DNA of 64,000 nt from Bacteroidaceae bacterium (GTDB lineage: Bacteria; Bacteroidota; Bacteroidia; Bacteroidales; Bacteroidaceae), in assembly GCA_017466325.1 (NCBI GenBank), contig JAFTUK010000037.1, forward strand, positions 42,374 through 106,373. The letters run 5' to 3'. The notes beneath the pieces were generated by a model. That model was not told the DNA's origin and did not search any database. It saw only the letters and a list, made by a program, of their open reading frames with translations. Position 1 is the stretch's first letter. Each line of letters opens with the position of its first letter. Below, piece by piece: positions 1-64,000 of this stretch. The position numbers and the translations under genes are program-made.

Positions 1-651
1 ATGGCGGCTGTAGCGGCGCATCATGCCGGCATTGATGATGCCCATGCGACCCATTATCCAGCACACGACAGGGATTTCAAACACGAGACCCATGGAGAGG
101 CTTATCGTCAGGAGAGTGTCGATGTAGGACTCTATAGTTACGGTGTTCTCCACCACATCGCTGACCTGATACGTGCCGAGGAAACGGAACGTGAGGGGAA
201 AAATGAGGAAGTAACTGAGCAGCATGCCCGACATGAACATGACATAACCGCTGGAAACGAGTTGCACGGCATAGTGCCTCTCCCTGTCATACAGTGCCGG
301 GGAAACGAAACGGAACAATAAATATATAATGTATGGCAGGGCAAGCATGAAGCCCACATAAAAAGAGGTCTTGACATGCAAGAGGAACTGCTGTGCCAAG
401 CCCGTGTTGATGAGGCGCACGTCCATGGGGAGCATGGCACTGCCCTCCCCTGCTCCGGAAAAGAATTCCGCCACCCGTTGCAACAGGCGGTAGGTAATGA
501 AGTCCGCCTGCCGGGGGGCAAGGATAATGCCGAACAACGCATCCTTGAAGCAGAAGGCCGCAACGGCGCACACCGCCACGGCAATGATCATGCGGATAAG
601 ACTGCTGCGCAACTCGTCGAGATGCTCCCAAAAGGTTTGAGGTTCAGACAC
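1..651 (-). CDS. tatC: Sec-independent (twin-arginine) translocase subunit TatC, partial
   Basis: TatC is the multi-span inner-membrane receptor that binds twin-arginine signal peptides of folded proteins. Reading the minus strand from a GTG at 651-649 gives 217 codons that run off the left edge, so the C-terminus is missing. The N-terminus carries the TatC signature FWEHLDELR at residues 7-15, followed by several hydrophobic spans and a conserved SPALYDRERHY stretch after the second periplasmic loop. GTG was chosen because the TatC motif begins immediately after it and no better start is evident. It lies downstream of tatA and of a Tat-type substrate on the same strand, so it is probably co-transcribed with them. 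The family call is firm; only the start codon is inferred. Confidence 0.93.
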   Translation of the reverse strand, partial: MSEPQTFWEHLDELRSSLIRMIIAVAVCAVAAFCFKDALFGIILAPRQADFITYRLLQRVAEFFSGAGEGSAMLPMDVRLINTGLAQQFLLHVKTSFYVGFMLALPYIIYLLFRFVSPALYDRERHYAVQLVSSGYVMFMSGMLLSYFLIFPLTFRFLGTYQVSDVVENTVTIESYIDTLLTISLSMGLVFEIPVVCWIMGRMGIINAGMMRRYSRH

Positions 652-672
652 GGGTGACTGGAGTGAAAGGGT

Positions 673-726
673 GTAGGGAGTTTAGGGACTTTAAAGTACT
701 TAGGGTCCTTAGAGTCCTTAGGGATA
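673..726. repeat. Six degenerate 9-bp repeat units between tatC and tatA
   Basis: Six consecutive 9-bp units are visible here, most resembling TTAGGGTCC (for example TTAGGGACT, TTAGAGTCC, TTAGGGATA). The array ends at the stop codon of tatA. The period of exactly nine bases matches the array at 24256-24354, although the unit sequence differs. No function is evident. Confidence 0.7.
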
Positions 727-727
727 A

Positions 728-889
728 TTATTCTTCTTTCTTCTCTTCCTCCTTGCCGTTCATGCCGTCCTTGAAACTGCGCACGCCCTTTCCAAGGCCC
801 TTCATGAGTTCTGGTATCTTCTTGCCTCCGAAGAGAAGCAGTACCACAAGGGCAATGACGATAATCTCTTGTAATCCTATTCCGAACAT
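728..889 (-). CDS. tatA: Twin-arginine translocase subunit TatA
   Basis: This 53-residue protein has one N-terminal transmembrane helix (about residues 5-21), the typical FGGKKIPEL hinge, an amphipathic helix and a charged Lys/Glu tail, which is the TatA/TatE layout. TatA oligomers form the protein-conducting element of the Tat system together with TatC. The ORF is short but complete, ATG to TAA. It sits 38 bp downstream of the Tat-type aldo/keto reductase and 76 bp upstream of tatC on the same strand. The assignment to the TatA rather than the TatB branch rests on its short length and the absence of a third subunit nearby. Confidence 0.93.
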
Positions 890-930
890 ATTGGTTTCGT
901 TTACTTGTTAGTGTTGTTCTTGCATTATAC

Positions 931-2289
931 CTACAGGGTATCCCTTTTCAGTTTCTCAATGAAGGCATCTATCTTGTGCAGCTCCTTAGGGATGTTTATC
1001 CTCTGCGGGCAGTGATGGTTGCACTGCTTGCATCCGATGCAATGGTCGGCCTGTCGCAACTTGGGCACGCTACGGTCGTAACCCACCAGGAAGGCACGGC
1101 GTGCCTTGCGATAGTTCTCGTCCTGGCGGCTTTCGGGCACGTTGCCTTCATTCACGCACTTGTTGTAGTGCAGGAGAATGGCCGGTATGTCTATGCCGTA
1201 GGGGCAGGGCATGCAATACTTGCAATCGTTGCAGGGGATGGTGGGATACTGCTCTATGAGTTTGGCGGTATCGAAGAGGAACTGGGTCTCATCCGAGGTC
1301 AGCGACACAAGGGGCGAGAAGGAACGGATGTTGTCCTGCAGGTGCTCCATGTAGGTCATACCGCTGAGTACGGTGAACACATTGGTTTGAGTGCCCAGGA
1401 AACGGAATGCCCACGAAGCAACGCTTCGCTCGGGGCTGCGCTGCTTCAGACGTCCCACGATATGGTCGGGGAGTTTGGACAGACGGCCTCCGAGAAGGGG
1501 TTCCATCACCATTACGGGTATGCCCCGCTTGGCACACTCGTTGTAGAGGTATTCCGCACCTATGCCGCTTCCCTTGGCAATGTGCCAGTCCACGTAGTTC
1601 ATCTGCAGGAGCACGAAGTCCCAATGGTATGTGTCGTGCAGGGCAAGGAGTTCGTCGAACACCTCCTTGGAACCGTGGAAAGACCATCCAAGATGACGGA
1701 TACGGCCGGCCTTGCGCTCCTCCTGAAGGAAGTCCAGCATACCGTTGTCCACGTAGCGCTTGCGGAAATTGTCCATACCTCCGCCACCCAAGGAGTGAAG
1801 CAGGTAGTAGTCGATATAGTCCACCTGCAATTCGCGGAAGGAGCGGTGGTACATGGCCAGGGAGTTCTCGCGTGAGGAGTCGGAGAAGTTGGAGAGTTTC
1901 GTGGAGACATAGTACGACTCGCGCGGATGGCGCTTGAGGGCGATACCCGTGGCACGCTCCGACTTGCCCTGCACATAGACAGGCGACGTGTCGAAGAAGT
2001 TTACACCGTGCTCTATGGCATAATCCACAAGGCTGTTCACCGCCTCCTGGTCAATGATGTCTCCCTTGCCCTCGGGATTGGGGATGGTGGGCCATCGCAT
2101 GCAACCGTAGCCGAGCAGGGAAACCTTATCCTCGCCCAGGGCAGGGAAACTGCGGTATGTCATCTTGTCAGTGGGAACAGGGCCAAGTTCGCCTGCCCCC
2201 CCTGCCTGCTCCTGTCCTGCACCGCATCCCGCCAGGGCTGCCGTAGCGGAAGTGACACCCAGTATCTTGAGAAATTCGCGTCTATCCAT
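931..2289 (-). CDS. Tat-exported aldo/keto reductase lipoprotein with C-terminal 4Fe-4S clusters
   Basis: The 452-residue product starts with a twin-arginine signal (RREFLK, residues 3-8) leading into a lipobox LAGC, so it is predicted to be exported folded through Tat and lipid-anchored. The main body is an aldo/keto reductase barrel (GYGCMRWP near the start, the DTSPVYVQGKSE catalytic region around residue 100, then LGWSFHG). The C-terminus has two ferredoxin-like clusters, CNDCKYCMPCPYG and CIGCKQCNHHCPQ. Its neighbours are a membrane polyferredoxin upstream and tatA/tatC downstream, which implies electron transfer across the inner membrane to this reductase. The physiological substrate is unknown. 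Confidence 0.88.
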   Translation of the reverse strand: MDRREFLKILGVTSATAALAGCGAGQEQAGGAGELGPVPTDKMTYRSFPALGEDKVSLLGYGCMRWPTIPNPEGKGDIIDQEAVNSLVDYAIEHGVNFFDTSPVYVQGKSERATGIALKRHPRESYYVSTKLSNFSDSSRENSLAMYHRSFRELQVDYIDYYLLHSLGGGGMDNFRKRYVDNGMLDFLQEERKAGRIRHLGWSFHGSKEVFDELLALHDTYHWDFVLLQMNYVDWHIAKGSGIGAEYLYNECAKRGIPVMVMEPLLGGRLSKLPDHIVGRLKQRSPERSVASWAFRFLGTQTNVFTVLSGMTYMEHLQDNIRSFSPLVSLTSDETQFLFDTAKLIEQYPTIPCNDCKYCMPCPYGIDIPAILLHYNKCVNEGNVPESRQDENYRKARRAFLVGYDRSVPKLRQADHCIGCKQCNHHCPQRINIPKELHKIDAFIEKLKRDTL

Positions 2290-2305
2290 AGTGTTCTTAT
2301 ATATA

Positions 2306-3799
2306 TTATATTATACGGTGACTGTCGTGCCCTTCCACATAAATGGCGCTGAAGGGACGTGCCGGACAAAGGTTCTCGCATGCGCCGCATCCTATGCAGC
2401 GCTCGGTGTTGACAACAGGTATCTTCAGTTTCTTCTTGCCGCCGTCCTCCAGATCAACCATCTGTATGGCTCCCGTAGGACAATGGCGCTCGCAATTGCC
2501 ACACGACTGACCGTCGCGCACGGGGATGCAGTTCTTCCTGATCCACACGGCATGGCCTATCTGCACGGAGGACTTCTCCTCGCGTGTAATGGGATGTATG
2601 GCACCCGTAGGGCAGACATCGGCGCACCTGGTACATTCGGGGCGGCAATATCCACGCTCGTAGGACATCTCGGGTTGCATAAGCCGTGAAAGGTCGGAAG
2701 AGGGTCTGAGCACTCCATTGGGGCATGCGGACACGCAAAGTTGGCATGCCGTACAATGCTGGGCGAAATGGCGTGCGCTCATGGCTCCTGAGGGCAGGAT
2801 GTGCTTCTCGCGCTTGGGGGCCACCTTGTCCTCTATCTCGGCCAAACCGCCATCCACCTTCGTCTTCTGTGCCTTCAGGGCTGTGGATGCCATGAAGACC
2901 GCACCACCGGCAAGAAAGGCACGGCGGGAGTCGGACACCTTTTCATTAGAGGGCGTATCGCACTGGCACGAGGTGCACTGGGCAGGCTTGTGGGCATAGC
3001 GTATGGCTCCCTTCTTGCACTTGCCTATGCAATCCATACATGCCACGCAACGGCTATAGTCAATCCTGTGACCTGCCACATCTATGCACGAAGCCTTGCA
3101 GTTCCTGGCACAAAGTCCGCAATCTATGCACTTGCTCGTGTCTATGACGGGACGAAACCATGAGAAGCGCGACAGGAAACCCAACACCGTGCCTACGGGA
3201 CAGATGGTATTGCAATATGTGCGACCGCCACGCCATGCCAGCACGGCAAGCACAAGCAGGGTGCAGACGGCCACGCCAAGGGTAAGGCCGCTCTTCTGCC
3301 ACACCTCGGTTTCGTAAAACGCATAACTGCCGGCACGCTCTGTCAGGTAGGCCAAACCGTTGTTGCCCCATTGCCACAAGGGGGCGAGAAGGCTACCGGC
3401 AATACGTCCGTATGCACTATAAGGTGCAATGAGTTTGGCCAGCACACCACCGCCCAATGCCAGGGAAAGGATGAACAGCACCAGCATGATGTAGCGGAGC
3501 CATGACTTGGCCGGAGAATAGGTGTAGCGGTTCTTTCTGGCCTTCTTTCCCATCCAGGCGAATATGTCCTGCATAATGCCGAGGGGACAGATTATGGAGC
3601 AGTAGACACGTCCGAACACAAGGGTAAGCACCACGAGCAGTACCACCACTCCAAAGTTCATTGCCAATACAGCAGGCAGGAACTGCACCTTCGCCATCCA
3701 TCCGAACCAAAGGTGGACGGTACCGGTGAAGTCAAGGAACAAGGCCGTAACGAGCAAGAAGAATATCGTTGCCAGGCCAATTCTCAGTTTTCTCAACAT
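2306..3799 (-). CDS. Membrane polyferredoxin (NapH-like half fused to NapG-like half)
   Basis: This 497-residue protein has a multi-span N-terminal half with two CPLG/CPVG cysteine motifs typical of NapH/MauN-type quinol-linked membrane proteins. A two-cluster ferredoxin segment follows (CIDCGLCARNC around residues 225-260). Near residue 290 there is an internal twin-arginine-like motif, SRRAFLAGG, and a second hydrophobic stretch. The remainder holds four more Cys clusters (CTACQLCVSACP, CTRCADVCP, CGNCERHCP, CIGCGACENLCP). This reads as a fusion of a NapH-like membrane protein with a NapG-like Tat-targeted ferredoxin. It precedes the Tat-type reductase by 16 bp, so it probably supplies electrons to it. 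Confidence 0.85.
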   Translation of the reverse strand: MLRKLRIGLATIFFLLVTALFLDFTGTVHLWFGWMAKVQFLPAVLAMNFGVVVLLVVLTLVFGRVYCSIICPLGIMQDIFAWMGKKARKNRYTYSPAKSWLRYIMLVLFILSLALGGGVLAKLIAPYSAYGRIAGSLLAPLWQWGNNGLAYLTERAGSYAFYETEVWQKSGLTLGVAVCTLLVLAVLAWRGGRTYCNTICPVGTVLGFLSRFSWFRPVIDTSKCIDCGLCARNCKASCIDVAGHRIDYSRCVACMDCIGKCKKGAIRYAHKPAQCTSCQCDTPSNEKVSDSRRAFLAGGAVFMASTALKAQKTKVDGGLAEIEDKVAPKREKHILPSGAMSARHFAQHCTACQLCVSACPNGVLRPSSDLSRLMQPEMSYERGYCRPECTRCADVCPTGAIHPITREEKSSVQIGHAVWIRKNCIPVRDGQSCGNCERHCPTGAIQMVDLEDGGKKKLKIPVVNTERCIGCGACENLCPARPFSAIYVEGHDSHRII

Positions 3800-3876
3800 G
3801 GTATATAAAATATTATCAAGACAACATTAAACCCCAATAGGTCAGTAGACTGTTACCAGCTAATGACTGATTTGGG

Positions 3877-4479
3877 TTAAAGCAATGAGTTCATCCGGGC
3901 CAGATACTTGCCGATGATGTCGAACTCGAGGTTGACCACCGTGCCGACCTTGAAATTATGGAAGTTGGTGTGCTCAAAGGTGTAGGGAATGATGCAGACC
4001 TGGAAGGTGTCGTCCGTGGGACGGCATACGGTGAGGGATACACCGTTGACGGTTACACTCCCCTTGTCCACACAGAAATATCCCCTGCGTACCATATCCT
4101 TGCTGCTCTCGTACTTGAAAGTGAACTGATGCGAACCTTCCTGGTCCTCTATGGCTATGCAACGTGCCGTCTGGTCGACATGACCCTGAACAATGTGGCC
4201 GTCCAAACGACCGTTCATGAGCATCGAACGCTCCACATTGACCTCGTCGCCCACGGAGAGCAGACCTATATTGGTGCACTCCAGAGTCTCGCGCATGGCA
4301 GTAACGGTGTACGTACCGTCCTGTATGCTCACCACGGTAAGGCACACACCGTTGTGCGCCACACTTTGGTCAATGCTGAGTTCATCTACAAATGAGCATG
4401 AAAGGGTCAGATGCACATTGTCCTGCTCATGAACAATGCCCACAACACTGGCGGTTTCTTCTACAATACCACTGAACAT
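3877..4479 (-). CDS. ribE: Riboflavin synthase, alpha subunit
   Basis: Riboflavin synthase dismutates two 6,7-dimethyl-8-ribityllumazine molecules to riboflavin in the cytoplasm. The 200-residue protein has the usual two lumazine-binding repeats. It opens MFSGIVEE and has the repeat motif HNGVCLTV in the first half and VNGVSLTV in the second, with GHVDQT in between. The length is normal for the family. It is 77 bp upstream of the polyferredoxin gene on the same strand, so read-through is possible, but it appears to have its own promoter. Confidence 0.95.
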   Translation of the reverse strand: MFSGIVEETASVVGIVHEQDNVHLTLSCSFVDELSIDQSVAHNGVCLTVVSIQDGTYTVTAMRETLECTNIGLLSVGDEVNVERSMLMNGRLDGHIVQGHVDQTARCIAIEDQEGSHQFTFKYESSKDMVRRGYFCVDKGSVTVNGVSLTVCRPTDDTFQVCIIPYTFEHTNFHNFKVGTVVNLEFDIIGKYLARMNSLL

Positions 4480-4519
4480 ATATTCTCTAAATTATAGGGT
4501 GTTTTATGCTATACGCAGG

Positions 4520-4527
4520 CAAAGATA
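4520..4527 (-). promoter_or_regulatory. Bacteroidetes -7 box for ribE
   Basis: On the minus strand this reads TATCTTTG, matching the TAnnTTTG -7 element of Bacteroidetes promoters. It lies about 40 bp upstream of the ribE start codon. A clear -33 TTTG at the right spacing is not obvious. Confidence 0.5.
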
Positions 4528-4648
4528 CAAAGTTTTATGCACATAACACCCCGCCTCCTACTCCTAAAAAATGTTAACGTATGAAACCAAACTTCATCTT
4601 ATCAGTCAAAATGAAGAAATAATACACATGCGAAAAAAATTAATTTCG

Positions 4649-4656
4649 TAACTTTG
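4649..4656 (+). promoter_or_regulatory. Bacteroidetes -7 box for the tolC-macAB-like operon
   Basis: TAACTTTG matches TAnnTTTG, 36 bp upstream of the TolC-like start codon. It faces away from the ribE promoter, so the roughly 210-bp gap is a divergent promoter region. Confidence 0.5.
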
Positions 4657-4691
4657 CGCAGGAAAATAAATAACGACATTCCATAAAAACA

Positions 4692-6023
4692 ATGATGAGA
4701 AAATCAGCAATCGCTCTGTTCATGATGTGCACCATGAGTGCATGGGCAGAGACATGGACCCTGCACGACTGCATACAGCATGCCATGCAGAACAACATCA
4801 CCGTACGCAAGAACCGTATCAGCGAGGAGAGCAGCGAAGCATCGCTGACCCAAAGCAAAAGCGCCCTGTGGCCTTCACTCAGTTTCAGCACCTCGCATGG
4901 CGTGAACTACCGCCCCGGACAGGAAACGGAATCCATCCGTCCCGTCGACGGAGAACTTGTAAGCACACCCAACACCAGCTGGAACAGTTCATACGGAATA
5001 AACATGAACTGGACAGTGTGGAACGGAGGCATAAACCACAAGAACGTGAAGGCACAGGAGGTAACCGGCGAAATCAACCGCCTGGCCACAGAGACAAGCG
5101 AACTGACCGTACAGGAACAGATAGTACAACTCTACGTGCAGATCATGTACACGAGAGAGGCGGTAAAGGTGAACCAGGCTCTTGTGGAAACGGCACGCCA
5201 ACAGTACGAAAGGGGCTGCGAAATGCACAAGGAGGGACAGATGTCCAAGGCTGATCTGGTACAACTGGAGGCCCAGTATGCCAGCGCACAATACGATGTG
5301 GTGAATAGCAATGCCCAAGTGCAGAACTATATCATGCAACTGAAAAAGTTGCTCCAACTTGACATGGATGTGGATTTTGACGTAACAGGCAACACACCCT
5401 CGGACGAAGCCGTGATGGCAGTCATCCCCCAAGCCGAGAGCGTATATGAAAAAGCACTGCTCACACGACCCGAAATACGCAGTGCCGAGAAAAGCATAGA
5501 GAGTGCCGAACTGCAATATAACATAGCAAAGCGCGGATACTACCCCACCATAGGACTAAACGCAGGCATATCCGACAGCCACAATTCGGGCAGCCAGAAC
5601 GATGTAGGCAAGCAGATGAAGAACAACCTGAACATGAGCGCATCGGTGAGCCTCAGCGTTCCCATCTGGGACCAGCGCCGTACCAGCACGAACAAGCAGA
5701 AGGCCCTACTGCAGAAGACAACCGCACAACTGGATCTGGAGGACAGGAAGAGCAGTCTGTCAAACACCATAGAGCAGTTCTGGCTGAATGCCGTGACCGG
5801 ACAGAACCGCTTTGTCTCCGCACAGGCCAAATGCAAGAGCCAGCAGGCAAGTTACGAACTGGTAAACGAGCAGTTCAACAACGGCCTGAAAAATGTCGTT
5901 GACGTACTGCAAAGCCGCGACAACATCCTGGCGGCAGAACAGGATAAACTCCAGAGCAAATACACCTTCTTGCTGAACCTGCAACTGCTCAAGTTCTACA
6001 TGGGCGAGAACCTTGACCTGTAA
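4692..6023 (+). CDS. TolC-family outer-membrane efflux protein
   Basis: The 443-residue protein begins with a signal peptide ending near WAE (about residue 20) and continues as two repeated halves of long amphipathic helices rich in Gln, Asn and Ala, the TolC/OEP pattern. Near the C-terminus, NNGLKNVVDVLQSRDNIL is the characteristic second-half OEP motif. As an outer-membrane channel it would pair with the MacA-like adaptor and MacB-like ABC proteins that follow on the same strand. Spacing to the adaptor gene is 55 bp. The exported substrate cannot be read from the sequence. Confidence 0.9.
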   Translation: MMRKSAIALFMMCTMSAWAETWTLHDCIQHAMQNNITVRKNRISEESSEASLTQSKSALWPSLSFSTSHGVNYRPGQETESIRPVDGELVSTPNTSWNSSYGINMNWTVWNGGINHKNVKAQEVTGEINRLATETSELTVQEQIVQLYVQIMYTREAVKVNQALVETARQQYERGCEMHKEGQMSKADLVQLEAQYASAQYDVVNSNAQVQNYIMQLKKLLQLDMDVDFDVTGNTPSDEAVMAVIPQAESVYEKALLTRPEIRSAEKSIESAELQYNIAKRGYYPTIGLNAGISDSHNSGSQNDVGKQMKNNLNMSASVSLSVPIWDQRRTSTNKQKALLQKTTAQLDLEDRKSSLSNTIEQFWLNAVTGQNRFVSAQAKCKSQQASYELVNEQFNNGLKNVVDVLQSRDNILAAEQDKLQSKYTFLLNLQLLKFYMGENLDL

Positions 6024-6078
6024 GACGGATTAACAGAAACTACAAAGAAGAACAACAAGAAACAATACAACAACAGAC

Positions 6079-7236
6079 ATGAAGAAAAATATTATCATGG
6101 CACTGGCACTGGCCTCAATGCTGGTTGCTTGCGAAAGCGGTCCGAAGTTTGAATATACAGAAGGCGAGATTACCCGCGGCGACATCACCACAAGCGTCAC
6201 CGCCACTGGTACCATCGAACCTGTGACAAGCGTACAGGTAGGTACACAGGTGTCAGGCATAGTAAGCAAACTGTATGTGGACTACAACAGCGTGGTGAAG
6301 GCAGGACAGGTGATAGCCGAACTGGACCGCACAAACCTGATTTCCGAACTGGAGAGCGCCACGGCTCAGTTGCGCAGCGCAGAAAGCGACTACGAGTACC
6401 AGAAGACAAACCACGAGAGATACAGGAACCTGTACGACAAGGGCCTGGTGTCTGCCAACGAGTACGAGAAGGCACGCCTTTCATACAGCCAGTCGGAACA
6501 GACCGTTACCCAGCGCAGGGAAAACGTCAAGAAAGCCCGCACCAACCTGGGATACGCCACCATTACCAGCCCCATAGACGGCGTGGTACTTAGCAAGGAG
6601 GTGGAAGAGGGACAGACCGTGGCTTCAAGTTTCAACACCCCCACCCTGTTCAACATAGCACAGGACCTGACACAGATGCGCGTGATTGCCGACGTGGATG
6701 AAGCCGACATAGGCGAGGTGCGCGAAGGACAGCGTGTAAGTTTCACCGTGGATGCCTTCCCCAGCATGGTGTTCGAGGGCAGCGTGCAGCAGGTCCGCCA
6801 GGAGGCAGCAACAGAAAGCAACGTCGTTACCTACGAGGTGGTGATATCCGCTCCCAACGATGACCTGAAACTGAAACCCGGACTGACGGCAAACGTGACG
6901 ATATTCACCATGGAGGTAAAAGACGTTGTCACCGTTCCTGCCAAGGCGCTGCGCTTCACTCCGCGCGAGATGATGCTGAACAAGGACGAGAGCATAGAGG
7001 ACTGCCAGGGCAAGAGCAAGGTGTGGATGCGCCAGGGCAACACATACAAGGCAGTGAGCGTGGAAACAGGCGTGACAAACGGCATGCTCACCGAGGTGAA
7101 GAGCGGCCTGAAGCCCGGCGACATGGTGGTTACCGACCTGCGTGCACAGATGCCCGAGGTGGAGCAGCAGCAGACACAGAACCCCTTCATGCCCGGTCCC
7201 CGCAACAGGAACAACAACAAGAACGCAAAGAAGTAA
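6079..7236 (+). CDS. MacA-like periplasmic adaptor lipoprotein (HlyD/RND-MFP family)
   Basis: The 385-residue protein has a lipoprotein signal with lipobox LVAC (Cys18), so it is anchored to the inner membrane facing the periplasm. It then shows the membrane-fusion layout: a lipoyl half (GTQVSGIVSKL), a coiled-coil hairpin rich in Glu/Arg (about residues 85-155), the second lipoyl half (TITSPIDGVVLSKEVEEGQTV) and beta-barrel/membrane-proximal domains. A Gln/Asn-rich basic tail closes it. Position between TolC and ABC genes matches a MacA role: linking the MacB-type pump to the outer-membrane channel. Confidence 0.9.
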   Translation: MKKNIIMALALASMLVACESGPKFEYTEGEITRGDITTSVTATGTIEPVTSVQVGTQVSGIVSKLYVDYNSVVKAGQVIAELDRTNLISELESATAQLRSAESDYEYQKTNHERYRNLYDKGLVSANEYEKARLSYSQSEQTVTQRRENVKKARTNLGYATITSPIDGVVLSKEVEEGQTVASSFNTPTLFNIAQDLTQMRVIADVDEADIGEVREGQRVSFTVDAFPSMVFEGSVQQVRQEAATESNVVTYEVVISAPNDDLKLKPGLTANVTIFTMEVKDVVTVPAKALRFTPREMMLNKDESIEDCQGKSKVWMRQGNTYKAVSVETGVTNGMLTEVKSGLKPGDMVVTDLRAQMPEVEQQQTQNPFMPGPRNRNNNKNAKK

Positions 7237-7273
7237 AAGTGGCCAGACCCCATACTGACACAACACAAATATT

Positions 7274-8059
7274 ATGGCTGAATTCAAGGAAAACACCAAC
7301 GTGGACGAACACGGACGCAAATGCATCATAGAACTGCAGAACGTGAAGCGCGAGTTCCATGTCGGAAGCGAAACAGTAAGGGCCCTCAGAGGGGTTTCGT
7401 TCAAGATACATGAAGGCGAGTTCGTTACCATCATGGGCACATCGGGTTCGGGCAAGTCTACCCTGCTCAACCAACTGGGATGCCTGGACACTCCCACCAG
7501 CGGCGAATACTTCCTGGACGGAGTTCCCGTCAGGAAGATGAAGCGCAGGGAAAGGGCCGTACTCAGGAACAGGAAGATAGGTTTCATCTTCCAGAACTAC
7601 AACCTGCTGGCAAAGACCACCGCCGTGGAGAACGTGGAACTGCCCCTGATGTACAACAAGAACTACAACTCGCGCCAACGCCGCGAGGCTGCGGTAAAGG
7701 CATTGCAGCAGGTGGGGCTGGGCGACCGCCTGGAACACAAGTCCAACCAGATGTCGGGCGGACAGATGCAGCGTGTGGCCATAGCACGTGCCCTGGTAAA
7801 CAATCCTGCCGTGATACTTGCCGACGAGGCAACAGGTAATCTGGACACCAGGACTTCGTTTGAAATCCTCTGCCTTTTCCAGGAACTGCACCGCCAGGGG
7901 CGTACGATAATCTTTGTGACGCACAATCCCGAAATAGCACAGTACTCGAGCCGCAACATCATGCTGCGCGACGGCAAGATACGCTCCGACATCATGAACG
8001 AAAACATACTCAGTGCCAAGGAAGCGCTCGACGCACTGCCTTTGCCCCAGGACGACTAA
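7274..8059 (+). CDS. ABC transporter ATP-binding protein, MacB/LolD type
   Basis: This 261-residue ATPase has all ABC landmarks: Walker A GTSGSGKST (about residues 55-63), a Q-loop in FIFQNYNLL, the signature MSGGQMQR, Walker B VILADEATGNLD and the switch His in FVTHNPE. It lacks membrane segments, so it would dimerise at the cytoplasmic face with the permease encoded 24 bp downstream. In MacB of Proteobacteria the ATPase and permease are fused; here they are separate genes, as is common in Bacteroidetes. It opens with an extra charged N-terminus of about 17 residues before the domain. Confidence 0.93.
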   Translation: MAEFKENTNVDEHGRKCIIELQNVKREFHVGSETVRALRGVSFKIHEGEFVTIMGTSGSGKSTLLNQLGCLDTPTSGEYFLDGVPVRKMKRRERAVLRNRKIGFIFQNYNLLAKTTAVENVELPLMYNKNYNSRQRREAAVKALQQVGLGDRLEHKSNQMSGGQMQRVAIARALVNNPAVILADEATGNLDTRTSFEILCLFQELHRQGRTIIFVTHNPEIAQYSSRNIMLRDGKIRSDIMNENILSAKEALDALPLPQDD

Positions 8060-8083
8060 CCAGACATAAACAGAAAGACCACA

Positions 8084-9310
8084 ATGAGTTATCTGAATCT
8101 ACTGAAAGTGGCAATTCGTGCCATACTCAGCAACAAGTTCCGCTCCTTCCTGAGCATGCTGGGTATAATAATAGGTGTTGCCGCCGTAATAATAATGATG
8201 GCCATCGGACAGGGTTCCAAGGAGAACGTGAAGGCCGAACTGAGCAAGATGGGCACAAACCTGCTGACCATACGCCCTGGTGCAGAACGGCGCTTTGCCG
8301 GTGCACGCCCCGACCCCGCAAGTTTGCAGACACTGAAGGACGAGGACGTGGAAGCCATCAGGCGCGAAGCAACCCTGGTGACACACGTCTCTGCCGAAGT
8401 AACTGCCAGCGGACAGGTCATCTACGGAAACAAGAACACTACAGCCACGCTCTACGGCGAGAGTCCGGACTATCTGGAAATCAAGAAGTGGGAACTGGCA
8501 GAAGGGGACTGCTTCACAGAGGAGGACTGCATAAAGAACGCCAAGGTGTGTGTGGTCGGAACAACCGTGGTGGAACAACTCTTCGGTGACAAGAACTACA
8601 ACTGCATAGGCAAGAACATACGCTTCAAGAACATTCCCTTCCGTATCGTGGGCATACTCAAGTCAAAGGGATACAACAACTGGGGCATGGACCAGGACAA
8701 CCTGCTCATAGCCCCGAACACCACGGTGATGAAGCGTGTGGCCGCACAGACGTGGTACTCTTCGATAGCAGTAAGCGCCCTTAGCGAGGAAATGTCCGAA
8801 GCCGCCATTGAAGAGTTGAAGGAAATACTGCGCAGAAGCCATAAGATAAAGGAAGGGGACGAAGACAACTTCACCATCCGCTCGCAACAGGAAATGATGG
8901 ACACCATGTCCTCCACCATGGACGGCATCACACTGATACTCGTTGTTGCCGCGGCATTCTCCCTGCTGGTGGCCGGTATCGGCATCATGAACATCATGCT
9001 GGTGAGCGTGACGGAGCGCACCAAGGAAATCGGCCTGCGCATGAGCGTAGGAGCCAGCGGACTGGACATCATGCTGCAGTTCCTCATTGAAAGCATCATG
9101 ATTTCCTTGACCGGTGCATTCCTGGGTGTTGCATTGGGATATGGCGGTTCCTTTGCCGCCAAGACATTCCTGATGATGCCCTGCAGTGTGCCCCTGTGGT
9201 CAGTATGGCTGAGTTTCGGTGTGTGTGCCTTCATAGGCATATTCTTCGGTTACCTGCCGGCCCGCAAGGCAGCACGTATGGATCCTATTGAGGCAATACG
9301 ATACGAGTAG
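8084..9310 (+). CDS. ABC transporter permease, MacB/FtsX type
   Basis: The 408-residue permease has the MacB plan: one N-terminal transmembrane helix (MLGIIIGVAAVIIMMAIGQGS), a large periplasmic MacB_PCD domain (about residues 50-270) and three C-terminal helices forming the FtsX domain. Conserved motifs include GIGIMNIMLVSVTERTKEIG and LPARKAARMDPIEAIRYE at the end. It completes a TolC-MacA-ATPase-permease tripartite machine that would move substrates from the periplasm to the outside by a mechanotransmission cycle. The substrate is unknown. Confidence 0.92.
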   Translation: MSYLNLLKVAIRAILSNKFRSFLSMLGIIIGVAAVIIMMAIGQGSKENVKAELSKMGTNLLTIRPGAERRFAGARPDPASLQTLKDEDVEAIRREATLVTHVSAEVTASGQVIYGNKNTTATLYGESPDYLEIKKWELAEGDCFTEEDCIKNAKVCVVGTTVVEQLFGDKNYNCIGKNIRFKNIPFRIVGILKSKGYNNWGMDQDNLLIAPNTTVMKRVAAQTWYSSIAVSALSEEMSEAAIEELKEILRRSHKIKEGDEDNFTIRSQQEMMDTMSSTMDGITLILVVAAAFSLLVAGIGIMNIMLVSVTERTKEIGLRMSVGASGLDIMLQFLIESIMISLTGAFLGVALGYGGSFAAKTFLMMPCSVPLWSVWLSFGVCAFIGIFFGYLPARKAARMDPIEAIRYE

Positions 9311-9368
9311 ATTTGCTTAAAAGAAGTAAAAAACGACTTAAAGCATGCAATATGTCAAATATTTGTTG

Positions 9369-9376
9369 TAAGTTTG
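9369..9376 (+). promoter_or_regulatory. Bacteroidetes -7 box for the DUF4468 gene
   Basis: TAAGTTTG matches TAnnTTTG and lies 56 bp upstream of the start at 9432. The -33 element is weak. This separates the DUF4468 and small membrane protein genes from the efflux operon. Confidence 0.45.
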
Positions 9377-9431
9377 CATTTGGAAACACAAGCAAACAAA
9401 CACAACATTAAGACCTAAAAGATACATTGCT

Positions 9432-10106
9432 ATGAAAAAAATTATTCTGATATTGCTGCTCCTTATGCCTGTTATGGCAATGGCTCAGAAGGCAAAGGAA
9501 GACAAGAATGCCCCCAAGTACCTTAAAGGAGCAGTACCTGTGGAGAACGGTATTGTTACCTTCAGCAAGACATTCCGTGTACCTGGCCAAACCGATGCAC
9601 AGTTGTACGAGAATATGCTGTTCTACGTGAAGGACAACCTTGTAGTAAAGGGCATCGAGGATGCATGGACCCGCATGCTCAGCGAGGGAAAGGAAGATGG
9701 CGTAATAGCTGCACGAGTAGAGGAGTGGATGGTATTCAGCAAGAAATTCCTGTCTCTTGACCAGACACGTTTTCGCTATCAGATAAACGTAACCACCGGT
9801 CAGGGTGCCGTGAAAATCACTGTAACCCAGGTGTCATACCTTTATGGCGAAGAGTGGCATGAGAGCAAACCCACAGGTATGGGTGGAGAAATCTACCGTG
9901 CCGAAGAGTGGATTACCGATGAACATGCTCTGAACAAGAAGGGGACAAAGGTTCTCTCTGGCAGTGGCAAGTTCCGTCGCAAGACCATAGATCGCGTGAA
10001 TGAAATCTTCGAGAATGCCATGGACATGTTTGAAGAGAAGGTCAAGGAAGAAAAGTCAAGACAACAGGAAACCAAGGTGCAGAAGCGCCAGTTCGTCGTT
10101 GAATAA
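9432..10106 (+). CDS. DUF4468 domain-containing exported protein
   Basis: The 224-residue protein has a clear Sec signal peptide (MKKIILILLLLMPVMAMAQ). The mature part resembles Bacteroidetes DUF4468: an N-terminal beta/alpha segment beginning VPVENGIVTFSKTF and a later VNVTTGQGAVKITVTQVSYLY-like strand pair. The C-terminus is a highly charged helix (about residues 185-220). DUF4468 proteins are periplasmic or envelope proteins of unknown function. It is followed after 11 bp by a small membrane protein gene, so the two are probably co-expressed. The domain call is from recognition of the family pattern. Confidence 0.75.
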   Translation: MKKIILILLLLMPVMAMAQKAKEDKNAPKYLKGAVPVENGIVTFSKTFRVPGQTDAQLYENMLFYVKDNLVVKGIEDAWTRMLSEGKEDGVIAARVEEWMVFSKKFLSLDQTRFRYQINVTTGQGAVKITVTQVSYLYGEEWHESKPTGMGGEIYRAEEWITDEHALNKKGTKVLSGSGKFRRKTIDRVNEIFENAMDMFEEKVKEEKSRQQETKVQKRQFVVE

Positions 10107-10117
10107 GCAAATTTATC

Positions 10118-10357
10118 ATGGCAAAGGAAGAACTGAGTTTGGAAGAACAAGTAGAACGAATCAGGGCAAAGCGCAATGGTTCTGGCAATTGGAAAGATCG
10201 TGCACGCCGAATCCTGAATAATGTTTTCCTTATACTGGCCGTATGCGGTGTCGTCACCTACTTCTCAGGAGAAGAGAACCACACCAACGGCATGATGTTG
10301 GTTGGCATTGCTATGGCATTCAAGTTGGTGGAAATCATCATAAGAATCATCAGATAG
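10118..10357 (+). CDS. Small membrane protein of unknown function
   Basis: The 79-residue protein has a charged, Glu/Arg-rich N-terminus (residues 1-30) and two predicted transmembrane helices (about 33-50 and 58-77) separated by a short polar EENHTNG loop. It closely follows the DUF4468 gene and precedes the porin gene. No family was recognised; the operon position suggests an envelope role. Confidence 0.65.
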   Translation: MAKEELSLEEQVERIRAKRNGSGNWKDRARRILNNVFLILAVCGVVTYFSGEENHTNGMMLVGIAMAFKLVEIIIRIIR

Positions 10358-10391
10358 GTGCTAAAACTCCTACTCTACACTACGAAGTAAA

Positions 10392-12626
10392 TTGAAAAGA
10401 CAACTGACAATACTGGCATTGATAACTATAGTGGGCCTACCTTCGTGGGCCCGCTTTGCTGTATCAGGCCAAAGCGATGACTACCTGCTGGAGGACATCC
10501 AAAGCGAATACAGAGAACAGGACAACGACAGGAATTCCACCTCGTGGGGACGAGATACAACACGTGGAAAACAGAAACCGCTGCCCATGGGAGTCTTCCA
10601 GTGGAAAATAGACAAACGGTTGGGAACTGTAATACCGACAGAGAATACGGATACGGCTGTACATAATTTCCAAAACTGGAAGATGCAGGATGGAATGACA
10701 GGAGCATATTCCCATATCGGCAATACAGGTTCTGCCCGCCTTTCGCGCATCTTCATGGACAGAAAGGAAGACCGAGACTTCATTTTCCTGACTCCTCTGG
10801 ATTATTTCCATGAAGGGGTTGCCAAATTCCTTTTTACCAACACTAAAAGTCCGATAACCAACATAGCCTATCATTCATGCGGAACAAAACAAAACGGAGA
10901 AGATAGAGTCAGAGGGAATTTCGCAACAAATATTAATAAGATTTCGGGCATAGGATTCCGGCTTGACTATAACTATGCACGCGGTTACTACTCCAACCAG
11001 CAAAACAGTCAATTTGGAGGTATAGTCTACGGCTATTATCTGGGCGACCGTTATAACATGCATGCCTATATCAACGCAAACCACATGAAAAATGCTGAGA
11101 ATGGAGGTTTGTTAGATGATACATATATAACAGAACCATGGAAATACCAGCAGAAGTTCGGCAGCAAGGATATTCCGGTAAACCTCAACAATACCTGGAA
11201 CAGGAATGATGACCAGACATATTATCTGACTCATCGATATAATATGGGATATGACCGCGAAATAGAGGTGCCCGATTCCCTGAAACCACAACCGCCCACT
11301 GATTCTGAACTGCTCTACGAACTTGACGACTCGGTCCGTGTATTACTTTCTTCCGACAGTGTTGCATGTCAGCAGGTAATTGATTCCCTGCGAACAAAAT
11401 GGGAGAACGAGTTGGTAAAACCAACGGAATTCGTTTCTGTGGCAAGTATCATCCATACGTTTCAGATGCGAAATCTGGAACATACCTTTATGGACCAGGG
11501 CAACAATTCCTCGTTCTACACCAACAAATATTGGGGGGAGGATGGCGACATTAAGGACATAACCAATGTAATGAGTGTGCGCAACACCATAGGATTGGCC
11601 ATGAACGAAGGTTTCAGGAAATGGGTAAAAATGGGCCTTACATTCTTTGCCACTCATGAATACAGGCGCTATGGTCTTCCGACCCACCTGCCAGACACAG
11701 CCTTCCAGACAAACGAGAGCGAACACGAAGTGCTGATCGGAGCAGAAATACGAAAATCACAGGGACGCACATTGCACTACAATGCCAATGGCGAGTTCTG
11801 TCTGGTGGGGCCTAATGTCGGTGACTTCAATATCCAAGCAGAAGGCGACCTGAATTTCCGTTTGGGCAAACGTGACTCTGCAACACTGATTGTCCGTGCA
11901 AATATACAGAACCAGAAACCGACCTATCTGCTACGCAATTACCGCAACGCATACATCAACTGGAATAATAACAACCTCTCGCGCCAATTCCGCACCGGTC
12001 TGCAAGGCGAAATCAGGTATAGCCGTACACGTACAAGACTGCGTTTCGGTTGGGAGAACCTTACAAATTACACCTACCTGGCCATGGATAACACCCTCAA
12101 ACCAGGTGCTCCCGAAGGAAGTGTCATTCCTGGGGATTACACTCACAATATAGGTGTGCATCAGAGTGATGCCAGTGTGCAGGTATTTACAGCATCCATT
12201 TTCCAGGATTTGATATGGAAGGTGTTTGGATGGGAAAACGAGGTGACATTACAGCACAGCACCAATCAGGATGTACTGCCATTGCCATTGATAAACATAT
12301 ACTCCAACATATATCTGCAATTCCGTATAGCCAAGGTTTTGCGTGTGCAATTAGGAGGAGACCTACGCTTCTTTACAGGATACTATGCACCGGATTATTT
12401 TGGTGCTGCCGGCATGTTTGCAGTACAGGATGCCTGTCATACACGCATAAAAAACGGCAATTATCCTATTGTGAACGTGTATGCCAACCTACATTTGAAA
12501 CACTGCCGAATATACGTCAATGTGGCACATGTAAATGCAGGGGCAGGAAACATGTTCCTTGCCCCTCACATGCCCATGAATCCGATGACGATAAATTTCG
12601 GTCTTTCATGGAACTTCTTTAATTGA
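10392..12626 (+). CDS. Putative outer-membrane porin (Porin_10-type)
   Basis: The 744-residue protein begins at a TTG codon; the predicted signal peptide starts right there (MKRQLTILALITIVGLPSWA) and no in-frame ATG is available upstream before stops, which supports the TTG. The body is rich in alternating aromatic and polar residues, Asn and Tyr, typical of an outer-membrane beta-barrel, and ends in phenylalanine (SWNFFN), compatible with the barrel-assembly signal. Phrases such as FFTGYYAPDYF and MPMNPMTINFGLSW near the end are typical of the Bacteroidetes putative porin family. It would be an outer-membrane channel of unknown specificity. Confidence 0.75.
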   Translation: MKRQLTILALITIVGLPSWARFAVSGQSDDYLLEDIQSEYREQDNDRNSTSWGRDTTRGKQKPLPMGVFQWKIDKRLGTVIPTENTDTAVHNFQNWKMQDGMTGAYSHIGNTGSARLSRIFMDRKEDRDFIFLTPLDYFHEGVAKFLFTNTKSPITNIAYHSCGTKQNGEDRVRGNFATNINKISGIGFRLDYNYARGYYSNQQNSQFGGIVYGYYLGDRYNMHAYINANHMKNAENGGLLDDTYITEPWKYQQKFGSKDIPVNLNNTWNRNDDQTYYLTHRYNMGYDREIEVPDSLKPQPPTDSELLYELDDSVRVLLSSDSVACQQVIDSLRTKWENELVKPTEFVSVASIIHTFQMRNLEHTFMDQGNNSSFYTNKYWGEDGDIKDITNVMSVRNTIGLAMNEGFRKWVKMGLTFFATHEYRRYGLPTHLPDTAFQTNESEHEVLIGAEIRKSQGRTLHYNANGEFCLVGPNVGDFNIQAEGDLNFRLGKRDSATLIVRANIQNQKPTYLLRNYRNAYINWNNNNLSRQFRTGLQGEIRYSRTRTRLRFGWENLTNYTYLAMDNTLKPGAPEGSVIPGDYTHNIGVHQSDASVQVFTASIFQDLIWKVFGWENEVTLQHSTNQDVLPLPLINIYSNIYLQFRIAKVLRVQLGGDLRFFTGYYAPDYFGAAGMFAVQDACHTRIKNGNYPIVNVYANLHLKHCRIYVNVAHVNAGAGNMFLAPHMPMNPMTINFGLSWNFFN

Positions 12627-12633
12627 TATAGAT

Positions 12634-13614
12634 ATGAAGAACATTTACTGGGGATTTATAGGATGCGGTGAAGTGACGGAGCGCAAAAGCGGTCCTGCCT
12701 TCAGTCTGATAGAAGGCAGCAGTGTTGTTGCAGTCATGTCGCGCAACAAGGAAAAAGCAGCCTCCTATGCAGAACGTCACAACATACCACGTTATTACAC
12801 GGATGCACAATCACTAATAAATGACCCTCAAGTAAATGCTATATACATTGCCACCCCACCCTCTTCACATGCCACCTACGCCATCATGGCCATGAAAGCC
12901 GGCAAACCTGTGTATGTAGAGAAACCCTTGGCTGCTTCATACATGGATTGTCAGCGCGTAATGCGTATCAGTGCGCAAACCGGGGTTCCATGTTTTGTGG
13001 CATACTATCGTCGTTGTCTGCCATATTTTAATAAGGTAAAGCAACTAATTGCAGAAGGAGCAATAGGCAAGGTCATCAACGTACAGATCAGGTTCTCAGT
13101 TCCACCACGCGACCTTGACTACAACAGTACCAATCTGCCTTGGCGTGTACAACGCGATATTGCCGGAGGCGGATACTTCTATGATTTGGCCCCCCACCAG
13201 ATAGATCTCCTCCAAGAGTTCTTCGGCCCTATAGTCCACGTAGGCGGTTTCCATGCCAATCGTGGCGGACTGTATCAGACAGAAGATACAGTTTCCGCAT
13301 CTTTTGCCTTTCAGGACGGCATGCCGGGAAGCGGCAGCTGGTGTTTTGTTGGGCATGAAAGTGCAAAGACTGACCAAATTGAGTTGATTGGCGAAAGGGG
13401 GCGTATATGCTTCTCTGTCTTTACATATAATCCAATTATACTCCAAACCAGTAGTGGCGAGCAGGAGATTACAGTTCCCAATCCCAAACATGTCCAACTT
13501 CCGCTTATCCAACAGGTGGTCAAACATCTGCAAGGTTCAGACGTATGCACCTCCGATTGCACCTCCGCAACAAGTGTTAACTGGGTTATGGACCGTATCT
13601 TGGGCAAGATATAG
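12634..13614 (+). CDS. Gfo/Idh/MocA family NAD(P)-dependent oxidoreductase
   Basis: The 326-residue protein starts with a Rossmann nucleotide-binding fold (GFIGCGEVTE, residues 6-15), followed by the family signature around residue 98 (VYVEKPLAAS) containing the catalytic EKP Lys. The C-terminal half is the alpha/beta substrate domain with GGGYFYDLAPHQIDLL. Members oxidise or reduce sugars, inositols or related compounds in the cytoplasm. No sugar-catabolism genes lie beside it; it is only 7 bp after the porin gene, so the two may be translated from the same message. The substrate is not predictable here. Confidence 0.87.
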   Translation: MKNIYWGFIGCGEVTERKSGPAFSLIEGSSVVAVMSRNKEKAASYAERHNIPRYYTDAQSLINDPQVNAIYIATPPSSHATYAIMAMKAGKPVYVEKPLAASYMDCQRVMRISAQTGVPCFVAYYRRCLPYFNKVKQLIAEGAIGKVINVQIRFSVPPRDLDYNSTNLPWRVQRDIAGGGYFYDLAPHQIDLLQEFFGPIVHVGGFHANRGGLYQTEDTVSASFAFQDGMPGSGSWCFVGHESAKTDQIELIGERGRICFSVFTYNPIILQTSSGEQEITVPNPKHVQLPLIQQVVKHLQGSDVCTSDCTSATSVNWVMDRILGKI

Positions 13615-13806
13615 CACACCTCCGACACCTCAGTACCCAGTCAGTACTCCCGTGAGAGTGCCGAAACATGATTGGAGAATATTCCCCAGACATCATTTTC
13701 CTTGCTCTCTAAATTTGTTCACAAGTATGTCTACACAAAGAACTCGGTGAGAGAGCGTATAGGCAACATCTCCACGCTGTTCGGTTCTGTTATAATACCA
13801 TTCCAG

Positions 13807-14997
13807 TTAGGGCCTATATCGGATGACTTTTACGTTAGAGCAGTTTTTAAAGGTATCCCTTTCGACTTTTAACCCTTTGGGGATACGGATTTCATATAGA
13901 TTGGTACAGGCAGAGAAGGCCGCCTTCCCTATCTTTCTTACCGATGGGGGAAGGCTGATGTCTGTCAGGCCAGAGCATCCTTGAAAAGCAAGCCATCCTA
14001 TCTCTGTTACCGACGGAGGAATATCAATGCTGTTCAGACTGGAGCAACCTGCGAAAGAACCCTTCTCTATCTTTGTAATAGATGGAGGAATTGTGATATT
14101 CTGCAGATTAGAACAACCAAGAAATACCATTTTACCAATCCCTGTTACCGATGGTGGGAGACTAACAGTCGTGAGATTGCTGCAAGCCTGAAAAGCGCCA
14201 TCTCCTATCTCCCTTACTGATGATGGAATACTGATGTTCCTCAGACAGGAGCAACCTTGAAAAGTTCCGGATTCAATCTCTGTTATTGATGGAGGAATGA
14301 CTATACTATACAAACTAGAACAGCCTTGGAAAGCACCATCCTTAATAGCATTTACCGATGATGGAATGGCAATATTCTCCAAACTGGTGCAGCCAAGAAA
14401 TGCCATACTCCCAATCACCCTTACTGATGACGGAATGGTGACGTTATTTAAGTTGGAGCAACCAGAGAAGACCCAGTTTCCTATCTCCGTTACTGATTCT
14501 GGGATAGTGATGCCAACAAGACTTGTGCATCTTTGGAAAGCGCCATCTTCAATCTTACTTTCCAAAGACATATCTGCAACACCTAATGAAAAAGTATCCA
14601 TTCCACGGGGCGAGGCAGTAATGTTCTTCAGACAATCACAACCAAGGAAAGCCATCTTCCCGATTTTTGTTACCAATGGAGGTATGGTGAAATCAATCAA
14701 ACCTGTACAACCACAGAATGATTTATCTCCAATTTTCCTTATCCATCGCGGAAGAATAATTTCTTGAAGAGAAAAGCAACCATGGAAAGCCTCATCATCA
14801 ATCTCTTCCAACCATTCCGGCAAAGAAATCTCCTTAAGGTTCTCACAACCATAGAAAACCCTTTTACCTATTTTCCTTACCCACTTGGGTACAATGACTC
14901 TCCTTAGTTCTAAACATCCCCTGAAAGCCTCGTCTTCTAACTCCAATATCCACTCAGGAATAATGCCTACACCGTCCTTGATTTCGTATTTAGCCAT
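13807..14997 (-). CDS. BspA-like leucine-rich repeat protein (LRR_5), cytoplasmic-looking
   Basis: The 396-residue protein is built almost entirely of about sixteen 23-residue repeats with the pattern IPxSVxxIGxxAFxGCSxL, the BspA/TpLRR type. The repeats are somewhat irregular around residues 130-150, where a longer segment interrupts the run. Unlike classical surface BspA proteins it has no signal peptide, lipobox or C-terminal sorting domain, so it looks intracellular. The start is ATG at 14997. A weak TATCTTTA box on the minus strand lies about 30 bp upstream. The gene is flanked by plus-strand genes and seems to be a single transcription unit. Function is unknown; LRRs usually bind proteins. 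Confidence 0.82.
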   Translation of the reverse strand: MAKYEIKDGVGIIPEWILELEDEAFRGCLELRRVIVPKWVRKIGKRVFYGCENLKEISLPEWLEEIDDEAFHGCFSLQEIILPRWIRKIGDKSFCGCTGLIDFTIPPLVTKIGKMAFLGCDCLKNITASPRGMDTFSLGVADMSLESKIEDGAFQRCTSLVGITIPESVTEIGNWVFSGCSNLNNVTIPSSVRVIGSMAFLGCTSLENIAIPSSVNAIKDGAFQGCSSLYSIVIPPSITEIESGTFQGCSCLRNISIPSSVREIGDGAFQACSNLTTVSLPPSVTGIGKMVFLGCSNLQNITIPPSITKIEKGSFAGCSSLNSIDIPPSVTEIGWLAFQGCSGLTDISLPPSVRKIGKAAFSACTNLYEIRIPKGLKVERDTFKNCSNVKVIRYRP

Positions 14998-15246
14998 GAT
15001 AAATCTTCCTTTTCACAAGGTAAAGATACAATTTAACATGCAAAATCACAAATATATTTGAATAATTCCAATTATGCTCATACTGGAAACAAGTCCCCTC
15101 TATCTTAACTTGATATGAGATTATTTTAAAATTCCCAAGTTCACGACTTCCGTCATCAACACCACACTAAGAGAGAGGAAAGGCAGATATTTGTTAAGAA
15201 ATCCTATAATAATAATGTATGTACCTGTATAATCGGTTAAAATGCG

Positions 15247-15254
15247 TACCTTTG
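15247..15254 (+). promoter_or_regulatory. Bacteroidetes -7 box for the calcium ATPase gene
   Basis: TACCTTTG matches TAnnTTTG and is 31 bp upstream of the ATPase start codon at 15285. The region 14998-15284 between the divergent LRR and ATPase genes otherwise shows only AT-rich DNA. Confidence 0.5.
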
Positions 15255-15284
15255 CACGAAGAATAAAATAAACATACAGACATT

Positions 15285-17972
15285 ATGGAACAAGGTGACC
15301 TGCAAAAGGGACTTACCTCGCAGGAGGTGGAAGACAGTAGACGGAAACACGGTACTAACATTCTCACTCCACCCAAGAAGACTTCATTGTGGATTCAGTT
15401 CCTGGAGAAGTTTGAAGACCCCATCATACGCATCCTGCTCTTTGCATGGGTGCTGGCCATGATAATCTCGGCAATACATTGCTGGGGACCCGACCAGAAG
15501 GGACTGGAGGCTTTCATAGAACCCGTGGGCATCTTCTTTGCCATAATGCTGGCAAGCACCATAGGCTTCTTCTTCGAAGCCAAGGCGGCAAAGGCCTTTG
15601 AGGTGCTGAACCAGGTGAACGACGACATACCGGTGACGGTGGTACGCGACGGACACGTTACCGAAACCACCAGGGCGGACATCGTCGTGGGCGACATAGT
15701 GATGCTGGGCACTGGCGACGAGATTCCTGCGGACGGCATCCTGCTGGAGTCCGTTTCCCTGCAGGTGAACGAATCCACCCTTACCGGCGAACCTCTGATT
15801 TCCAAGACTACAACAGAGGCCGACTTCGACCCGGAGGCCACCTATCCTTCCAACCAGACAATGCGCGGAACCACCGTGGTGGACGGGCACGGCATCATGC
15901 AGGTGCAGGCCGTGGGCGACGCCACAGAGTATGGCAAGGTGAACCAGGGAGCACAGATGGACAACAATCTGGACACTCCCCTTCAGTTGCAACTGAAGCG
16001 TCTGGCAGGCATCATCAGCAAGGCCGGCTACACCATAGCGGCACTGACTTTCCTGGTGCTCACCGCCAAGGTGTTCTTACAGGGCGGAGAGGCCGGCAAC
16101 TTCTACTACATAGAGCATATCCTAAACAATTTCATGATAGCCGTCACCCTGGTGGTGGTATCCGTGCCCGAAGGCCTGCCAATGAGCGTAACGCTGAGCC
16201 TGGCACTGAGCATGAACCGCATGCTGAAGGCCAACAACCTGGTGCGCAAGATGCATGCCTGTGAGACGATGGGAGCCACCACAGTCATCTGTACGGACAA
16301 GACCGGCACACTGACACAGAACCAGATGCGTGTGAACACAACATCGTTCTTCCCCCTGAAGGAGCAGAAGTTGGCAGAGGACAATGCAAGCATGCTCATA
16401 CGCGAGGGCATAGCGGTGAACTCCACGGCAAACCTGAACCGGACGGACGGCACCGTCAAGACCTTGGGTAACCCCACCGAGGCAGCCATGCTGCTTTGGC
16501 TTGACGCACAGGGACACGACTATGAGAAGTTGCGCTCCGGAGCCAGGACAGTGAACCAACTTACCTTCTCCACCGAGCGCAAGTACATGGCCACCGTGGT
16601 AGACTCTCCCCTTTTGGGAAGCAAGGTGCTCTACATGAAGGGCGCACCCGAGATAGTGCTTGGACATTGCAAGGACGTGGCCATGGAAAACGACACAAAG
16701 CCTGCCGCCGACATGCGTGCCGACATAGAATCGCTCCTGCTCTCCTACCAGAATCAGGCCATGCGCACACTGGGATTTGCCTACAAGATACTTACCGACA
16801 AGGAAGCAGAGACTCCATACGAGGACGGCAGGCTGTCGGCCAGGGACCTCACCTATCTGGGTGTGGTGGCCATATCCGACCCCGTCAGGGAGGACGTGCC
16901 CCGTGCCGTGGGTGCATGCCGCAAGGCCGGCATAGACATAAAGATAGTTACTGGCGACACTCCTGCCACCGCACGCGAGATAGCACGTCAGATAGGCATC
17001 TGGACACAGGAGGATTCGGACAAGAACATAATCACAGGCCCTGCCTTTGAAGCCCTGTCCGACGAAGAGGCCGCCAAGCGGGTACAGGCTCTGAAGATCA
17101 TGTGCCGTGCACGTCCCACCGACAAGCAACGCCTGGTACAACTCCTGCAGGAACAGGATGCCGTAGTGGCCGTGACGGGCGACGGCACCAACGATGCCCC
17201 TGCACTGAAGGCGGCACAGGTGGGCCTTTCCATGGGCGACGGTACCTCCGTGGCCAAGGAGGCAAGCGACATAACCATCCTGGACAACTCCTTCTCCAGC
17301 ATAGTGCAGGCGGTGATGTGGGGACGCTCGCTGTACCGCAACATACAGCGCTTCCTCATGTTCCAACTGACCATCAACGTGGTTGCCTGCGCCATAGTGC
17401 TCATCGGTTCGCTCATCGGTACCGGCTCTCCGCTCACCATCACACAGATGCTTTGGGTGAACCTCATCATGGACACCTTTGCAGCCGGCGCCCTGGCATC
17501 ACTGCCTCCCAGTTGGACCGTGATGCGCGACCGTCCGCGCCGAAGCGGAGAAAACGGCGACTTCATCATCAGCAAGTCCATGGCAAGGAGCATCTTTGCC
17601 ACCGGCATCCTCTTCACGGCACTGCTCGTGGGCGTACTGCTCGTTCTTCAGGACAACGGACACCTGTCTCCCCGAGACCTCAGTTGGTTCTTTACCTTCT
17701 TCGTAATGCTTCAGGTTTGGAACATGTTCAATGCCAAGGCTTTCATGACAGGCCGTTCTACTTTTGCCGGCATCTGGCAGAGCAAGAGTTTCCTGTGGGT
17801 CATAGCGCTCATCATTGGCGGCCAGTACATCATCGTCACATTTGGAGGCAAGATGTTCAACGTGGTTCCCCTAAGCCTTACGGAATGGCTCTGCATATCC
17901 GCCATGACTATGCCCGTGCTTCTCTTCGGAGAGATAGCACGCCTGATACAAGCAAACAAGACAGTAAAATAA
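15285..17972 (+). CDS. P-type calcium-translocating ATPase (PMCA/SERCA-like, type II)
   Basis: The 895-residue protein has every P-type landmark: the actuator TGE motif (TLTGEP), the phosphorylation motif CTDKTGTLTQ with catalytic Asp338, the nucleotide-binding KGAPE region and the hinge TGDGTNDAPALK. Transmembrane segment 4 has VVSVPEGLPMSV, the PEGL calcium-site motif of type II pumps. An N-terminal cation-ATPase domain (TSQEVEDSRRKHGTN) and the C-terminal helical bundle are present. It would export Ca2+ (possibly Mn2+) across the inner membrane. The CNNM/CorC-like gene begins 2 bp after its stop, implying an operon for divalent-cation homeostasis. Confidence 0.92.
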   Translation: MEQGDLQKGLTSQEVEDSRRKHGTNILTPPKKTSLWIQFLEKFEDPIIRILLFAWVLAMIISAIHCWGPDQKGLEAFIEPVGIFFAIMLASTIGFFFEAKAAKAFEVLNQVNDDIPVTVVRDGHVTETTRADIVVGDIVMLGTGDEIPADGILLESVSLQVNESTLTGEPLISKTTTEADFDPEATYPSNQTMRGTTVVDGHGIMQVQAVGDATEYGKVNQGAQMDNNLDTPLQLQLKRLAGIISKAGYTIAALTFLVLTAKVFLQGGEAGNFYYIEHILNNFMIAVTLVVVSVPEGLPMSVTLSLALSMNRMLKANNLVRKMHACETMGATTVICTDKTGTLTQNQMRVNTTSFFPLKEQKLAEDNASMLIREGIAVNSTANLNRTDGTVKTLGNPTEAAMLLWLDAQGHDYEKLRSGARTVNQLTFSTERKYMATVVDSPLLGSKVLYMKGAPEIVLGHCKDVAMENDTKPAADMRADIESLLLSYQNQAMRTLGFAYKILTDKEAETPYEDGRLSARDLTYLGVVAISDPVREDVPRAVGACRKAGIDIKIVTGDTPATAREIARQIGIWTQEDSDKNIITGPAFEALSDEEAAKRVQALKIMCRARPTDKQRLVQLLQEQDAVVAVTGDGTNDAPALKAAQVGLSMGDGTSVAKEASDITILDNSFSSIVQAVMWGRSLYRNIQRFLMFQLTINVVACAIVLIGSLIGTGSPLTITQMLWVNLIMDTFAAGALASLPPSWTVMRDRPRRSGENGDFIISKSMARSIFATGILFTALLVGVLLVLQDNGHLSPRDLSWFFTFFVMLQVWNMFNAKAFMTGRSTFAGIWQSKSFLWVIALIIGGQYIIVTFGGKMFNVVPLSLTEWLCISAMTMPVLLFGEIARLIQANKTVK

Positions 17973-17973
17973 C

Positions 17974-19248
17974 ATGAACGAAATACTTATCATACTGGGA
18001 CTTATCCTGCTCAACGGCATACTGTCCATGACGGAAATGGCCATGGTTTCGGCCAGGAAGTCGAGCCTTTCCACAGAAGCCAGAAACGGCAACGAGCGTG
18101 CACGGCGTGCCCTGTCCATAGCAGAGAACCCCAACCGCATGCTTTCCACCATACAGATAGGCATCACGCTCATAGGCATACTCACAGGTATCTATTCGGG
18201 GAGCAAGTTGGCCGGTTCCCTGGCCACATTGCTGGACGCCATGGGCATGGCACACAACTATTCCATGACTTTGGCACAGGGAGTGATTGTAATAATCGTT
18301 ACCTTCCTGACACTGCTTTTCGGAGAACTGCTGCCCAAGCGCATAGGAATGGCCACGGCAGAAAGCATAGCCAAGACTATGGCGGCACCGATGAACTACC
18401 TCTCCACCATGGCAGCACCCTTCGTATGGCTTCTGTCCAAAAGCACGGCGGTCATATTCTCGCTGATAGGCCTTCACGACGAGGGAAGCAAGGTGACGGA
18501 AGAGGAGATAAAGTCCATCATACAGGAAGGCAAGGACAGCGGTGAAGTCCAGCCCATGGAGGAAGACCTTGTGAACCGCATCTTCATGATGGGCGACCTG
18601 ACCGTAGGTTCCATAATGACCTCCAAGCACGACCTCGTCTGTCTGGACCTCGGACAAAGCGCAGAGGAGATAAAGACCGTGATACGCGAAAACCTCTACG
18701 AGGTGTATCCCGTCTCCGAAGGCAGTATGGACAACATCCGTGGATTGGCACTCCTAAAAGACCTCTTCGTGGCACTGGACGACAAGGACTTCGCCCTGGA
18801 GAAACTCATCCGCCCGGCCACGTATTTCCATGAGAACACCAGCATTTACAAGATGCTGGAGCAGATGAAGTCCGAGAACATCTCACGAGGCCTTGTTTGC
18901 GACGAATACGGTTCGTGTCTGGGCATTGTCACCCTGAAGGACATGATGGAAGGTATCGTCGGCAACATAGAAGACGGGAACGCCGAAGACCCGCAAATAG
19001 TGAAATGCCACGACCGCGAGGCATGGCTCGTGGACGGACAGTGCAGCATGTACGACTTCCTCACCTTCTTCGACAGCGAGGATCTCATGGAAAGCGATGC
19101 CGACTACACCACTGTGGCAGGCTTGTGCCTGACGGAAATGGAGCGCGTACCCTCCACCGGCGAGCACTTCACGTGGAAGGGTTTCAAATTCCAGATCGTG
19201 GACAAAGACAATGCCCGAATAGACAAACTTATGGTCAGCAGAGAATGA
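17974..19248 (+). CDS. Hemolysin-C/CNNM-type membrane protein (DUF21 plus CBS pair plus CorC domain)
   Basis: The 424-residue protein has an N-terminal DUF21 membrane domain (four hydrophobic spans within residues 1-150, including NGILSMTEMAMVSARKS). A cytoplasmic CBS pair follows (about residues 205-340; SIMTSKHDLVCLD and RGLVCDEYGSCLGIVTLKD), then a C-terminal CorC_HlyC domain. Family members are linked to Mg2+/Co2+ transport, not to haemolysis. Its start is 2 bp after the calcium ATPase stop codon, indicating translational coupling. Confidence 0.9.
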   Translation: MNEILIILGLILLNGILSMTEMAMVSARKSSLSTEARNGNERARRALSIAENPNRMLSTIQIGITLIGILTGIYSGSKLAGSLATLLDAMGMAHNYSMTLAQGVIVIIVTFLTLLFGELLPKRIGMATAESIAKTMAAPMNYLSTMAAPFVWLLSKSTAVIFSLIGLHDEGSKVTEEEIKSIIQEGKDSGEVQPMEEDLVNRIFMMGDLTVGSIMTSKHDLVCLDLGQSAEEIKTVIRENLYEVYPVSEGSMDNIRGLALLKDLFVALDDKDFALEKLIRPATYFHENTSIYKMLEQMKSENISRGLVCDEYGSCLGIVTLKDMMEGIVGNIEDGNAEDPQIVKCHDREAWLVDGQCSMYDFLTFFDSEDLMESDADYTTVAGLCLTEMERVPSTGEHFTWKGFKFQIVDKDNARIDKLMVSRE

Positions 19249-19302
19249 ACCTACCTATAACCTTAAATCCAAATCGGTCCACAAGTCCCAACCTACCCCA
19301 TC

Positions 19303-21006
19303 ATGAAACGCTCCGAAGGCAATTACAACAAACAGGAAAACAACTCCGGATACAAAGGCAACGAACCTGGTTTCTGGGATAATCTCAAGGCTATATTTTC
19401 CGACGACAGGAAGCCAGAGAAAAGGGAGTATCTGCACGATTCCCAACCATCCTCACAACCTCAGTCAACGGAACTACAGGCGGAGGTGACTGAGGATGTA
19501 TACGAGGCATTTGTTTTCAACACACCCAATGAGGCAGAGGAGGCCAGAAAAGAGGAACCTATAGAGGAAACAATACAGTTGGTATCGCCCAATACCAACG
19601 ATGACGATACCGAGGCCCCACTCTCCTGTATCGTTTCCGAACCAGAACACGACTATATCGACTTCTACACGGAAACATCAGAAACGGAGATATATTCCAG
19701 AACATTCCGTTCTGCCAAGTCTACAGATATCAATGACAGCAACAACATCGGGTTCTATATCGAGACATCAGGTCTGGACTCATACACTCTCATACCAGAT
19801 GAAGAACCTGACGGAGACTACACAACAATGCCAACGACATCAGACGATACCGAGGGGGCAGGTTCCAATACCGACGGCAATACAAACACCATGCTCTTAA
19901 AGAGACTGTTATTTGGAATCGGAATCTATGTCCTTTATGTCGTGATTAACATGCTTTGTATGATTCCAGTTTTCTTTGAAAGAGAGAGTAGTACAGACAC
20001 ACGACAAAAGCAATACAAACGTGAATGGAGGGCAGAGCAGAGGCAGAAACTCGAACAAGAAGAGGAAAAATTCAATACATTGGAGATTGGCGATAATGTT
20101 TCCATCACATACCACATGAAGCTAAACGAGAACCAGAGCGACAAGGACGTCAGGAGTATTTCACTAACTTCCGGAAATGGTTTTAAGACAGTAAAAGGTC
20201 CGCTATACGAATATACCAACAAAAACCACATTATAGACGATGAAAAGGTATGGGTTCACGACATAAAATTCCTATTCACGCTCCAAGCAAATAATGAAGG
20301 CACCTATAATCTGCCCAATGCAGAGGTTATTTTATGCAAAGATACATTTAGCATGAAGCCACACTCTGTAAACACCCCGTACAGCAATTATTACAACAAT
20401 GCTAAATTCAAGATCTATCCCAAGGGATACTTTATCAGATTGGAAAGACAGCAGGCAGAAGCAAAAAAACAGGCAAGAATACGTAAAAACCAGGCAGACT
20501 TCCGCCAATACTATGACGAGAAGACCAAGAGCGTGAATATTTCCAGAATAGGTTATATTGCAGAGGGGAGTTTCAAAGGATATACCTCGCTACGAAAGGT
20601 AATCATACAGAAAGACCTTAAAGCCATCAATGATGAGGCGTTTGCGAATTGCCCCAATCTGGAAACCGTTCTTCTGAGTACAACCCTGAATAACTTGGGA
20701 GACTCCGTATTCAAGAACAGTAACAATATTAGCGAAGTTTCCATCCCCAACAATGCAAAGTATCACTTCTTCAATCACCTGTCGCATTGCAAGAAAATAA
20801 ACACAATATATCTTCTCACTCCGGAATACTTCAAGATGCCCAAGAGCATCCAAAAGGCATCATTCCTGTTCTCCGAATGCAAACTCTACGTTGCCGACTC
20901 GAAAGTATACCACTACCGCAACGATCCCGACTGGTCACGCTTTGGACAAATCCTACCCCTGAGCCAATCACGCTGGTACGACGAGAATGGTTGGTGGAAA
21001 GAATAA
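19303..21006 (+). CDS. Single-span membrane protein with BatD-like domain and C-terminal LRR_5 repeats
   Basis: The 567-residue protein has a long acidic, low-complexity N-terminal region (residues 1-200, cytoplasmic), one transmembrane helix (about 206-227, LLFGIGIYVLYVVINMLCMI) and a charged coiled-coil linker. A beta-rich region (about 260-375) then resembles the BatD oxygen-tolerance repeat (ISLTSGNGFKTVKGP, then LQANNEGTYNLPNAEVIL). The C-terminal third (about 405-520) holds BspA-type LRR_5 units such as IAEGSFKGYTSLRKVII. The BatD resemblance is inference from pattern only. It follows the CNNM gene on the same strand after 54 bp. It may be related to the LRR gene at 13807-14997 by repeat type. 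Confidence 0.6.
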   Translation: MKRSEGNYNKQENNSGYKGNEPGFWDNLKAIFSDDRKPEKREYLHDSQPSSQPQSTELQAEVTEDVYEAFVFNTPNEAEEARKEEPIEETIQLVSPNTNDDDTEAPLSCIVSEPEHDYIDFYTETSETEIYSRTFRSAKSTDINDSNNIGFYIETSGLDSYTLIPDEEPDGDYTTMPTTSDDTEGAGSNTDGNTNTMLLKRLLFGIGIYVLYVVINMLCMIPVFFERESSTDTRQKQYKREWRAEQRQKLEQEEEKFNTLEIGDNVSITYHMKLNENQSDKDVRSISLTSGNGFKTVKGPLYEYTNKNHIIDDEKVWVHDIKFLFTLQANNEGTYNLPNAEVILCKDTFSMKPHSVNTPYSNYYNNAKFKIYPKGYFIRLERQQAEAKKQARIRKNQADFRQYYDEKTKSVNISRIGYIAEGSFKGYTSLRKVIIQKDLKAINDEAFANCPNLETVLLSTTLNNLGDSVFKNSNNISEVSIPNNAKYHFFNHLSHCKKINTIYLLTPEYFKMPKSIQKASFLFSECKLYVADSKVYHYRNDPDWSRFGQILPLSQSRWYDENGWWKE

Positions 21007-21042
21007 CGCTGATTAACTGATAATTTTCAACCTATAAGAATC

Positions 21043-21666
21043 ATGAAAGTTTTATTGATAAACGGAAGTCCTCGCAAGAACGGCAATACAGCCACGGCTC
21101 TGGCAGAGGTTCAGCGCCAACTTACAGAAGAAAGTATAGAGAGTGAAATCGTGTGGATAGGCAACAAGCCCATACGCGGATGTTGCGCATGCGGCCAATG
21201 CAAGGAAAAGGCATTGGGAGCGTGCGTCTTCAACGACGACGTCTGCAACAACATATCTGCCAAGTTTGCCGATGCCGATGCCCTGATAGTCGGTTCCCCC
21301 GTCTACTATGGCCAGCCCAACGGAGCACTGCTCTCAATCATCCAGCGTACATTCTATTCCAACGGGGCAAACATCGCCGGCAAGCCCGCTGCATCCATTG
21401 CCGTATGCCGCAGAGGCGGAGCAACTGCCGTCTTCGAGACGTTGAACATGCCCTTCCAAATGATGAACATGCCCATCGTAACCTCGCAATACTGGAACAT
21501 AGTCTACGGACGTGCTGAGGGCGAAGCGGCCCTCGATGCCGAAGGCATGCAAACCATGCGCACCCTTGCCCGCAACATGGCATGGCTTCTCAAGTCCACC
21601 GGTGGCAAGCCTGCCCCGGGCCGTCCTGCCGACGAACCTTGGGCAATGACGAACGTTATCAGATAG
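21043..21666 (+). CDS. NADPH-dependent FMN reductase / flavodoxin-like iron-sulfur flavoprotein
   Basis: The 207-residue protein has a flavodoxin-like fold with an N-terminal FMN phosphate loop (NGSPRKNGNTATAL, residues 7-20). A cysteine cluster follows (GCCACGQCKEKALGAC, around residues 46-61) and then the flavin-contact motif VGSPVYYGQPNG. The cysteine cluster is typical of iron-sulfur flavoproteins of the NAD(P)H oxidoreductase group. It is cytoplasmic, with no signal peptide. The M3 peptidase gene follows after 53 bp on the same strand. The electron acceptor is unknown. Confidence 0.85.
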   Translation: MKVLLINGSPRKNGNTATALAEVQRQLTEESIESEIVWIGNKPIRGCCACGQCKEKALGACVFNDDVCNNISAKFADADALIVGSPVYYGQPNGALLSIIQRTFYSNGANIAGKPAASIAVCRRGGATAVFETLNMPFQMMNMPIVTSQYWNIVYGRAEGEAALDAEGMQTMRTLARNMAWLLKSTGGKPAPGRPADEPWAMTNVIR

Positions 21667-21719
21667 AAGACTGTATATTAAAGATATACCGCACACTATT
21701 TAAACATATAATATATACA

Positions 21720-23873
21720 ATGAAGAAAACCATTATCGCCGCCACTATGGCTCTGGGCATGGGACTCAGTGCCATGGCACAAAGCACGAATCCATTGCTG
21801 GAGCGCCGCTACAACACTCCCTATGAGATTCCACCTTTCGAGAAGATTACCACAGACAACTACCGCGAGGCCTTCCTGCGTGGCATGGAGGAGCAGAAGA
21901 AGGAGATTGACGCCATCGTGGACAATGCCGAGGTTCCTACCTTCCAAAACACCATTGCCGCCCTCGACCGCTCGGGACAGTTGCTGAACCGCACCGCCGG
22001 AGTGTTCTACGGTCTCAGCCGTTCATGCTCCACACCGGAATTGCAGAACCTGGAAAGCGAACTCTCTCCCCTGCTCTCCGCACATAGCGACTACATGAAC
22101 ATGAACGAGGGTCTTTTCCTCCGTGTGAAGGCCGTATATGACGGGCAGGACAAACTGAACCTTAACACCGAGGAGAAGCGCCTGCTGGAGAAGACCTACA
22201 AGGGTTTCGTGCGTGGCGGTGCCATGCTGGACGATGCCAAGAAGCAGCGCCGTTCTGAGATTAACCAGCAGTTGGCCAAGTTGCAACTTCAGTTCAACCA
22301 GAACCTGATGCACGACACGAACAACAGTTACGTTACCGTATCCGACGCAAAGGAACTGGAGGGACTTCCCGAAGCGGACATACAGAAGGCCGCCGCTCTG
22401 GCCGAGCGCACAGGTGCCAAGGGCAAGTACCGTTTCAACATGCAGCGCCCCAGTTGCAATCCCGTGCTCCAGTATGCCAAGAACCGCGACCTGCGCCGCC
22501 GCGTGTACGAGATGTACAACAACCGTTGCAACCATGCCGACCAGTACGACAACAAGGCCATATCTGCACAGATCGTGGCCCTGCGACTGGAAATGGCCAA
22601 CCTGATGGGCTACAAGACCTTTGCCGATATGCAACTGGAGACTCGTATGGCCAAGAAGCCGGAGAACGTCTACCACCTGCTCGACCAGATTTGGAAGCCT
22701 GCCGTGGAGGCCGCCGAGCGCGAACTGGACGACATCCGCATGATGATGCGCAAGGACGGCATCAAGGGCGAGCCCAAGCCTTGGGATTACATGTACTATC
22801 TGGACAAGGCCAAGCAGGAGAAGTTCAACATCAGCGAGGCCGAGGTTAGCCAGTTTCTGGAAATCAACAACGTCATTCAGGGCATATTCTGGACGGCCAA
22901 CAAACTCTACGGCCTTTCCTTCCGCGAGCGCACCGAGGACTATCCCCAGTACCACAAGCAACAACAGAGTTGGGACGTGATAGACAAGAAAGGCAACCTC
23001 ATTGCCATCTTCTATAGCGACTACTATCCCCGCGACGGCAAGGGTGCCGGTGCATGGTGCGGTCGCTTCCGTCCTCAGTCCTACGATGGTGCCATGCGCG
23101 TGCAGCCCATCGTCACCAACGTGTGCAACATGACCCTGCCTACAGAGGAGGGAGGACCTGCCCTGCAGACTGTAGACAACGTGCTGACCATGTTCCACGA
23201 GTTCGGCCATGCCCTGCATTCATTCTTCCGCGATGTGCAGTATGAGGGTACCGGCGGTGTGGAGCGCGACTTCGTGGAACTGCCCTCGCAGATAAACGAG
23301 CACAGGGCCTTCGAACCCGAGGTGCTCCGCCAATATGCCCGCCATTACCGCACTGGCGAGGTAATCCCCCAGGAACTGGTGGAGAAGATAGATGCCAGCA
23401 GCAAGTACGGACAGGGCTTTGCCACCGTGGAGTACCTTGCCGCTTCCTACGTGGACCTGGATCTGCACTACCTCACCGAGATGTCCAAGAAACTGGACGT
23501 GATGAAGTTCCAGGCGGAGAAGATGCGCAAGCGTGGCATGCCCTCGCAGATACTGCCCCGATACAGCGTTACCAACTTCTCCCACACCATGGGTGGAGGA
23601 TATAGCGCCGGCTACTACAGTTACATCTGGGCAGAGGTGCTGGATGCCGATGCTTTCGAGGCCTTCAAGGAGACTGGCGACATCTTCAACCAGCAGGTGG
23701 CAGAACGCTTCCTCACCGAGGTGCTCACCCCCGGCGGTATCCTGCCCGGCGACGAGATGTACCGCCGCTTCCGCGGTCGCGATCCCAAGATTGACGGTCT
23801 TCTGCGCAACCGTGGCTTCCTGCAGGCACAACCCGGCCAGAAGGTTTCCACCGAGAACAAGGCAGGAAACTAA
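21720..23873 (+). CDS. dcp: Exported M3-family metallopeptidase (dipeptidyl carboxypeptidase Dcp-like)
   Basis: From ATG at 21720 the product is 717 residues with a Sec signal peptide (MKKTIIAATMALGMGLSAMAQ). A longer in-frame extension to 21582 exists but overlaps the upstream gene and would bury the signal peptide, so it was rejected. The zinc motif HEFGH occurs in MFHEFGHALHSFF near residue 497, followed by the third ligand Glu region (ELPSQINEH). The C-terminal VTNFSHTMGGGYSAGYYSYIWAEVLDAD block is a hallmark of the Dcp branch. It would cleave C-terminal dipeptides from peptides in the periplasm. The length is normal for the family. Confidence 0.92.
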   Translation: MKKTIIAATMALGMGLSAMAQSTNPLLERRYNTPYEIPPFEKITTDNYREAFLRGMEEQKKEIDAIVDNAEVPTFQNTIAALDRSGQLLNRTAGVFYGLSRSCSTPELQNLESELSPLLSAHSDYMNMNEGLFLRVKAVYDGQDKLNLNTEEKRLLEKTYKGFVRGGAMLDDAKKQRRSEINQQLAKLQLQFNQNLMHDTNNSYVTVSDAKELEGLPEADIQKAAALAERTGAKGKYRFNMQRPSCNPVLQYAKNRDLRRRVYEMYNNRCNHADQYDNKAISAQIVALRLEMANLMGYKTFADMQLETRMAKKPENVYHLLDQIWKPAVEAAERELDDIRMMMRKDGIKGEPKPWDYMYYLDKAKQEKFNISEAEVSQFLEINNVIQGIFWTANKLYGLSFRERTEDYPQYHKQQQSWDVIDKKGNLIAIFYSDYYPRDGKGAGAWCGRFRPQSYDGAMRVQPIVTNVCNMTLPTEEGGPALQTVDNVLTMFHEFGHALHSFFRDVQYEGTGGVERDFVELPSQINEHRAFEPEVLRQYARHYRTGEVIPQELVEKIDASSKYGQGFATVEYLAASYVDLDLHYLTEMSKKLDVMKFQAEKMRKRGMPSQILPRYSVTNFSHTMGGGYSAGYYSYIWAEVLDADAFEAFKETGDIFNQQVAERFLTEVLTPGGILPGDEMYRRFRGRDPKIDGLLRNRGFLQAQPGQKVSTENKAGN

Positions 23874-23889
23874 TAGAACGGAAAGGTGA

Positions 23890-23947
23890 AATCTGCGAGT
23901 AAGCGAGAGCAATCAAACTTGTTTGAATTGCCGAGCGGAAGCAGATT
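23890..23947. repeat. Large inverted-repeat hairpin, copy 1 of a dispersed element
   Basis: Outer arms AATCTGC (23890-23896) and GCAGATT (23941-23947) enclose a core GCGAGAGCA...TTGCCGAGCGGAAG whose centre folds as an AT-rich hairpin. A similar frame, GCGAGAGCA, central hairpin, TGCCGAG and GGAAG, recurs at 38175-38220. It follows the M3 peptidase gene by 17 bp and could act in termination or mRNA 3'-end stability. There is no U-run. Confidence 0.55.
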
Positions 23948-24255
23948 CAAGACGACGAAGTCGGATTAAATCGGAAAACTAATCGCTCTCCCCTCTGCGC
24001 ACTCTCGTCGTAACGAAGTTTGCGACCCCTCCAGCGCCAGCGTAATACGCCAAGGAAAATATAAAACTCTGCGCTCTCGGCGTAATCTGCGTGCAAAAAA
24101 CACATAACCGCTCTCAAACAAACCTCACGCAGAGAGCGCAGAGAACGCAAAGTTCCAAAGCAAACCACGCTGTCGCTGGATTAGTCGCTCGCTTAGCGCG
24201 ACAGAGAACGCAGAGACTAACAGAAACGGAAAGGTGAAAACGGAACTGTTTTATC
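23948..24255. other. Gene-free spacer with 9-bp CGCAGAG-type repeats
   Basis: No credible gene is visible here. At 24127-24153 there are three consecutive nonamers of the type ACGCAGAGA. Single or inverted copies of CGCAGAG/CTCTGCG are scattered at about 23994-24210. The segment is GC-rich and resembles the surrounding chromosome. Confidence 0.5.
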
Positions 24256-24354
24256 GAGAACTCGGAGTATTGGGATTGTTCTGAGTATTCAGAGTACTCC
24301 GAGTATTCAGAGCATTCAGAGTATTCAGAGCATTCAGAGTATTCAGAGAACTCG
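24256..24354. repeat. Tandem array of eleven 9-bp units upstream of the Y-family polymerase
   Basis: Eleven 9-bp units run without gaps. The central ones alternate GAGTATTCA and GAGCATTCA, and the array begins and ends with GAGAACTCG. It stops 37 bp before the polymerase start codon, so it may overlap the promoter or 5' leader. No spacers exist, so it is not a CRISPR array. Confidence 0.85.
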
Positions 24355-24391
24355 AGTTCTCCGCTCACCCGCTTACCGTTAATCTCTCCCC

Positions 24392-25804
24392 ATGCGCACA
24401 TACATCGCCATAGACCTGAAGTCCTTCTATGCCTCTGTGGAGTGCATAGAGCGTGGCCTTGATCCGCTCACCGCCCTACTGGTGGTGGCGGACGAGAGCC
24501 GCACGGACAAGACTATCTGCCTGGCCGTTACCCCGGCACTGAAGGCCTATGGCATCTCCGGACGTGCCCGTCTGTGGGAAGTGCGCCAGCGTGCCGGACA
24601 CCTCAACTACATCGTCACTCCGCCTCGTATGGGGCTTTATCTGGAGTACAGCAAGAGGGTGACGGACGTGTACCTGAAATACGTTGCCCCCGAGGACCTG
24701 CACCGCTACTCCGTGGACGAGGTGTTCATGGACGTTACCGACTACATGTTCCTCTACAAGGTGTCCGCCCACGAGCTTGCCATCCGCATCATCCGCGACG
24801 TGCTCCGCACAACTGGCATCACCGCCACGGCCGGCATAGGCGAGAACATGTATCTGGCCAAGGTGGCCATGGACATCGTGGCAAAGCGCATCCCTGCCGA
24901 CAAGGACGGGGTACGCATAGCCGAACTGACAGAAAGCGAGTACCGCCGCCAACTATGGCACCACCGCCCCCTTACCGACTTCTGGCGCGTGGGACGGCGG
25001 ACGGCAGAGAAACTGGCCAAATACGGAGTCACCACCATGGGGCAACTGGCACGCATGTCGCTCTCCAGCGAAGCGCTCCTGTACAAGCTCTTCGGTGTCA
25101 ATGCCGAACTGCTCATCGACCATGCCTGGGGATGGGAGCCGTGCCGCATCAGCGACATCAAGGCATACCGTCCGAAGTCGTCCTCCGTGTCCAGCGGACA
25201 GGTACTGAACCGTCCCTACTCTGCCGACAAGGCACGCGTAGTGGTACGCGAGATGGCAGAGGCCCTGGCTCTCGACCTCCTGTCCAAGCACTTGCTGACT
25301 CCGCAGATTATCCTCACCATAGGCTATGACATGGAGAACCTTGTCCGAGAGGACATCCGTTGCCTCTACCACGGTCCTGTCACCACCGACCACTACGGTC
25401 GCCAGGTTCCGGCACATGCACACGGAAGCCAGAACCTGCCCCTAACCACCTGCTCCGCACACCACATCACCGAGGCTGCCATGCAACTCTACGAGCGCAT
25501 CATAAACCCCATCCTGCTTGTCCGCCGCATAAACATCACCGCGGCCAATGTGGTATCGGAGGACGAAGGCATGCACCATGCAAAAGGCGGTGCCGTACAA
25601 CTGGACCTTTTCAATGACATGCCCGAACATGACAATGCACCCGCTCCCCAGGACGCCCCGGACAGCAAGGAGAGACGGCTGATGGAGGCTTCCCTTGCCA
25701 TACGCAAACGCTATGGCAAGAACGCCCTGCTGAAGGGCGTGAACTTCGACGAAGGCGCCACAGGGCGCGAACGCAACAGCCAGATAGGAGGACACCGCAA
25801 ATGA
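24392..25804 (+). CDS. Y-family DNA polymerase (UmuC/DinB-like, UvrX-type)
   Basis: The 470-residue protein begins with the Y-family catalytic motif IAIDLKSFYASVE (metal-binding Asp7). The second acidic site is RYSVDEVFMDVT around residues 109-120, corresponding to the SIDE motif. It has the helix-hairpin-helix region (RVGRRTAEKLAKYGVTTMGQLA) and a little-finger domain. These error-prone polymerases copy damaged DNA. The branch associated with a downstream YolD-like partner is known mainly from Firmicutes; here the partner remnant overlaps the stop codon by ATGA. No LexA box was identified. Confidence 0.88.
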   Translation: MRTYIAIDLKSFYASVECIERGLDPLTALLVVADESRTDKTICLAVTPALKAYGISGRARLWEVRQRAGHLNYIVTPPRMGLYLEYSKRVTDVYLKYVAPEDLHRYSVDEVFMDVTDYMFLYKVSAHELAIRIIRDVLRTTGITATAGIGENMYLAKVAMDIVAKRIPADKDGVRIAELTESEYRRQLWHHRPLTDFWRVGRRTAEKLAKYGVTTMGQLARMSLSSEALLYKLFGVNAELLIDHAWGWEPCRISDIKAYRPKSSSVSSGQVLNRPYSADKARVVVREMAEALALDLLSKHLLTPQIILTIGYDMENLVREDIRCLYHGPVTTDHYGRQVPAHAHGSQNLPLTTCSAHHITEAAMQLYERIINPILLVRRINITAANVVSEDEGMHHAKGGAVQLDLFNDMPEHDNAPAPQDAPDSKERRLMEASLAIRKRYGKNALLKGVNFDEGATGRERNSQIGGHRK

Positions 25805-25971
25805 ACGACTACGAAGACATCATCAACCTTCCCCACTGGAACCCCACGGGGCTGCAGCGCATGAGCATGGAGGCACGTGCAGCACAATTTGCCCCTTTCG
25901 CGGCACTAAAGGAAGGGGAAAGCAACAAGACTGACAGTGCTACTGAGCTATTTTCTCTACCCTACCTATAA
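25801..25971 (+). pseudogene. YolD-like partner of the Y-family polymerase, probably truncated by an insertion
   Basis: The first 36 residues match the start of polymerase-linked YolD-like proteins (MNDYEDIINLPHWNP, then MSMEARAAQFAPFAAL). After FAAL the family normally continues with an acidic, helical half. Here the frame instead reads a 20-residue unrelated tail (KEGESNKTDSATELF...) and stops just where base composition drops sharply. The start overlaps the polymerase stop by ATGA, showing an original operon. Truncation by mobile DNA is an inference; the missing half was not found elsewhere in the window. Confidence 0.65.
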
Positions 25972-26029
25972 TACATATAACTATCTAATAATTAACTTTG
26001 TTTGTTTGCCATTTTTGTTTAAAATTTTA

Positions 26030-26060
26030 TTTGTCCTTAAAACATAATAGGATACTTTTG
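26030..26060 (+). promoter_or_regulatory. Promoter for the left genes of the mobile element
   Basis: TTTG at 26030-26033, a 19-nt spacer and TACTTTTG at 26053-26060 form an excellent Bacteroidetes promoter. The first gene of the element starts 148 bp downstream, leaving a long leader. The rest of 25972-26207 is AT-rich with no gene. Confidence 0.65.
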
Positions 26061-26207
26061 CATCGCAATTCAACTTGAATAATTTGGAAAATACATGATT
26101 AATTAACTAACAAGCAGAGTTCACTATTTATAAATGTATCATTTGATAAATTAAGACCAAGCCATCCTTTGTAGATGGAAGAGTTTTAATTTATAATCAA
26201 TCAAACA

Positions 26208-26453
26208 ATGAGTAACATCATTAAAAAGAAAATGGATTGGATCAGATCGATTCGTCCTGGTGAAACAAAAATTGGGTATTTCAGTTCTCGTGGAGAATTG
26301 GATTGCGTCTCTACTCTAGTAAGTAGATACAATCAGAGTGAAGGCTGTGAGAAAGGAGTGATTATTAGTGGGAAAAGAAATTGGATTGAGATTTCTTATA
26401 CTCTAACATGTAATATTATTGAAGATTCTAATGAACAACAAAATGAAGAATAA
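26208..26453 (+). CDS. Hypothetical 81-residue protein at the left end of the mobile element
   Basis: No family was recognised. The product is mixed in charge, ends in an acidic Asn/Gln/Glu tail and lacks a signal peptide or membrane span. It overlaps the next gene, consistent with an element operon. AT-rich codon use contrasts with the chromosome to the left. Confidence 0.5.
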   Translation: MSNIIKKKMDWIRSIRPGETKIGYFSSRGELDCVSTLVSRYNQSEGCEKGVIISGKRNWIEISYTLTCNIIEDSNEQQNEE

Positions 26454-26652
26454 TGGTAATACTACACTATCACAGCGATTGATAGATTGCAATGATACTG
26501 TTATGACTCTAGATGACGTCGCTATGTTTCTCGGCAAGTCTCGTGAAGCCGTCCTTAAAATGTGTCAAAGAAGACAATTACCAGCCCATAAGCATCTAAG
26601 AATCTGGCTGCTTCTAAAGAGCGAAGTTGTTGCATGGATGAGAAATAGGTAA
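26431..26652 (+). CDS. Small helix-turn-helix protein (excisionase/HTH_17-like)
   Basis: The 73-residue product (from ATG 26431; ATG 26443 is also possible) has the MerR/excisionase-type DNA-binding pattern TLDDVAMFLGKSREAVLKMCQ followed by LPAHKHLRIWLLLKSEVVAWM, typical of HTH_17 proteins. Such proteins act as excisionases or small regulators of mobile elements. The gene overlaps the end of the preceding one by about 20 bp. Confidence 0.7.
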   Translation: MNNKMKNNGNTTLSQRLIDCNDTVMTLDDVAMFLGKSREAVLKMCQRRQLPAHKHLRIWLLLKSEVVAWMRNR

Positions 26653-26668
26653 ACATATTCATACTCTA

Positions 26669-26722
26669 AATGCCCAAGTCCTTCGGTTTGTGGTCTGTGA
26701 AGATAGTGACCGAAGGCATTTT
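26669..26722 (+). terminator. Hairpin terminator after the HTH gene
   Basis: CCTTCGGT (26680-26687) pairs with ACCGAAGG (26709-26716). The outer AATGCC/GGCATT pairs extend the stem past a left-side bulge, and a short T-run follows the right arm. It would separate the HTH gene from the replication genes, or attenuate read-through. Confidence 0.55.
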
Positions 26723-26727
26723 TAGTT

Positions 26728-26949
26728 ATGGACAGTACAATTTTTGTTACCAGAGATATAGCAGTGCCTCCTGTGGTCGCAGACATGATGATTGAAATGC
26801 AAGTTAGACATTCCCTACCTTTGGAGCTGATTCTTAAGGAAAAGGTCAATGACCTTCAGGTAGTTGTATTCAAATATAGTATAGAAGATGAATATTTGGT
26901 AGATTGGGTTACTTGTAAGTGTATAGATAAATACCTACCTTCCTTATGA
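26728..26949 (+). CDS. Hypothetical 73-residue protein coupled to the primase-helicase
   Basis: No domain was recognised. The product has no signal peptide; it is mildly acidic with a Cys-Lys-Cys near the C-terminus. Its stop overlaps the start of the primase gene (ATGA), so the two are translationally coupled and it may be a replication accessory factor. Confidence 0.55.
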   Translation: MDSTIFVTRDIAVPPVVADMMIEMQVRHSLPLELILKEKVNDLQVVVFKYSIEDEYLVDWVTCKCIDKYLPSL

Positions 26950-29900
26950 TTTCACAAGATACCATAGACAGAATACTTGACGCTGCTGACATTGTTCAGA
27001 TAATAGAAGATTTTATTCCTCTTAAGAAGCGTGGAGTAAATCTTATTGCTTGTTGTCCGTTTCATTCAGAAAAAACTCCCTCCTTTACTATATTTCCTAA
27101 AACAGGTACATTTAAGTGCTTTGGCTGTGGGGAACAGGGAAATGCCATCGGCTTTCTTATGAGGCATGAGAATATGTCCTACCCTCAGGCTCTTAAATGG
27201 GTGGCAAGGAAATACAATATAGATATTCAGGAGGAAAATCTTACTCCTATACAGGAGCAGGAGTTTCGTGAAAAGGAGGCTATGTGGATTGCTAACGATT
27301 ACTTATCTAAGGAATATGCCAAGGTTCTTATGCTTCCACAATATAAATTTGCTCGTGACTATGCCTACAATAGATGGGGAGAAAGATTCTGCACTCAAAT
27401 GAGTATCGGATTTTGTCCGAGAGATTCCAAAATTGTTGAGGAGAGCTGTATTACAGATGAAATTGCAGAGGCTCTTCATCTTCGTAATATGGCTGGTTAC
27501 GATTTCTTTGGTGGCAGAATAACAATACCTATCAAAGATAGACAACAGCATGTTATCGGTTTTACTTCTCGTGTTTTGGATGAGAGCAAGCCAAAATACA
27601 TGAACTCTTCCGATTCGCTTATCTACAATAAATCAAAATCTATCTTTGGTATTGATACGTCATGGAGAGAAGCGGCAAAAAAAGAGAGGTTCTATCTTGT
27701 TGAGGGTGCTCCGGATTGTATGCGACTGCAATGTATTGGCGTATATAATTCCGTCGCTACTCTTGGCACTGCCTGGACGGAAGCGCATTTCAATATCCTT
27801 AAACGTGCAGCTTCTCATCTATGCTTTCTTCCGGACGCTGATCCTCCTAAAGAGGGGGAACAGTTTGGTCCTGGAATAAATGCTGTGATAAAGTCTGGTG
27901 AGCTTGCCATGCAGTTAGGGTTCTCCGTTTCAGTAAAACAGATTCCTGTATCTGATGTGAAGCAAGATCCCGATACTTTCTGCACGTCATTGGCTATTTT
28001 TCAAGCTATAGAAGAACATGACTTCATTCTATGGCTTGCTGATTTGCTTTTTTCTGATGAGATGATTACGGAGAACAGAAGCAAGTCAGTAAACAGGATT
28101 GCTGACCTGCTTGCCCGTATCAATGACGAGACAAAGGTTGACATCTACATCTCTCGCCTTCTTAAATATAGCCAAAAGTCTGTGTGGAAGAAGTCTAGAG
28201 AGAGATTTCGTCGCGAGCATCGTGAGAATGAAGCAAAAGAAAAGGCTGAAAAAGAGGAAGGTCTGCTTAAAAGATATGGATTTAATGTAGACAAGAACAA
28301 ATACTATTCTATCGGTGATAAAGGATACTACGAATGGAGCAATTTTACTATGGAACCATTGTTCCATATAAAGGACTCTATTTCTCCTAAGCGTATCTAC
28401 ATCCTTCGCAATACTTTTGGCATAGAGGAACTTGTGGAAATGAAACAGGAGGATTTGGTTTCCATTTCCAAATTCAAGCAAAAAGTGGAGGGGGTGGGTA
28501 ATTTCGTTTGGTGTGCTTCAGAGAAAGAATTAACTAAACTGAAGTCTTATCTGTATGAGAAGACAGAGACTGCAGTACAGATTTCTCAGCTTGGTTGGCA
28601 AAAGGATGGTTTCTTTGCCTTCGGTAATGGCATATATTATGACAATGCCTTTATCAAGGTAGACGATTATGGCATTGTGCGTATTAAGGATAAGGGCAAT
28701 TATTACCTTCCTGCACACTCGAAGATCTACTACAATGACTCAAAACTGTTCCAGTTTGAGCGCAGGTTTGTCCATCAGGAGCTTTCTTCTATTGCATTAA
28801 GAAAATTTTCAGACCATGTTTTCAATGTGTTCGGCAATAATGGAAAAATTGGGTTTTGCTTCTACCTCGCTACTTTATTCCGTGACATAGTAACAAGAGA
28901 GTCACGTTCTTTCCCTATCCTTAATCTTTTTGGTCCTAAAGGTAGCGGTAAATCTGAACTTGGTCATACATTGATGTCATTCTTCATTGCTGACAATGTT
29001 CCACCAAACATTCAGAACTCTACTCTGCCGGCACTGAACGAAACAGTTGCGGCAGTGGCTAATGCTCTTGTACATATTGATGAATTCAAGAATGACATCG
29101 ATATAAACAAGAGGGAATTTCTCAAAGGACTTTGGGATGGTCCAGGACGAACTCGCATGAATATGGATCTGGACAAGAAAAAGGAGACTACAGCCGTGGA
29201 TAGCGGTATTATCCTTAGTGGCCAGGAAATGGCTACAGCGGATATTGCTTTGTTTTCTCGTCTTATCTTCCTTTCATTCCCCAAATCTGACTTCTCTGCC
29301 AAGGAAAAGGAGGCTTATCAACTTCTTAAAAAGGTAAGAGGCATCGGCATGTCGCACCTTACCTTGCAGATTCTTTCTTTTAGGAATAAGGTTGATTCTA
29401 CATTTAAGGAGATGTATAATGCGACTCTTCAGGATGTGGTCGAGAAATTAAGGGATAATCCCATCGAGGACAGAATCCTGCTTAACTGGATTGGCCCTCT
29501 TGCTATGCTCAGGACTTTGGAGAATCATATTGATATCTCCATTACATATAAAGAGATGCAAAAGATTACCATTGAGGGTATCAAGCATCAGAATGCGGAA
29601 TGCAGACAGAATAGCGAACTGGCTTCATTCTGGAATATGGTTCAGTATCTCGTTAGCGAGGGTGAAATAATTGATGGTGGTGATTACAAAATAGAGTATG
29701 TCCGTAATTTCAAGTCCTCAATATGTACTCAGCAGTGGTTAGAGTCACGTCCTGTTCTTCTAATACAGAAGACTCGTGTCTTCATGCTTTACAAGAAATA
29801 TGGTAAGGCTGTTGGTGACACACTGCTTCCTGAGGGCTCCCTAAAATACTATCTTGAAAATTCAAAGGCATATCTTGGGGAGAAGACTGCAAGATACGAT

Positions 29901-30125
29901 GTCTACCATAAGGGAATCCTTCAATATGTCAAGAATGAAAAGAAAGTCGGGGGCTCTTTAATAAAACAAACCACGACTCATAGATCATATTGTTTTGATT
30001 ACACCAAAATAGTAGAGAGCTTTGATGTAAATTTCGAAAAAACAAAACTTGAAAATAATGATGTAAGTTATGACGGGGATGAAGATGAAGGAAAGGATAT
30101 GGAGAAAGAGTTTAAATTTGATTAA
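26946..30125 (+). CDS. Primase-helicase fusion (CHC2 zinc finger, Toprim, AAA-type ATPase)
   Basis: The 1059-residue protein starts with a CHC2 primase zinc ribbon (Cys37-x2-His40 and Cys58-x2-Cys61), then a DnaG-like core and a Toprim region (YLVEGAPDCMRLQ, then CFLPDADPP). The second half has a Walker A motif FGPKGSGKSE at about residues 660-670 and an acidic Walker B-like ALVHIDEFK. This arrangement would prime and unwind DNA for autonomous replication of the element. It is translationally coupled to the upstream small gene. An AT-rich iteron region immediately follows the gene and could be its target. Confidence 0.85.
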   Translation: MISQDTIDRILDAADIVQIIEDFIPLKKRGVNLIACCPFHSEKTPSFTIFPKTGTFKCFGCGEQGNAIGFLMRHENMSYPQALKWVARKYNIDIQEENLTPIQEQEFREKEAMWIANDYLSKEYAKVLMLPQYKFARDYAYNRWGERFCTQMSIGFCPRDSKIVEESCITDEIAEALHLRNMAGYDFFGGRITIPIKDRQQHVIGFTSRVLDESKPKYMNSSDSLIYNKSKSIFGIDTSWREAAKKERFYLVEGAPDCMRLQCIGVYNSVATLGTAWTEAHFNILKRAASHLCFLPDADPPKEGEQFGPGINAVIKSGELAMQLGFSVSVKQIPVSDVKQDPDTFCTSLAIFQAIEEHDFILWLADLLFSDEMITENRSKSVNRIADLLARINDETKVDIYISRLLKYSQKSVWKKSRERFRREHRENEAKEKAEKEEGLLKRYGFNVDKNKYYSIGDKGYYEWSNFTMEPLFHIKDSISPKRIYILRNTFGIEELVEMKQEDLVSISKFKQKVEGVGNFVWCASEKELTKLKSYLYEKTETAVQISQLGWQKDGFFAFGNGIYYDNAFIKVDDYGIVRIKDKGNYYLPAHSKIYYNDSKLFQFERRFVHQELSSIALRKFSDHVFNVFGNNGKIGFCFYLATLFRDIVTRESRSFPILNLFGPKGSGKSELGHTLMSFFIADNVPPNIQNSTLPALNETVAAVANALVHIDEFKNDIDINKREFLKGLWDGPGRTRMNMDLDKKKETTAVDSGIILSGQEMATADIALFSRLIFLSFPKSDFSAKEKEAYQLLKKVRGIGMSHLTLQILSFRNKVDSTFKEMYNATLQDVVEKLRDNPIEDRILLNWIGPLAMLRTLENHIDISITYKEMQKITIEGIKHQNAECRQNSELASFWNMVQYLVSEGEIIDGGDYKIEYVRNFKSSICTQQWLESRPVLLIQKTRVFMLYKKYGKAVGDTLLPEGSLKYYLENSKAYLGEKTARYDVYHKGILQYVKNEKKVGGSLIKQTTTHRSYCFDYTKIVESFDVNFEKTKLENNDVSYDGDEDEGKDMEKEFKFD

Positions 30126-30201
30126 GTGATAGAGAAAGCCAGGATAAAAATCTTGTTTTTTTTCGTCCTCTTGATAGTAAAAATTGTGGGGCTGAAATCT
30201 A

Positions 30202-30408
30202 TGTAACAGTTGTAACATTATGTAACATAAATAAATTCAATATATTAGACATATATTATAGTCTAAATTATATGTAACATTTTGTAACAAGGAATGGCAA
30301 ATATCGTGTTTTGTAAATTTATTCATGTTATAAAAACAATATTTACATTTTAATAATTTTATATATGCTTATAAATTAGATTATTAAGACGATGTTACAA
30401 ATGTTACG
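30202..30408. repeat. Iteron cluster with central palindrome, candidate replication origin
   Basis: Five direct copies of TGTAACA occur at 30202, 30211, 30221, 30273 and 30283, and inverted copies TGTTACA/TGTTACG at 30393 and 30402. Between the groups is a palindrome TTAGAC (30245-30250) / GTCTAA (30261-30266). The whole interval 30126-30598 is strongly AT-rich and gene-free, and it directly follows the primase-helicase gene. Iterons plus AT-rich DNA beside a replication gene are the usual features of a theta-type origin. They could instead be repressor binding sites. Confidence 0.5.
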
Positions 30409-30548
30409 GTTGTTTTGAGCGGTAGGTATCTGTGCTTTTAGAATGAAAAATTAATTTTATGAACTGAGTAATAAAGTATATTCCTGTTTATGTATTTTGG
30501 TTTAACATTATTTAGTTTGTTTGTTGCTTGATATTTAATTAGTTATAC

Positions 30549-30579
30549 TTTGTTATAAGTGTATTATTCCGTAATTTTG
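30549..30579 (+). promoter_or_regulatory. Promoter for the 168-residue hypothetical gene
   Basis: TTTG (30549-30552), a 19-nt spacer and TAATTTTG (30572-30579) match the Bacteroidetes consensus exactly. The gene starts at 30599, so the leader is short. Confidence 0.7.
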
Positions 30580-30598
30580 TAGCATAATATTTAACTAT

Positions 30599-31105
30599 AT
30601 GACATACAGTATTTTCCTTAATCTTGAACCTTATCTTGCTCAGTGGTTTAGGCATGAGCATGGTGGTAATTATCCCATTCGTCTTAAACGTGGTTCTGCA
30701 GAGGCTGATCTTCTTCAGGTTTACCTTACTCCTTTACCTAAGACCAAACTGCCTAAGTTTACGCATAGCCCAGAGGAGACAGAAGTTATTATCCCTTACT
30801 TCCAGCATAAAGATATCAGAACATATAATCATCTGCCTCAAAAAGGTATTATTCTTCTTCAGGAGTGTATAAGAACTCGTTTTAAAGTCAAACTCTGGAA
30901 AGACCTTCATACCGTAGGTAACGTTGTTAAAAGAACTGACCAGACAATAGCTTCCTGGATGGAGAAAAATGGTATAGAGGTGGATGATAGAAATTGGAAT
31001 ACTATCGCTAAGATTCTTCAACGCAAAAGAGCAGTTTATACTCCCAATGGTAGACTTACTAATCACAAATCTTCCAAACACAGAAAGAAATCTTCACAAC
31101 TTTAA
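30599..31105 (+). CDS. Hypothetical basic protein of the mobile element
   Basis: This 168-residue protein is not recognised. It is rich in Lys, Arg and His, with a strongly basic Ser/Lys tail (about residues 145-168) and a possible helix-turn-helix around NVVKRTDQTIASWMEKNG. DNA binding is therefore plausible, and a role in packaging as a small terminase is possible because no other candidate is present, but this is speculation. It lies between the candidate origin and the packaging genes and has its own strong promoter. Confidence 0.5.
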   Translation: MTYSIFLNLEPYLAQWFRHEHGGNYPIRLKRGSAEADLLQVYLTPLPKTKLPKFTHSPEETEVIIPYFQHKDIRTYNHLPQKGIILLQECIRTRFKVKLWKDLHTVGNVVKRTDQTIASWMEKNGIEVDDRNWNTIAKILQRKRAVYTPNGRLTNHKSSKHRKKSSQL

Positions 31106-31123
31106 TTCTGTTTTGTCCACCTA
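31099..31123 (+). promoter_or_regulatory. 25-nt leader motif, copy 1
   Basis: A 25-nt block ending TTTTGTCCACCTA precedes the next gene by 10 bp. It is repeated with only two mismatches at 36472-36496, directly before the terminase gene. It probably acts as a shared translation or regulatory signal of the element. Confidence 0.5.
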
Positions 31124-31133
31124 ATCTGATTAT

Positions 31134-31541
31134 ATGAAACAGTCTTTGCCTGGTATTAAAGAAATTAAGATTCTCTCTTGTGCCGGTCTACCTCAACATG
31201 CAATGGCAAAGTGTGTGAGTGACATTCCGGTGGGTATTAATTGTGCTGCTTCTCTCCTTGATATTTTTCCTGAGCATTCTTTGGAATTGGAGAGTAAATA
31301 TGAGAATGGCGGATATTACGAAAGCCTTACCTTAAAATTCCTGACTACAACACGAATCCCAAATGCTCGTAAGATGGCTTTGGTGGTGACTGATGTTGAG
31401 GGTGAAAACTACCTTATTGGTACGAAAGAACGTCCGTATCCTGTTATTGAATACACAAGAGAGATTTCCGGCACGAATAGAGTCTACGATGTTAAGGTTA
31501 CATTTTCAGGTAAGCGTGCTTTGATTCCTTGTGCTATATAA
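31134..31541 (+). CDS. Hypothetical prophage-type protein
   Basis: The 135-residue product has no signal peptide and is predicted to be mostly beta-strand (YYESLTLKFLTT, MALVVTDVEGENYLIG, YDVKVTFSGKRALIPC). It resembles small structural or unknown proteins found in Bacteroides prophages, but no specific family can be named with confidence. It is followed by a strong terminator and then by convergent toxin-antitoxin genes. Confidence 0.5.
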   Translation: MKQSLPGIKEIKILSCAGLPQHAMAKCVSDIPVGINCAASLLDIFPEHSLELESKYENGGYYESLTLKFLTTTRIPNARKMALVVTDVEGENYLIGTKERPYPVIEYTREISGTNRVYDVKVTFSGKRALIPCAI

Positions 31542-31548
31542 AAGAAAC

Positions 31549-31588
31549 GGGATTTAGCGATAATGCTAAATCCCTATTCGTCCTTTTT
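31549..31588. terminator. Strong terminator between convergent genes
   Basis: A perfect 10-bp stem GGGATTTAGC (31549-31558) / GCTAAATCCC (31565-31574) with a 6-nt loop is followed by a T-rich run. It ends the plus-strand unit and could also block transcription from the opposing toxin-antitoxin operon. Confidence 0.8.
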
Positions 31589-31653
31589 AGAGTGCAATAC
31601 GGAGCGACGGGGGCTTCCGCACACACTATTTATACCGCATAGGAATAAGATTG

Positions 31654-32166
31654 TTATTCCTTAGTGTCATCAATAATAAATCTGTCAATACCGTAGACCC
31701 TGCGTGTATGAGTGTCTATAAAGGCATTTTCTTTTAAATGCTTCATGACATTTTGCAAATCATGTGCATTCAGATGCCCCATCTTCTCTGCTTTCTTGGC
31801 CTTAATCTTTGAAACCTTTAATTCCTTGGGGTCTGTACAATCTATCCAGCTGTCATGGTCAAGGATTTCTGGATAATCTATTTGTCTGATTAGATACTGT
31901 TCTGCTTGCCAGTCTGGTGATGCAGAGAAATCATTATCTGAATTTATCAGTACAGCACATACTTCTTTTTGATTGGACTTAGAACCAGCGACAACTACAT
32001 ATTTAAGCCTTGAATCATATCCTCCCTTGGGAACAATACCATCTGCCCTGTCCATGTCGTAATATACGATGTCTCCAACCTGAAGATCATGCATATCTTT
32101 AACAATAGACTCATTATGCATCATCTCGCTGAGATGTGATATAACATTGTTTGTATTATTGTCCAT
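31654..32166 (-). CDS. Putative toxin of a Panacea-type (PanAT) toxin-antitoxin pair
   Basis: This 170-residue protein is encoded directly downstream of a Panacea-domain antitoxin and its start codon overlaps the antitoxin stop (TAATG). Residues 25-75 (DLQVGDIVYYDMDRADG, then LKYVVVAGS) form a beta-rich block with the GDIVYxD opening seen in PemK/MazF-like or other SH3-like barrel proteins. The C-terminal half is helical and basic (KVSKIKAKKAEKMGHLNAHDL). In PanAT systems the toxin varies widely while the antitoxin carries the Panacea domain. Toxicity and an RNase mechanism are inferred from position and weak resemblance only. Confidence 0.55.
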   Translation of the reverse strand: MDNNTNNVISHLSEMMHNESIVKDMHDLQVGDIVYYDMDRADGIVPKGGYDSRLKYVVVAGSKSNQKEVCAVLINSDNDFSASPDWQAEQYLIRQIDYPEILDHDSWIDCTDPKELKVSKIKAKKAEKMGHLNAHDLQNVMKHLKENAFIDTHTRRVYGIDRFIIDDTKE

Positions 32167-32738
32167 TAAGAAAGCTCTGTTGCGATTAACTCCTTTTCAC
32201 GAATGTACGCTATCATTTTATCGGTAGCGCCACCGGCTTTGGCAATCTCAATGTTAGTGAGAGTTCCTAATTGTGGATCTTCCAAAAAACGGGCATATGC
32301 TATATCATATGCTTTGTCGTGTGATTCTGGTGATAACTCTGTCTTGGAATCTTTTTCCTTACAATAGACAAACCATTTATCCAAATATTCACATTCCTTC
32401 TGTGACAAATAATCCATATCTGGTTCTGCAATGGCAAAAACCTTTTGGTCAACAACTCGGATAGAATTGCGGAATCCCATTAAATCAGGATACTGGTCTA
32501 TGTCCTCGTCTCCCAATTCCACCAACTTGATTACCTTGTCTGACAAGGCGGGCACAGGACCAAATTTGCGCGCTTTGAATGTATCAGGGCAGAGTACCTT
32601 TCCGTAGTTTACCAGATATTCTTTTTGTGCAAAATAGATTATCTTGAAGAGTTTGATATAATCTACCCCTTCAGGAAAATTTCGTAGTACATACAATACT
32701 ACGGATTCTATTTTCTTTATCTGCTCTATAGTCTTCAT
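32166..32738 (-). CDS. Panacea-domain (DUF4065-like) antitoxin
   Basis: The 190-residue protein matches the Panacea/DUF4065 pattern: an N-terminal helix leading to DYIKLFKIIYFAQKEYLVNYGK (about residues 26-46), then FKARKFGPVPALSDKVIKL. Panacea domains neutralise diverse toxins by direct binding. The antitoxin comes first in the operon, and its stop overlaps the start of the putative toxin gene. A perfect palindrome overlaps its promoter, suggesting autoregulation. Both genes run opposite to the surrounding element genes. Confidence 0.8.
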   Translation of the reverse strand: MKTIEQIKKIESVVLYVLRNFPEGVDYIKLFKIIYFAQKEYLVNYGKVLCPDTFKARKFGPVPALSDKVIKLVELGDEDIDQYPDLMGFRNSIRVVDQKVFAIAEPDMDYLSQKECEYLDKWFVYCKEKDSKTELSPESHDKAYDIAYARFLEDPQLGTLTNIEIAKAGGATDKMIAYIREKELIATELS

Positions 32739-32765
32739 TCTGACGAAAAATCATTTATTTGCCTG

Positions 32766-32789
32766 CAAAGATACTAATTAATTTAGTAT
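32766..32789 (-). promoter_or_regulatory. Promoter and palindromic operator of the PanAT-like operon
   Basis: On the minus strand TATCTTTG (32766-32773) is a -7 box 28 bp upstream of the antitoxin start. Overlapping its upstream edge is the perfect inverted repeat ATACTAAttaatTTAGTAT (32771-32789), a natural site for autoregulation by the toxin-antitoxin complex. Confidence 0.6.
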
Positions 32790-32848
32790 TTATGTGTTTT
32801 ACTGGTTAATTTATACAGATTATGGATTATTATCTTGTATTATTTTCC

Positions 32849-32856
32849 TATCTTTG
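32849..32856 (+). promoter_or_regulatory. -7 box driving a candidate small RNA
   Basis: TATCTTTG matches TAnnTTTG and lies about 7 bp upstream of the first hairpin of the candidate small RNA. It is divergent from the toxin-antitoxin promoter. Confidence 0.5.
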
Positions 32857-32862
32857 TAATGC

Positions 32863-32927
32863 TTATCTGCAAACAGATATAGTTTCAGGGCTCGTGTGAC
32901 GTGATTCATCTCGAGCCCTGCGTTTTT
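32863..32927 (+). ncRNA. Candidate 65-nt small RNA with two hairpins and a terminator
   Basis: Between a -7 box and the capsid operon is a short region with no ORF but two stem-loops: TATCTG (32864-32869) / CAGATA (32874-32879), then a perfect 9-bp stem CAGGGCTCG (32886-32894) / CGAGCCCTG (32912-32920) followed by a T-run. A transcript starting about seven bases after the -7 box would be around 65 nt and end at the terminator. A second promoter (32973) then serves the protease gene. It might be a regulatory or antisense RNA of the element, or simply a leader with an attenuator. Confidence 0.4.
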
Positions 32928-32972
32928 ATTATTGGCTTATTTTCTGTCTTTTACAGTATCTAATACCTTATA

Positions 32973-32980
32973 TATCTTTG
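32973..32980 (+). promoter_or_regulatory. -7 box of the capsid-protease operon
   Basis: TATCTTTG lies 22 bp upstream of the protease start at 33003, downstream of the terminator at 32886-32927, so the packaging genes appear to have an independent promoter. The -33 element is weak. Confidence 0.5.
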
Positions 32981-33002
32981 CAATAGATTTATTACTATTT
33001 CT

Positions 33003-33998
33003 ATGGCAAAGAAAAATTACAATCTTCATCTTAAAGGGTACGTCGGTGGTTGGGATTTTGATGCTGACTATGTGGACTATGTTCTAGGGAAAAATCCTGA
33101 TGGCGAGGTGAATGTGCTTATTGACTCGCTTGGCGGTTCACTCTCCAAGGCTCTTTCTATCGTTGCTGCTTTCCGCAATCATGGAAATGTAAATGTGCAT
33201 TTCGTTGGCATGAATGCGTCAGCGGCAACTATCGCTTCTCTGGGTGCCAAACATGTCAGCATGGATTCTTCTGCCATGTATTTGGTGCATAAGTGTTCCA
33301 TGGAGTTTTTCCAATGGGCTTCTGCAAATAGTGACAAGCTTCGCTCCATCATCAAGGAGGCGGAACAGATGAAGGAGGATCTTGATAAGATGGATGCCAA
33401 TGTGGCCCAGATGTATGCAGCCAAGTGCAAGCGTGAGCCTTCGGAGCTTCTTGCTCTTATGAAGAAAGGTGGCTGGCTCACTGCTAAGGAGGCTCTTGAA
33501 TGGGGGTTCGTGGATGAGATAACAGACTTCGAGGACGACATGGCGCCTGTCATCACTGATGATATGGCTGCTGATATGTCCTCAGCTGGCATTCCTATGC
33601 CTGAAAATTTCTCTCGCGCAAACTCTTCTGCATTCAATCGCTTTATCGTTGCGCTGACTAATTTCTTTAGGTCTAATCAAAATAAAATTGAGAAAATGAA
33701 CACTGAAAATTCAACTAAAGCTAATGCAGAGGAGAAGGTTCTTACTGGTTCCGAGGATACCTCTGCTGTTTCTGAGACTGTTTCTGCTGATGTGCAGGCC
33801 AAGGCTATATCAGACAAGGATGCAGAGATTAAAGCCTTGAGAGATGAGATTGAGGCTCTGAAGAAGACTCCTGGTGATTCTACATCACATATCGTGGATG
33901 AGAGCAAGAAAGGCGCCGGCTCCCTTGACCCTAATTCTCCAGAGGCTTTCTTCGAGACAAAGGTGCGAGCTCAGGAGTTGTATGACATGCTTCCATAA
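33003..33998 (+). CDS. ClpP-like prohead maturation protease with scaffold-like tail
   Basis: The first 200 of 331 residues form a ClpP/SppA-type serine protease: DSLGGSLSKAL, the nucleophile region GMNASAA with predicted catalytic Ser73, and His96 in MYLVHKC. Residues 235-300 are acidic, Ala/Glu-rich and coiled-coil-like (DAEIKALRDEIEALKK), as in scaffolding proteins, so protease and scaffold are probably fused. Its gene lies directly upstream of the capsid gene. It would cleave scaffold and capsid precursor during head assembly. The presence of the active-site residues argues against a decayed relic. Confidence 0.83.
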   Translation: MAKKNYNLHLKGYVGGWDFDADYVDYVLGKNPDGEVNVLIDSLGGSLSKALSIVAAFRNHGNVNVHFVGMNASAATIASLGAKHVSMDSSAMYLVHKCSMEFFQWASANSDKLRSIIKEAEQMKEDLDKMDANVAQMYAAKCKREPSELLALMKKGGWLTAKEALEWGFVDEITDFEDDMAPVITDDMAADMSSAGIPMPENFSRANSSAFNRFIVALTNFFRSNQNKIEKMNTENSTKANAEEKVLTGSEDTSAVSETVSADVQAKAISDKDAEIKALRDEIEALKKTPGDSTSHIVDESKKGAGSLDPNSPEAFFETKVRAQELYDMLP

Positions 33999-34063
33999 AA
34001 TTGGTCACTTCCCTACTTCACTAATCTATTTTCGTTAATCGTTAAACTTTCATCGTTAATAAT

Positions 34064-35023
34064 ATGGCTGGTAAACTTACTTTTACTCTTCAGGAATTTC
34101 AGGAGGCTGCTACCAAATGGCGAGCAGACCTTCTGATGCTTCCTATCATCGGTTGTCAGGAGACTCTGAAGTTCATGACTGCCCGTCCCGGTATTCGCTA
34201 CAAGGAGAATGTGGGCGCTCTTTCTGGTGATGCCCAGTTCGGTCCCTACAAGCCTTCGCGTTCTACGGACTTCAATCTGAACGTGGACTATCGGACTCTG
34301 GAGACTTTCATGGGTTCTGTAGTGGCGAAGTTCGAACCTAACTCTGCTGTATCTACTCTCCTTGGGCAGGTGGGTGCCACTAAGGGCGACGGACAGATGA
34401 AGGCTCCTACTGCCTTGCATGTCCTTGCTCTTATCGCTCGTGGTCTGTCAGAACATCTCAACGAGGCTATTTGGGCTGGAAAGCGTAATGCTGCAGGCGA
34501 TACCACAATGGACCTCTTTGATGGTTTTGATACCATTACCACAAAGGAAGTAACCTCGGGTGCTATCGCTGCAGAAGAGGGGAATTATATGAAGCTTGAC
34601 GAGGAGATTACTTCCGCAAATGCTGTGGACATTGCAAAAGAAATTCTCTTCTCTCTGGATCCTCGTCTGCGTGCTCAGGACCTCTACATGTTCTGCACTC
34701 AGGATTTTGCGGACAAGTACAATGAGGGGTATCAGCTTTCTCATGGTGGCATCAACTACAATACGCAATACTCGCAGACTACCGTGGAGGGGTCCAATGG
34801 CAGACTGCATATCGTGCCTATGTACAACAAGATTGCTTCCAAGTACATTCACATCTGTCCTAAGTCCAATATGCTGATTGGATATGACCAGATGGGTGAC
34901 GTGGAGTCTGTGATGGTAAAGGAGTACGAACCTTTCATCTTGTCGTACATCGCTACCATGTTCTTTGGCTGTCAGTTTGAATCTATAGACAAGCGTAGAT
35001 TCAAGGTTGTTGAACTTGTCTAA
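34064..35023 (+). CDS. Major capsid protein (HK97-like fold predicted)
   Basis: The 319-residue protein follows the protease-scaffold gene after 65 bp, the usual place for a major capsid protein. The N-terminal helix, central region with multiple Tyr/Phe and Gly, and a C-terminal block (HIVPMYNKIASKYIHICPKSNMLIGYDQMGD, read in parts) resemble phage capsid proteins of the HK97 type, with the loop ...GYDQMGDVESV near the end. No signal peptide is present. The fold is predicted from context and general pattern, not shown. Confidence 0.75.
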   Translation: MAGKLTFTLQEFQEAATKWRADLLMLPIIGCQETLKFMTARPGIRYKENVGALSGDAQFGPYKPSRSTDFNLNVDYRTLETFMGSVVAKFEPNSAVSTLLGQVGATKGDGQMKAPTALHVLALIARGLSEHLNEAIWAGKRNAAGDTTMDLFDGFDTITTKEVTSGAIAAEEGNYMKLDEEITSANAVDIAKEILFSLDPRLRAQDLYMFCTQDFADKYNEGYQLSHGGINYNTQYSQTTVEGSNGRLHIVPMYNKIASKYIHICPKSNMLIGYDQMGDVESVMVKEYEPFILSYIATMFFGCQFESIDKRRFKVVELV

Positions 35024-35035
35024 TGTGTATTGGTT

Positions 35036-35692
35036 ATGGCAAATTGTATAAACATACAGCGTTCGCTGGATTGGTGCATGGGTACACCGGAATTGCCGGG
35101 TATCAAGCGTAGGGTTTACTATATTGCAAAGAATCAGATTGTAAAGTGGCCGGCATTCCTCCGTGATGACAATGGACGGGTCTCCTCCTCTACTCTCTCT
35201 GGTTCTTTCACTCTTGTTGCTGATGCCAAGTGGCATTATATTGTTATCCTTGCCGACAAGTCACAACTGACTTCGGAGGCACAGGGCGAAGTTCCTTCAC
35301 AGACTCAGCTGAACAAGGCGACGCTTGTTCATCCTGGTGTGGGTCCCGAGGCTTCGGCGGCTTCTGCTTATCTCAACAATTCGGATAATGTATTCGTAGT
35401 CGAAGATATGAAGGGAAATTTCCGTATTGTCGGTTCGGAGCGTTGGATGACGAAGACCACCGTTGCCCAGGATAATGGCCAGGGTGCTACGGGCACTACG
35501 TCTACGACAATCTCCGTGGAAGCAACGGATGAAATTCCTTCTCCGTTCTATGTTGGTACTCTGGATACAGAGGAAGGGGTTATACATTGTGGTGACGGGG
35601 CTACATCGGGTGGTAACACAGGCAATACTGGTAGTGGTGGCAATACTGGTGGCGATGACGATGACGACTTCAATGGTAATTGGGGTGAATAA
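35036..35692 (+). CDS. Hypothetical structural protein with Gly/Asp-rich tail
   Basis: The 218-residue product starts at ATG 35036 (a TTG two codons upstream is possible). Its central region is beta-rich and the last 40 residues are a low-complexity Gly/Asn/Thr stretch ending in a run of Asp. Its place immediately after the capsid gene suggests a head-decoration or head-completion role. No family was recognised. Confidence 0.55.
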   Translation: MANCINIQRSLDWCMGTPELPGIKRRVYYIAKNQIVKWPAFLRDDNGRVSSSTLSGSFTLVADAKWHYIVILADKSQLTSEAQGEVPSQTQLNKATLVHPGVGPEASAASAYLNNSDNVFVVEDMKGNFRIVGSERWMTKTTVAQDNGQGATGTTSTTISVEATDEIPSPFYVGTLDTEEGVIHCGDGATSGGNTGNTGSGGNTGGDDDDDFNGNWGE

Positions 35693-35789
35693 CATCTGTG
35701 ATTCATTGTAAAGGGTTTTGATTCATGTTTGAATTTGGATACCCAGGGGCTATGATGGTCCTTGGGTATTTATGTAAGAGATTCATTTT

Positions 35790-36443
35790 ATGCTTGATGA
35801 TATTCTAAATGAAATTCCCTTGTCTCAGTCTATTTCCGATGTCACACAGGATATAGACATTGGTGCTCTTCCAAATTGGAACGAGGACGACAATCTGTCA
35901 AAGAAGGATATCTTTGCCGTAGAACAGCGAAAGGCCTGGGATAAGTCTGTAGAGGCACGTTGTGACTTTACTCCTAAGCTTCGTCTTACTCGTCGTGCTT
36001 CTACAAACTTTATCTCGCTTTGGCAGAAGTCCATATTCGGAAGGACACTGACTGAGATAAAGGCTGATGATTCAATGGTGCAGTTCTTCATTGATTCTCT
36101 TGTGCCGATTATCAATGAATGTGTAGGGTATTATATATCATCTGGCAATTGGGCTATAGTTACTACTCCTATGCGTAGACATCGTGAACATAATTTTGCT
36201 TCGCGTATTGCTGAAGGTATTGGCAATACTCTTGGGATTCCTTTCTACTTTGACTGTGCACATTGTCAGAGCAAACAGCGTGTCGGGGCGGTGTTCCTTC
36301 CTAATAACATTCCGGCAGAACCGAATGTGATTGTTTTTGATGATTTCGTTACGACAGGATCTACATTGCTGGCAATGAAGAATCTTCTTAACGAGCATCA
36401 AAAGAATACTGTGTTTATTACTGGAATAAACAACAAACTATAG
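35790..36443 (+). CDS. Phosphoribosyltransferase-fold protein within the packaging operon
   Basis: The 217-residue protein has the PRPP-binding motif VIVFDDFVTTGSTL near residues 182-195, with a flexible loop before it and a C-terminal hydrophobic strand, as in ComF/PRTase proteins. Its N-terminal 90 residues are unrelated to any enzyme domain recognised. PRTases transfer ribose phosphate groups to bases or related compounds. It is unusual for such a gene to sit between capsid and terminase genes. It could support nucleotide salvage, DNA modification or host takeover. The substrate is unknown. Confidence 0.65.
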   Translation: MLDDILNEIPLSQSISDVTQDIDIGALPNWNEDDNLSKKDIFAVEQRKAWDKSVEARCDFTPKLRLTRRASTNFISLWQKSIFGRTLTEIKADDSMVQFFIDSLVPIINECVGYYISSGNWAIVTTPMRRHREHNFASRIAEGIGNTLGIPFYFDCAHCQSKQRVGAVFLPNNIPAEPNVIVFDDFVTTGSTLLAMKNLLNEHQKNTVFITGINNKL

Positions 36444-36471
36444 TCCGAATTATTTTCAAAAAATCATCCCG

Positions 36472-36496
36472 ACTTTAATTGTATTTTGTCCACCTA
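36472..36496 (+). promoter_or_regulatory. 25-nt leader motif, copy 2
   Basis: Second copy of the block at 31099-31123, with two mismatches, ending at the first base of the terminase start codon. Its closeness to the start codon implies a translational or promoter-proximal role shared by two genes of the element. Confidence 0.5.
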
Positions 36497-38151
36497 TGAG
36501 CAAGGAAGTTTATTTCAACAAACCCCAGCGTTTGACTCAGCTGATTGGTGCTAATATTTCTGTTATTGTTGCAGGTCGTCGTACTGGTAAGACTGATTCT
36601 ATTGCGGCTCCTTTTGTGCTTCGTAACATGCAGCGTATGCCTGGTTCTACAGGTGGCATAGTGGTGCCTACCTTCAAACATGGGCTTACGAATACTCTGC
36701 CGGGACTCCTTGCGGCATGGAAGCGATGGGGGTACATCCGTGGCATTCACTATGTCATCGGGCGCAAGCCTCCGAAGACTTTTGCCAAGCCTATAATTGA
36801 GCCGGCAGAGTATGAGCACGTTATAACTTTTTACAATGGGTCTTGTGCTGTGATAATCTCTCAGGACCGTCCTGGTTCTTCTAACTCGCTGACGCTTTCA
36901 TGGCTTCTTGTGGATGAAGCGAAGTTCATCGACTACAACAAGCTGAAGGATGAGACGCTTCCTGCCAATGGTGGCATTAAGTCTTACTTCGGCAAGCATT
37001 CTTGTAATCACTCTATCATGATACTTAGTGACATGCCTCAAACGCAGAAGGGGTCTTGGTTCCTGCATTATAAGGATAAGATGGACAGCGAGGTGATTGC
37101 TGCTATAGAGGGGCTTGTTTATGATATTTGGAGGTTGAAGGAGAGGATAAAATCCTTCAAGGAGTCAGGCGAAGCAATTCCTAAACAACTTCTTTATACA
37201 TTAAAGCATAAAGACAGACAATTAAATCAGTTACGTTCCATTGCCACTTACTATAAGGAGTATTCTTCTATTGAGAATTTGCAGTTGCTTGGAGAGAACT
37301 ATATCCGTCAGATGAAGCGTGACTTGACTCCACTGACGTTCCAGACTTCGATACTTTGTCAGCGCATTGGTATAGCAAAGGATGGTTTCTATTCTTCCAT
37401 GAGGGAGGGGCATAAGTATGATGCTTCAGACATGGAGTATCTGGACAATGTTGCTCAGTCATTCTACGATAATGATGATTCTCATATTTCTGCCATAGGG
37501 GCGCAGATGGATAGTCGTGCGGACAAGGATACTGACCCGAATGCGCCTATTTGCATTGGGATGGATTACAATGCTAATATTAACTGGATTGTGGCTGGAC
37601 AGCCTTCTGGAAGGAGGTTGAATGTAATAAAATCTTTCTATGTTAAATTTGAAAGAAAGATACCTGCTCTTGTGGAGGAGTTCTGTTCTTACTATGCGTT
37701 CCATAAGAACAAAACGGTGATATTCTATTACGATACAACAGCCCTTGGTTCAAACTATGCAGTGAATGAACAGGACTTCCGTTGGGTCATCATCCACGAG
37801 TTTGAACGTCGTGGTTGGGAGGTGGTTGATGTGTATCTTGGCAATCCCATGCGTCATGATGAGAAGTACCTGCTCATCAACCAGGGATTTGCCGGAAAGC
37901 AGAGGTTGATGCCGTTCTTCAACAGACAGAATAATGACGACCTTATCCTTGCCATTCAGGCGGCTGGTGTTACCCGTGGACGTAATGGGTTCCGTAAGGA
38001 TAAGGGTGGAGAGAAGCTGGCAGAATCGGAGGAGGATTTGTTGGAGCACCGCACGGATGGGACGGATGCTTTTGATACGTTGTATATTGGAGCGGAGAAA
38101 TTCCCACAAACAAATCACTCTCCAAGTTATTCTGTTTCGGGTGTTTCGTAG
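36496..38151 (+). CDS. Phage-type large terminase (packaging ATPase-nuclease)
   Basis: The 551-residue protein has a terminase ATPase domain: Walker A AGRRTGKT (residues 26-33), Walker B with catalytic Glu in WLLVDEAKF (about 135-143), and motif III-like ILSDMPQTQKG. The second half has RNase H-like nuclease features, including GMDYNANINW near residue 355 and later acidic residues. It would cut and translocate DNA into the prohead. In typical phages it precedes portal and capsid genes; here it is the last gene of the set, and no portal gene is recognised. Confidence 0.85.
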   Translation: MSKEVYFNKPQRLTQLIGANISVIVAGRRTGKTDSIAAPFVLRNMQRMPGSTGGIVVPTFKHGLTNTLPGLLAAWKRWGYIRGIHYVIGRKPPKTFAKPIIEPAEYEHVITFYNGSCAVIISQDRPGSSNSLTLSWLLVDEAKFIDYNKLKDETLPANGGIKSYFGKHSCNHSIMILSDMPQTQKGSWFLHYKDKMDSEVIAAIEGLVYDIWRLKERIKSFKESGEAIPKQLLYTLKHKDRQLNQLRSIATYYKEYSSIENLQLLGENYIRQMKRDLTPLTFQTSILCQRIGIAKDGFYSSMREGHKYDASDMEYLDNVAQSFYDNDDSHISAIGAQMDSRADKDTDPNAPICIGMDYNANINWIVAGQPSGRRLNVIKSFYVKFERKIPALVEEFCSYYAFHKNKTVIFYYDTTALGSNYAVNEQDFRWVIIHEFERRGWEVVDVYLGNPMRHDEKYLLINQGFAGKQRLMPFFNRQNNDDLILAIQAAGVTRGRNGFRKDKGGEKLAESEEDLLEHRTDGTDAFDTLYIGAEKFPQTNHSPSYSVSGVS

Positions 38152-38174
38152 CGTGTGTGAGAACTGACGTAGCA

Positions 38175-38220
38175 GCGAGAGCATAGTGAATTTGCATTCA
38201 TTATGCCGAGTCGTGACGGA
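38175..38220. repeat. Hairpin element after the terminase gene, copy 2 of the dispersed element
   Basis: GCATAGTGAAT (38181-38191) pairs with ATTCATTATGC (38196-38206) with one G-U pair, inside the frame GCGAGAGCA...TGCCGAG...GGAAG that also occurs at 23890-23947. It could be a terminator-like or mRNA-end structure. The 318-bp gap 38152-38469 also contains the promoter of the HEPN gene. Confidence 0.5.
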
Positions 38221-38418
38221 AGAAGATATGTTAATATCAAGTTTCCTCAGAGCACAAATAGTTGTTAAAGGTATAGTGTGGGAGGGGTGGAATAAATTAA
38301 TTTTACAATTGTTTCAATGATGTCGAAATATAATCATGAATAAGGAGTCAAAATGTTAAAATATTAACGCTCATATCAATTTAGAATGTATTTTTACAAT
38401 AAAATCAGCAGAAAATCG

Positions 38419-38426
38419 TACATTTG
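38419..38426 (+). promoter_or_regulatory. -7 box of the HEPN-SecB-like cassette
   Basis: TACATTTG matches TAnnTTTG, 43 bp upstream of the first gene of the cassette. The -33 region is AT-rich but not a perfect TTTG. Confidence 0.5.
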
Positions 38427-38469
38427 CAAGAAACATGGGTATATAGCAATGGCATTTTAGAATCATACA

Positions 38470-38862
38470 ATGAAAATAAAAGCACAAAATAACTTGGAAT
38501 CCGCTCAAATATTGATTGATAAAAAACAATACACATGCAGTGTTCATTGTTCTTATTATGCCGTTTTCCAGTACATGAAGTACATGTTGGCTAGTACGAA
38601 TAGCAACCCTATTTCTTTTACAGAACAGAATAGCCATAATGGAGAAGATTCTCATGAATATATTTTAAACGAAACTAAGAATAGAATCAATCAGCCATAC
38701 AAAATAATACGCAACTTTTCAGAAGCTGTAAGAATATTGAAGAAAAATAGAGTTGAAGCAGATTATCAGCAAAAAGAATTTACTGATTTAGAATGTCTTG
38801 ATTGTAAGAAGAATGCAGAAGTACTAATTAGCACCCTTAAACGATATTTCGGAAACATATGA
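38470..38862 (+). CDS. HEPN-domain-like protein, candidate toxin or partner
   Basis: This 130-residue all-helical protein matches the HEPN pattern: residues 8-37 include ESAQILIDKKQ and VHCSYYAVFQYMKYML, and a later RVEADYQQ segment corresponds to the HEPN C-terminal helix. HEPN proteins of MNT-HEPN and related modules are ribonucleases with an Rx4-6H motif. No clear Rx4-6H is visible here, so it may be a non-catalytic HEPN or use a variant site. Its stop overlaps the next start by ATGA, and it heads a three-gene operon ending in a SecB-like gene. Confidence 0.6.
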   Translation: MKIKAQNNLESAQILIDKKQYTCSVHCSYYAVFQYMKYMLASTNSNPISFTEQNSHNGEDSHEYILNETKNRINQPYKIIRNFSEAVRILKKNRVEADYQQKEFTDLECLDCKKNAEVLISTLKRYFGNI

Positions 38863-39305
38863 TTAAAGATACAATAGAACAACAGTTACGTGAATGGTTC
38901 ACACAGATGACCAATCAGTATCGTTGGCTTCGCATTAAATTTGAGTTTAATGAGAATCGTGATGTTTTTATGGTGTCATTTGCGCCTACTAGCAAAATCG
39001 AGTTATCAGATGAGTTCAATCTTGCTGCATTAAAGTTTGCTGATGACATGAATGCCCGATTTGGCAACAATGCACCTCTATTTACCGACGAGGAGTTGCT
39101 TTTCAAACTCTCAGACAATGCTGAAGTAATAGGTGGAGAAAGAACTTTCTCTACTATTAGTCCATTGCGTTATTCCACGGCAGTTTCAGTCAAAACACAC
39201 CGCTCGAACTATTCATGGGTGTCTACACAATCTTGTACCACCTCGCCTATAAAAAAGAATTTTAAGCAATCTCAATCTGATTCTTGTTTTTTCGTTGCAG
39301 CATAA
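38859..39305 (+). CDS. Middle gene of the HEPN-SecB-like cassette, unknown function
   Basis: The 148-residue protein is not recognised. The N-terminal 90 residues look folded (WFTQMTNQYRWLRIKFEFN, then MVSFAPTSKIELS). The C-terminal 50 residues are Ser/Thr-rich, low in structure and aromatic, as would suit a chaperone-addiction tail. It overlaps the HEPN gene by ATGA and ends 5 bp before the SecB-like gene. By analogy with toxin-antitoxin-chaperone systems it could be the antitoxin; this is inference. Confidence 0.5.
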   Translation: MIKDTIEQQLREWFTQMTNQYRWLRIKFEFNENRDVFMVSFAPTSKIELSDEFNLAALKFADDMNARFGNNAPLFTDEELLFKLSDNAEVIGGERTFSTISPLRYSTAVSVKTHRSNYSWVSTQSCTTSPIKKNFKQSQSDSCFFVAA

Positions 39306-39310
39306 CAATT

Positions 39311-39742
39311 ATGACAAATCATATTCCTTTTCGCATCGTAGGTCTTCAGGTAGAATCTTTCTTTCTTACAGACCATAAATTTCAGGAAGAGATTCCTGTT
39401 GAAGTGCTCACAAGTTATGATTTTGGAGTCAACATCGATGAACATCTGGTTATAGCTCGTCATTCCTATACTTATCTTCAAGTAGGAACAAAATTGTTAC
39501 AAATGACACTTATTAGTACATTTGATGTAAAACCAGATGCATTTCAGAGTATGTTTCAGGAAAACAAATTTACTCTTGAACCGTTTTTTTCACAGTATCT
39601 GTCTACAATAAATGTGGGAGCTGCACGAGGAGAAATTCATGCACGATGTCAAGCGGCAGAATCAGAACTTGCTGACATCATTCTGCCACCTATAAATCTA
39701 ACCGAGGCACTGCCAGAACCAATTGTAATTACATTAGAATAG
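39311..39742 (+). CDS. SecB-like chaperone
   Basis: From ATG 39311 the product is 143 residues. The pattern of beta-strands followed by TINVGAARGEIHARC and later ADIILPPINLTEAL matches SecB-like proteins, in which the ARGxLHxKT and LPxxN motifs are conserved. Housekeeping SecB delivers unfolded proteins to SecA, but solitary SecB-like genes in toxin-antitoxin operons act as dedicated chaperones for the antitoxin. An upstream in-frame start at 39284 overlaps the previous gene and was rejected. The family call is moderate. Confidence 0.62.
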   Translation: MTNHIPFRIVGLQVESFFLTDHKFQEEIPVEVLTSYDFGVNIDEHLVIARHSYTYLQVGTKLLQMTLISTFDVKPDAFQSMFQENKFTLEPFFSQYLSTINVGAARGEIHARCQAAESELADIILPPINLTEALPEPIVITLE

Positions 39743-39854
39743 TATTCGGACTTAGGTGTCTATAGACTCTATGTGCCTAAAATGATAATGCATGTCCTAT
39801 TTTATAAGTATAGACAAAATTTATTTTGCACGTGTTGAGTTATTGCATACTAAG

Positions 39855-39875
39855 CATGGCAAATAAATTCTGCCA
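39855..39875. other. Imperfect palindrome upstream of the TPR regulator gene
   Basis: ATGGCA (39855-39860) and TGCCAT (39870-39875) form inverted arms around an AT-rich centre, 68 bp upstream of the regulator start. It may be an operator or the end of the preceding transcript. No other signal is obvious in 39743-39942. Confidence 0.3.
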
Positions 39876-39942
39876 TAACATTTATAGGTATTTCTTTTCT
39901 CTCTGAGTGCCAAAAAATATCGACTCATATACCTAACCTTTC

Positions 39943-41712
39943 ATGAATTCGAGATTAAGGTTCATATATTTCCTCCTTGGGGCATTCATATTATTCTCAT
40001 GCACTGACCAGCATGCAGAATCCATTATTACTAAGGCAGAACAGCTATTAAACACTAAGCCGGATTCTGCCCTTGCTGTACTTGATGATATCCGGGAAAG
40101 CAAGGAAGATTGGCCTCGTTCGCAACAGATGCGCTATGAGCTTGTCTATGCACAGGCACAGAACAAGGCATTTGTTAACTTTACCACAGATAGCATAGTT
40201 CTAAGTTTGGTGGACTATTATGGGCGCCATGGCAATGCCAACGAGCAGATGATGGCAAACTACATGGCTGGGTGTGCCTATAGAGATTTAGAGGATGCAC
40301 TTTCAGCACTGAAATATCTGAACTTGGCTGTAGATGCCGTTGACGAAAGCGATGAGGATTGCGATTTGAACACATTGATGCGTGTCTATAGCCAGATGGG
40401 AGGATTGTATCAGCGCGTTGCAGCGTTTGAGAACGATAGGGTGGCAAATTCTCACGCTGAACGATTGGCGTGGCAGATTGGCGATACTTTATCGACACTT
40501 CGTTTAAGGTGGGCACGGGCTTGTAGTCTATTTGAGGAAAAGAAACAATTGCAGGCAATCATGATTCTGGACAGTATAGATGCATTCATTCAGGATAATA
40601 AATTACAAGAATCGCCAATTCTCATTTATCCGATGAAAACTGATTACTATCTTGAAATTAAGGACATCAAAAGAGCAGAAACATTATTACGTGAATACGA
40701 ACATAAAACAGGTATTCTTACAGAAAGTATAGATGCCATTGTTTATGACATTGCTCACTTTCATCGCAAAGGACAATATTACAACCTTGTTCAAAATCCC
40801 GACTCAGCTATACAGATGTTCAACAAGTTGTTGTATCTCATTGGAAAACGTCCACTATATGCTTCAGAACGACACGGACTAATGGAAGTTTCCTATCGTG
40901 GTCTAACAGAAGCCTATTCACTCAAACATCAATCCGATTCTGTCATTAAGTATGCCTATCTTTATTGCTTATTTAATGATTCGCTAACGCGAGACAATTC
41001 TTCCGAAGATTTATTACGTCTGCAGTCACTATACAACTATACAAAGATTCAAGAGCAGGCCCTGAAAGCAGAGCAGAAGGCATCACGTCTTCGTGTAACA
41101 ATAATTTTGTTAGTGTTTTTCGTCACAGCCCTAGTCGTAGTATCATGGTCGATTTACCAGAAGCGACTGAAAAAAGAACGACAAAAACAGATAGCCACTA
41201 ACAAGGAGTATCAGTTGTTGTTACATAAACTAGAGAAATCTGCAGAGGAATTGCTATTAGTTAAAACAGATTCCGAGAGATTTCAAAGGGAAAAGGAGAG
41301 CGAAATACAGAAACTTCAAACGGCACTAAGCATGTATCAGGGCAATGTGCAGAATGTAGAGCAATGGAACAATGAACGCACTATCTTACAATGTGACCTT
41401 GTGCATCACCTGCACTCGTTGTCTGCACAAGGTAAAGTGGCAACTCAGGATGAATTAGATGGTTTAGTAACCATTGCCCAAAATGTTTTCCTAAAATTTC
41501 ACCAAACTATAACAGACCCCACAAAGAGGTTGTCAAATCGTGAAATTATTACATGTATATTGATTCGCTTTAAATTCATTCCTTCTGAAATAGCTGTACT
41601 GACAAACAATAGTTATCAACAGATAACCAATCTCAAGTCAACAATTAACAAAAAATTGTTCGATAAAAATGGTGCCAAAACGCTTGATTCTAATTTGATG
41701 TCTTTAAAATAA
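39943..41712 (+). CDS. Membrane-anchored TPR regulator lipoprotein
   Basis: The 589-residue protein has a lipobox LFSC with Cys20. A tetratricopeptide-type helical array (about residues 25-370) follows, then one transmembrane helix (about 383-403), a coiled coil (about 405-470) and a C-terminal domain resembling a HTH (IPSEIAVLTNNSYQQITNLKS). This layout is common in Bacteroidetes regulators that sense periplasmic signals and act on DNA across the membrane. It opens the peptide cluster and is closed by its own strong terminator, so it probably controls the downstream genes. The DNA-binding role is inferred. Confidence 0.72.
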   Translation: MNSRLRFIYFLLGAFILFSCTDQHAESIITKAEQLLNTKPDSALAVLDDIRESKEDWPRSQQMRYELVYAQAQNKAFVNFTTDSIVLSLVDYYGRHGNANEQMMANYMAGCAYRDLEDALSALKYLNLAVDAVDESDEDCDLNTLMRVYSQMGGLYQRVAAFENDRVANSHAERLAWQIGDTLSTLRLRWARACSLFEEKKQLQAIMILDSIDAFIQDNKLQESPILIYPMKTDYYLEIKDIKRAETLLREYEHKTGILTESIDAIVYDIAHFHRKGQYYNLVQNPDSAIQMFNKLLYLIGKRPLYASERHGLMEVSYRGLTEAYSLKHQSDSVIKYAYLYCLFNDSLTRDNSSEDLLRLQSLYNYTKIQEQALKAEQKASRLRVTIILLVFFVTALVVVSWSIYQKRLKKERQKQIATNKEYQLLLHKLEKSAEELLLVKTDSERFQREKESEIQKLQTALSMYQGNVQNVEQWNNERTILQCDLVHHLHSLSAQGKVATQDELDGLVTIAQNVFLKFHQTITDPTKRLSNREIITCILIRFKFIPSEIAVLTNNSYQQITNLKSTINKKLFDKNGAKTLDSNLMSLK

Positions 41713-41738
41713 GGCTTTACAAGTTCTCTTTAATATTT

Positions 41739-41789
41739 ACCCAAGCCATTGTTAATGATGCAAATTAACAACGGTTTGGGTATTTTTTA
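41739..41789 (+). terminator. Strong terminator after the regulator gene
   Basis: An 18-nt arm at 41739-41756 pairs, with a few mismatches, with 41764-41781, and a T6 run follows. It is the clearest intrinsic terminator in the cluster. Confidence 0.8.
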
Positions 41790-41865
41790 TGTAATATACT
41801 CATATATAGTCCTTTCGTGTAAAATATGTATTATGTGTCGTAAATGGCTGTATATCAATAACATA

Positions 41866-41874
41866 CCCCCCCCC
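41866..41874. repeat. Poly-C tract (C9) upstream of the cluster promoter
   Basis: Nine consecutive C residues in otherwise very AT-rich intergenic DNA, 40 bp upstream of the -33 element of the DUF3244 promoter. Homopolymers of this length are prone to slippage and can tune promoter spacing or activity. Confidence 0.6.
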
Positions 41875-41913
41875 TATATTTTGGTGTATATGTAAAATAT
41901 GTATAGATAAAAA

Positions 41914-41945
41914 TTGACAAAACTCAATTATATGTCATACTTTTG
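41914..41945 (+). promoter_or_regulatory. Promoter of the DUF3244 gene and peptide cluster
   Basis: TTG (41914-41916), a 21-nt spacer and TACTTTTG (41938-41945) match the Bacteroidetes consensus well. The gene begins 47 bp downstream. Confidence 0.65.
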
Positions 41946-41992
41946 CATCGAGAAAATTAACAACCATAAGTCTAATTTAAAAATTTTCAATC

Positions 41993-42367
41993 ATGAAAAA
42001 GTTTTCACTTAGTATCCTTTTTGGAATCATTAGTATTTTATCAATTTATGCATCATCCGAGATTGATTTTCCAATTATTGATCTTAAATGTTATAACAAG
42101 CGTCCGGCTGATGGGATAGTTCAATTAGGCCCAAGGACACTGGTTTCATCTCCTGTTGTTTATCAGGATAATTATAATTTAATATTTGAGACATCTGGAT
42201 TCTGTCACTCTGTAATTCTTATTGATGTACAGACTGATGAGGTCGTATACGAAACTATTGTCACAGAGTCTACAACACAGATAAGCCTTCCTGAATATCT
42301 TGAAGGTGAATATGAAATTAGATTCAACAGTGACAGATATTATTATTACGGTAATATTGAGTTATAA
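41993..42367 (+). CDS. DUF3244 domain-containing exported protein
   Basis: The 124-residue protein has a Sec signal peptide (residues 1-20) and a small beta-sandwich domain that ends in YLEGEYEIRFNSDRYYYYGNI, the pattern of Bacteroidetes DUF3244 proteins. They are exported or envelope proteins of unknown function, often found next to TPR or propeller genes. It follows a good promoter and lies between the regulator and the transglutaminase-like gene. Confidence 0.72.
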   Translation: MKKFSLSILFGIISILSIYASSEIDFPIIDLKCYNKRPADGIVQLGPRTLVSSPVVYQDNYNLIFETSGFCHSVILIDVQTDEVVYETIVTESTTQISLPEYLEGEYEIRFNSDRYYYYGNIEL

Positions 42368-42505
42368 AAAATGGTCCAGAAACAATGCCTGATATATATT
42401 ATTACTTAATTTTACAAAAGTGTAAGATTTACCTGCATTAAAATTGTATATTTTATCTCAGGATAATCGCAGTCATATTAAACAGATGCAACTTCATTTA
42501 TAATT

Positions 42506-44623
42506 ATGATCATTTTTTGCAAAACACATCTTCGAAGTTGGGGAAAGTATATATTGGCATTGTTTGGACTACCCACACTAATCGGATGCATACAGGAGGT
42601 TCCAAAGCAGACACAGGGAAACAAGTGGGAGTTATACAGCACATTAGCCTATTATAAGTATATTGATAGAGATACATTAAAGTACAAGGCAGCGTGCTTT
42701 CTTATAGAGAATATGCCATATCATTATTCTCAAAAGCGTATATACAATGATAATGACACCTTGAAACAATGGTTGCGTGAGACGGATAGTATTTATTATT
42801 CCATCGTAAAGGGATACAGAATGGACAACTTTCCATGGGATACTCTGTGGCATATCAAGAAGGCACGTAGAGAAATTATTGAAGCCGACACCCTACCTGA
42901 CCCTGTTATAGACTACAATATGTTATGCGATATCAAAGAGTTAGACTTTGATTTTCTGACTGAACACATAGACAATGCGTTCCGTGTATGGCATGAGTCT
43001 CCGTTTGCTTGCAATCTAACTTTCGAGGAATTTAAGGAATACATTTTGCCATACCGTTCTGTAGAGGGATATGGTTTCAATGAAACTGGCAAAACTTATT
43101 ACGACTTGTTCGCGAAATATGTTATGAGTGATAGTACTGCGGATCTACGCACCACAGTTCAATACTATAATGCTGCCATCAATAATCTTCGCGACATGAA
43201 CGGCAAGACTCATCGCACACGCCTTGCTGGGGTATACGACCTTTATTCTCGCGACTTCCATGGCTGTGTAGACGTGGCTTCATACGGTTGCAACATCTTG
43301 CGAGCCTGTGGTCTTCCAGTTGTCGTGGAGCATAACATCTGCTACCGCAGCCTTTCTGGACGGCATTACCATTGCAGTGTCTATAATGATTCCACAGATA
43401 CTTGGCAGACGTTCAATGCCGAGAGTTCGTTGCCTGGAGATGGTGACTGGGCTTTTGCAGAAACAGCTAATGTATATCGTTCCACCTACGCTGCACAGAA
43501 GGATACACCGCCTTTTCTGAAAGCCGAAGGGGAGTATGTGCCCTCTATATTGAACGATCCCTGCATCAAGGACGTGACGGCATATTTGGCAAAGACCGCC
43601 TCCGTAACCCTGCCGTTCCATGAAAGTACAAATTCTAACTTGGCTTATCTGGCCACCTACAGCCGCGACTGGCAGGGAGCCATCCCCGTTACTTGGGGAG
43701 TGATAGACCGTTCCCGTGGCGAGGTCACCTTCAACCACGCCATGCCTGGGCTGCTCTATTTCCCCATATACTATCCTGATGAGAGCTATCGCACCTTCGG
43801 GCAGCCATTCTATATAGAGATGGAGGACAGTGTACCTGTCATCCGCGAGGTTCCCTACATAGACCGGGGCGACGATTCCCGGACCTCCATCACCCTCACG
43901 CGGAAATATCCGCGTAAGCCCAACATGAAGCGTGTTGCGGAGGAACTTATCGGAGGACGCTTCATAGGCTCGCGCAAGGGCGATTTCAGCGATGCGGTGA
44001 CGCTGCTGGAAATAAAGGAGGCCCCGCAGCCCGCCCTTCTGACCTACCCGTTGTCGCATGTCGGCAGATACAAGAGCTATCGTTTCCAGGCATCCGAGGA
44101 ACATCCCCATGCGCACATATCCATGCTGGAATGGTTGACTCCCGAAAGTTACGGGTATACAAACACCATGCCGGCCAAGCGCAGGCACGTCCTTTCCCCG
44201 TCCGATACCATGGCAGTGAATGGCGAAAAACACCTTGTCCGTTTAATGGATGCTGAGAAATGGGATGATATGTCATGGAAAGCGGAATATGATGGTAATA
44301 TGCAGACGGCACCAAGTGCATATCCTAATATTACACTAAAACTAAAAGAACCTCAGATGGTAACACATGTTCGCTTTTCTCCTAAAAATGCAGACAACGG
44401 AATTTGTGCCGGAGATGAATATGAGCTGCGCTACTGGGATGACGGTTGGATGTCGTGTGGCACGGCCAGGGCCAAGTATGAATACATCATCTTTGATAAC
44501 ATTCCACACAACAAACTTTACTGGCTCCGCAACAATTCACGAGGGCGGGAGGAAATGCCGTTTATCATTGACGAACAGGGAAAACAGAGATTCGTATATT
44601 ACGATATAATTGATATTAAGTAG
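42506..44623 (+). CDS. Transglutaminase-like lipoprotein
   Basis: The 705-residue protein has a lipobox LIGC near residue 28, so it is envelope-anchored. The transglutaminase/protease-like core is around residues 240-310: HGCVDVASYGCNILRACGLP carries the predicted nucleophile Cys, RHYHCSVY the His and NDSTDTW the acidic residue, all in the order seen in the family. C-terminal beta-rich domains follow. It could cross-link or cleave peptides at the cell surface. A roughly 700-bp central part (about 43550-44230) has clearly higher GC than both ends, so the gene may be mosaic. Confidence 0.75.
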   Translation: MIIFCKTHLRSWGKYILALFGLPTLIGCIQEVPKQTQGNKWELYSTLAYYKYIDRDTLKYKAACFLIENMPYHYSQKRIYNDNDTLKQWLRETDSIYYSIVKGYRMDNFPWDTLWHIKKARREIIEADTLPDPVIDYNMLCDIKELDFDFLTEHIDNAFRVWHESPFACNLTFEEFKEYILPYRSVEGYGFNETGKTYYDLFAKYVMSDSTADLRTTVQYYNAAINNLRDMNGKTHRTRLAGVYDLYSRDFHGCVDVASYGCNILRACGLPVVVEHNICYRSLSGRHYHCSVYNDSTDTWQTFNAESSLPGDGDWAFAETANVYRSTYAAQKDTPPFLKAEGEYVPSILNDPCIKDVTAYLAKTASVTLPFHESTNSNLAYLATYSRDWQGAIPVTWGVIDRSRGEVTFNHAMPGLLYFPIYYPDESYRTFGQPFYIEMEDSVPVIREVPYIDRGDDSRTSITLTRKYPRKPNMKRVAEELIGGRFIGSRKGDFSDAVTLLEIKEAPQPALLTYPLSHVGRYKSYRFQASEEHPHAHISMLEWLTPESYGYTNTMPAKRRHVLSPSDTMAVNGEKHLVRLMDAEKWDDMSWKAEYDGNMQTAPSAYPNITLKLKEPQMVTHVRFSPKNADNGICAGDEYELRYWDDGWMSCGTARAKYEYIIFDNIPHNKLYWLRNNSRGREEMPFIIDEQGKQRFVYYDIIDIK

Positions 44624-44649
44624 TTCGATAACATAATAGATTTATAATT

Positions 44650-45183
44650 ATGAAGATAGTACATTACATAATGTTTGCAGTATTGATGGTTTTATCATCA
44701 TGCGGAAACAAGAAATATGCAGATGAAATTCTACAGTTGCAGTCCCGTCCCATAGACATGTCCTGCTGCAAGGATGCTGTCCTTATTGAAAATGGAGAGG
44801 AAACAAAATTTTGCGACAATGATTCTGCATACAAACTGATTATTTATATAGACTCTACATCATGCTCTCCATGTTTTATTTCGCACATGCAGGATTATAT
44901 GGAAGTTGTTAACGTCTTTGATTCGGCGGGTGTTAACACGCTGTTCATCTTTGAACCAACACAAAAACGTATGGAAGAAGTAACCATTGCACTAAGGCAA
45001 TTTGCATATCCAACAAAAGCTATAGTTGTGTCAAATGGGAATTTTTCCGCACATAATTCTCATATTCCATCGTCAGCTTTACTTCATAGTTTCTTGTTAA
45101 ACTCTGCCAACGCAGTAACAATTGTCGGTAATCCTCTAAGAAATGAGAAACTAAAAGAACTTATGTTAAACAATATAGAATAA
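44650..45183 (+). CDS. Thioredoxin-like lipoprotein (intact copy)
   Basis: The 177-residue protein has a lipobox LSSC followed by a thioredoxin-type domain: a strand IYIDSTSCSPCF with the redox-like pair Cys-x2-Cys, then an amphipathic helix and later strands. It is anchored to the envelope and could make or break disulfides in exported peptides. A hairpin and then an NVEALA-type peptide gene follow directly. A decayed paralogue lies at 47217-47751 with a nearly identical 3' half. Confidence 0.7.
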   Translation: MKIVHYIMFAVLMVLSSCGNKKYADEILQLQSRPIDMSCCKDAVLIENGEETKFCDNDSAYKLIIYIDSTSCSPCFISHMQDYMEVVNVFDSAGVNTLFIFEPTQKRMEEVTIALRQFAYPTKAIVVSNGNFSAHNSHIPSSALLHSFLLNSANAVTIVGNPLRNEKLKELMLNNIE

Positions 45184-45200
45184 CAAACATAACCATCATA

Positions 45201-45232
45201 CAGGCAAGAATTAAAGTTCGTGTGCTTGCCTG
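45201..45232 (+). other. 8-bp perfect hairpin before the peptide gene
   Basis: CAGGCAAG (45201-45208) pairs with CTTGCCTG (45225-45232) across a 16-nt loop, with no T-run. It is conserved, with one mismatch, in the duplicated region upstream of the second peptide gene. It could be an RNA-processing or attenuation signal. Confidence 0.5.
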
Positions 45233-45285
45233 TGTGGTGTAAATATCAATTGATTATTAACAATCACACGAACACCCTTATCATT

Positions 45286-45726
45286 ATGAGAAAAAAAGTT
45301 ATGATGCTGTCATGTATTGCAGCCGTTGCCATCGCTACATTCGTCAGTAATAAGGCTTATGAACTGCAGACAAATAAGTCTAACGATTTACTTATGCAAA
45401 ACATTGAGGCTTTAAGCCAGGGAGACGTAACAAACGGTTTTATTATGAAGATTAATCCTCTTTATACTAAAACATGTTACCAAAATTATTGTGACATAAA
45501 CGATTATATAACTGAACCCAATTATGATGAGGTTGCTAAAGAATATTACTCAATCAAAAGATACTATCATTCGTATCATAAATACACAAGGAAACAATGT
45601 GAGGTCCTGCCGATAGAAAATGCGCTAATGTGGTGGGAAAATTGTGATGTACCACAAAAATCTAAATGTAATCCTGGTGACACAGATAAGAAGCCAGTTC
45701 CTTATGAGTATTATGACAAAGTCTAA
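45286..45726 (+). CDS. NVEALA-type secreted peptide 1
   Basis: The start ATG 45286 was chosen because the signal peptide begins there; an in-frame extension to 45220 adds 22 non-signal residues. The 146-residue product has a basic start and hydrophobic core (KVMMLSCIAAVAIATF), then the family motif LLMQNIEAL, then a unique C-terminal part with five Cys and many Tyr (for example YCDINDYITEPNY). Only the first 40 residues resemble the other two peptides in this window. The leader resembles a signal and recognition region; the C-terminus is the likely exported product. Confidence 0.72.
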   Translation: MRKKVMMLSCIAAVAIATFVSNKAYELQTNKSNDLLMQNIEALSQGDVTNGFIMKINPLYTKTCYQNYCDINDYITEPNYDEVAKEYYSIKRYYHSYHKYTRKQCEVLPIENALMWWENCDVPQKSKCNPGDTDKKPVPYEYYDKV

Positions 45727-45734
45727 CAACACCT

Positions 45735-45808
45735 ACTGAAAAGTCCAAAATCCTAGATCCCTATAATAACAGGATACTGATTTAGGGCTCATTTTGGACT
45801 TATTCAGT
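45735..45808. repeat. Long imperfect inverted repeat after peptide gene 1
   Basis: The 17-nt arm at 45735-45751 pairs with 45791-45808 with a single bulge, around a loop that itself contains CCCTA/TTAGGG pairing. It directly follows the peptide gene. It may terminate or stabilise the transcript, or be a small non-autonomous element. Confidence 0.5.
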
Positions 45809-45935
45809 GGATTAGCTACAATATTATTTTACACAATACATGAATGCTGTTACCTTAGAAGAATATATTCGTCCTATATTTTTTTCATCATAAGGAAATT
45901 TATTATCAAACCCCTAATATAAAGGATGTATTATT

Positions 45936-47057
45936 ATGAATAAAATACAATGTTTGATTGTTTTATGTTTGACATTGCTGTCCTCCTGTCAGAAAGGTGC
46001 AGTAAATGAGACAGAATCGCGGGAAATCATATTGACACCCCATTTCATAAAGGACGCGTTATCGTTATCTGACGAATTTACTGACATGGAAATAATCCAT
46101 TTTGAGAATAAGACAGAATGTATGCTGACGGATATCAAGAAAATTATGGTGACGGATGCCGGCATATATGTTTTTGATGCGTCCCCGTCACCACGTATTC
46201 TTGCATTTCGGCACGACGGCAGGTTCAAAAACAAGATTGGTGCCATGGGACATGCAAAAGGTGAATACCAGATGGTTATGAATGTTGGAGCTACGACCAA
46301 TGGTGATACCGTGGCTGTTGTCGGTTATCCGGATATATTGCTGTATGGCGCAAACGGGCGTTACCTGACTTCGCTCCCGCTGGAAAACAACAATGGGGTG
46401 GAGGATGTCCTTTTTACCAACGAGGGACTTTATCTGGGATATTTCCATCGACAAGAGAAAAGCATGATGAGCTTGTATGACAAAGGTACCATGAAACATG
46501 TCGCTGATATTATAGAAACACCCGTAGACCCTATAGGCACCCCTTTGGGTGTTGATAACGGCCATATTCTTCAAGAGGACTGCGACAAGGTCTATTGCTT
46601 AGATGTGCTCAATTCCTGTATTTATGTGAGTGACAAAAACACAGGGAAGGTTGTCAAATACACAATCGGACTGGATGAAATGTTGAAGGAGAAAGATGTA
46701 CGGGAAAAGGCTGACACGGAGGAAACGGCGTATCGCATCACCTCATATCAAGCGTGTGACGGCGTGATTCGAGGTGTAATCGACCATGGCGATGGGTATT
46801 ATGATTTTAAGTTTTCTCTATCCGGCAAGACCATAGACATTATGCATCATAACGATTTGAATTATTCGTTTGACTGCTGCCATTCGGATTGTTTCTATTT
46901 TCTTGTTTCTGCAAATATGCTTCTTGATTATATGAATAAGGATTACATGGATTCCATTAGAAAGATGCTTGGCAATACATTGGACGAGAGGAAAGGAAAT
47001 ATTTCTCCTACAGACAATTATTACCTTATCAAGATGCGTTTGAAGAGTAGTTCCTGA
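45936..47057 (+). CDS. 6-bladed beta-propeller lipoprotein 1
   Basis: The 373-residue protein has a lipobox LSSC followed by repeated beta-strand blocks of the 6-bladed propeller type. Typical phrases are HDGRFKNKIGAMGHAKGEYQMV and PSPRILAFRHDG near the start of the domain. These lipoproteins are widespread beside NVEALA-type peptide genes in Bacteroidetes, which suggests that they bind or process the peptides. Three non-identical copies exist in this window. Function is not established. Confidence 0.75.
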   Translation: MNKIQCLIVLCLTLLSSCQKGAVNETESREIILTPHFIKDALSLSDEFTDMEIIHFENKTECMLTDIKKIMVTDAGIYVFDASPSPRILAFRHDGRFKNKIGAMGHAKGEYQMVMNVGATTNGDTVAVVGYPDILLYGANGRYLTSLPLENNNGVEDVLFTNEGLYLGYFHRQEKSMMSLYDKGTMKHVADIIETPVDPIGTPLGVDNGHILQEDCDKVYCLDVLNSCIYVSDKNTGKVVKYTIGLDEMLKEKDVREKADTEETAYRITSYQACDGVIRGVIDHGDGYYDFKFSLSGKTIDIMHHNDLNYSFDCCHSDCFYFLVSANMLLDYMNKDYMDSIRKMLGNTLDERKGNISPTDNYYLIKMRLKSSS

Positions 47058-47216
47058 TAGGTTGTCCGTAAGTATGACTAATGAAGTGTGGTGAAAAGGT
47101 CCGTCACAGGAACAAAGATAATGCTTCTTTTGGAGAATTCGAGATAGGCTAAATCAATAACAAATTTCTTTAAAATCACGTTAAATAGAATGATAAAAAC
47201 TGACTTATCTTGAATC

Positions 47217-47751
47217 ATGAGAACTGTATATTACCTGTTTCTTGCATCATTGATGCTCTTATCCTCCTGCTGAAAGAAGAGCTTTGCCGATGAAATCTTG
47301 AAAATGCAGTCCCGACCTATAGACTTGAAAGCGTGCAAGGATGCAGTCTACCTTGAAAATGGAGTGGAGGCAGACTTCTGTGATGAAGATTCCGTGTACA
47401 AACTTATCCTCTACATTGACTCGGCATCCTGCTCTCCATGCTTTGTTTCGCACATGTATGACTATAAAAAAAACGGTTGAATACTTCGATTCTGCCGGAA
47501 TCAGGACGTTGTTCGTCTTTGAACCAACACAAAAACGTATGAAAGAAGTAACCATTGCACTAAGGCAATTTGCATAGCCAACAAAAGTTATAGTTGTGTC
47601 AAATGGGAATTTTTCCGCACATAATTCTCATATTCCATCGTCAGCTTTACTTCATAGTTTCTTGTTAAACTCTGCCAACGCAGTAACAATTGTCGGTAAT
47701 CCTCTAAAAAATGAGAAACTAAAAGAACTTATGTTAAACAATATAGAATAA
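47217..47751 (+). pseudogene. Decayed paralogue of the thioredoxin-like lipoprotein
   Basis: The reading frame matches the intact gene at 44650-45183 but has a TGA immediately after the lipobox Cys (SSC-stop-KK), one extra A in an A8 run near 47468 that shifts the frame, and a TAG near 47576. Correcting the +1 shift restores a continuous match to the end. The 3' half is nearly identical to the intact copy, the 5' half clearly diverged. It is not expected to make a functional protein. Confidence 0.85.
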
Positions 47752-47900
47752 CAAACATAACCATCATACAGGCAAGAATTAAAGTGCGTGTGCTTGCCTA
47801 TGTGGTGTAAATATCAATTGATTATTAACAATCACACGCACACCCTTATCATTATGAGAAGAAAAGTTATGATGCTGTCATGTATTGCAGCTGTTGCCAT
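47521..47900 (+). repeat. Recent segmental duplication of 44953-45332
   Basis: These about 350-380 bp align to 44953-45332 at a constant offset of 2568 bp without gaps, with about eight mismatches up to the peptide start codon. They include the end of the thioredoxin-like gene, the hairpin and the first codons of the peptide gene. Similarity drops quickly after the leader. Confidence 0.85.
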
Positions 47901-48165
47901 TGCAAGTTTTGTTGGCAAAAAGGCTTTCGAGCCACATGCATATGAGACTAACGACCTGCTCTTGCAAAATGTAGAAGCATTGGGATTTGATCGTGGAGAA
48001 TCCTGGAATCGCAAAGACTATGACTGTGTTGCAGTAACATGCCAGTGTATCTTTTTAAAATATCAATCCAAAAGCGCAGCTTTCGTTGGAGAAGGTAAAG
48101 GGTCAGTTGCACACATCTGGGAGTGCATTGGATGTGGCGATTGTGGATATACTGTCAATAAGTGA
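47854..48165 (+). CDS. NVEALA-type secreted peptide 2
   Basis: From ATG 47854 the product is 103 residues. The leader (RKVMMLSCIAAVAIASF) and motif LLLQNVEAL closely match peptide 1, but the C-terminal 60 residues are unrelated. They contain six Cys arranged CVAVTCQC and ECIGCGDC, typical of a disulfide-rich or metal-binding core. The gene follows the duplicated hairpin and the pseudogene, so it may have arisen by the same duplication with replacement of the core. Confidence 0.75.
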   Translation: MRRKVMMLSCIAAVAIASFVGKKAFEPHAYETNDLLLQNVEALGFDRGESWNRKDYDCVAVTCQCIFLKYQSKSAAFVGEGKGSVAHIWECIGCGDCGYTVNK

Positions 48166-48240
48166 GTTTTTGATTTAATATAATAAGGAATGTGGACTTA
48201 TTATTTCTATTGTCAGATATATAAGCAATTTGGTACATAG

Positions 48241-49428
48241 ATGAAAAAAGTTTTGAATATAATGCTGATGTGCTGTGTTTTATGTAGTTGTCACGACAAA
48301 ACCCATAAAACGTTGAAACAGGCAGAAGCATCTATGCCGGTAGACAAGGCTGATTCTATTTTAGAATGGCCTAAGGCAAGCACGGTGTCATATGAAAGTC
48401 TAATCGAAAATGAAATGGATTCAGTGGTAGTACTGCCTTTGCAAGAGAAGTCTGGACAGATGCTCGGACAGATTGTGCAAATACAGCACCTAAATGACAC
48501 ACTGGTAATTTCAGATAACAAACGTGTTTGTCTATACAACTCAGAAGGAGAATATCTTTCATCAATTGGTGCGGTTGGACATGGGCCAAATGAGTATTTA
48601 AGTTTGGGTGGTATGTACATAGTTGAGGATAGTATTTACATAAAGGATGCTGGAGTTGGTCGTATCCTCACGTATAACGTGGACGGGAAACTAACCAATA
48701 CCAGAAATTTTGCTGATGGAGCACCACAAGAATTCTGTATATTAAATGATGGTATAGTATTAGGTGCATACTCTGGATACAGGCCGAATTCTCTTTTCCG
48801 TTTAGTTGTATTTGATGCGAAAATGGATATTATGGGAACGTCATTCCCCTATACCGAACCACAAGAATATGTAGCAGGGCGCTTTATTAAACAGCAGCAT
48901 CAAGATGCGCTGTTTGCATATCCTTTATGTGACACCATATTCAAGGTAACCGCAACAAAAGTCACTCCGGTCATCTGTATGAATCTTCAAGACAATCAAG
49001 TTGTATCGGATTTTATTGATGAGACTTCAGATATGTCTCAAGAAAAGTTTATACAAAAACTTTATGGAACAGACAAATTGGTAAATGAGGTAGAAGTTTA
49101 TCCATATCATGAAGGATGGTTTTTGTATTATCAAAATTCAAAAGGATCATATTATTCATTCGTAAATAGCCAGCAAAGGAAAGACTATGTCCGCAGTGAT
49201 ATAGAGAAGCAGAAATTGTACTACCCTTTTTCCATCATATCTTTAAAAGACAATTGGGTGTATGGTTATATTGACCCATCCTCTCTTTCATATATGGATG
49301 CTGATTCAAGAAACAAATGGATGGTATATATTAAGGATCACGCATTACGCCCCCTATCTGATTTGGACATAAAAAATGCTATACCTTTGGTTGTTAAAAT
49401 GCATATTCGACAAGGGGGATCTATATAG
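48241..49428 (+). CDS. 6-bladed beta-propeller lipoprotein 2
   Basis: The 395-residue protein has a lipobox LCSC near the start and propeller blade motifs (VCLYNSEGEYLSSIGAVGHGPNEYLSL and RILTYNVDGKL). It resembles the first propeller only in fold pattern. It is 75 bp after peptide gene 2. A strong hairpin follows it, perhaps ending the transcript before the signal-peptidase gene. Confidence 0.75.
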   Translation: MKKVLNIMLMCCVLCSCHDKTHKTLKQAEASMPVDKADSILEWPKASTVSYESLIENEMDSVVVLPLQEKSGQMLGQIVQIQHLNDTLVISDNKRVCLYNSEGEYLSSIGAVGHGPNEYLSLGGMYIVEDSIYIKDAGVGRILTYNVDGKLTNTRNFADGAPQEFCILNDGIVLGAYSGYRPNSLFRLVVFDAKMDIMGTSFPYTEPQEYVAGRFIKQQHQDALFAYPLCDTIFKVTATKVTPVICMNLQDNQVVSDFIDETSDMSQEKFIQKLYGTDKLVNEVEVYPYHEGWFLYYQNSKGSYYSFVNSQQRKDYVRSDIEKQKLYYPFSIISLKDNWVYGYIDPSSLSYMDADSRNKWMVYIKDHALRPLSDLDIKNAIPLVVKMHIRQGGSI

Positions 49429-49480
49429 TCTGATAATACGATTTAAGTACACATTCCTTACAAATAAAGGCTGGATTTTT

Positions 49481-49516
49481 GTATGTCTTCTGGGCAAAAA
49501 AGTCCAGAAGACATAC
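49481..49516 (+). other. Perfect 13-bp hairpin between propeller 2 and signal peptidase genes
   Basis: GTATGTCTTCTGG (49481-49493) and CCAGAAGACATAC (49504-49516) form a perfect stem with a 10-nt A-rich loop. There is no downstream T-run, so it is not a standard intrinsic terminator. Transcript-end stability or RNA processing is possible. Confidence 0.5.
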
Positions 49517-49564
49517 TCTAAGAAAAATAGCTACCAAATGAAAGCAATACCATATATATATTAA

Positions 49565-50449
49565 ATGAAATGTCTCCACTCTATAGTTAAAGTTGTAAAG
49601 CTGTGTATAATCATTACAATATCAACATGTTGTGTCTTCATGGTCTACTATTTTTGCAGTCGTATCTTTATTGCCGACCAGTTCATCATTCCTACATGGT
49701 CCATGGCACCAACACTGGTACCGGGCGACCGTGTGGTGGTGAACAAACTCCTTATGGGGGCACGTATATACACGGACTTCGACTTCCAAAAGGGCGGACA
49801 GGAACTGAAAAGCGTACGGATGAAAGGACTAAGGCGACTGAAGCACAACGACATCGTGGTGTTCAATTATCCGCAGGTGGGTGACCGCATCGCCTTCAAG
49901 ATAAACTATGTCTACTGCAAGCGGTGCGTTGCCCTGCCTGGGGATTCGCTGAGCATCGTGAACGGGCACTACCGTTGCAACAACCATGAAGGGGTGTTGG
50001 GACTGCAAGCGGAGCAGAATCGTCTGGAGACCGTGCCTGATGACGCTTATGATTTTGCCTGCATGGCCGTGTACCCGTTCGACGAGCATGTGGGATGGAC
50101 GTTCAAGCACATGGGGCCGTTGTACATCCCGCGCAATGGTGACATGATGGCGTTGACGGCAAAGGAGGGCATCATATACAAAAGCCTGCTGGAATATGAG
50201 ACGGGAAAGACGGTGACGGTGGATTGGGGCACGGACCGCGTGCTGCTGGACGGCGTGCCCGTGAAAAAGCATCTATGGCAGCATAACTACTATTTCATGG
50301 CGGGGGACAACGTGCACGACTCCATGGACTCGCGCTATTGGGGACTGGTGCCCGAAGATTATATCGTGGGTGTGGTGAAGTTGGTCAGCTATGCCAGAGA
50401 CAAGGAAACGGATAAGATAAAATGGGACAGGGTATGTTTACCAAGATAG
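49565..50449 (+). CDS. S26-family signal peptidase (type I)
   Basis: The 294-residue protein has one N-terminal membrane anchor (about residues 12-32) and a periplasmic domain with predicted catalytic Ser46 (PTWSMAPT) and Lys119 (KRCVALPGD). The late box GDNVHDSMDSRYWG is intact. Chromosomal signal peptidases are usually encoded away from peptide clusters, so this copy probably cleaves the cluster's own leader peptides. Its stop overlaps the next gene by 28 bp. GC content is higher than in the adjacent propeller genes. Confidence 0.85.
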   Translation: MKCLHSIVKVVKLCIIITISTCCVFMVYYFCSRIFIADQFIIPTWSMAPTLVPGDRVVVNKLLMGARIYTDFDFQKGGQELKSVRMKGLRRLKHNDIVVFNYPQVGDRIAFKINYVYCKRCVALPGDSLSIVNGHYRCNNHEGVLGLQAEQNRLETVPDDAYDFACMAVYPFDEHVGWTFKHMGPLYIPRNGDMMALTAKEGIIYKSLLEYETGKTVTVDWGTDRVLLDGVPVKKHLWQHNYYFMAGDNVHDSMDSRYWGLVPEDYIVGVVKLVSYARDKETDKIKWDRVCLPR

Positions 50450-51948
50450 ACCTGTGGGTGGCATTGTGTTTCACCTATTTTGTGGGAAATGCAATGGCTG
50501 TGAGTCATACACCGTGCGCGGGAGTCGTATTGCACGTAGGCGCATGGATGGGTCTCTATATGCTGTTGTGTTGCGCGCCACTCGCACGCATCCCTCACAA
50601 GGTATGGGCATACCTCTGTGCCGCCTTGGGGTGTATACAGGCGGGACTAGGGCTGATGCAGCTTATGGGGTTCCAGCCTTCTGGGCATCACCTGTATGCC
50701 ATGACGGGCAGCTTCTTCAATCCCGCACCCTTCGGGGCTTTTCTGGCCGTGATGGTGTCGGTGGTAATGGCCACATACAAGCAGGAAGGAGGCAAAGTCC
50801 TTGGTGCAATGGCTATGGCCCTGCTCATCGTATTGCCGGCAGCATGGAGCAGGGCTGCTCTGCTGTCCTGTGCCGTATGCCTAGCTGTGCTGTATCGGAC
50901 CTATATAATAAGGTATTGGAAGACGGTGGCGGCTGTGGCCCTGACCGCCATGGTGGTGTTCTATTTTCTAAAACGTGGTTCGGCCGACAGCCGTGCGTTG
51001 ATGTTTGTGGTTTCGGTCCACTCTTGGATGAAACATTTCTGGCTGGGTACCGGCGTGGGAGGATACTTGCATGCTTTAGGAGAAGGTCAGGCCGAGTACT
51101 TCGCAGCGCATCCTGCCTCCACATTCATCCCAAGTGTGGGCGTAGCCGACATGCCTTTCTGCGAACCCATACGGTTGGCTGTGGAATTAGGAACCGTAGG
51201 ATTGGTCTTAGTGGCAATCGTCTTGGTATTGACGGCATGGAGATTGTGGAGGGCCCGGCATCCGTTGTTCTACGGATTGTTAGCTCTGTTGGTGTTCTCC
51301 CTGTTCTCTTATCCGTTCAATATTCCCGTGTTCGGGGCAATCCTGGCCGTAATTGTGGCCACGGCTGCCAATATGGGTGAGGAGAAATGTGTAAGTGCAG
51401 GTAAGGTGTGCTCCTTCATCGGGGCTACGGCACTGGGCGTCACTGTCTACGCTCTACTCTTGCCAAGGATCGAGGCAAAGAAGGAGCATGAACTCTTTTC
51501 CTATCTGAAAGATGAGGCTTTCATCAAAGACTACTACGAACTGTTGCCAAAGTTGAATGACAATCCCAAGTTCCTGTTCAACTTCGGCTCGCTGCTGCGT
51601 GATGCCGGCAGATATAATGACAGCAACGCCATGCTGCGCCAAGGAACCTTGTTGAGTGCTGACCCCATGTTCCACATCCTGATGGGGCGTAATTACGAAG
51701 ACATGCAAGAGTACGGGACTGCCGATTCTCTGTACAGCCACGCCTTCCACATGGTGCCCAACCGCGTCTATCCACTTTATCGCCGTATGAAGCTGTACGA
51801 AACAATGAAGGACAGCACAAGGATGTTGGACATGGCCAAAAGAATCACATACTTCAAGGTGAAGGTGGAATCGCCCGCTACGCGGGATATAAAGAAAGAG
51901 GCGGAGGAGATGATAACGACATTAACCAATCATACATTCACAAGATAA
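50422..51948 (+). CDS. O-antigen-ligase-like polytopic membrane protein with C-terminal TPR
   Basis: The 508-residue protein has about 10 hydrophobic spans up to residue 355 and a soluble C-terminal region (about 365-508) that looks like TPR helices (FLFNFGSLLRDAGRYNDSNAML). The membrane part resembles the O-antigen ligase/polymerase (Wzy/WaaL) family, with a periplasmic loop containing WMKHFWLGTGVGGY. Such proteins link carbohydrates to lipids or proteins. In this cluster it might attach glycans to peptides or lipoproteins; that is inference. Its start lies inside the signal peptidase gene, so the two are coupled. Confidence 0.68.
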   Translation: MGQGMFTKIDLWVALCFTYFVGNAMAVSHTPCAGVVLHVGAWMGLYMLLCCAPLARIPHKVWAYLCAALGCIQAGLGLMQLMGFQPSGHHLYAMTGSFFNPAPFGAFLAVMVSVVMATYKQEGGKVLGAMAMALLIVLPAAWSRAALLSCAVCLAVLYRTYIIRYWKTVAAVALTAMVVFYFLKRGSADSRALMFVVSVHSWMKHFWLGTGVGGYLHALGEGQAEYFAAHPASTFIPSVGVADMPFCEPIRLAVELGTVGLVLVAIVLVLTAWRLWRARHPLFYGLLALLVFSLFSYPFNIPVFGAILAVIVATAANMGEEKCVSAGKVCSFIGATALGVTVYALLLPRIEAKKEHELFSYLKDEAFIKDYYELLPKLNDNPKFLFNFGSLLRDAGRYNDSNAMLRQGTLLSADPMFHILMGRNYEDMQEYGTADSLYSHAFHMVPNRVYPLYRRMKLYETMKDSTRMLDMAKRITYFKVKVESPATRDIKKEAEEMITTLTNHTFTR

Positions 51949-51956
51949 TCCTTAAT

Positions 51957-52418
51957 ATGAATATACAAAAGCCAGACATCCATATATTAGTGACCTACTG
52001 CCTGGGCGGTGTCTTCATTCTGTCCGCCGTGACCAAGGCCGTGGGTCTACCTGTGTTCGCCGATGAGATGAGGTTGTATCTTGACATCTATTTTGGCGGT
52101 TGGTTGCGTGATGCGAGTCTGTTTCTTGCCGGTATGGTATGCCTGGCAGAACTGCTCATCGGCATTGCCTACCTGATTCATTCACTGCGTTGTTATGCCA
52201 ACATGGCGGCCTTCCTTGTTCTGATGTTCTTTGTCTGGCTGACCGGTGACAATTATTTTAATCCCTCCCCTCTCGGTCAAATCGAGTCTTGCGGATGCTT
52301 TGGAGAACTCATACACTTTACGCCTTTAGGCTCATTCCTCAAATCCTTGGTGCTTTGGGGAGTGGTAGTGATAATAATGATATACTTGCTTAAAAAGAAG
52401 CGATATAGATATAAATAA
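51957..52418 (+). CDS. MauE/DoxX-type redox-associated membrane protein
   Basis: The 153-residue protein has four transmembrane spans and the motif SCGCFGE on an extracytoplasmic loop, as in MauE-related proteins that transfer reducing equivalents for disulfide formation or maturation of cysteine-rich proteins. It follows the ligase-like gene after 8 bp. Together with the thioredoxin-like lipoprotein it suggests a redox route for the Cys-rich peptides. Confidence 0.75.
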   Translation: MNIQKPDIHILVTYCLGGVFILSAVTKAVGLPVFADEMRLYLDIYFGGWLRDASLFLAGMVCLAELLIGIAYLIHSLRCYANMAAFLVLMFFVWLTGDNYFNPSPLGQIESCGCFGELIHFTPLGSFLKSLVLWGVVVIIMIYLLKKKRYRYK

Positions 52419-52597
52419 AGTACTATTCAATAAGAAAGGAGGTGTATCTCGCTGTTTAGGATAAAACTAATCTATTTAACATATCAGCCTTTACTTTAGA
52501 ATACTATAGTGGTATCGGCAATGGGAATGATGTCTTACCAATCAAATAAATAGACATCTATAGTAATACTTACTCATACAGACAATTAAAAAACATT

Positions 52598-52894
52598 ATG
52601 AAAAAGAAAAAAGTCGTGTTAGCATGTATCGCAGTAACGACTGCAATGCTGGCAGAAACCAATTTATTTAACGTACATTCAAAAGAGACACCTAATCTGC
52701 TATTACAAAATATAGAAGCATTAGCAGATAATGATACGGGACAAAGTGACAAAAGATATGTGGCAAGACAGTGTGAGAAAACGAAATACACATACGATAA
52801 AGAAGGTAGGTTAATAGAAACAACTACTTACTCAACATATTGTTGCGAAACTTGCACTGTCGGATTACCTACATGTGATTACTCTCTATGCTAA
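52598..52894 (+). CDS. NVEALA-type secreted peptide 3
   Basis: The 98-residue product has the leader pattern KVVLACIAVTTAMLA and motif LLLQNIEALA. The remaining 58 residues are unrelated to peptides 1 and 2 and hold six Cys (including YCCETC) with a Thr/Tyr-rich stretch. A terminator follows directly. It is 180 bp after the redox membrane protein gene and 92 bp before propeller 3. Confidence 0.75.
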   Translation: MKKKKVVLACIAVTTAMLAETNLFNVHSKETPNLLLQNIEALADNDTGQSDKRYVARQCEKTKYTYDKEGRLIETTTYSTYCCETCTVGLPTCDYSLC

Positions 52895-52927
52895 GAGTCT
52901 GTTATACGTGTGACATAAAATGTATTA

Positions 52928-52967
52928 GTAGTGTGCTAAATCGTAGCACACTACATTTGCATTTTTT
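52928..52967 (+). terminator. Terminator after peptide gene 3
   Basis: A perfect 11-bp stem GTAGTGTGCTA (52928-52938) / TAGCACACTAC (52944-52954) with a 5-nt loop is followed by a T6 run. Termination here would give a short, abundant peptide mRNA separate from propeller 3. Confidence 0.8.
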
Positions 52968-52985
52968 AACCAAAAACGAACTAAA

Positions 52986-54113
52986 ATGAAAAAGTACTTG
53001 ATTGCGATTGTAACTATAAGCATGTTACTCACTGCATGTAGAAAGGAAAATAAGTTGCTAGAGGCTCAAATTACCATTCCTGTAGCGATGGAGCAGTTCC
53101 AAAAGGATTATCCTTTCGCAGAGAAATTTCACTATTCCAAGTTAATACCTTTGGAAACAACGGAGCAATGCAGAATAGGCGACATACAAAGGGTGTTCTC
53201 AGTTGATTCGTCTTTCGTTGTATGGGATGGTAAGAAAGTTGCGCTATTCGACTCGGACGGATCGTATATATCCAACGTCGGACATCAAGGAAGGGCTTCC
53301 AATGAATACATGCGAATTTCTGATGTTAATGTAGATTATAATACCAAGGAAATATATTTGCTGGATAACTCATCACTAAAGATATTGGTATATGGTATTC
53401 GTGGAGATTTCAAAAGGAGAATCTCCATGAAAAACTATGCTACCGGCTTCTTACTTACACATAATCAACTTTGGTTGGAGAATTACGCGTTGGACGGAGC
53501 TGGCAAGATGCTTTTATGTACAGATATCAATACAAATGAAATCCAACAGGGATATTTCCCATTCCTTGATGGGGAAAAAATGCCGATACGTAAAGAAAAG
53601 TCATTTTTTTGGGGTGATAGTGTAGCGTTGTTTGCATCGTCGTATATGAATACAATATATAAGATAGCCGGCGATGAGATTACTCCTTATGTAAAAATTA
53701 ACTTCCTGGACAATAAGGCAGACGAGAGCAACGATATGACAAAAACTAAGTTTTTCCAGAAGATTGCAGAGGAGAACTATATAGGCTACGTAAAGGATGT
53801 CTATCAAGTAAATTCTTACTTGTTCTTTTCTTTTAACAGGAACAATGCGGGCGACACAAGCAGCGAATTTCATGTTTGTTACAATATGGACAGCCGGGAT
53901 GTGGATATATATGATTTCTCTTTACTTCATGATTCCCGTATTCCTGTGTCTCCGTCAAGTAACATAATAGGGGTTTATGGGGATGGAGTGATATTCAGTC
54001 TGGACATTTCCGCTTTACCCGATTTTCTCTTGAAGAAATTAAAGGAGAATACAGGTCTGGAAAATTTGAACAATAGTTCAAATCCAATACTAATACTATA
54101 TGATGTAGATTGA
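52986..54113 (+). CDS. 6-bladed beta-propeller lipoprotein 3
   Basis: The 375-residue protein has a lipobox near LTAC at the start and propeller motifs VALFDSDGSYISNVGHQGRASNEYM and ILVYGIRGDFKRR. It is paired with peptide gene 3, giving the same peptide-plus-propeller arrangement as the other two sets. Function is unknown. Confidence 0.75.
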   Translation: MKKYLIAIVTISMLLTACRKENKLLEAQITIPVAMEQFQKDYPFAEKFHYSKLIPLETTEQCRIGDIQRVFSVDSSFVVWDGKKVALFDSDGSYISNVGHQGRASNEYMRISDVNVDYNTKEIYLLDNSSLKILVYGIRGDFKRRISMKNYATGFLLTHNQLWLENYALDGAGKMLLCTDINTNEIQQGYFPFLDGEKMPIRKEKSFFWGDSVALFASSYMNTIYKIAGDEITPYVKINFLDNKADESNDMTKTKFFQKIAEENYIGYVKDVYQVNSYLFFSFNRNNAGDTSSEFHVCYNMDSRDVDIYDFSLLHDSRIPVSPSSNIIGVYGDGVIFSLDISALPDFLLKKLKENTGLENLNNSSNPILILYDVD

Positions 54114-54158
54114 GACCAAACTGTTTCCATCTGATATAACAATCGTTTCCCCATACTA

Positions 54159-55625
54159 ATGCGCAAAACCATCTTATTCATTGTCACCTTTATTCTGGCG
54201 ATGCCCTCGCGTGCCAGCATCTATATGTCGCTCTCCGAAGCCATCCGCCTGGCGCAGGAGCATTCGCTGGAGGCCCAAATGGCGCGGTTCTCCTTCCTGG
54301 CCAGCTACTGGACGTACCGTTCCTACCGTGCCGAGCTGCTGCCTTCGGCCTCGCTGTCGGGTTCCCTGCTGAACTACGACCGCTCGGTCACCAGCGTGCG
54401 CAACTACGACGACGGACGCATCAACTACGTGGAGAACAACTCGCTGAGCAACTCGCTCACGCTGTCGGTCAGCCAGAACATCGTGCCCACGGGCGGCACG
54501 GTGTCGCTGCAGTCCTATCTCTATCATCTGGAGCAGTTCAACTACGACCTGCGTACCTTCAACACCCAGCCCCTGCGCCTGATTTACGACCAGCCCCTGC
54601 GGGCGTTCAACTCCCTGAAGTGGCGTGGCAAGTCGGAACCGGTGGCCTATGAGCGTGCCAAGCGGCAGTACCTGGAGACCATGCAGAACATCGCCGTGAC
54701 AGTGACGAGCCATTACTTCTCCGTACTGTCCGCCCAGTCCGACTACAGGCAGTCCGTGGCCACCGCAGAGGAGCGCAGTCGCCTCTACGAGCAGACGAAG
54801 AAGCGTTTCGCCCTGGGCACCGTGCCGAAGAGCGACCTGCTGCAGCTGGAACTGTCGGCCATCAACGCCCGCGTGTCCGTGAAGCGCGACCGCCTCTCGC
54901 TGGACGACGCACGCTTCATGCTGTTCACCTACCTGCAGGCCGTGAAGTGGGACGATGTGGAGCTGCTGGCCCCCGACGACATTCCCGACATGGTTCTGGA
55001 CGGGGACGAGGTGATGCAGCGTGCCATGACGGCCTCTACCCATCCGATGACACAGAAGCTCTCGCTGATCGAGTCGCAGCGGAGCCTGGCACAGGCCAAG
55101 GCGCAGCGCGGCATCCGGCTGGCCATCCACAGCGAACTGGGACTGCGCAACACGGCCGACCGCATCGGCGACGCCTACAGCCGCCTGCAGGACAACGAGG
55201 TCGTGGGCCTCACCCTCTCGCTGCCCGTCTTCGACTGGGGCGTGAGCAAGGGGCGCGTGCGCATCGCCAAGGCCAACCTGGACGTGGTGAAGACGCAGAT
55301 CGAGCATAACGACATCGAATATGAGCAGACCATCAAGAAGCTGGTGATGCAGTTCAACCTGCAATACGAGCAGTGCCGCGACGCCGCCCGTGCCGAGGAG
55401 ATAGCCGACGAGCGGTATGCGCTCAGCGTGCAGCGCTTCGAGGCCGGCAGCATCAGCGTGACCGAGTTGAACACGGCGCAGCAGGAGAAGGAGTCGGCGC
55501 GTGCGCAATACATCAGCCAGCTGCGAACATATTGGAGTAACTACTACAACATACAACGCCATACGCTTTGGGATTACGTGAATAATCATGAAATAACAAC
55601 CGATTTTGATAAATTAACAAAATGA
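54159..55625 (+). CDS. TolC-family outer-membrane protein 2
   Basis: The 488-residue protein has a signal peptide (residues 1-20) and the two-repeat OEP pattern. The second-half motif RFEAGSISVTELNTAQQEKESAR is typical. It is markedly GC-rich, unlike the propeller gene before it and the adaptor gene after it, although both ends of the gene drift back to AT-rich. Its last codons overlap the adaptor start (ATGA). It would be the outer-membrane channel of the RND exporter that follows. Confidence 0.88.
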   Translation: MRKTILFIVTFILAMPSRASIYMSLSEAIRLAQEHSLEAQMARFSFLASYWTYRSYRAELLPSASLSGSLLNYDRSVTSVRNYDDGRINYVENNSLSNSLTLSVSQNIVPTGGTVSLQSYLYHLEQFNYDLRTFNTQPLRLIYDQPLRAFNSLKWRGKSEPVAYERAKRQYLETMQNIAVTVTSHYFSVLSAQSDYRQSVATAEERSRLYEQTKKRFALGTVPKSDLLQLELSAINARVSVKRDRLSLDDARFMLFTYLQAVKWDDVELLAPDDIPDMVLDGDEVMQRAMTASTHPMTQKLSLIESQRSLAQAKAQRGIRLAIHSELGLRNTADRIGDAYSRLQDNEVVGLTLSLPVFDWGVSKGRVRIAKANLDVVKTQIEHNDIEYEQTIKKLVMQFNLQYEQCRDAARAEEIADERYALSVQRFEAGSISVTELNTAQQEKESARAQYISQLRTYWSNYYNIQRHTLWDYVNNHEITTDFDKLTK

Positions 55626-56707
55626 GACACTTTTCAGCCATAGTGGCAACTCTTATTCTATTTACTGCTTGCGACAAATCCAATGAAATTAAAGAGGATG
55701 ACCGTATTAAGCGTGGGCAGGTAGAACTGACCGAGAACTACGTAGACACCATGACGCTATGCTTAACGGACTTCCAGCGCGAGGTTGTATGTAATGGTCA
55801 TTTGTACGCTAAAATAAAAACACAATTGGTTCCGCGTCACACAGATGCTATCACATCTATCAACGTGCGCGAAGGGGAATGGGTAGAGAAAGGTACACTG
55901 CTGGCTGTAACAGATGAAATGCAATATACCCGTGAGGTAGAGCGTGCAGAACGTGATGTAGAGAAAACACGTGTGGATCTGGCAGACAAACTGATTACAA
56001 TGGGTTATAATGTGGATACTGACTTGACACCACAGGGTGATATTCCTGATGATATTCTTCGCCGTGCAGAGATAATATCAGGGCACTATGCAGCACGTTA
56101 CCAATTACAAACTGCACGTCAGAATCTGGATGATTGCCGGTTGAGAGCTCCTGCTACGGGGCGCATAGCGGATATCACAGCGCAACTACACCAACGTGCT
56201 GATAAATTCTGCTATATAATAGATGATACGGAGTTTGATGTGAAATTCAGTGTATTGGAAGCCGAGTTGGCAATGATACATAAAGGGCAGCGCGTGAAGG
56301 TCAGTCCATTTACAGACGATAGTCTGGTAGTAGTCGGACGTATTGTGAGTATCAACCCATCCGTAAACGAAAATGGAATGATAAAAGTGACAGCTAGAGT
56401 GAACGGCAGAGCAGGATTGTTAGATGGTATGAATGTGCGCGTGGTAGTGGAACGCAATGTCCCTCGCATGTTTGTTGTGCCAAAGGATGCTGTTGTAGAG
56501 CGCGATGGATATAATGTTATTTTCCTTTATAATAAGGGCTACGCTAGCTGGACCTATGTAGATATATTACATAGTAATATCAATAGCCATGCTATCACGG
56601 GATGCTCCAGAAAGGACACCAAGCTCCATGAAGGGGATATTGTTATAACAAGCGGTAATATGAACCTTGCTGATGACACGAAGGTGGAACTGAAACATAA
56701 AAGTTAG
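55622..56707 (+). CDS. HlyD/AcrA-type periplasmic adaptor lipoprotein
   Basis: The 361-residue protein has a lipobox FTAC at Cys16 and the adaptor layout: lipoyl (TSINVREGEWVEKGTLLAV), an alpha-hairpin (about residues 95-150), a second lipoyl (CRLRAPATGRIADITAQ) and beta-barrel domains. It overlaps the TolC stop by ATGA. A 116-bp gap separates it from the first RND pump gene. It probably couples both pump subunits to the TolC channel. Confidence 0.85.
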   Translation: MRHFSAIVATLILFTACDKSNEIKEDDRIKRGQVELTENYVDTMTLCLTDFQREVVCNGHLYAKIKTQLVPRHTDAITSINVREGEWVEKGTLLAVTDEMQYTREVERAERDVEKTRVDLADKLITMGYNVDTDLTPQGDIPDDILRRAEIISGHYAARYQLQTARQNLDDCRLRAPATGRIADITAQLHQRADKFCYIIDDTEFDVKFSVLEAELAMIHKGQRVKVSPFTDDSLVVVGRIVSINPSVNENGMIKVTARVNGRAGLLDGMNVRVVVERNVPRMFVVPKDAVVERDGYNVIFLYNKGYASWTYVDILHSNINSHAITGCSRKDTKLHEGDIVITSGNMNLADDTKVELKHKS

Positions 56708-56823
56708 TTTAGAGGCACCGACACAAAGGCTTCTTCTTGTTTTCAAGACACTTCGTTATTAAAAAGTATTAAGTTTATTATTGGCGCATCAAAACAACGG
56801 ACTCGATTTAACTTCCCTAAATT

Positions 56824-59800
56824 ATGCTTAAAAAGCTTATACTACGTCCCATTGCCGTAAGCATGTTTGTATTGGCATTGGCAATCATTGGCGTTTTGTC
56901 TTCACGTCAGTTGCCCGTATCGCTAATGCCAGACATTGACATACCGCAGATAACTGTCCACGCATCATATCCTGGAGCATCTGTGCGTCAAGTGGAAAAT
57001 AAGGTGACTGGACCATTACGAGGCCAACTTGCACAAGTACCAGGACTGAAATCTCTAGATAGTGAAAGTCGCATGGACGCCTCTACAATAAAACTGACCT
57101 TCGAACCTGGGAGCGACATGGATCTTTTGTTTATTGAAGTGGGTGAAAAGATAGACCGAACCATGTCGTGGCTACCTAAAGAAATAGAACGTCCTAAGGT
57201 TGTGAAGGCTAGTTCCATGGATATCCCAGCCTTCTTCCTGGACATCTCGCTGAAAGATAGCACAGCAGGTAAGGAGCGTTTTGTGCAACTATCACAATTT
57301 GCACAGAGTGTAGTTCGTAAACGCATAGAGCAATTACCACAGACAGCAATGGTTGACGTGAGCGGTACAGAAGGTGCTGAGATTGTGTTAATACCACGCC
57401 CTGAACGCATGGATGCTCTTGGAATCACTCCTCAGCATATAGAGCGATCCATTAAAGCGCATGACATCACACTGACATCGCTAAGCATAGTGGATGGCAT
57501 ATACCGATATAACATACACTTCGATGCCACATTGCTGACTGACGATGATATTCGGGATATTGTTCTCAGTCACGACAACCGTCTATTGCGTTTAGGGGAC
57601 ATATGTGAGGTGAAGTTCCGTTCTTCTAATAGTACTGGCGGTCTGATACGTCATAACGGACGTCGTGCTGTGACAATGGCTGTTGTTAAACAACCACAAG
57701 CAAAAATGGAGGAGCTGCAAGCAAGCATTGATACACTCGTAGTTGACTTAAGCATGGAGTTTCCAGACATTGCTTTTGATCTTACCCGTGACCAAACGCA
57801 ACTCTTGACATATTCCATGGACAACCTGAAAGAAAACTTCGTCCTGGGAGCATTATTGGCATGTCTTGTGCTATTCGTGTTTATGCGCAGTGTAAGGTTG
57901 CCGTTACTTATAATCATTAGCATACCATTGTCACTTATACTGACTCTGCTGTCATTTTACATTATAAATATATCGCTCAATGTTATCAGCTTGTCTGGTC
58001 TAATATTGGGCGTAGGCATGATTGTGGATAATTCCATTATTGTGATAGATAACATACGTCAACGTTTGCAATGCGAAGAATTAGATACTGCTGTGGTAAA
58101 GGGGGCCAAGGAGGTATTCATGCCAATGTTGTCATCGGTACTAACCACCTGCTCGGTGTTCATTCCGCTGATATTTCTTAATGGAACAGCAGGTGAACTG
58201 TTTTACGACCAAGCCATTGCTGTCACAATAGCCCTATTTTCGTCTTTGCTAGTAGCTGTCATTGTGATACCTGTATACTTTAGGCTCTTCTTTAAGAAAG
58301 CGGTGATAAGTGAACACAAGGGTACTGATGTATTTGTGTCGCTCTATTCCGTTATGCTAAAGTTCACCTTCCGGCACGCAAGGATGATGATTTCCGTTTT
58401 CCTCATTGCTGTGATTAGTTCGGTATTTCTGTTTATGGCATTACGTAAAGAGCAATTACCCGACATGCCACATGAGGACACAATGATGACCATCGATTGG
58501 AACTTAGGTATCTCAGAACAGGAGAATGACCGACGTGTCCTAGAACTGCTTGCTACTTTGGACAGTACCTTGCAGACCAGTACAGCCATGGTGGGCGCAC
58601 AGACATTCCTGCTTTCACATACAAAGGATATTACGGCCACAGAGGCTGTTGTGTATATGAAGTTTAGTGATGAGAAAGAACGCTTGAAGGCAGAACAACA
58701 CTTAACGAAGACATTGGCAGAACAATACCCACGTGCGCAAGTGAAATATGAAACTGTGGGAAGCCTTTTGGACGTAATATTTCGTTCGGATGAAAGCCGT
58801 CTAACCATCCAATTACAGAACAACAGCGGTGGCAGACCATCTGTGAAACAAGCACGGTGCTTCATTGACTCGTTACACCAAGCGTTCCCGCTCCTTACGG
58901 TCCAACCTGTAGTTGCAGACAAGACCATTGAATACAAGGGGCGTCTTGAGCGTATGGCTGTGTATGGTGTTACTTACGATAATCTGCTTCAAGAGCTACG
59001 CAAAAAGGTGGGACAGCGTCGTGTATTTAGTATCAGCGACGGTTCTGCTATGGTACCAGTAGTAATCAATGATGAGATACCCGACAAAAGTGTTGTGCTG
59101 GCTTCTACGATAACTGTCGGTGGTACATCCATTCCACTGCATCTCCTTGTAAAAACAGGCGAAGGCGAGGATTTCAAGCGATTGAACTCTGGACAGTCTG
59201 GTGAATATTATCCTATTCACCTGGATTGCGACGACAAAACAGCACATGAGGTTATGAACTGGGTACAAGAGTTTATGGCTCGTGATAAGATACAAGAAGA
59301 GCCTTTGGGGTTACAAGCCTCGTTTACCGGCGACTATTTTAGTAGCCGTCAATTGGTGAGTGAACTGCTTATTGTCCTCTCTGTGGCATTAGCATTGCTG
59401 TACTTCATTTTGGGTGCACAGTTTGAAAGTCTGATACAGCCATTCATTATCCTAAGCGAGATGGTGTTGGATGTTGCATTGGTTTTCCTTGTTTTGTGGT
59501 TAATGAACGAATCTCTAAATATTATGTCCATGATAGGAATAGTGGTTATGGCTGGTATTGTCATCAACGACTCAATCCTAAAGGTGGATACCATTAATCG
59601 TCTGCGTCGCAGTGGTATGTCTACGCTAACGGCTATCATTAAAGCAGGTCATAAACGTCTGCGTCCTATCGTAATGACATCACTGACTACTATTTTGGCT
59701 ATTCTGCCATTGCTCTCTCGTGCTGACATGGGCAGTGCCTTGCAATATCCGCTTTCACTCACCTTGGTTGTGGGCATGATCATTGGCACTATGGTAAGCT

Positions 59801-59844
59801 TATTTTTTGTACCACTGGTATATTATATAATTTACAAAAAGTGA
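56824..59844 (+). CDS. RND-family efflux pump subunit 1 (AcrB/MdtB-like)
   Basis: The 1006-residue protein has the RND duplicated topology: 12 membrane spans in two halves and two large periplasmic loops, starting with LLKKLILRPIAVSMFVLALA-like RND sequence. In TM4 the proton-relay pair is GMIVDNSIIVIDN, so the first Asp is kept and the second is Asn. The domains match the hydrophobe-amphiphile group. It would be paired with the second RND gene. Confidence 0.85.
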   Translation: MLKKLILRPIAVSMFVLALAIIGVLSSRQLPVSLMPDIDIPQITVHASYPGASVRQVENKVTGPLRGQLAQVPGLKSLDSESRMDASTIKLTFEPGSDMDLLFIEVGEKIDRTMSWLPKEIERPKVVKASSMDIPAFFLDISLKDSTAGKERFVQLSQFAQSVVRKRIEQLPQTAMVDVSGTEGAEIVLIPRPERMDALGITPQHIERSIKAHDITLTSLSIVDGIYRYNIHFDATLLTDDDIRDIVLSHDNRLLRLGDICEVKFRSSNSTGGLIRHNGRRAVTMAVVKQPQAKMEELQASIDTLVVDLSMEFPDIAFDLTRDQTQLLTYSMDNLKENFVLGALLACLVLFVFMRSVRLPLLIIISIPLSLILTLLSFYIINISLNVISLSGLILGVGMIVDNSIIVIDNIRQRLQCEELDTAVVKGAKEVFMPMLSSVLTTCSVFIPLIFLNGTAGELFYDQAIAVTIALFSSLLVAVIVIPVYFRLFFKKAVISEHKGTDVFVSLYSVMLKFTFRHARMMISVFLIAVISSVFLFMALRKEQLPDMPHEDTMMTIDWNLGISEQENDRRVLELLATLDSTLQTSTAMVGAQTFLLSHTKDITATEAVVYMKFSDEKERLKAEQHLTKTLAEQYPRAQVKYETVGSLLDVIFRSDESRLTIQLQNNSGGRPSVKQARCFIDSLHQAFPLLTVQPVVADKTIEYKGRLERMAVYGVTYDNLLQELRKKVGQRRVFSISDGSAMVPVVINDEIPDKSVVLASTITVGGTSIPLHLLVKTGEGEDFKRLNSGQSGEYYPIHLDCDDKTAHEVMNWVQEFMARDKIQEEPLGLQASFTGDYFSSRQLVSELLIVLSVALALLYFILGAQFESLIQPFIILSEMVLDVALVFLVLWLMNESLNIMSMIGIVVMAGIVINDSILKVDTINRLRRSGMSTLTAIIKAGHKRLRPIVMTSLTTILAILPLLSRADMGSALQYPLSLTLVVGMIIGTMVSLFFVPLVYYIIYKK

Positions 59845-59853
59845 TATTGCCTG

Positions 59854-62800
59854 ATGCGAATAAGTAACTTCTCAGTCCTTCTCACTGCCTGTATTCTGCT
59901 TATTATAGGCATTGCTCTCACACCATTAATCGATGTGGGGGCAAAGCCTCGTCCACGACAAGGACATGAACTATGGATAACCTATAGTTGGAACGGTGCG
60001 TCAGCAAAGGTAATAGAGCAAAACGTGACAGCACCAATAGAGGGCATGATGGTGTCCGTACGCGGTGTGGAAAATGTGGAATCGGAATCCCGGTTCGGAA
60101 ATGGATGGGTAAAAGTCACTTTAAAACCTGATGTAAAGGTCTTTGCAGTAAGATTCGAAATAGCTTCGTTGTTGAGGCAATTACGAAACAAATTGCCAGA
60201 TGGTGTCAGTACTCCTACATTGTCGGGAGGTAACATTGTTAACAATACACGAAAACAGAATGACGAGACTGTTCATCTTCTATCCTACACCATTAGCAGC
60301 AAATTAAATTCCGCGCAGTTGCAGGACTATGTGCAGAAAAATGTACAACCTACTCTGCAGCAAAATGAACATGTCAAATGGGTAACCGTGTCGGGAGGTG
60401 TGGGACGTTACCTGGAAGTATCATATGACCCCTTGCTATTGCAAGCGTGTGGTCTCAACTCGTCTGATATTGACAATGGACTTAAGTCTTTTATCGGACG
60501 TAACGAGATTGTTGGCGACGTAATACATGATAGTGCGCGTGTCACGTTAAGGTTGGCCACTGAGAATTTCAAACGTCCTTTGGAACAGATGCCCATTAAG
60601 AGCAAAGATGGACATATTACCTATATGGGGAACTTAGCTCAATATGAGTACCGCAACTATGAACCTTCTTCCTATTATCGCATAAACGGTAATGAGACAG
60701 TGAGCTTGAATATCTACGTAAATGCCAATGCTAATCTCATCAAATTAGCCCAAAAATTGCGTGAACAGATAAATAAGATGCAGCCCAAACTGCAACATGA
60801 GGTGAAGTTAGAACTCCAACATGATTCATCTGAGGAACAACAAGGTGAGCTTAATAGACTAATCACCCGTAGCCTAATGTCATTGATGATACTTTTGGTA
60901 TTCGTGTTCATGGTGCGACCAGGATGGAAATATGTCAGCATCGTTGCCATTACTTTGGCCGTATGTCTTGCAGTTGCAATAATATGCTATTATCTGTTCA
61001 ACTTGCGTCTACATGTCTTCTCTATCGCTGGTATCACTGTGTCATTGGGGTTGATTATAGATGCCTCTATCGTGATGATAGACCACTATAGCTATTATCG
61101 CAACCGTAAGGTATTTATGGCTATTTTGGCTGCACTTCTTACTACGATAGGCACGTTGGTAGTAATTCTGTTTGCTCCAGAAAATTTAAAGCATGATCTG
61201 TACGACTTTGCATGGATTATCATAATCAATCTGACAGTGGCTCTGTTCGTAGCCATAGCTTTTGTGCCAGCCTTAGTAGACTGCATGCAATTCCGCACCA
61301 ATTGTTCCACTCACATTTTCTCACGTCAACAGCGATTCTTGGCATATTGGACAGGCCTCTACGCCAAATATATTAAACTTCCTATAAGATGGTCGCGTAA
61401 GAAACGTATACTTATCTATTCTCTACTTTTGTTGCTTTACATAGGATCCTTCGGTGGATCTGCCTACCTGTTCTCTAAATCCATGGATGGTGCATCTTGG
61501 CCTCGTGAAGAAGAGGAGATGAAACTATATGTAAGAGCACAGATGCCTTTAGGGGGTACAGCCACACAATTAAACGCCAAGGTAAAGGTATTAGAGGAAA
61601 TGCTAATGGGCGAGAAGGACATTAAGCGTTTTGAGACATGGGTGAACAACAATGGTGCCAATATCACGATTCAATTTAGTCCAGAAGCCCTACATACATC
61701 TGCACCATATCAAGTGGAGAACCGTGTTATAGGGCGAGTCATAGGTATTGGCGGTGCTGATTGGAGTACGTATGGAGTCAGTCAGCGTGGATTCAGCAAC
61801 TCGCTTAACTTACAATACCGTTCTAATCGTATAGAACTGACTGGTTACAACTACGACCGCCTTTATCGCTATGCACAGGATCTTTGTGATTTGTTAACCC
61901 AAAATCCCCGTGCTGTGGACGTAACAATAGTGACTCCAGGACATGAGAATCAGGAGGATGAATATTATGTGCGCTACAATTGGGATAGATTGAGACTACT
62001 TAACATTACGCCAGAACAAATTCACTCGGCAGTAAACGATCTACTACAGACATGGAATTTCGGTCGATACGACCCACTTAATACCAACATCATCATCAAG
62101 TCCACGCGACGCGATACGCACGATGTGTGGCATCTATTCAACTCCTACGTGAAGATTGGTGACAAGGACATTCGTCTAAACGAGGTAATGGATATTCAGC
62201 AACGTGAAGCCAAAAACGTAATTCCACGACGTAATCAAGAATATGTATTGCGCGTGGAGTTCAATATCCTTGGTTCCTATATTTATACCAGCAACTATAT
62301 TAAGGAGGTGACGGAAAAGATGGAAAAACGTCTGCCAGTAGGATTTCGCTGCATGCGTCCACAATGGACAGACCGTCCTACAGCCATGGAACAATACTGG
62401 TTGATAGCACTCTGTATTCTCATTACATATTGGTTAATGACCATACTCTTTGAGAGTCTTTGGCGTCCTCTTGCCATGTTGCTTGCTCTCATGCCATTCA
62501 CGCTTACTGTTGTTTTCCTTGCGTTCTATCTTGTTGGTATACCATTTGGTACAGGTGGACTTGCTGCACTGGTGCTTCTGTGCGGATTAGTCATCAACGC
62601 CGCCATTTATATAATGTCTCAATACGATTTGATTCGTAAAAACAATACTGTAAGCCCGTTTCGTGCCTATTTGCAGGCTTACAATCACAAAATTGTTCCA
62701 GTCATACTGACAATCCTTTCAACAGTATTATCGCTCATCCCCTTCCTGCTAGACGGTAGTGAAAACCGTTTTTGGTATACCTTTGCTATCACCATTATTG

Positions 62801-62868
62801 TTGGTTTGACGGCCTCACTATTCGCCTTAGTGTTTATAATGCCATGGTGGGTGAGATTTAAAAGATGA
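59854..62868 (+). CDS. RND-family efflux pump subunit 2 (AcrB/MdtC-like)
   Basis: The 1004-residue protein has the same topology as subunit 1 but only low similarity, and starts 9 bp after it, so it is likely a heteromeric partner, as in MdtBC. In TM4 the motif is GLIIDASIVMID, again with one Asp. The C-terminus ends close to RFKR. Two different RND pumps in one operon suggest a heterotrimer with asymmetric function. Confidence 0.85.
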   Translation: MRISNFSVLLTACILLIIGIALTPLIDVGAKPRPRQGHELWITYSWNGASAKVIEQNVTAPIEGMMVSVRGVENVESESRFGNGWVKVTLKPDVKVFAVRFEIASLLRQLRNKLPDGVSTPTLSGGNIVNNTRKQNDETVHLLSYTISSKLNSAQLQDYVQKNVQPTLQQNEHVKWVTVSGGVGRYLEVSYDPLLLQACGLNSSDIDNGLKSFIGRNEIVGDVIHDSARVTLRLATENFKRPLEQMPIKSKDGHITYMGNLAQYEYRNYEPSSYYRINGNETVSLNIYVNANANLIKLAQKLREQINKMQPKLQHEVKLELQHDSSEEQQGELNRLITRSLMSLMILLVFVFMVRPGWKYVSIVAITLAVCLAVAIICYYLFNLRLHVFSIAGITVSLGLIIDASIVMIDHYSYYRNRKVFMAILAALLTTIGTLVVILFAPENLKHDLYDFAWIIIINLTVALFVAIAFVPALVDCMQFRTNCSTHIFSRQQRFLAYWTGLYAKYIKLPIRWSRKKRILIYSLLLLLYIGSFGGSAYLFSKSMDGASWPREEEEMKLYVRAQMPLGGTATQLNAKVKVLEEMLMGEKDIKRFETWVNNNGANITIQFSPEALHTSAPYQVENRVIGRVIGIGGADWSTYGVSQRGFSNSLNLQYRSNRIELTGYNYDRLYRYAQDLCDLLTQNPRAVDVTIVTPGHENQEDEYYVRYNWDRLRLLNITPEQIHSAVNDLLQTWNFGRYDPLNTNIIIKSTRRDTHDVWHLFNSYVKIGDKDIRLNEVMDIQQREAKNVIPRRNQEYVLRVEFNILGSYIYTSNYIKEVTEKMEKRLPVGFRCMRPQWTDRPTAMEQYWLIALCILITYWLMTILFESLWRPLAMLLALMPFTLTVVFLAFYLVGIPFGTGGLAALVLLCGLVINAAIYIMSQYDLIRKNNTVSPFRAYLQAYNHKIVPVILTILSTVLSLIPFLLDGSENRFWYTFAITIIVGLTASLFALVFIMPWWVRFKR

Positions 62869-63093
62869 GCTTGCTGATAATAAAATATAGTTATACGAAG
62901 TTATATGATAGAAAAATAAATGAATTCACAACATCATCATAATAATAATTTAAGAAGTACTAATATATGTAGGTTCACTTAAACAATATATATATGAACG
63001 ACACGTTTATATACAGAGAGATTTTATAATTAGATAAATCAAAATTACTAATGTACTAGTTGCTTAACAAAAATATATGATATATGATAGATT

Positions 63094-63327
63094 TTAAGAA
63101 AGTAAGACCTTGTACAAATCCACTACTAACGGCTGCTCCATGTCATTCTTGCTGTCCCATGTCACCTTGCCGGCCTGAGCGTCATCTACGATTGCATACT
63201 CTTCTTTGTCCTTTTCCGTGAGAGCGACCTTCTTAATAATCTCACGCTTCAAGTTGTATTCCATGAATGAGTTCTGCGCTGGCAGAAGTTGTGGAATGTA
63301 AATTCTGTCCTTAATGTGTAGTTCCAT
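63094..63327 (-). CDS. Small prophage-type hypothetical protein, possibly truncated
   Basis: The 77-residue protein starts MELHIKDRIYIPQLLPAQ, a pattern seen in short Bacteroides prophage proteins of unknown function. The C-terminus (VVDLYKVLLS) is abrupt, and an overlapping frame fragment lies upstream, so it may be a relic. The 225-bp gap to its left is AT-rich with no gene. Function unknown. Confidence 0.4.
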   Translation of the reverse strand: MELHIKDRIYIPQLLPAQNSFMEYNLKREIIKKVALTEKDKEEYAIVDDAQAGKVTWDSKNDMEQPLVVDLYKVLLS

Positions 63328-63575
63328 ATTGTTTGTCTTTTTATCGTTTTAATAAGAATAGGAAAGCTGGAATGGTTGGGTTTACAAAACTGCTTCATTT
63401 TTACATCGCGGCCCTCATAAACTTGATTAGAACCTATTCTTGATGATGTTGCTATTCTTCTCAAAAGAGGTGAATATAGTGCTAATCTTGGTGTTCTTGA
63501 GTGTGTTAAACTTGAAAATCAACTCAAAAGTGAAACAAAAAGTGAAAATGATGACAATTTTTGAGGGATATGTAT

Positions 63576-63583
63576 TATCTTTG
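63576..63583 (+). promoter_or_regulatory. -7 box of the last gene
   Basis: TATCTTTG matches TAnnTTTG, 18 bp upstream of the start at 63602. No convincing -33 element at 19-21 nt spacing. Confidence 0.45.
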
Positions 63584-63601
63584 CAAAAGAAATGAGTTGG
63601 T

Positions 63602-63988
63602 ATGTTTAGTAAAATTACAGCTTGGTTTGCAGTTAATGCGTTGCTACCTATAATTGTTCCTGTCCTATTCCTTGCTATTGTGTCTTGGTTTGGAGAAGGA
63701 AGATTTCCTTTTGTGCATTTGTTTACAGACTTGATCAATTCTGGTTTTTATATATTCTCGGCAGCTACTCTTATATTCAGTTTATATGAAGAGTATAGGA
63801 TTTGTGAACAATGTATTAAACCTGGGATGCAGACTATATTGGTTTTATTAATGATTGCCTCCTTGTTTATGTTTTATAAAATACAGACAGAGACGGATAG
63901 TTATGTTAAAGGACACCAATTACAATTTTATATTGTCTGGGGATTTACTGCGTTATTTGCTGGAATTGTAAAATATAAAATATTATGA
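63602..63988 (+). CDS. Small multi-span membrane protein of unknown function
   Basis: The 128-residue protein has four predicted spans (about residues 12-30, 45-60, 75-93 and 105-123) and no signal peptide. The loop after the second span has the cysteines YRICEQCIKPG. No family was recognised, and there are no co-directional neighbours in the window that indicate a role. Confidence 0.55.
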   Translation: MFSKITAWFAVNALLPIIVPVLFLAIVSWFGEGRFPFVHLFTDLINSGFYIFSAATLIFSLYEEYRICEQCIKPGMQTILVLLMIASLFMFYKIQTETDSYVKGHQLQFYIVWGFTALFAGIVKYKIL

Positions 63989-64000
63989 TATAAAAAACAA

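What the first reader, a model, noticed from the sequence alone, without database searches (positions are those of the whole stretch)
39943..62868. NVEALA-type peptide production and export cluster with its own regulator, redox, peptidase and RND exporter
Seen in sequence: a 23-kb same-strand cluster has three short secreted proteins sharing only a leader and the motif (N/I)VEAL, three propeller lipoproteins, an S26 signal peptidase, a thioredoxin-like lipoprotein, a MauE-like protein, a transglutaminase-like lipoprotein, an O-antigen-ligase-like protein, a TPR regulator and a TolC-HlyD-RND-RND set. Established: NVEALA proteins and 6-bladed propellers co-occur in Bacteroidetes, but their products and functions are poorly described. 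Inference: the cluster makes, oxidises, cleaves and exports small Cys-rich peptides, perhaps bacteriocin-like or signalling molecules.
Basis: partly seen in the sequence, partly recalled or inferred. Interest (0 to 1): 0.9.

Follow-up and report, generated by a model that had tools for sequence, protein, structure and literature searches.

The report
Gut bacteria's swappable secreted peptide cassettes
Many gut Bacteroidales carry a gene set that seems to make small disulfide-bonded peptides, cut them free at the shared "NVEALA" box and export them, each peptide inherited with its own partner lipoprotein and swapped between strains, as expected for weapons with matching immunity or for signals with matching receptors.

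Summary
The gene set is as described and is one instance of a recurring system. In 151 Bacteroidaceae genomes the NVEALA peptide family and a distinct short S26 peptidase co-occur (29 both, 7 and 7 alone, 108 neither; p=5e-18). Of 45 such S26 ORFs, NVEALA precursors lie within 22 kb of 37, propellers 38, redoxins 38, an O-antigen-ligase-like gene 37, RND exporters 30. Twenty housekeeping LepB loci from the same genomes have no precursor and no ligase-like gene, and five weak RND hits. The NVEALA box reads as a signal-peptidase site: -1 is A/S/T/G/C in 145 of 146 precursors, median 24 residues past the hydrophobic stretch. Beyond it the peptides are hypervariable and Cys-rich, mostly with even Cys counts. 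Most are followed by a propeller lipoprotein, and the two are inherited as a pair: 13 of 13 cross-genus peptide matches have matching propellers. In a near relative five machinery genes are 78-84% identical while slot peptides and propellers are about as different as unrelated ones. My reading: secreted polymorphic peptides with cognate, probably protective, lipoproteins.

The parts
39943..41712 (+). TPR lipoprotein with a transmembrane segment and a long C-terminal region, candidate regulator
   Evidence: ORF; weak TPR_8 hit; relatives by phmmer in L087, L097 and L037 (own contig)
41993..42367 (+). DUF3244 secreted protein
   Evidence: PF11589, 26 vs cut-off 25 bits
42506..44623 (+). transglutaminase-like lipoprotein
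   Evidence: lipobox Cys28, Cys254 and His287 invariant in 16 of 16; near relative 82% identical
44650..45183 (+). thioredoxin-like lipoprotein with CSPC
   Evidence: sequence; relatives in 38 of the loci then searched
45286..45726 (+). NVEALA precursor 1 (leader 45286-45417; box NIEALS 45400-45417)
   Evidence: PF14055 19.8 bits; leader model 2e-13
45936..47057 (+). propeller lipoprotein 1, partner of precursor 1
   Evidence: DUF5128 4e-15; position and pairing analysis
47217..47751 (+). broken second copy of the redoxin gene (approximate ends)
   Evidence: DNA alignment to 44646-45401; frameshifts and an in-frame stop
47854..48165 (+). NVEALA precursor 2 (leader 47854-47985; box NVEALG 47968-47985)
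   Evidence: no Pfam hit; leader model 6e-12
48241..49428 (+). propeller lipoprotein 2
   Evidence: DUF5128 4e-31
49565..50449 (+). dedicated S26 signal-peptidase-like enzyme; Ser46 and Lys119 invariant in 16 of 16
   Evidence: PF10502 2e-29; alignments A2, A3
50422..51948 (+). O-antigen-ligase-like membrane protein with a C-terminal repeat region
   Evidence: Wzy_C 27.5 bits, below cut-off; alignment; residues
51957..52418 (+). MauE-like membrane protein
   Evidence: PF07291 5e-11
52598..52894 (+). NVEALA precursor 3 (leader 52598-52726; box NIEALA 52709-52726)
   Evidence: PF14055 23.3 bits; leader model 3e-11
52986..54113 (+). propeller lipoprotein 3
   Evidence: DUF5128 2e-29
54159..55625 (+). 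TolC-type outer-membrane channel
   Evidence: OEP 3e-36
55622..56707 (+). HlyD/RND adaptor lipoprotein
   Evidence: HlyD_3 1e-12; RND_mfp 7e-35
56824..59844 (+). RND permease 1
   Evidence: ACR_tran 2e-164; an Asp at the TM4 motif
59854..62868 (+). RND permease 2
   Evidence: ACR_tran 3e-86; an Asp at the TM4 motif

Best explanation
This is a modular system for secreted polymorphic peptides. Each precursor has a common leader (basic N terminus, hydrophobic helix, about 24 residues, then a box ending in A-x-A-like residues) and a hypervariable Cys-rich cargo. Proposed steps: (1) the leader inserts in the inner membrane through Sec (inferred); (2) cargo cysteines are paired in the periplasm with the redoxin lipoproteins and, where present, the MauE protein (inferred; supported by even Cys counts); (3) the cluster's own S26 peptidase cuts after the NVEALA box (inferred; supported by the -3/-1 residue pattern and co-occurrence); (4) TolC-HlyD-RND expels the cargo from the periplasm (inferred from linkage); (5) the propeller lipoprotein encoded next to each peptide is its cognate partner (co-inheritance shown), most likely self-protection, so that peptide and propeller act as toxin and immunity between related strains (inferred). 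The ligase-like and transglutaminase-like proteins would modify or release the peptide (unknown). Peptide-propeller cassettes are exchanged while the machinery stays.
For: Co-occurrence of NVEALA and cluster-type S26 in 151 genomes: 29/7/7/108, odds ratio 64, p=4.7e-18. Scores are bimodal: 43 rows at 172 bits or more, the next 102. Within +-10 kb of 45 S26 ORFs: NVEALA 36, propeller 37, redoxin 35, ligase-like 35, TGase-like 30, HlyD 24, RND 23, TolC 22, MauE 14; 20 same-genome housekeeping LepB loci: NVEALA 0, ligase-like 0, TGase-like 0, redoxin 0, propeller 1, RND 5 at 5e-17 or weaker. Of 7 genomes with S26 but no Pfam NVEALA hit, 4 have a clear NVEALA-like precursor at the S26 locus and a fifth a weak one without the box. 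Box: position -1 A105 S30 T6 G3 C1 P1, -3 A143 V3 of 146; A-x-A within reach of the hydrophobic stretch in only 3 of 146. Even Cys in 68 of 97, p=9e-5, 99 non-redundant cargos. Cognate pairs: 28 matched cross-genome pairs, propeller similarity 0.53 vs 0.07 after within-genome shuffling, maximum 0.21 of 1000; 13 of 13 cross-genus pairs in the top 1%, 0 of 5000 shuffles; two of four plasmid peptides match chromosomal pairs, with matching propellers. Near relative L118: machinery 78-84%, slot propellers 23-29%, slot cargos 24-33% identical. Recombination tract 350 of 360 bases between flanks near 75%.
Against: No experiment, proteomics or structure. The cut position is a pattern, not a measured site. 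Linkage alone could keep peptide and propeller together without binding. Counter-examples: one L118 peptide matches L058 at 0.49 but the propellers only at 0.10; another L118 propeller matches L080 at 0.37 although the peptides do not (0.16). Across all 5762 cross-genome pairs the overall correlation is small (Spearman 0.04), the effect being in matched pairs. RND is absent within 22 kb of 15 of 45 S26 ORFs (some at contig ends), and no RND is annotated in the 40.8-kb plasmid stretch seen. Two of 7 test genomes showed no precursor. Seven genomes have NVEALA without the cluster-type S26 score (one of them, G067, has a truncated match and the machinery). Cargos are mostly acidic (mean net charge -1.9), unlike cationic pore formers. 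Orphan peptide-propeller pairs occur without machinery (26 loci).
Confidence: 0.5

Rival explanations
1. Peptide signalling: the exported peptides are pheromones and the propellers, perhaps with the TPR protein, are their cognate receptors; polymorphism defines signalling groups.
For: Cognate pairing and polymorphism fit signal and receptor equally well; a candidate TPR regulator lies at the start of the window cluster; cargos are mostly acidic rather than cationic.
Against: The TPR protein was found at 6 of 45 S26 ORFs (may undercount). Propellers are predicted lipoproteins with no obvious signalling domain, and 84 of 202 have no precursor directly upstream, which fits spare immunity genes better.
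Confidence: 0.25
2. Two-subunit envelope proteins: the Cys-rich peptide is the small subunit of a complex with the propeller, matured by MauE/redoxin as in methylamine dehydrogenase, with no export of free peptide.
For: Cys-rich small protein, propeller and MauE/thioredoxin in one operon resemble the mau genes. A passage of PMC7794033 says MauE is thought to act in disulfide formation of the beta-subunit; that the large subunit is a propeller is recalled.
Against: Cargo sequence is hypervariable, with no residue conserved beyond Cys that could be catalytic in the aligned positions seen; an exporter set accompanies many clusters; MauE is present at a minority (14 of 45).
Confidence: 0.15
3. Surface or adhesin-like display: the propeller carries the variable peptide to the cell surface for antigenic variation or attachment, using the recombination seen between copies.
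For: Cassette exchange and multiple copies per genome (up to 21 PF14055 matches in one genome; tract).
Against: None of 95 lipobox-bearing partner propellers has three or more acidic residues after the Cys; but four SusD-like controls have only one or two, so the test is weak. It gives no role to S26 release or RND.
Confidence: 0.1

Closest known systems
PF14055 NVEALA family (name only; no function known to me)
   Same: Leader, box and small Cys-containing cargo; PGAP calls the plasmid relatives 'NVEALA domain-containing protein'
   Different: The window members score below the Pfam cut-off; the family entry describes no system. No paper in the held library contains the word NVEALA
E. coli heat-stable enterotoxin STII route (Sec, DsbA, MacAB-TolC)
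   Same: Small disulfide peptide matured in the periplasm, then expelled by a tripartite pump (passages of PMC5985334)
   Different: ABC-type MacAB rather than RND; no dedicated peptidase, cognate lipoprotein or cassette array (partly recalled)
Class II microcins and bacteroidetocins (double-glycine leader, C39 peptidase ABC exporter; recalled)
   Same: Conserved leader, variable cargo, dedicated processing and export, expected self-protection
   Different: A-x-A-type box and S26 peptidase instead of Gly-Gly and C39; RND instead of ABC; propeller lipoprotein partner
BcpT/BcpI of Phocaeicola vulgatus
   Same: Bacteroidales toxin with a lipoprotein immunity protein encoded directly downstream (PMC9308784, section 6 and passages)
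   Different: BcpT is a 499-aa lipoprotein activated by secreted proteases, not a small Cys-rich peptide; BcpI is a small protein, not a propeller
Methylamine dehydrogenase maturation (MauD/MauE)
   Same: Thioredoxin-like plus MauE beside a Cys-rich small protein (passage of PMC7794033)
   Different: Hypervariable cargo, S26, RND, no other mau gene looked for here

Membership tests
PF14055 NVEALA | Score above the curated cut-off | tested here: not met
   19.8, none and 23.3 bits vs 27; relatives in other genomes do pass (28 of 151 genomes)
PF14055 NVEALA | Leader and [N][VI]EAL box | tested here: met
   Leader model 2e-13, 6e-12, 3e-11 (window peptides are in the training set)
Signal peptidase I (S26) | Family profile and catalytic Ser/Lys | tested here: met
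   PF10502 2e-29, TIGR02227 97 vs 47 bits; Ser46 and Lys119 invariant in 16 of 16 (their catalytic role is recalled)
Signal peptidase I (S26) | Same group as the housekeeping LepB | tested here: not met
   Separate score class, 172 bits or more vs 102 or less, open frames about 300 vs 480-520 aa in most rows; no tree was built
Double-glycine bacteriocin / class II microcin | Gly-Gly leader and C39 ABC exporter | tested here: not met
   No Gly-Gly at the box; no ABC exporter among the 17 window proteins scanned
O-antigen ligase (Wzy_C/WaaL) | Pfam cut-off and the His of the HN motif (motif recalled) | tested here: not met
   27.5 vs 31.7 bits; 0 of 28 aligned members have His at the motif, mostly F/Y-N
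Transglutaminase-like | Conserved Cys and His of the core | tested here: met
   Invariant in 16 of 16; third residue not identified, fold not predicted
Toxin with cognate immunity | One-to-one linked inheritance | tested here: met
   with exceptions
Toxin with cognate immunity | Toxicity and specific protection | not testable with these tools
   Needs bench work
Tripartite RND efflux | TolC, adaptor and RND permease with TM4 Asp | tested here: met
   substrate unknown

The most novel reading that the evidence does not exclude
A previously undescribed, Bacteroidales-wide interbacterial peptide weapon or recognition system: cargos with interchangeable sequence are released from a membrane leader by a dedicated signal-peptidase-like enzyme that recognises the NVEALA box, expelled from the periplasm by an RND pump, and neutralised or read by a cognate beta-propeller lipoprotein, with peptide-propeller cassettes moving between genera and on plasmids.
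Probability: 0.35. Interest if true: 0.92.

Novelty: new variant of a known kind. Interest (0 to 1): 0.78.

Why it matters
NVEALA peptides and 6-bladed propellers are among the uncharacterised envelope proteins of common gut bacteria, some present in tens of copies per genome. If the reading holds, it turns a Pfam name into a cleavage site, gives the propellers a function, adds an RND-based route for peptide secretion, and names a candidate class of strain-level competition or recognition factors in species such as Phocaeicola vulgatus, where it can be tested with gene removals.

Tried and rejected
The phylum-wide S26 search (296 genomes) did not discriminate: outside the family ordinary short LepB proteins reach 206 bits with that profile. 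The lipoprotein surface-signal test was too weak to use. Signal-anchor versus normal signal peptide was judged only by motif counts; 49 of 146 leaders have a loose small-x-small site near the hydrophobic stretch, 3 have A-x-A. The first control had no RND; the second has 5 of 20 weak RND hits. Rejected as main reading: drug efflux alone (does not explain the peptides), ordinary sugar-utilisation locus (no SusC/SusD call among the cluster proteins). Paper searches that found nothing on the system: (NVEALA, 0 papers); the library holds only open-licence PMC papers.

Rows dropped before counts: 14 of 160 precursors without a motif hit by my pattern (some are cut ORFs or variants such as NIDANA, TSDANA and TSDVHA); 110 of the 146 precursors entered the pairing test, the rest lacking a downstream propeller or sharing one. 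The propeller model was partly trained on the 24 unlabelled partners (23 then match it). The 45 S26 ORFs include one gene split in two (G054) and two fragments of 155 and 161 aa. The 13 cross-genus pairs fall in about 8 independent peptide families.
Full report
1. The observation. The 23-kb block is real: 17 same-strand coding genes plus one broken gene run from the TPR protein to the second RND permease. Pfam confirms three DUF5128 propellers, S26, MauE, TolC, HlyD and two RND proteins; the O-antigen-ligase-like call is below cut-off, and the transglutaminase-like and redoxin calls rest on motifs and alignments. Two of the three small proteins hit PF14055 below cut-off, the third does not. 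The window lies in a 2.59-Mb genome in 56 contigs, 88% complete, and ends at the contig end.

2. It is a recurring system. PF14055 was found in 36 of 151 Bacteroidaceae genomes at E<=1e-3, up to 21 matches in one genome. I fetched the neighbourhoods and saw repeated modules of precursor, propeller and redoxin with S26, ligase-like, transglutaminase-like and TolC/HlyD/RND genes. The genome's own second copy on contig C17 (L035) has nearly the same set. A profile of the cluster S26 separates two classes in the same 151 genomes: 43 rows at 172 bits or more and ordinary LepB at 102 or less. Genomes with the first class and genomes with PF14055 overlap in 29 of 36 each; 108 have neither (p=4.7e-18).

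3. A test not used to build the set. Seven genomes had the S26 class but no PF14055 hit. A leader model trained on other loci found precursors beside S26 in four (E 9e-13 to 2e-5) and a weak one without the box in a fifth (0.018); two had none. Of the seven genomes with PF14055 only, G067 turned out to have a truncated S26 with ligase-like, RND and TolC genes.

4. Neighbours and controls. Of 45 S26 ORFs (44 loci; two are fragments), within 22 kb: NVEALA 37, propeller 38, redoxin 38, ligase-like 37, transglutaminase-like 33, RND 30, HlyD 30, TolC 29, MauE 14, TPR 6. Many stretches are cut by contig ends. Within 10 kb: 36, 37, 35, 35, 30, 23, 24, 22, 14 in the same order without TPR. Twenty housekeeping LepB loci of cluster-bearing genomes: no NVEALA, ligase-like, transglutaminase-like, redoxin, MauE, TolC or HlyD hit, one propeller, five weak RND hits. 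Fifty-six generic LepB loci from mostly other taxa: none of these except 3 redoxin, 1 HlyD and 1 propeller hit. Twenty-six orphan NVEALA loci without the S26: propeller 26, redoxin 9, transglutaminase-like 5, RND 3, HlyD 3, TolC 1, ligase-like 1.

5. The leader and the box. In 146 precursors with a motif hit, the residue after NVEAL is A105 S30 T6 G3 C1 P1; this position was not part of the pattern. The position two before it is A143 V3, but the pattern allowed only A, S or V there. The next position varies (D, S, Q, G, N). The end of the hydrophobic stretch lies a median 24 residues before the site. Among 134 distinct leaders the result is the same. Divergent precursors with a divergent S26 (L114) have ANA and VHA at the matching place, and two of a termite-type locus have ANA (L138). 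This is the -3/-1 rule of signal peptidase I (recalled) at an unusual distance from the helix. The S26 keeps Ser46 and Lys119 in 16 of 16. That this enzyme cuts there is inference.

6. The cargo. Median 40 residues; Cys is 7.7% of the cargo against 1.2% of the leader. Among 99 non-redundant cargos, 68 of 97 with any Cys have an even number (0.70 against 0.48 expected at random; p=9e-5), and the mean net charge is -1.9.

7. The partner. Of 146 precursors, 92 are followed within 450 bp by a propeller, 23 more by a protein that matches a wider propeller model partly trained on them; 6 by a redoxin, 1 by the ligase-like gene, 1 by another protein, 23 by no ORF of 250 aa or more. In 110 pairs from 36 genomes, cross-genome pairs with similar cargo (28 of 5762) have propeller similarity 0.53; shuffling propellers within genomes gives 0.07, maximum 0.21 in 1000. 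Restricted to different genera: 13 of 13 in the top 1% of propeller similarities, 0 of 5000 shuffles reach the mean; these fall in about 8 independent peptide families. With dissimilar leaders: 10 of 10. Leaders go with the genome, cargos with the propeller. Counter-examples and the small overall correlation (0.04) are. Of 202 propellers 84 have no precursor directly upstream.

8. Exchange. A near relative (L118, an uncultured Prevotellaceae) has the same order with transglutaminase-like, S26, ligase-like, MauE and TolC (N-terminal part) at 82, 78, 80, 80 and 84% identity, its redoxin at 55%, but slot propellers at 27, 23 and 29% and cargos at 33, 24 and 30%, leaders 61, 61 and 37%. Inside the window, 44940-45299 and its copy are identical at 350 of 360 bases while flanks are about 75%: the tract runs from the end of the redoxin gene into the leader and stops before the cargo. 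Plasmids of P. vulgatus CL10T00C06, P. dorei CL06T03C03 and two of P. massiliensis carry the S26; on the first two PGAP annotates NVEALA, propeller, O-antigen ligase and transglutaminase genes beside it. Two of four peptides of the P. vulgatus plasmid match chromosomal pairs of another genome (G126), propellers included.

9. How it most likely works, and against what. See Best explanation: leader insertion, disulfide pairing, S26 cut, pump export, cognate propeller. Shown: co-occurrence, residue pattern, Cys parity, co-inheritance, cassette replacement. Inferred: each biochemical step and the antagonistic purpose. The STII route gives a precedent for periplasmic disulfide peptides leaving by a tripartite pump (passages of PMC5985334), BcpT/BcpI one for a lipoprotein immunity protein in these bacteria (PMC9308784), and a genome-mining paper places mauE in candidate peptide clusters (passage of PMC7794033).

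10. Novelty. No paper in the held library has the word NVEALA, and searches with family names and component words found nothing on the system. In kind it resembles leader-peptide clusters with processing, export and a partner; its parts (box, S26, RND, propeller) match none of those I know, so I file it as a new variant and keep the categorical reading in the section on the most novel reading.

Noticed in passing
window 26000-39742: GC falls from about 55% to about 38% near 26 kb; upstream of the cluster lie DnaG-like, Clp-protease-like and HEPN genes and a P-loop protein at 36496-38151 without a Pfam hit, perhaps remnants of a phage or other mobile element. Not tested further.
   Followed up: no
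window 50422-51948 and 54159-55625: The two 2-kb steps holding the ligase-like and TolC genes have GC of 52-55% while most of the cluster is 38-44%.
   Followed up: no
L112 and L113 (G047:C9, G061:C4): Redoxin, S26 and transglutaminase-like genes together without any NVEALA precursor or exporter in 20 kb.
   Followed up: partly
L114 and L138: Precursor-like proteins whose box reads TSDANA, TSDVHA or SEANA instead of NVEALA.
   Followed up: partly
L144 (Prolixibacteraceae): Several RND genes interleaved with propellers and one NVEALA hit.
   Followed up: no
NZ_CP043609.1 (Bacteroides fragilis plasmid): A single NVEALA protein on a plasmid typed as mobilizable or not by PLSDB (five records in all).
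   Followed up: no
28 aligned ligase-like proteins: The His of the recalled HN motif of O-antigen ligases is absent in 28 of 28, so the chemistry may differ.
   Followed up: partly
Phocaeicola vulgatus ATCC 8482: A faint, in the passages seen unexplained, inhibition zone is reported for this strain (PMC9308784 section 6), which carries a full NVEALA cluster (L134).
   Followed up: partly
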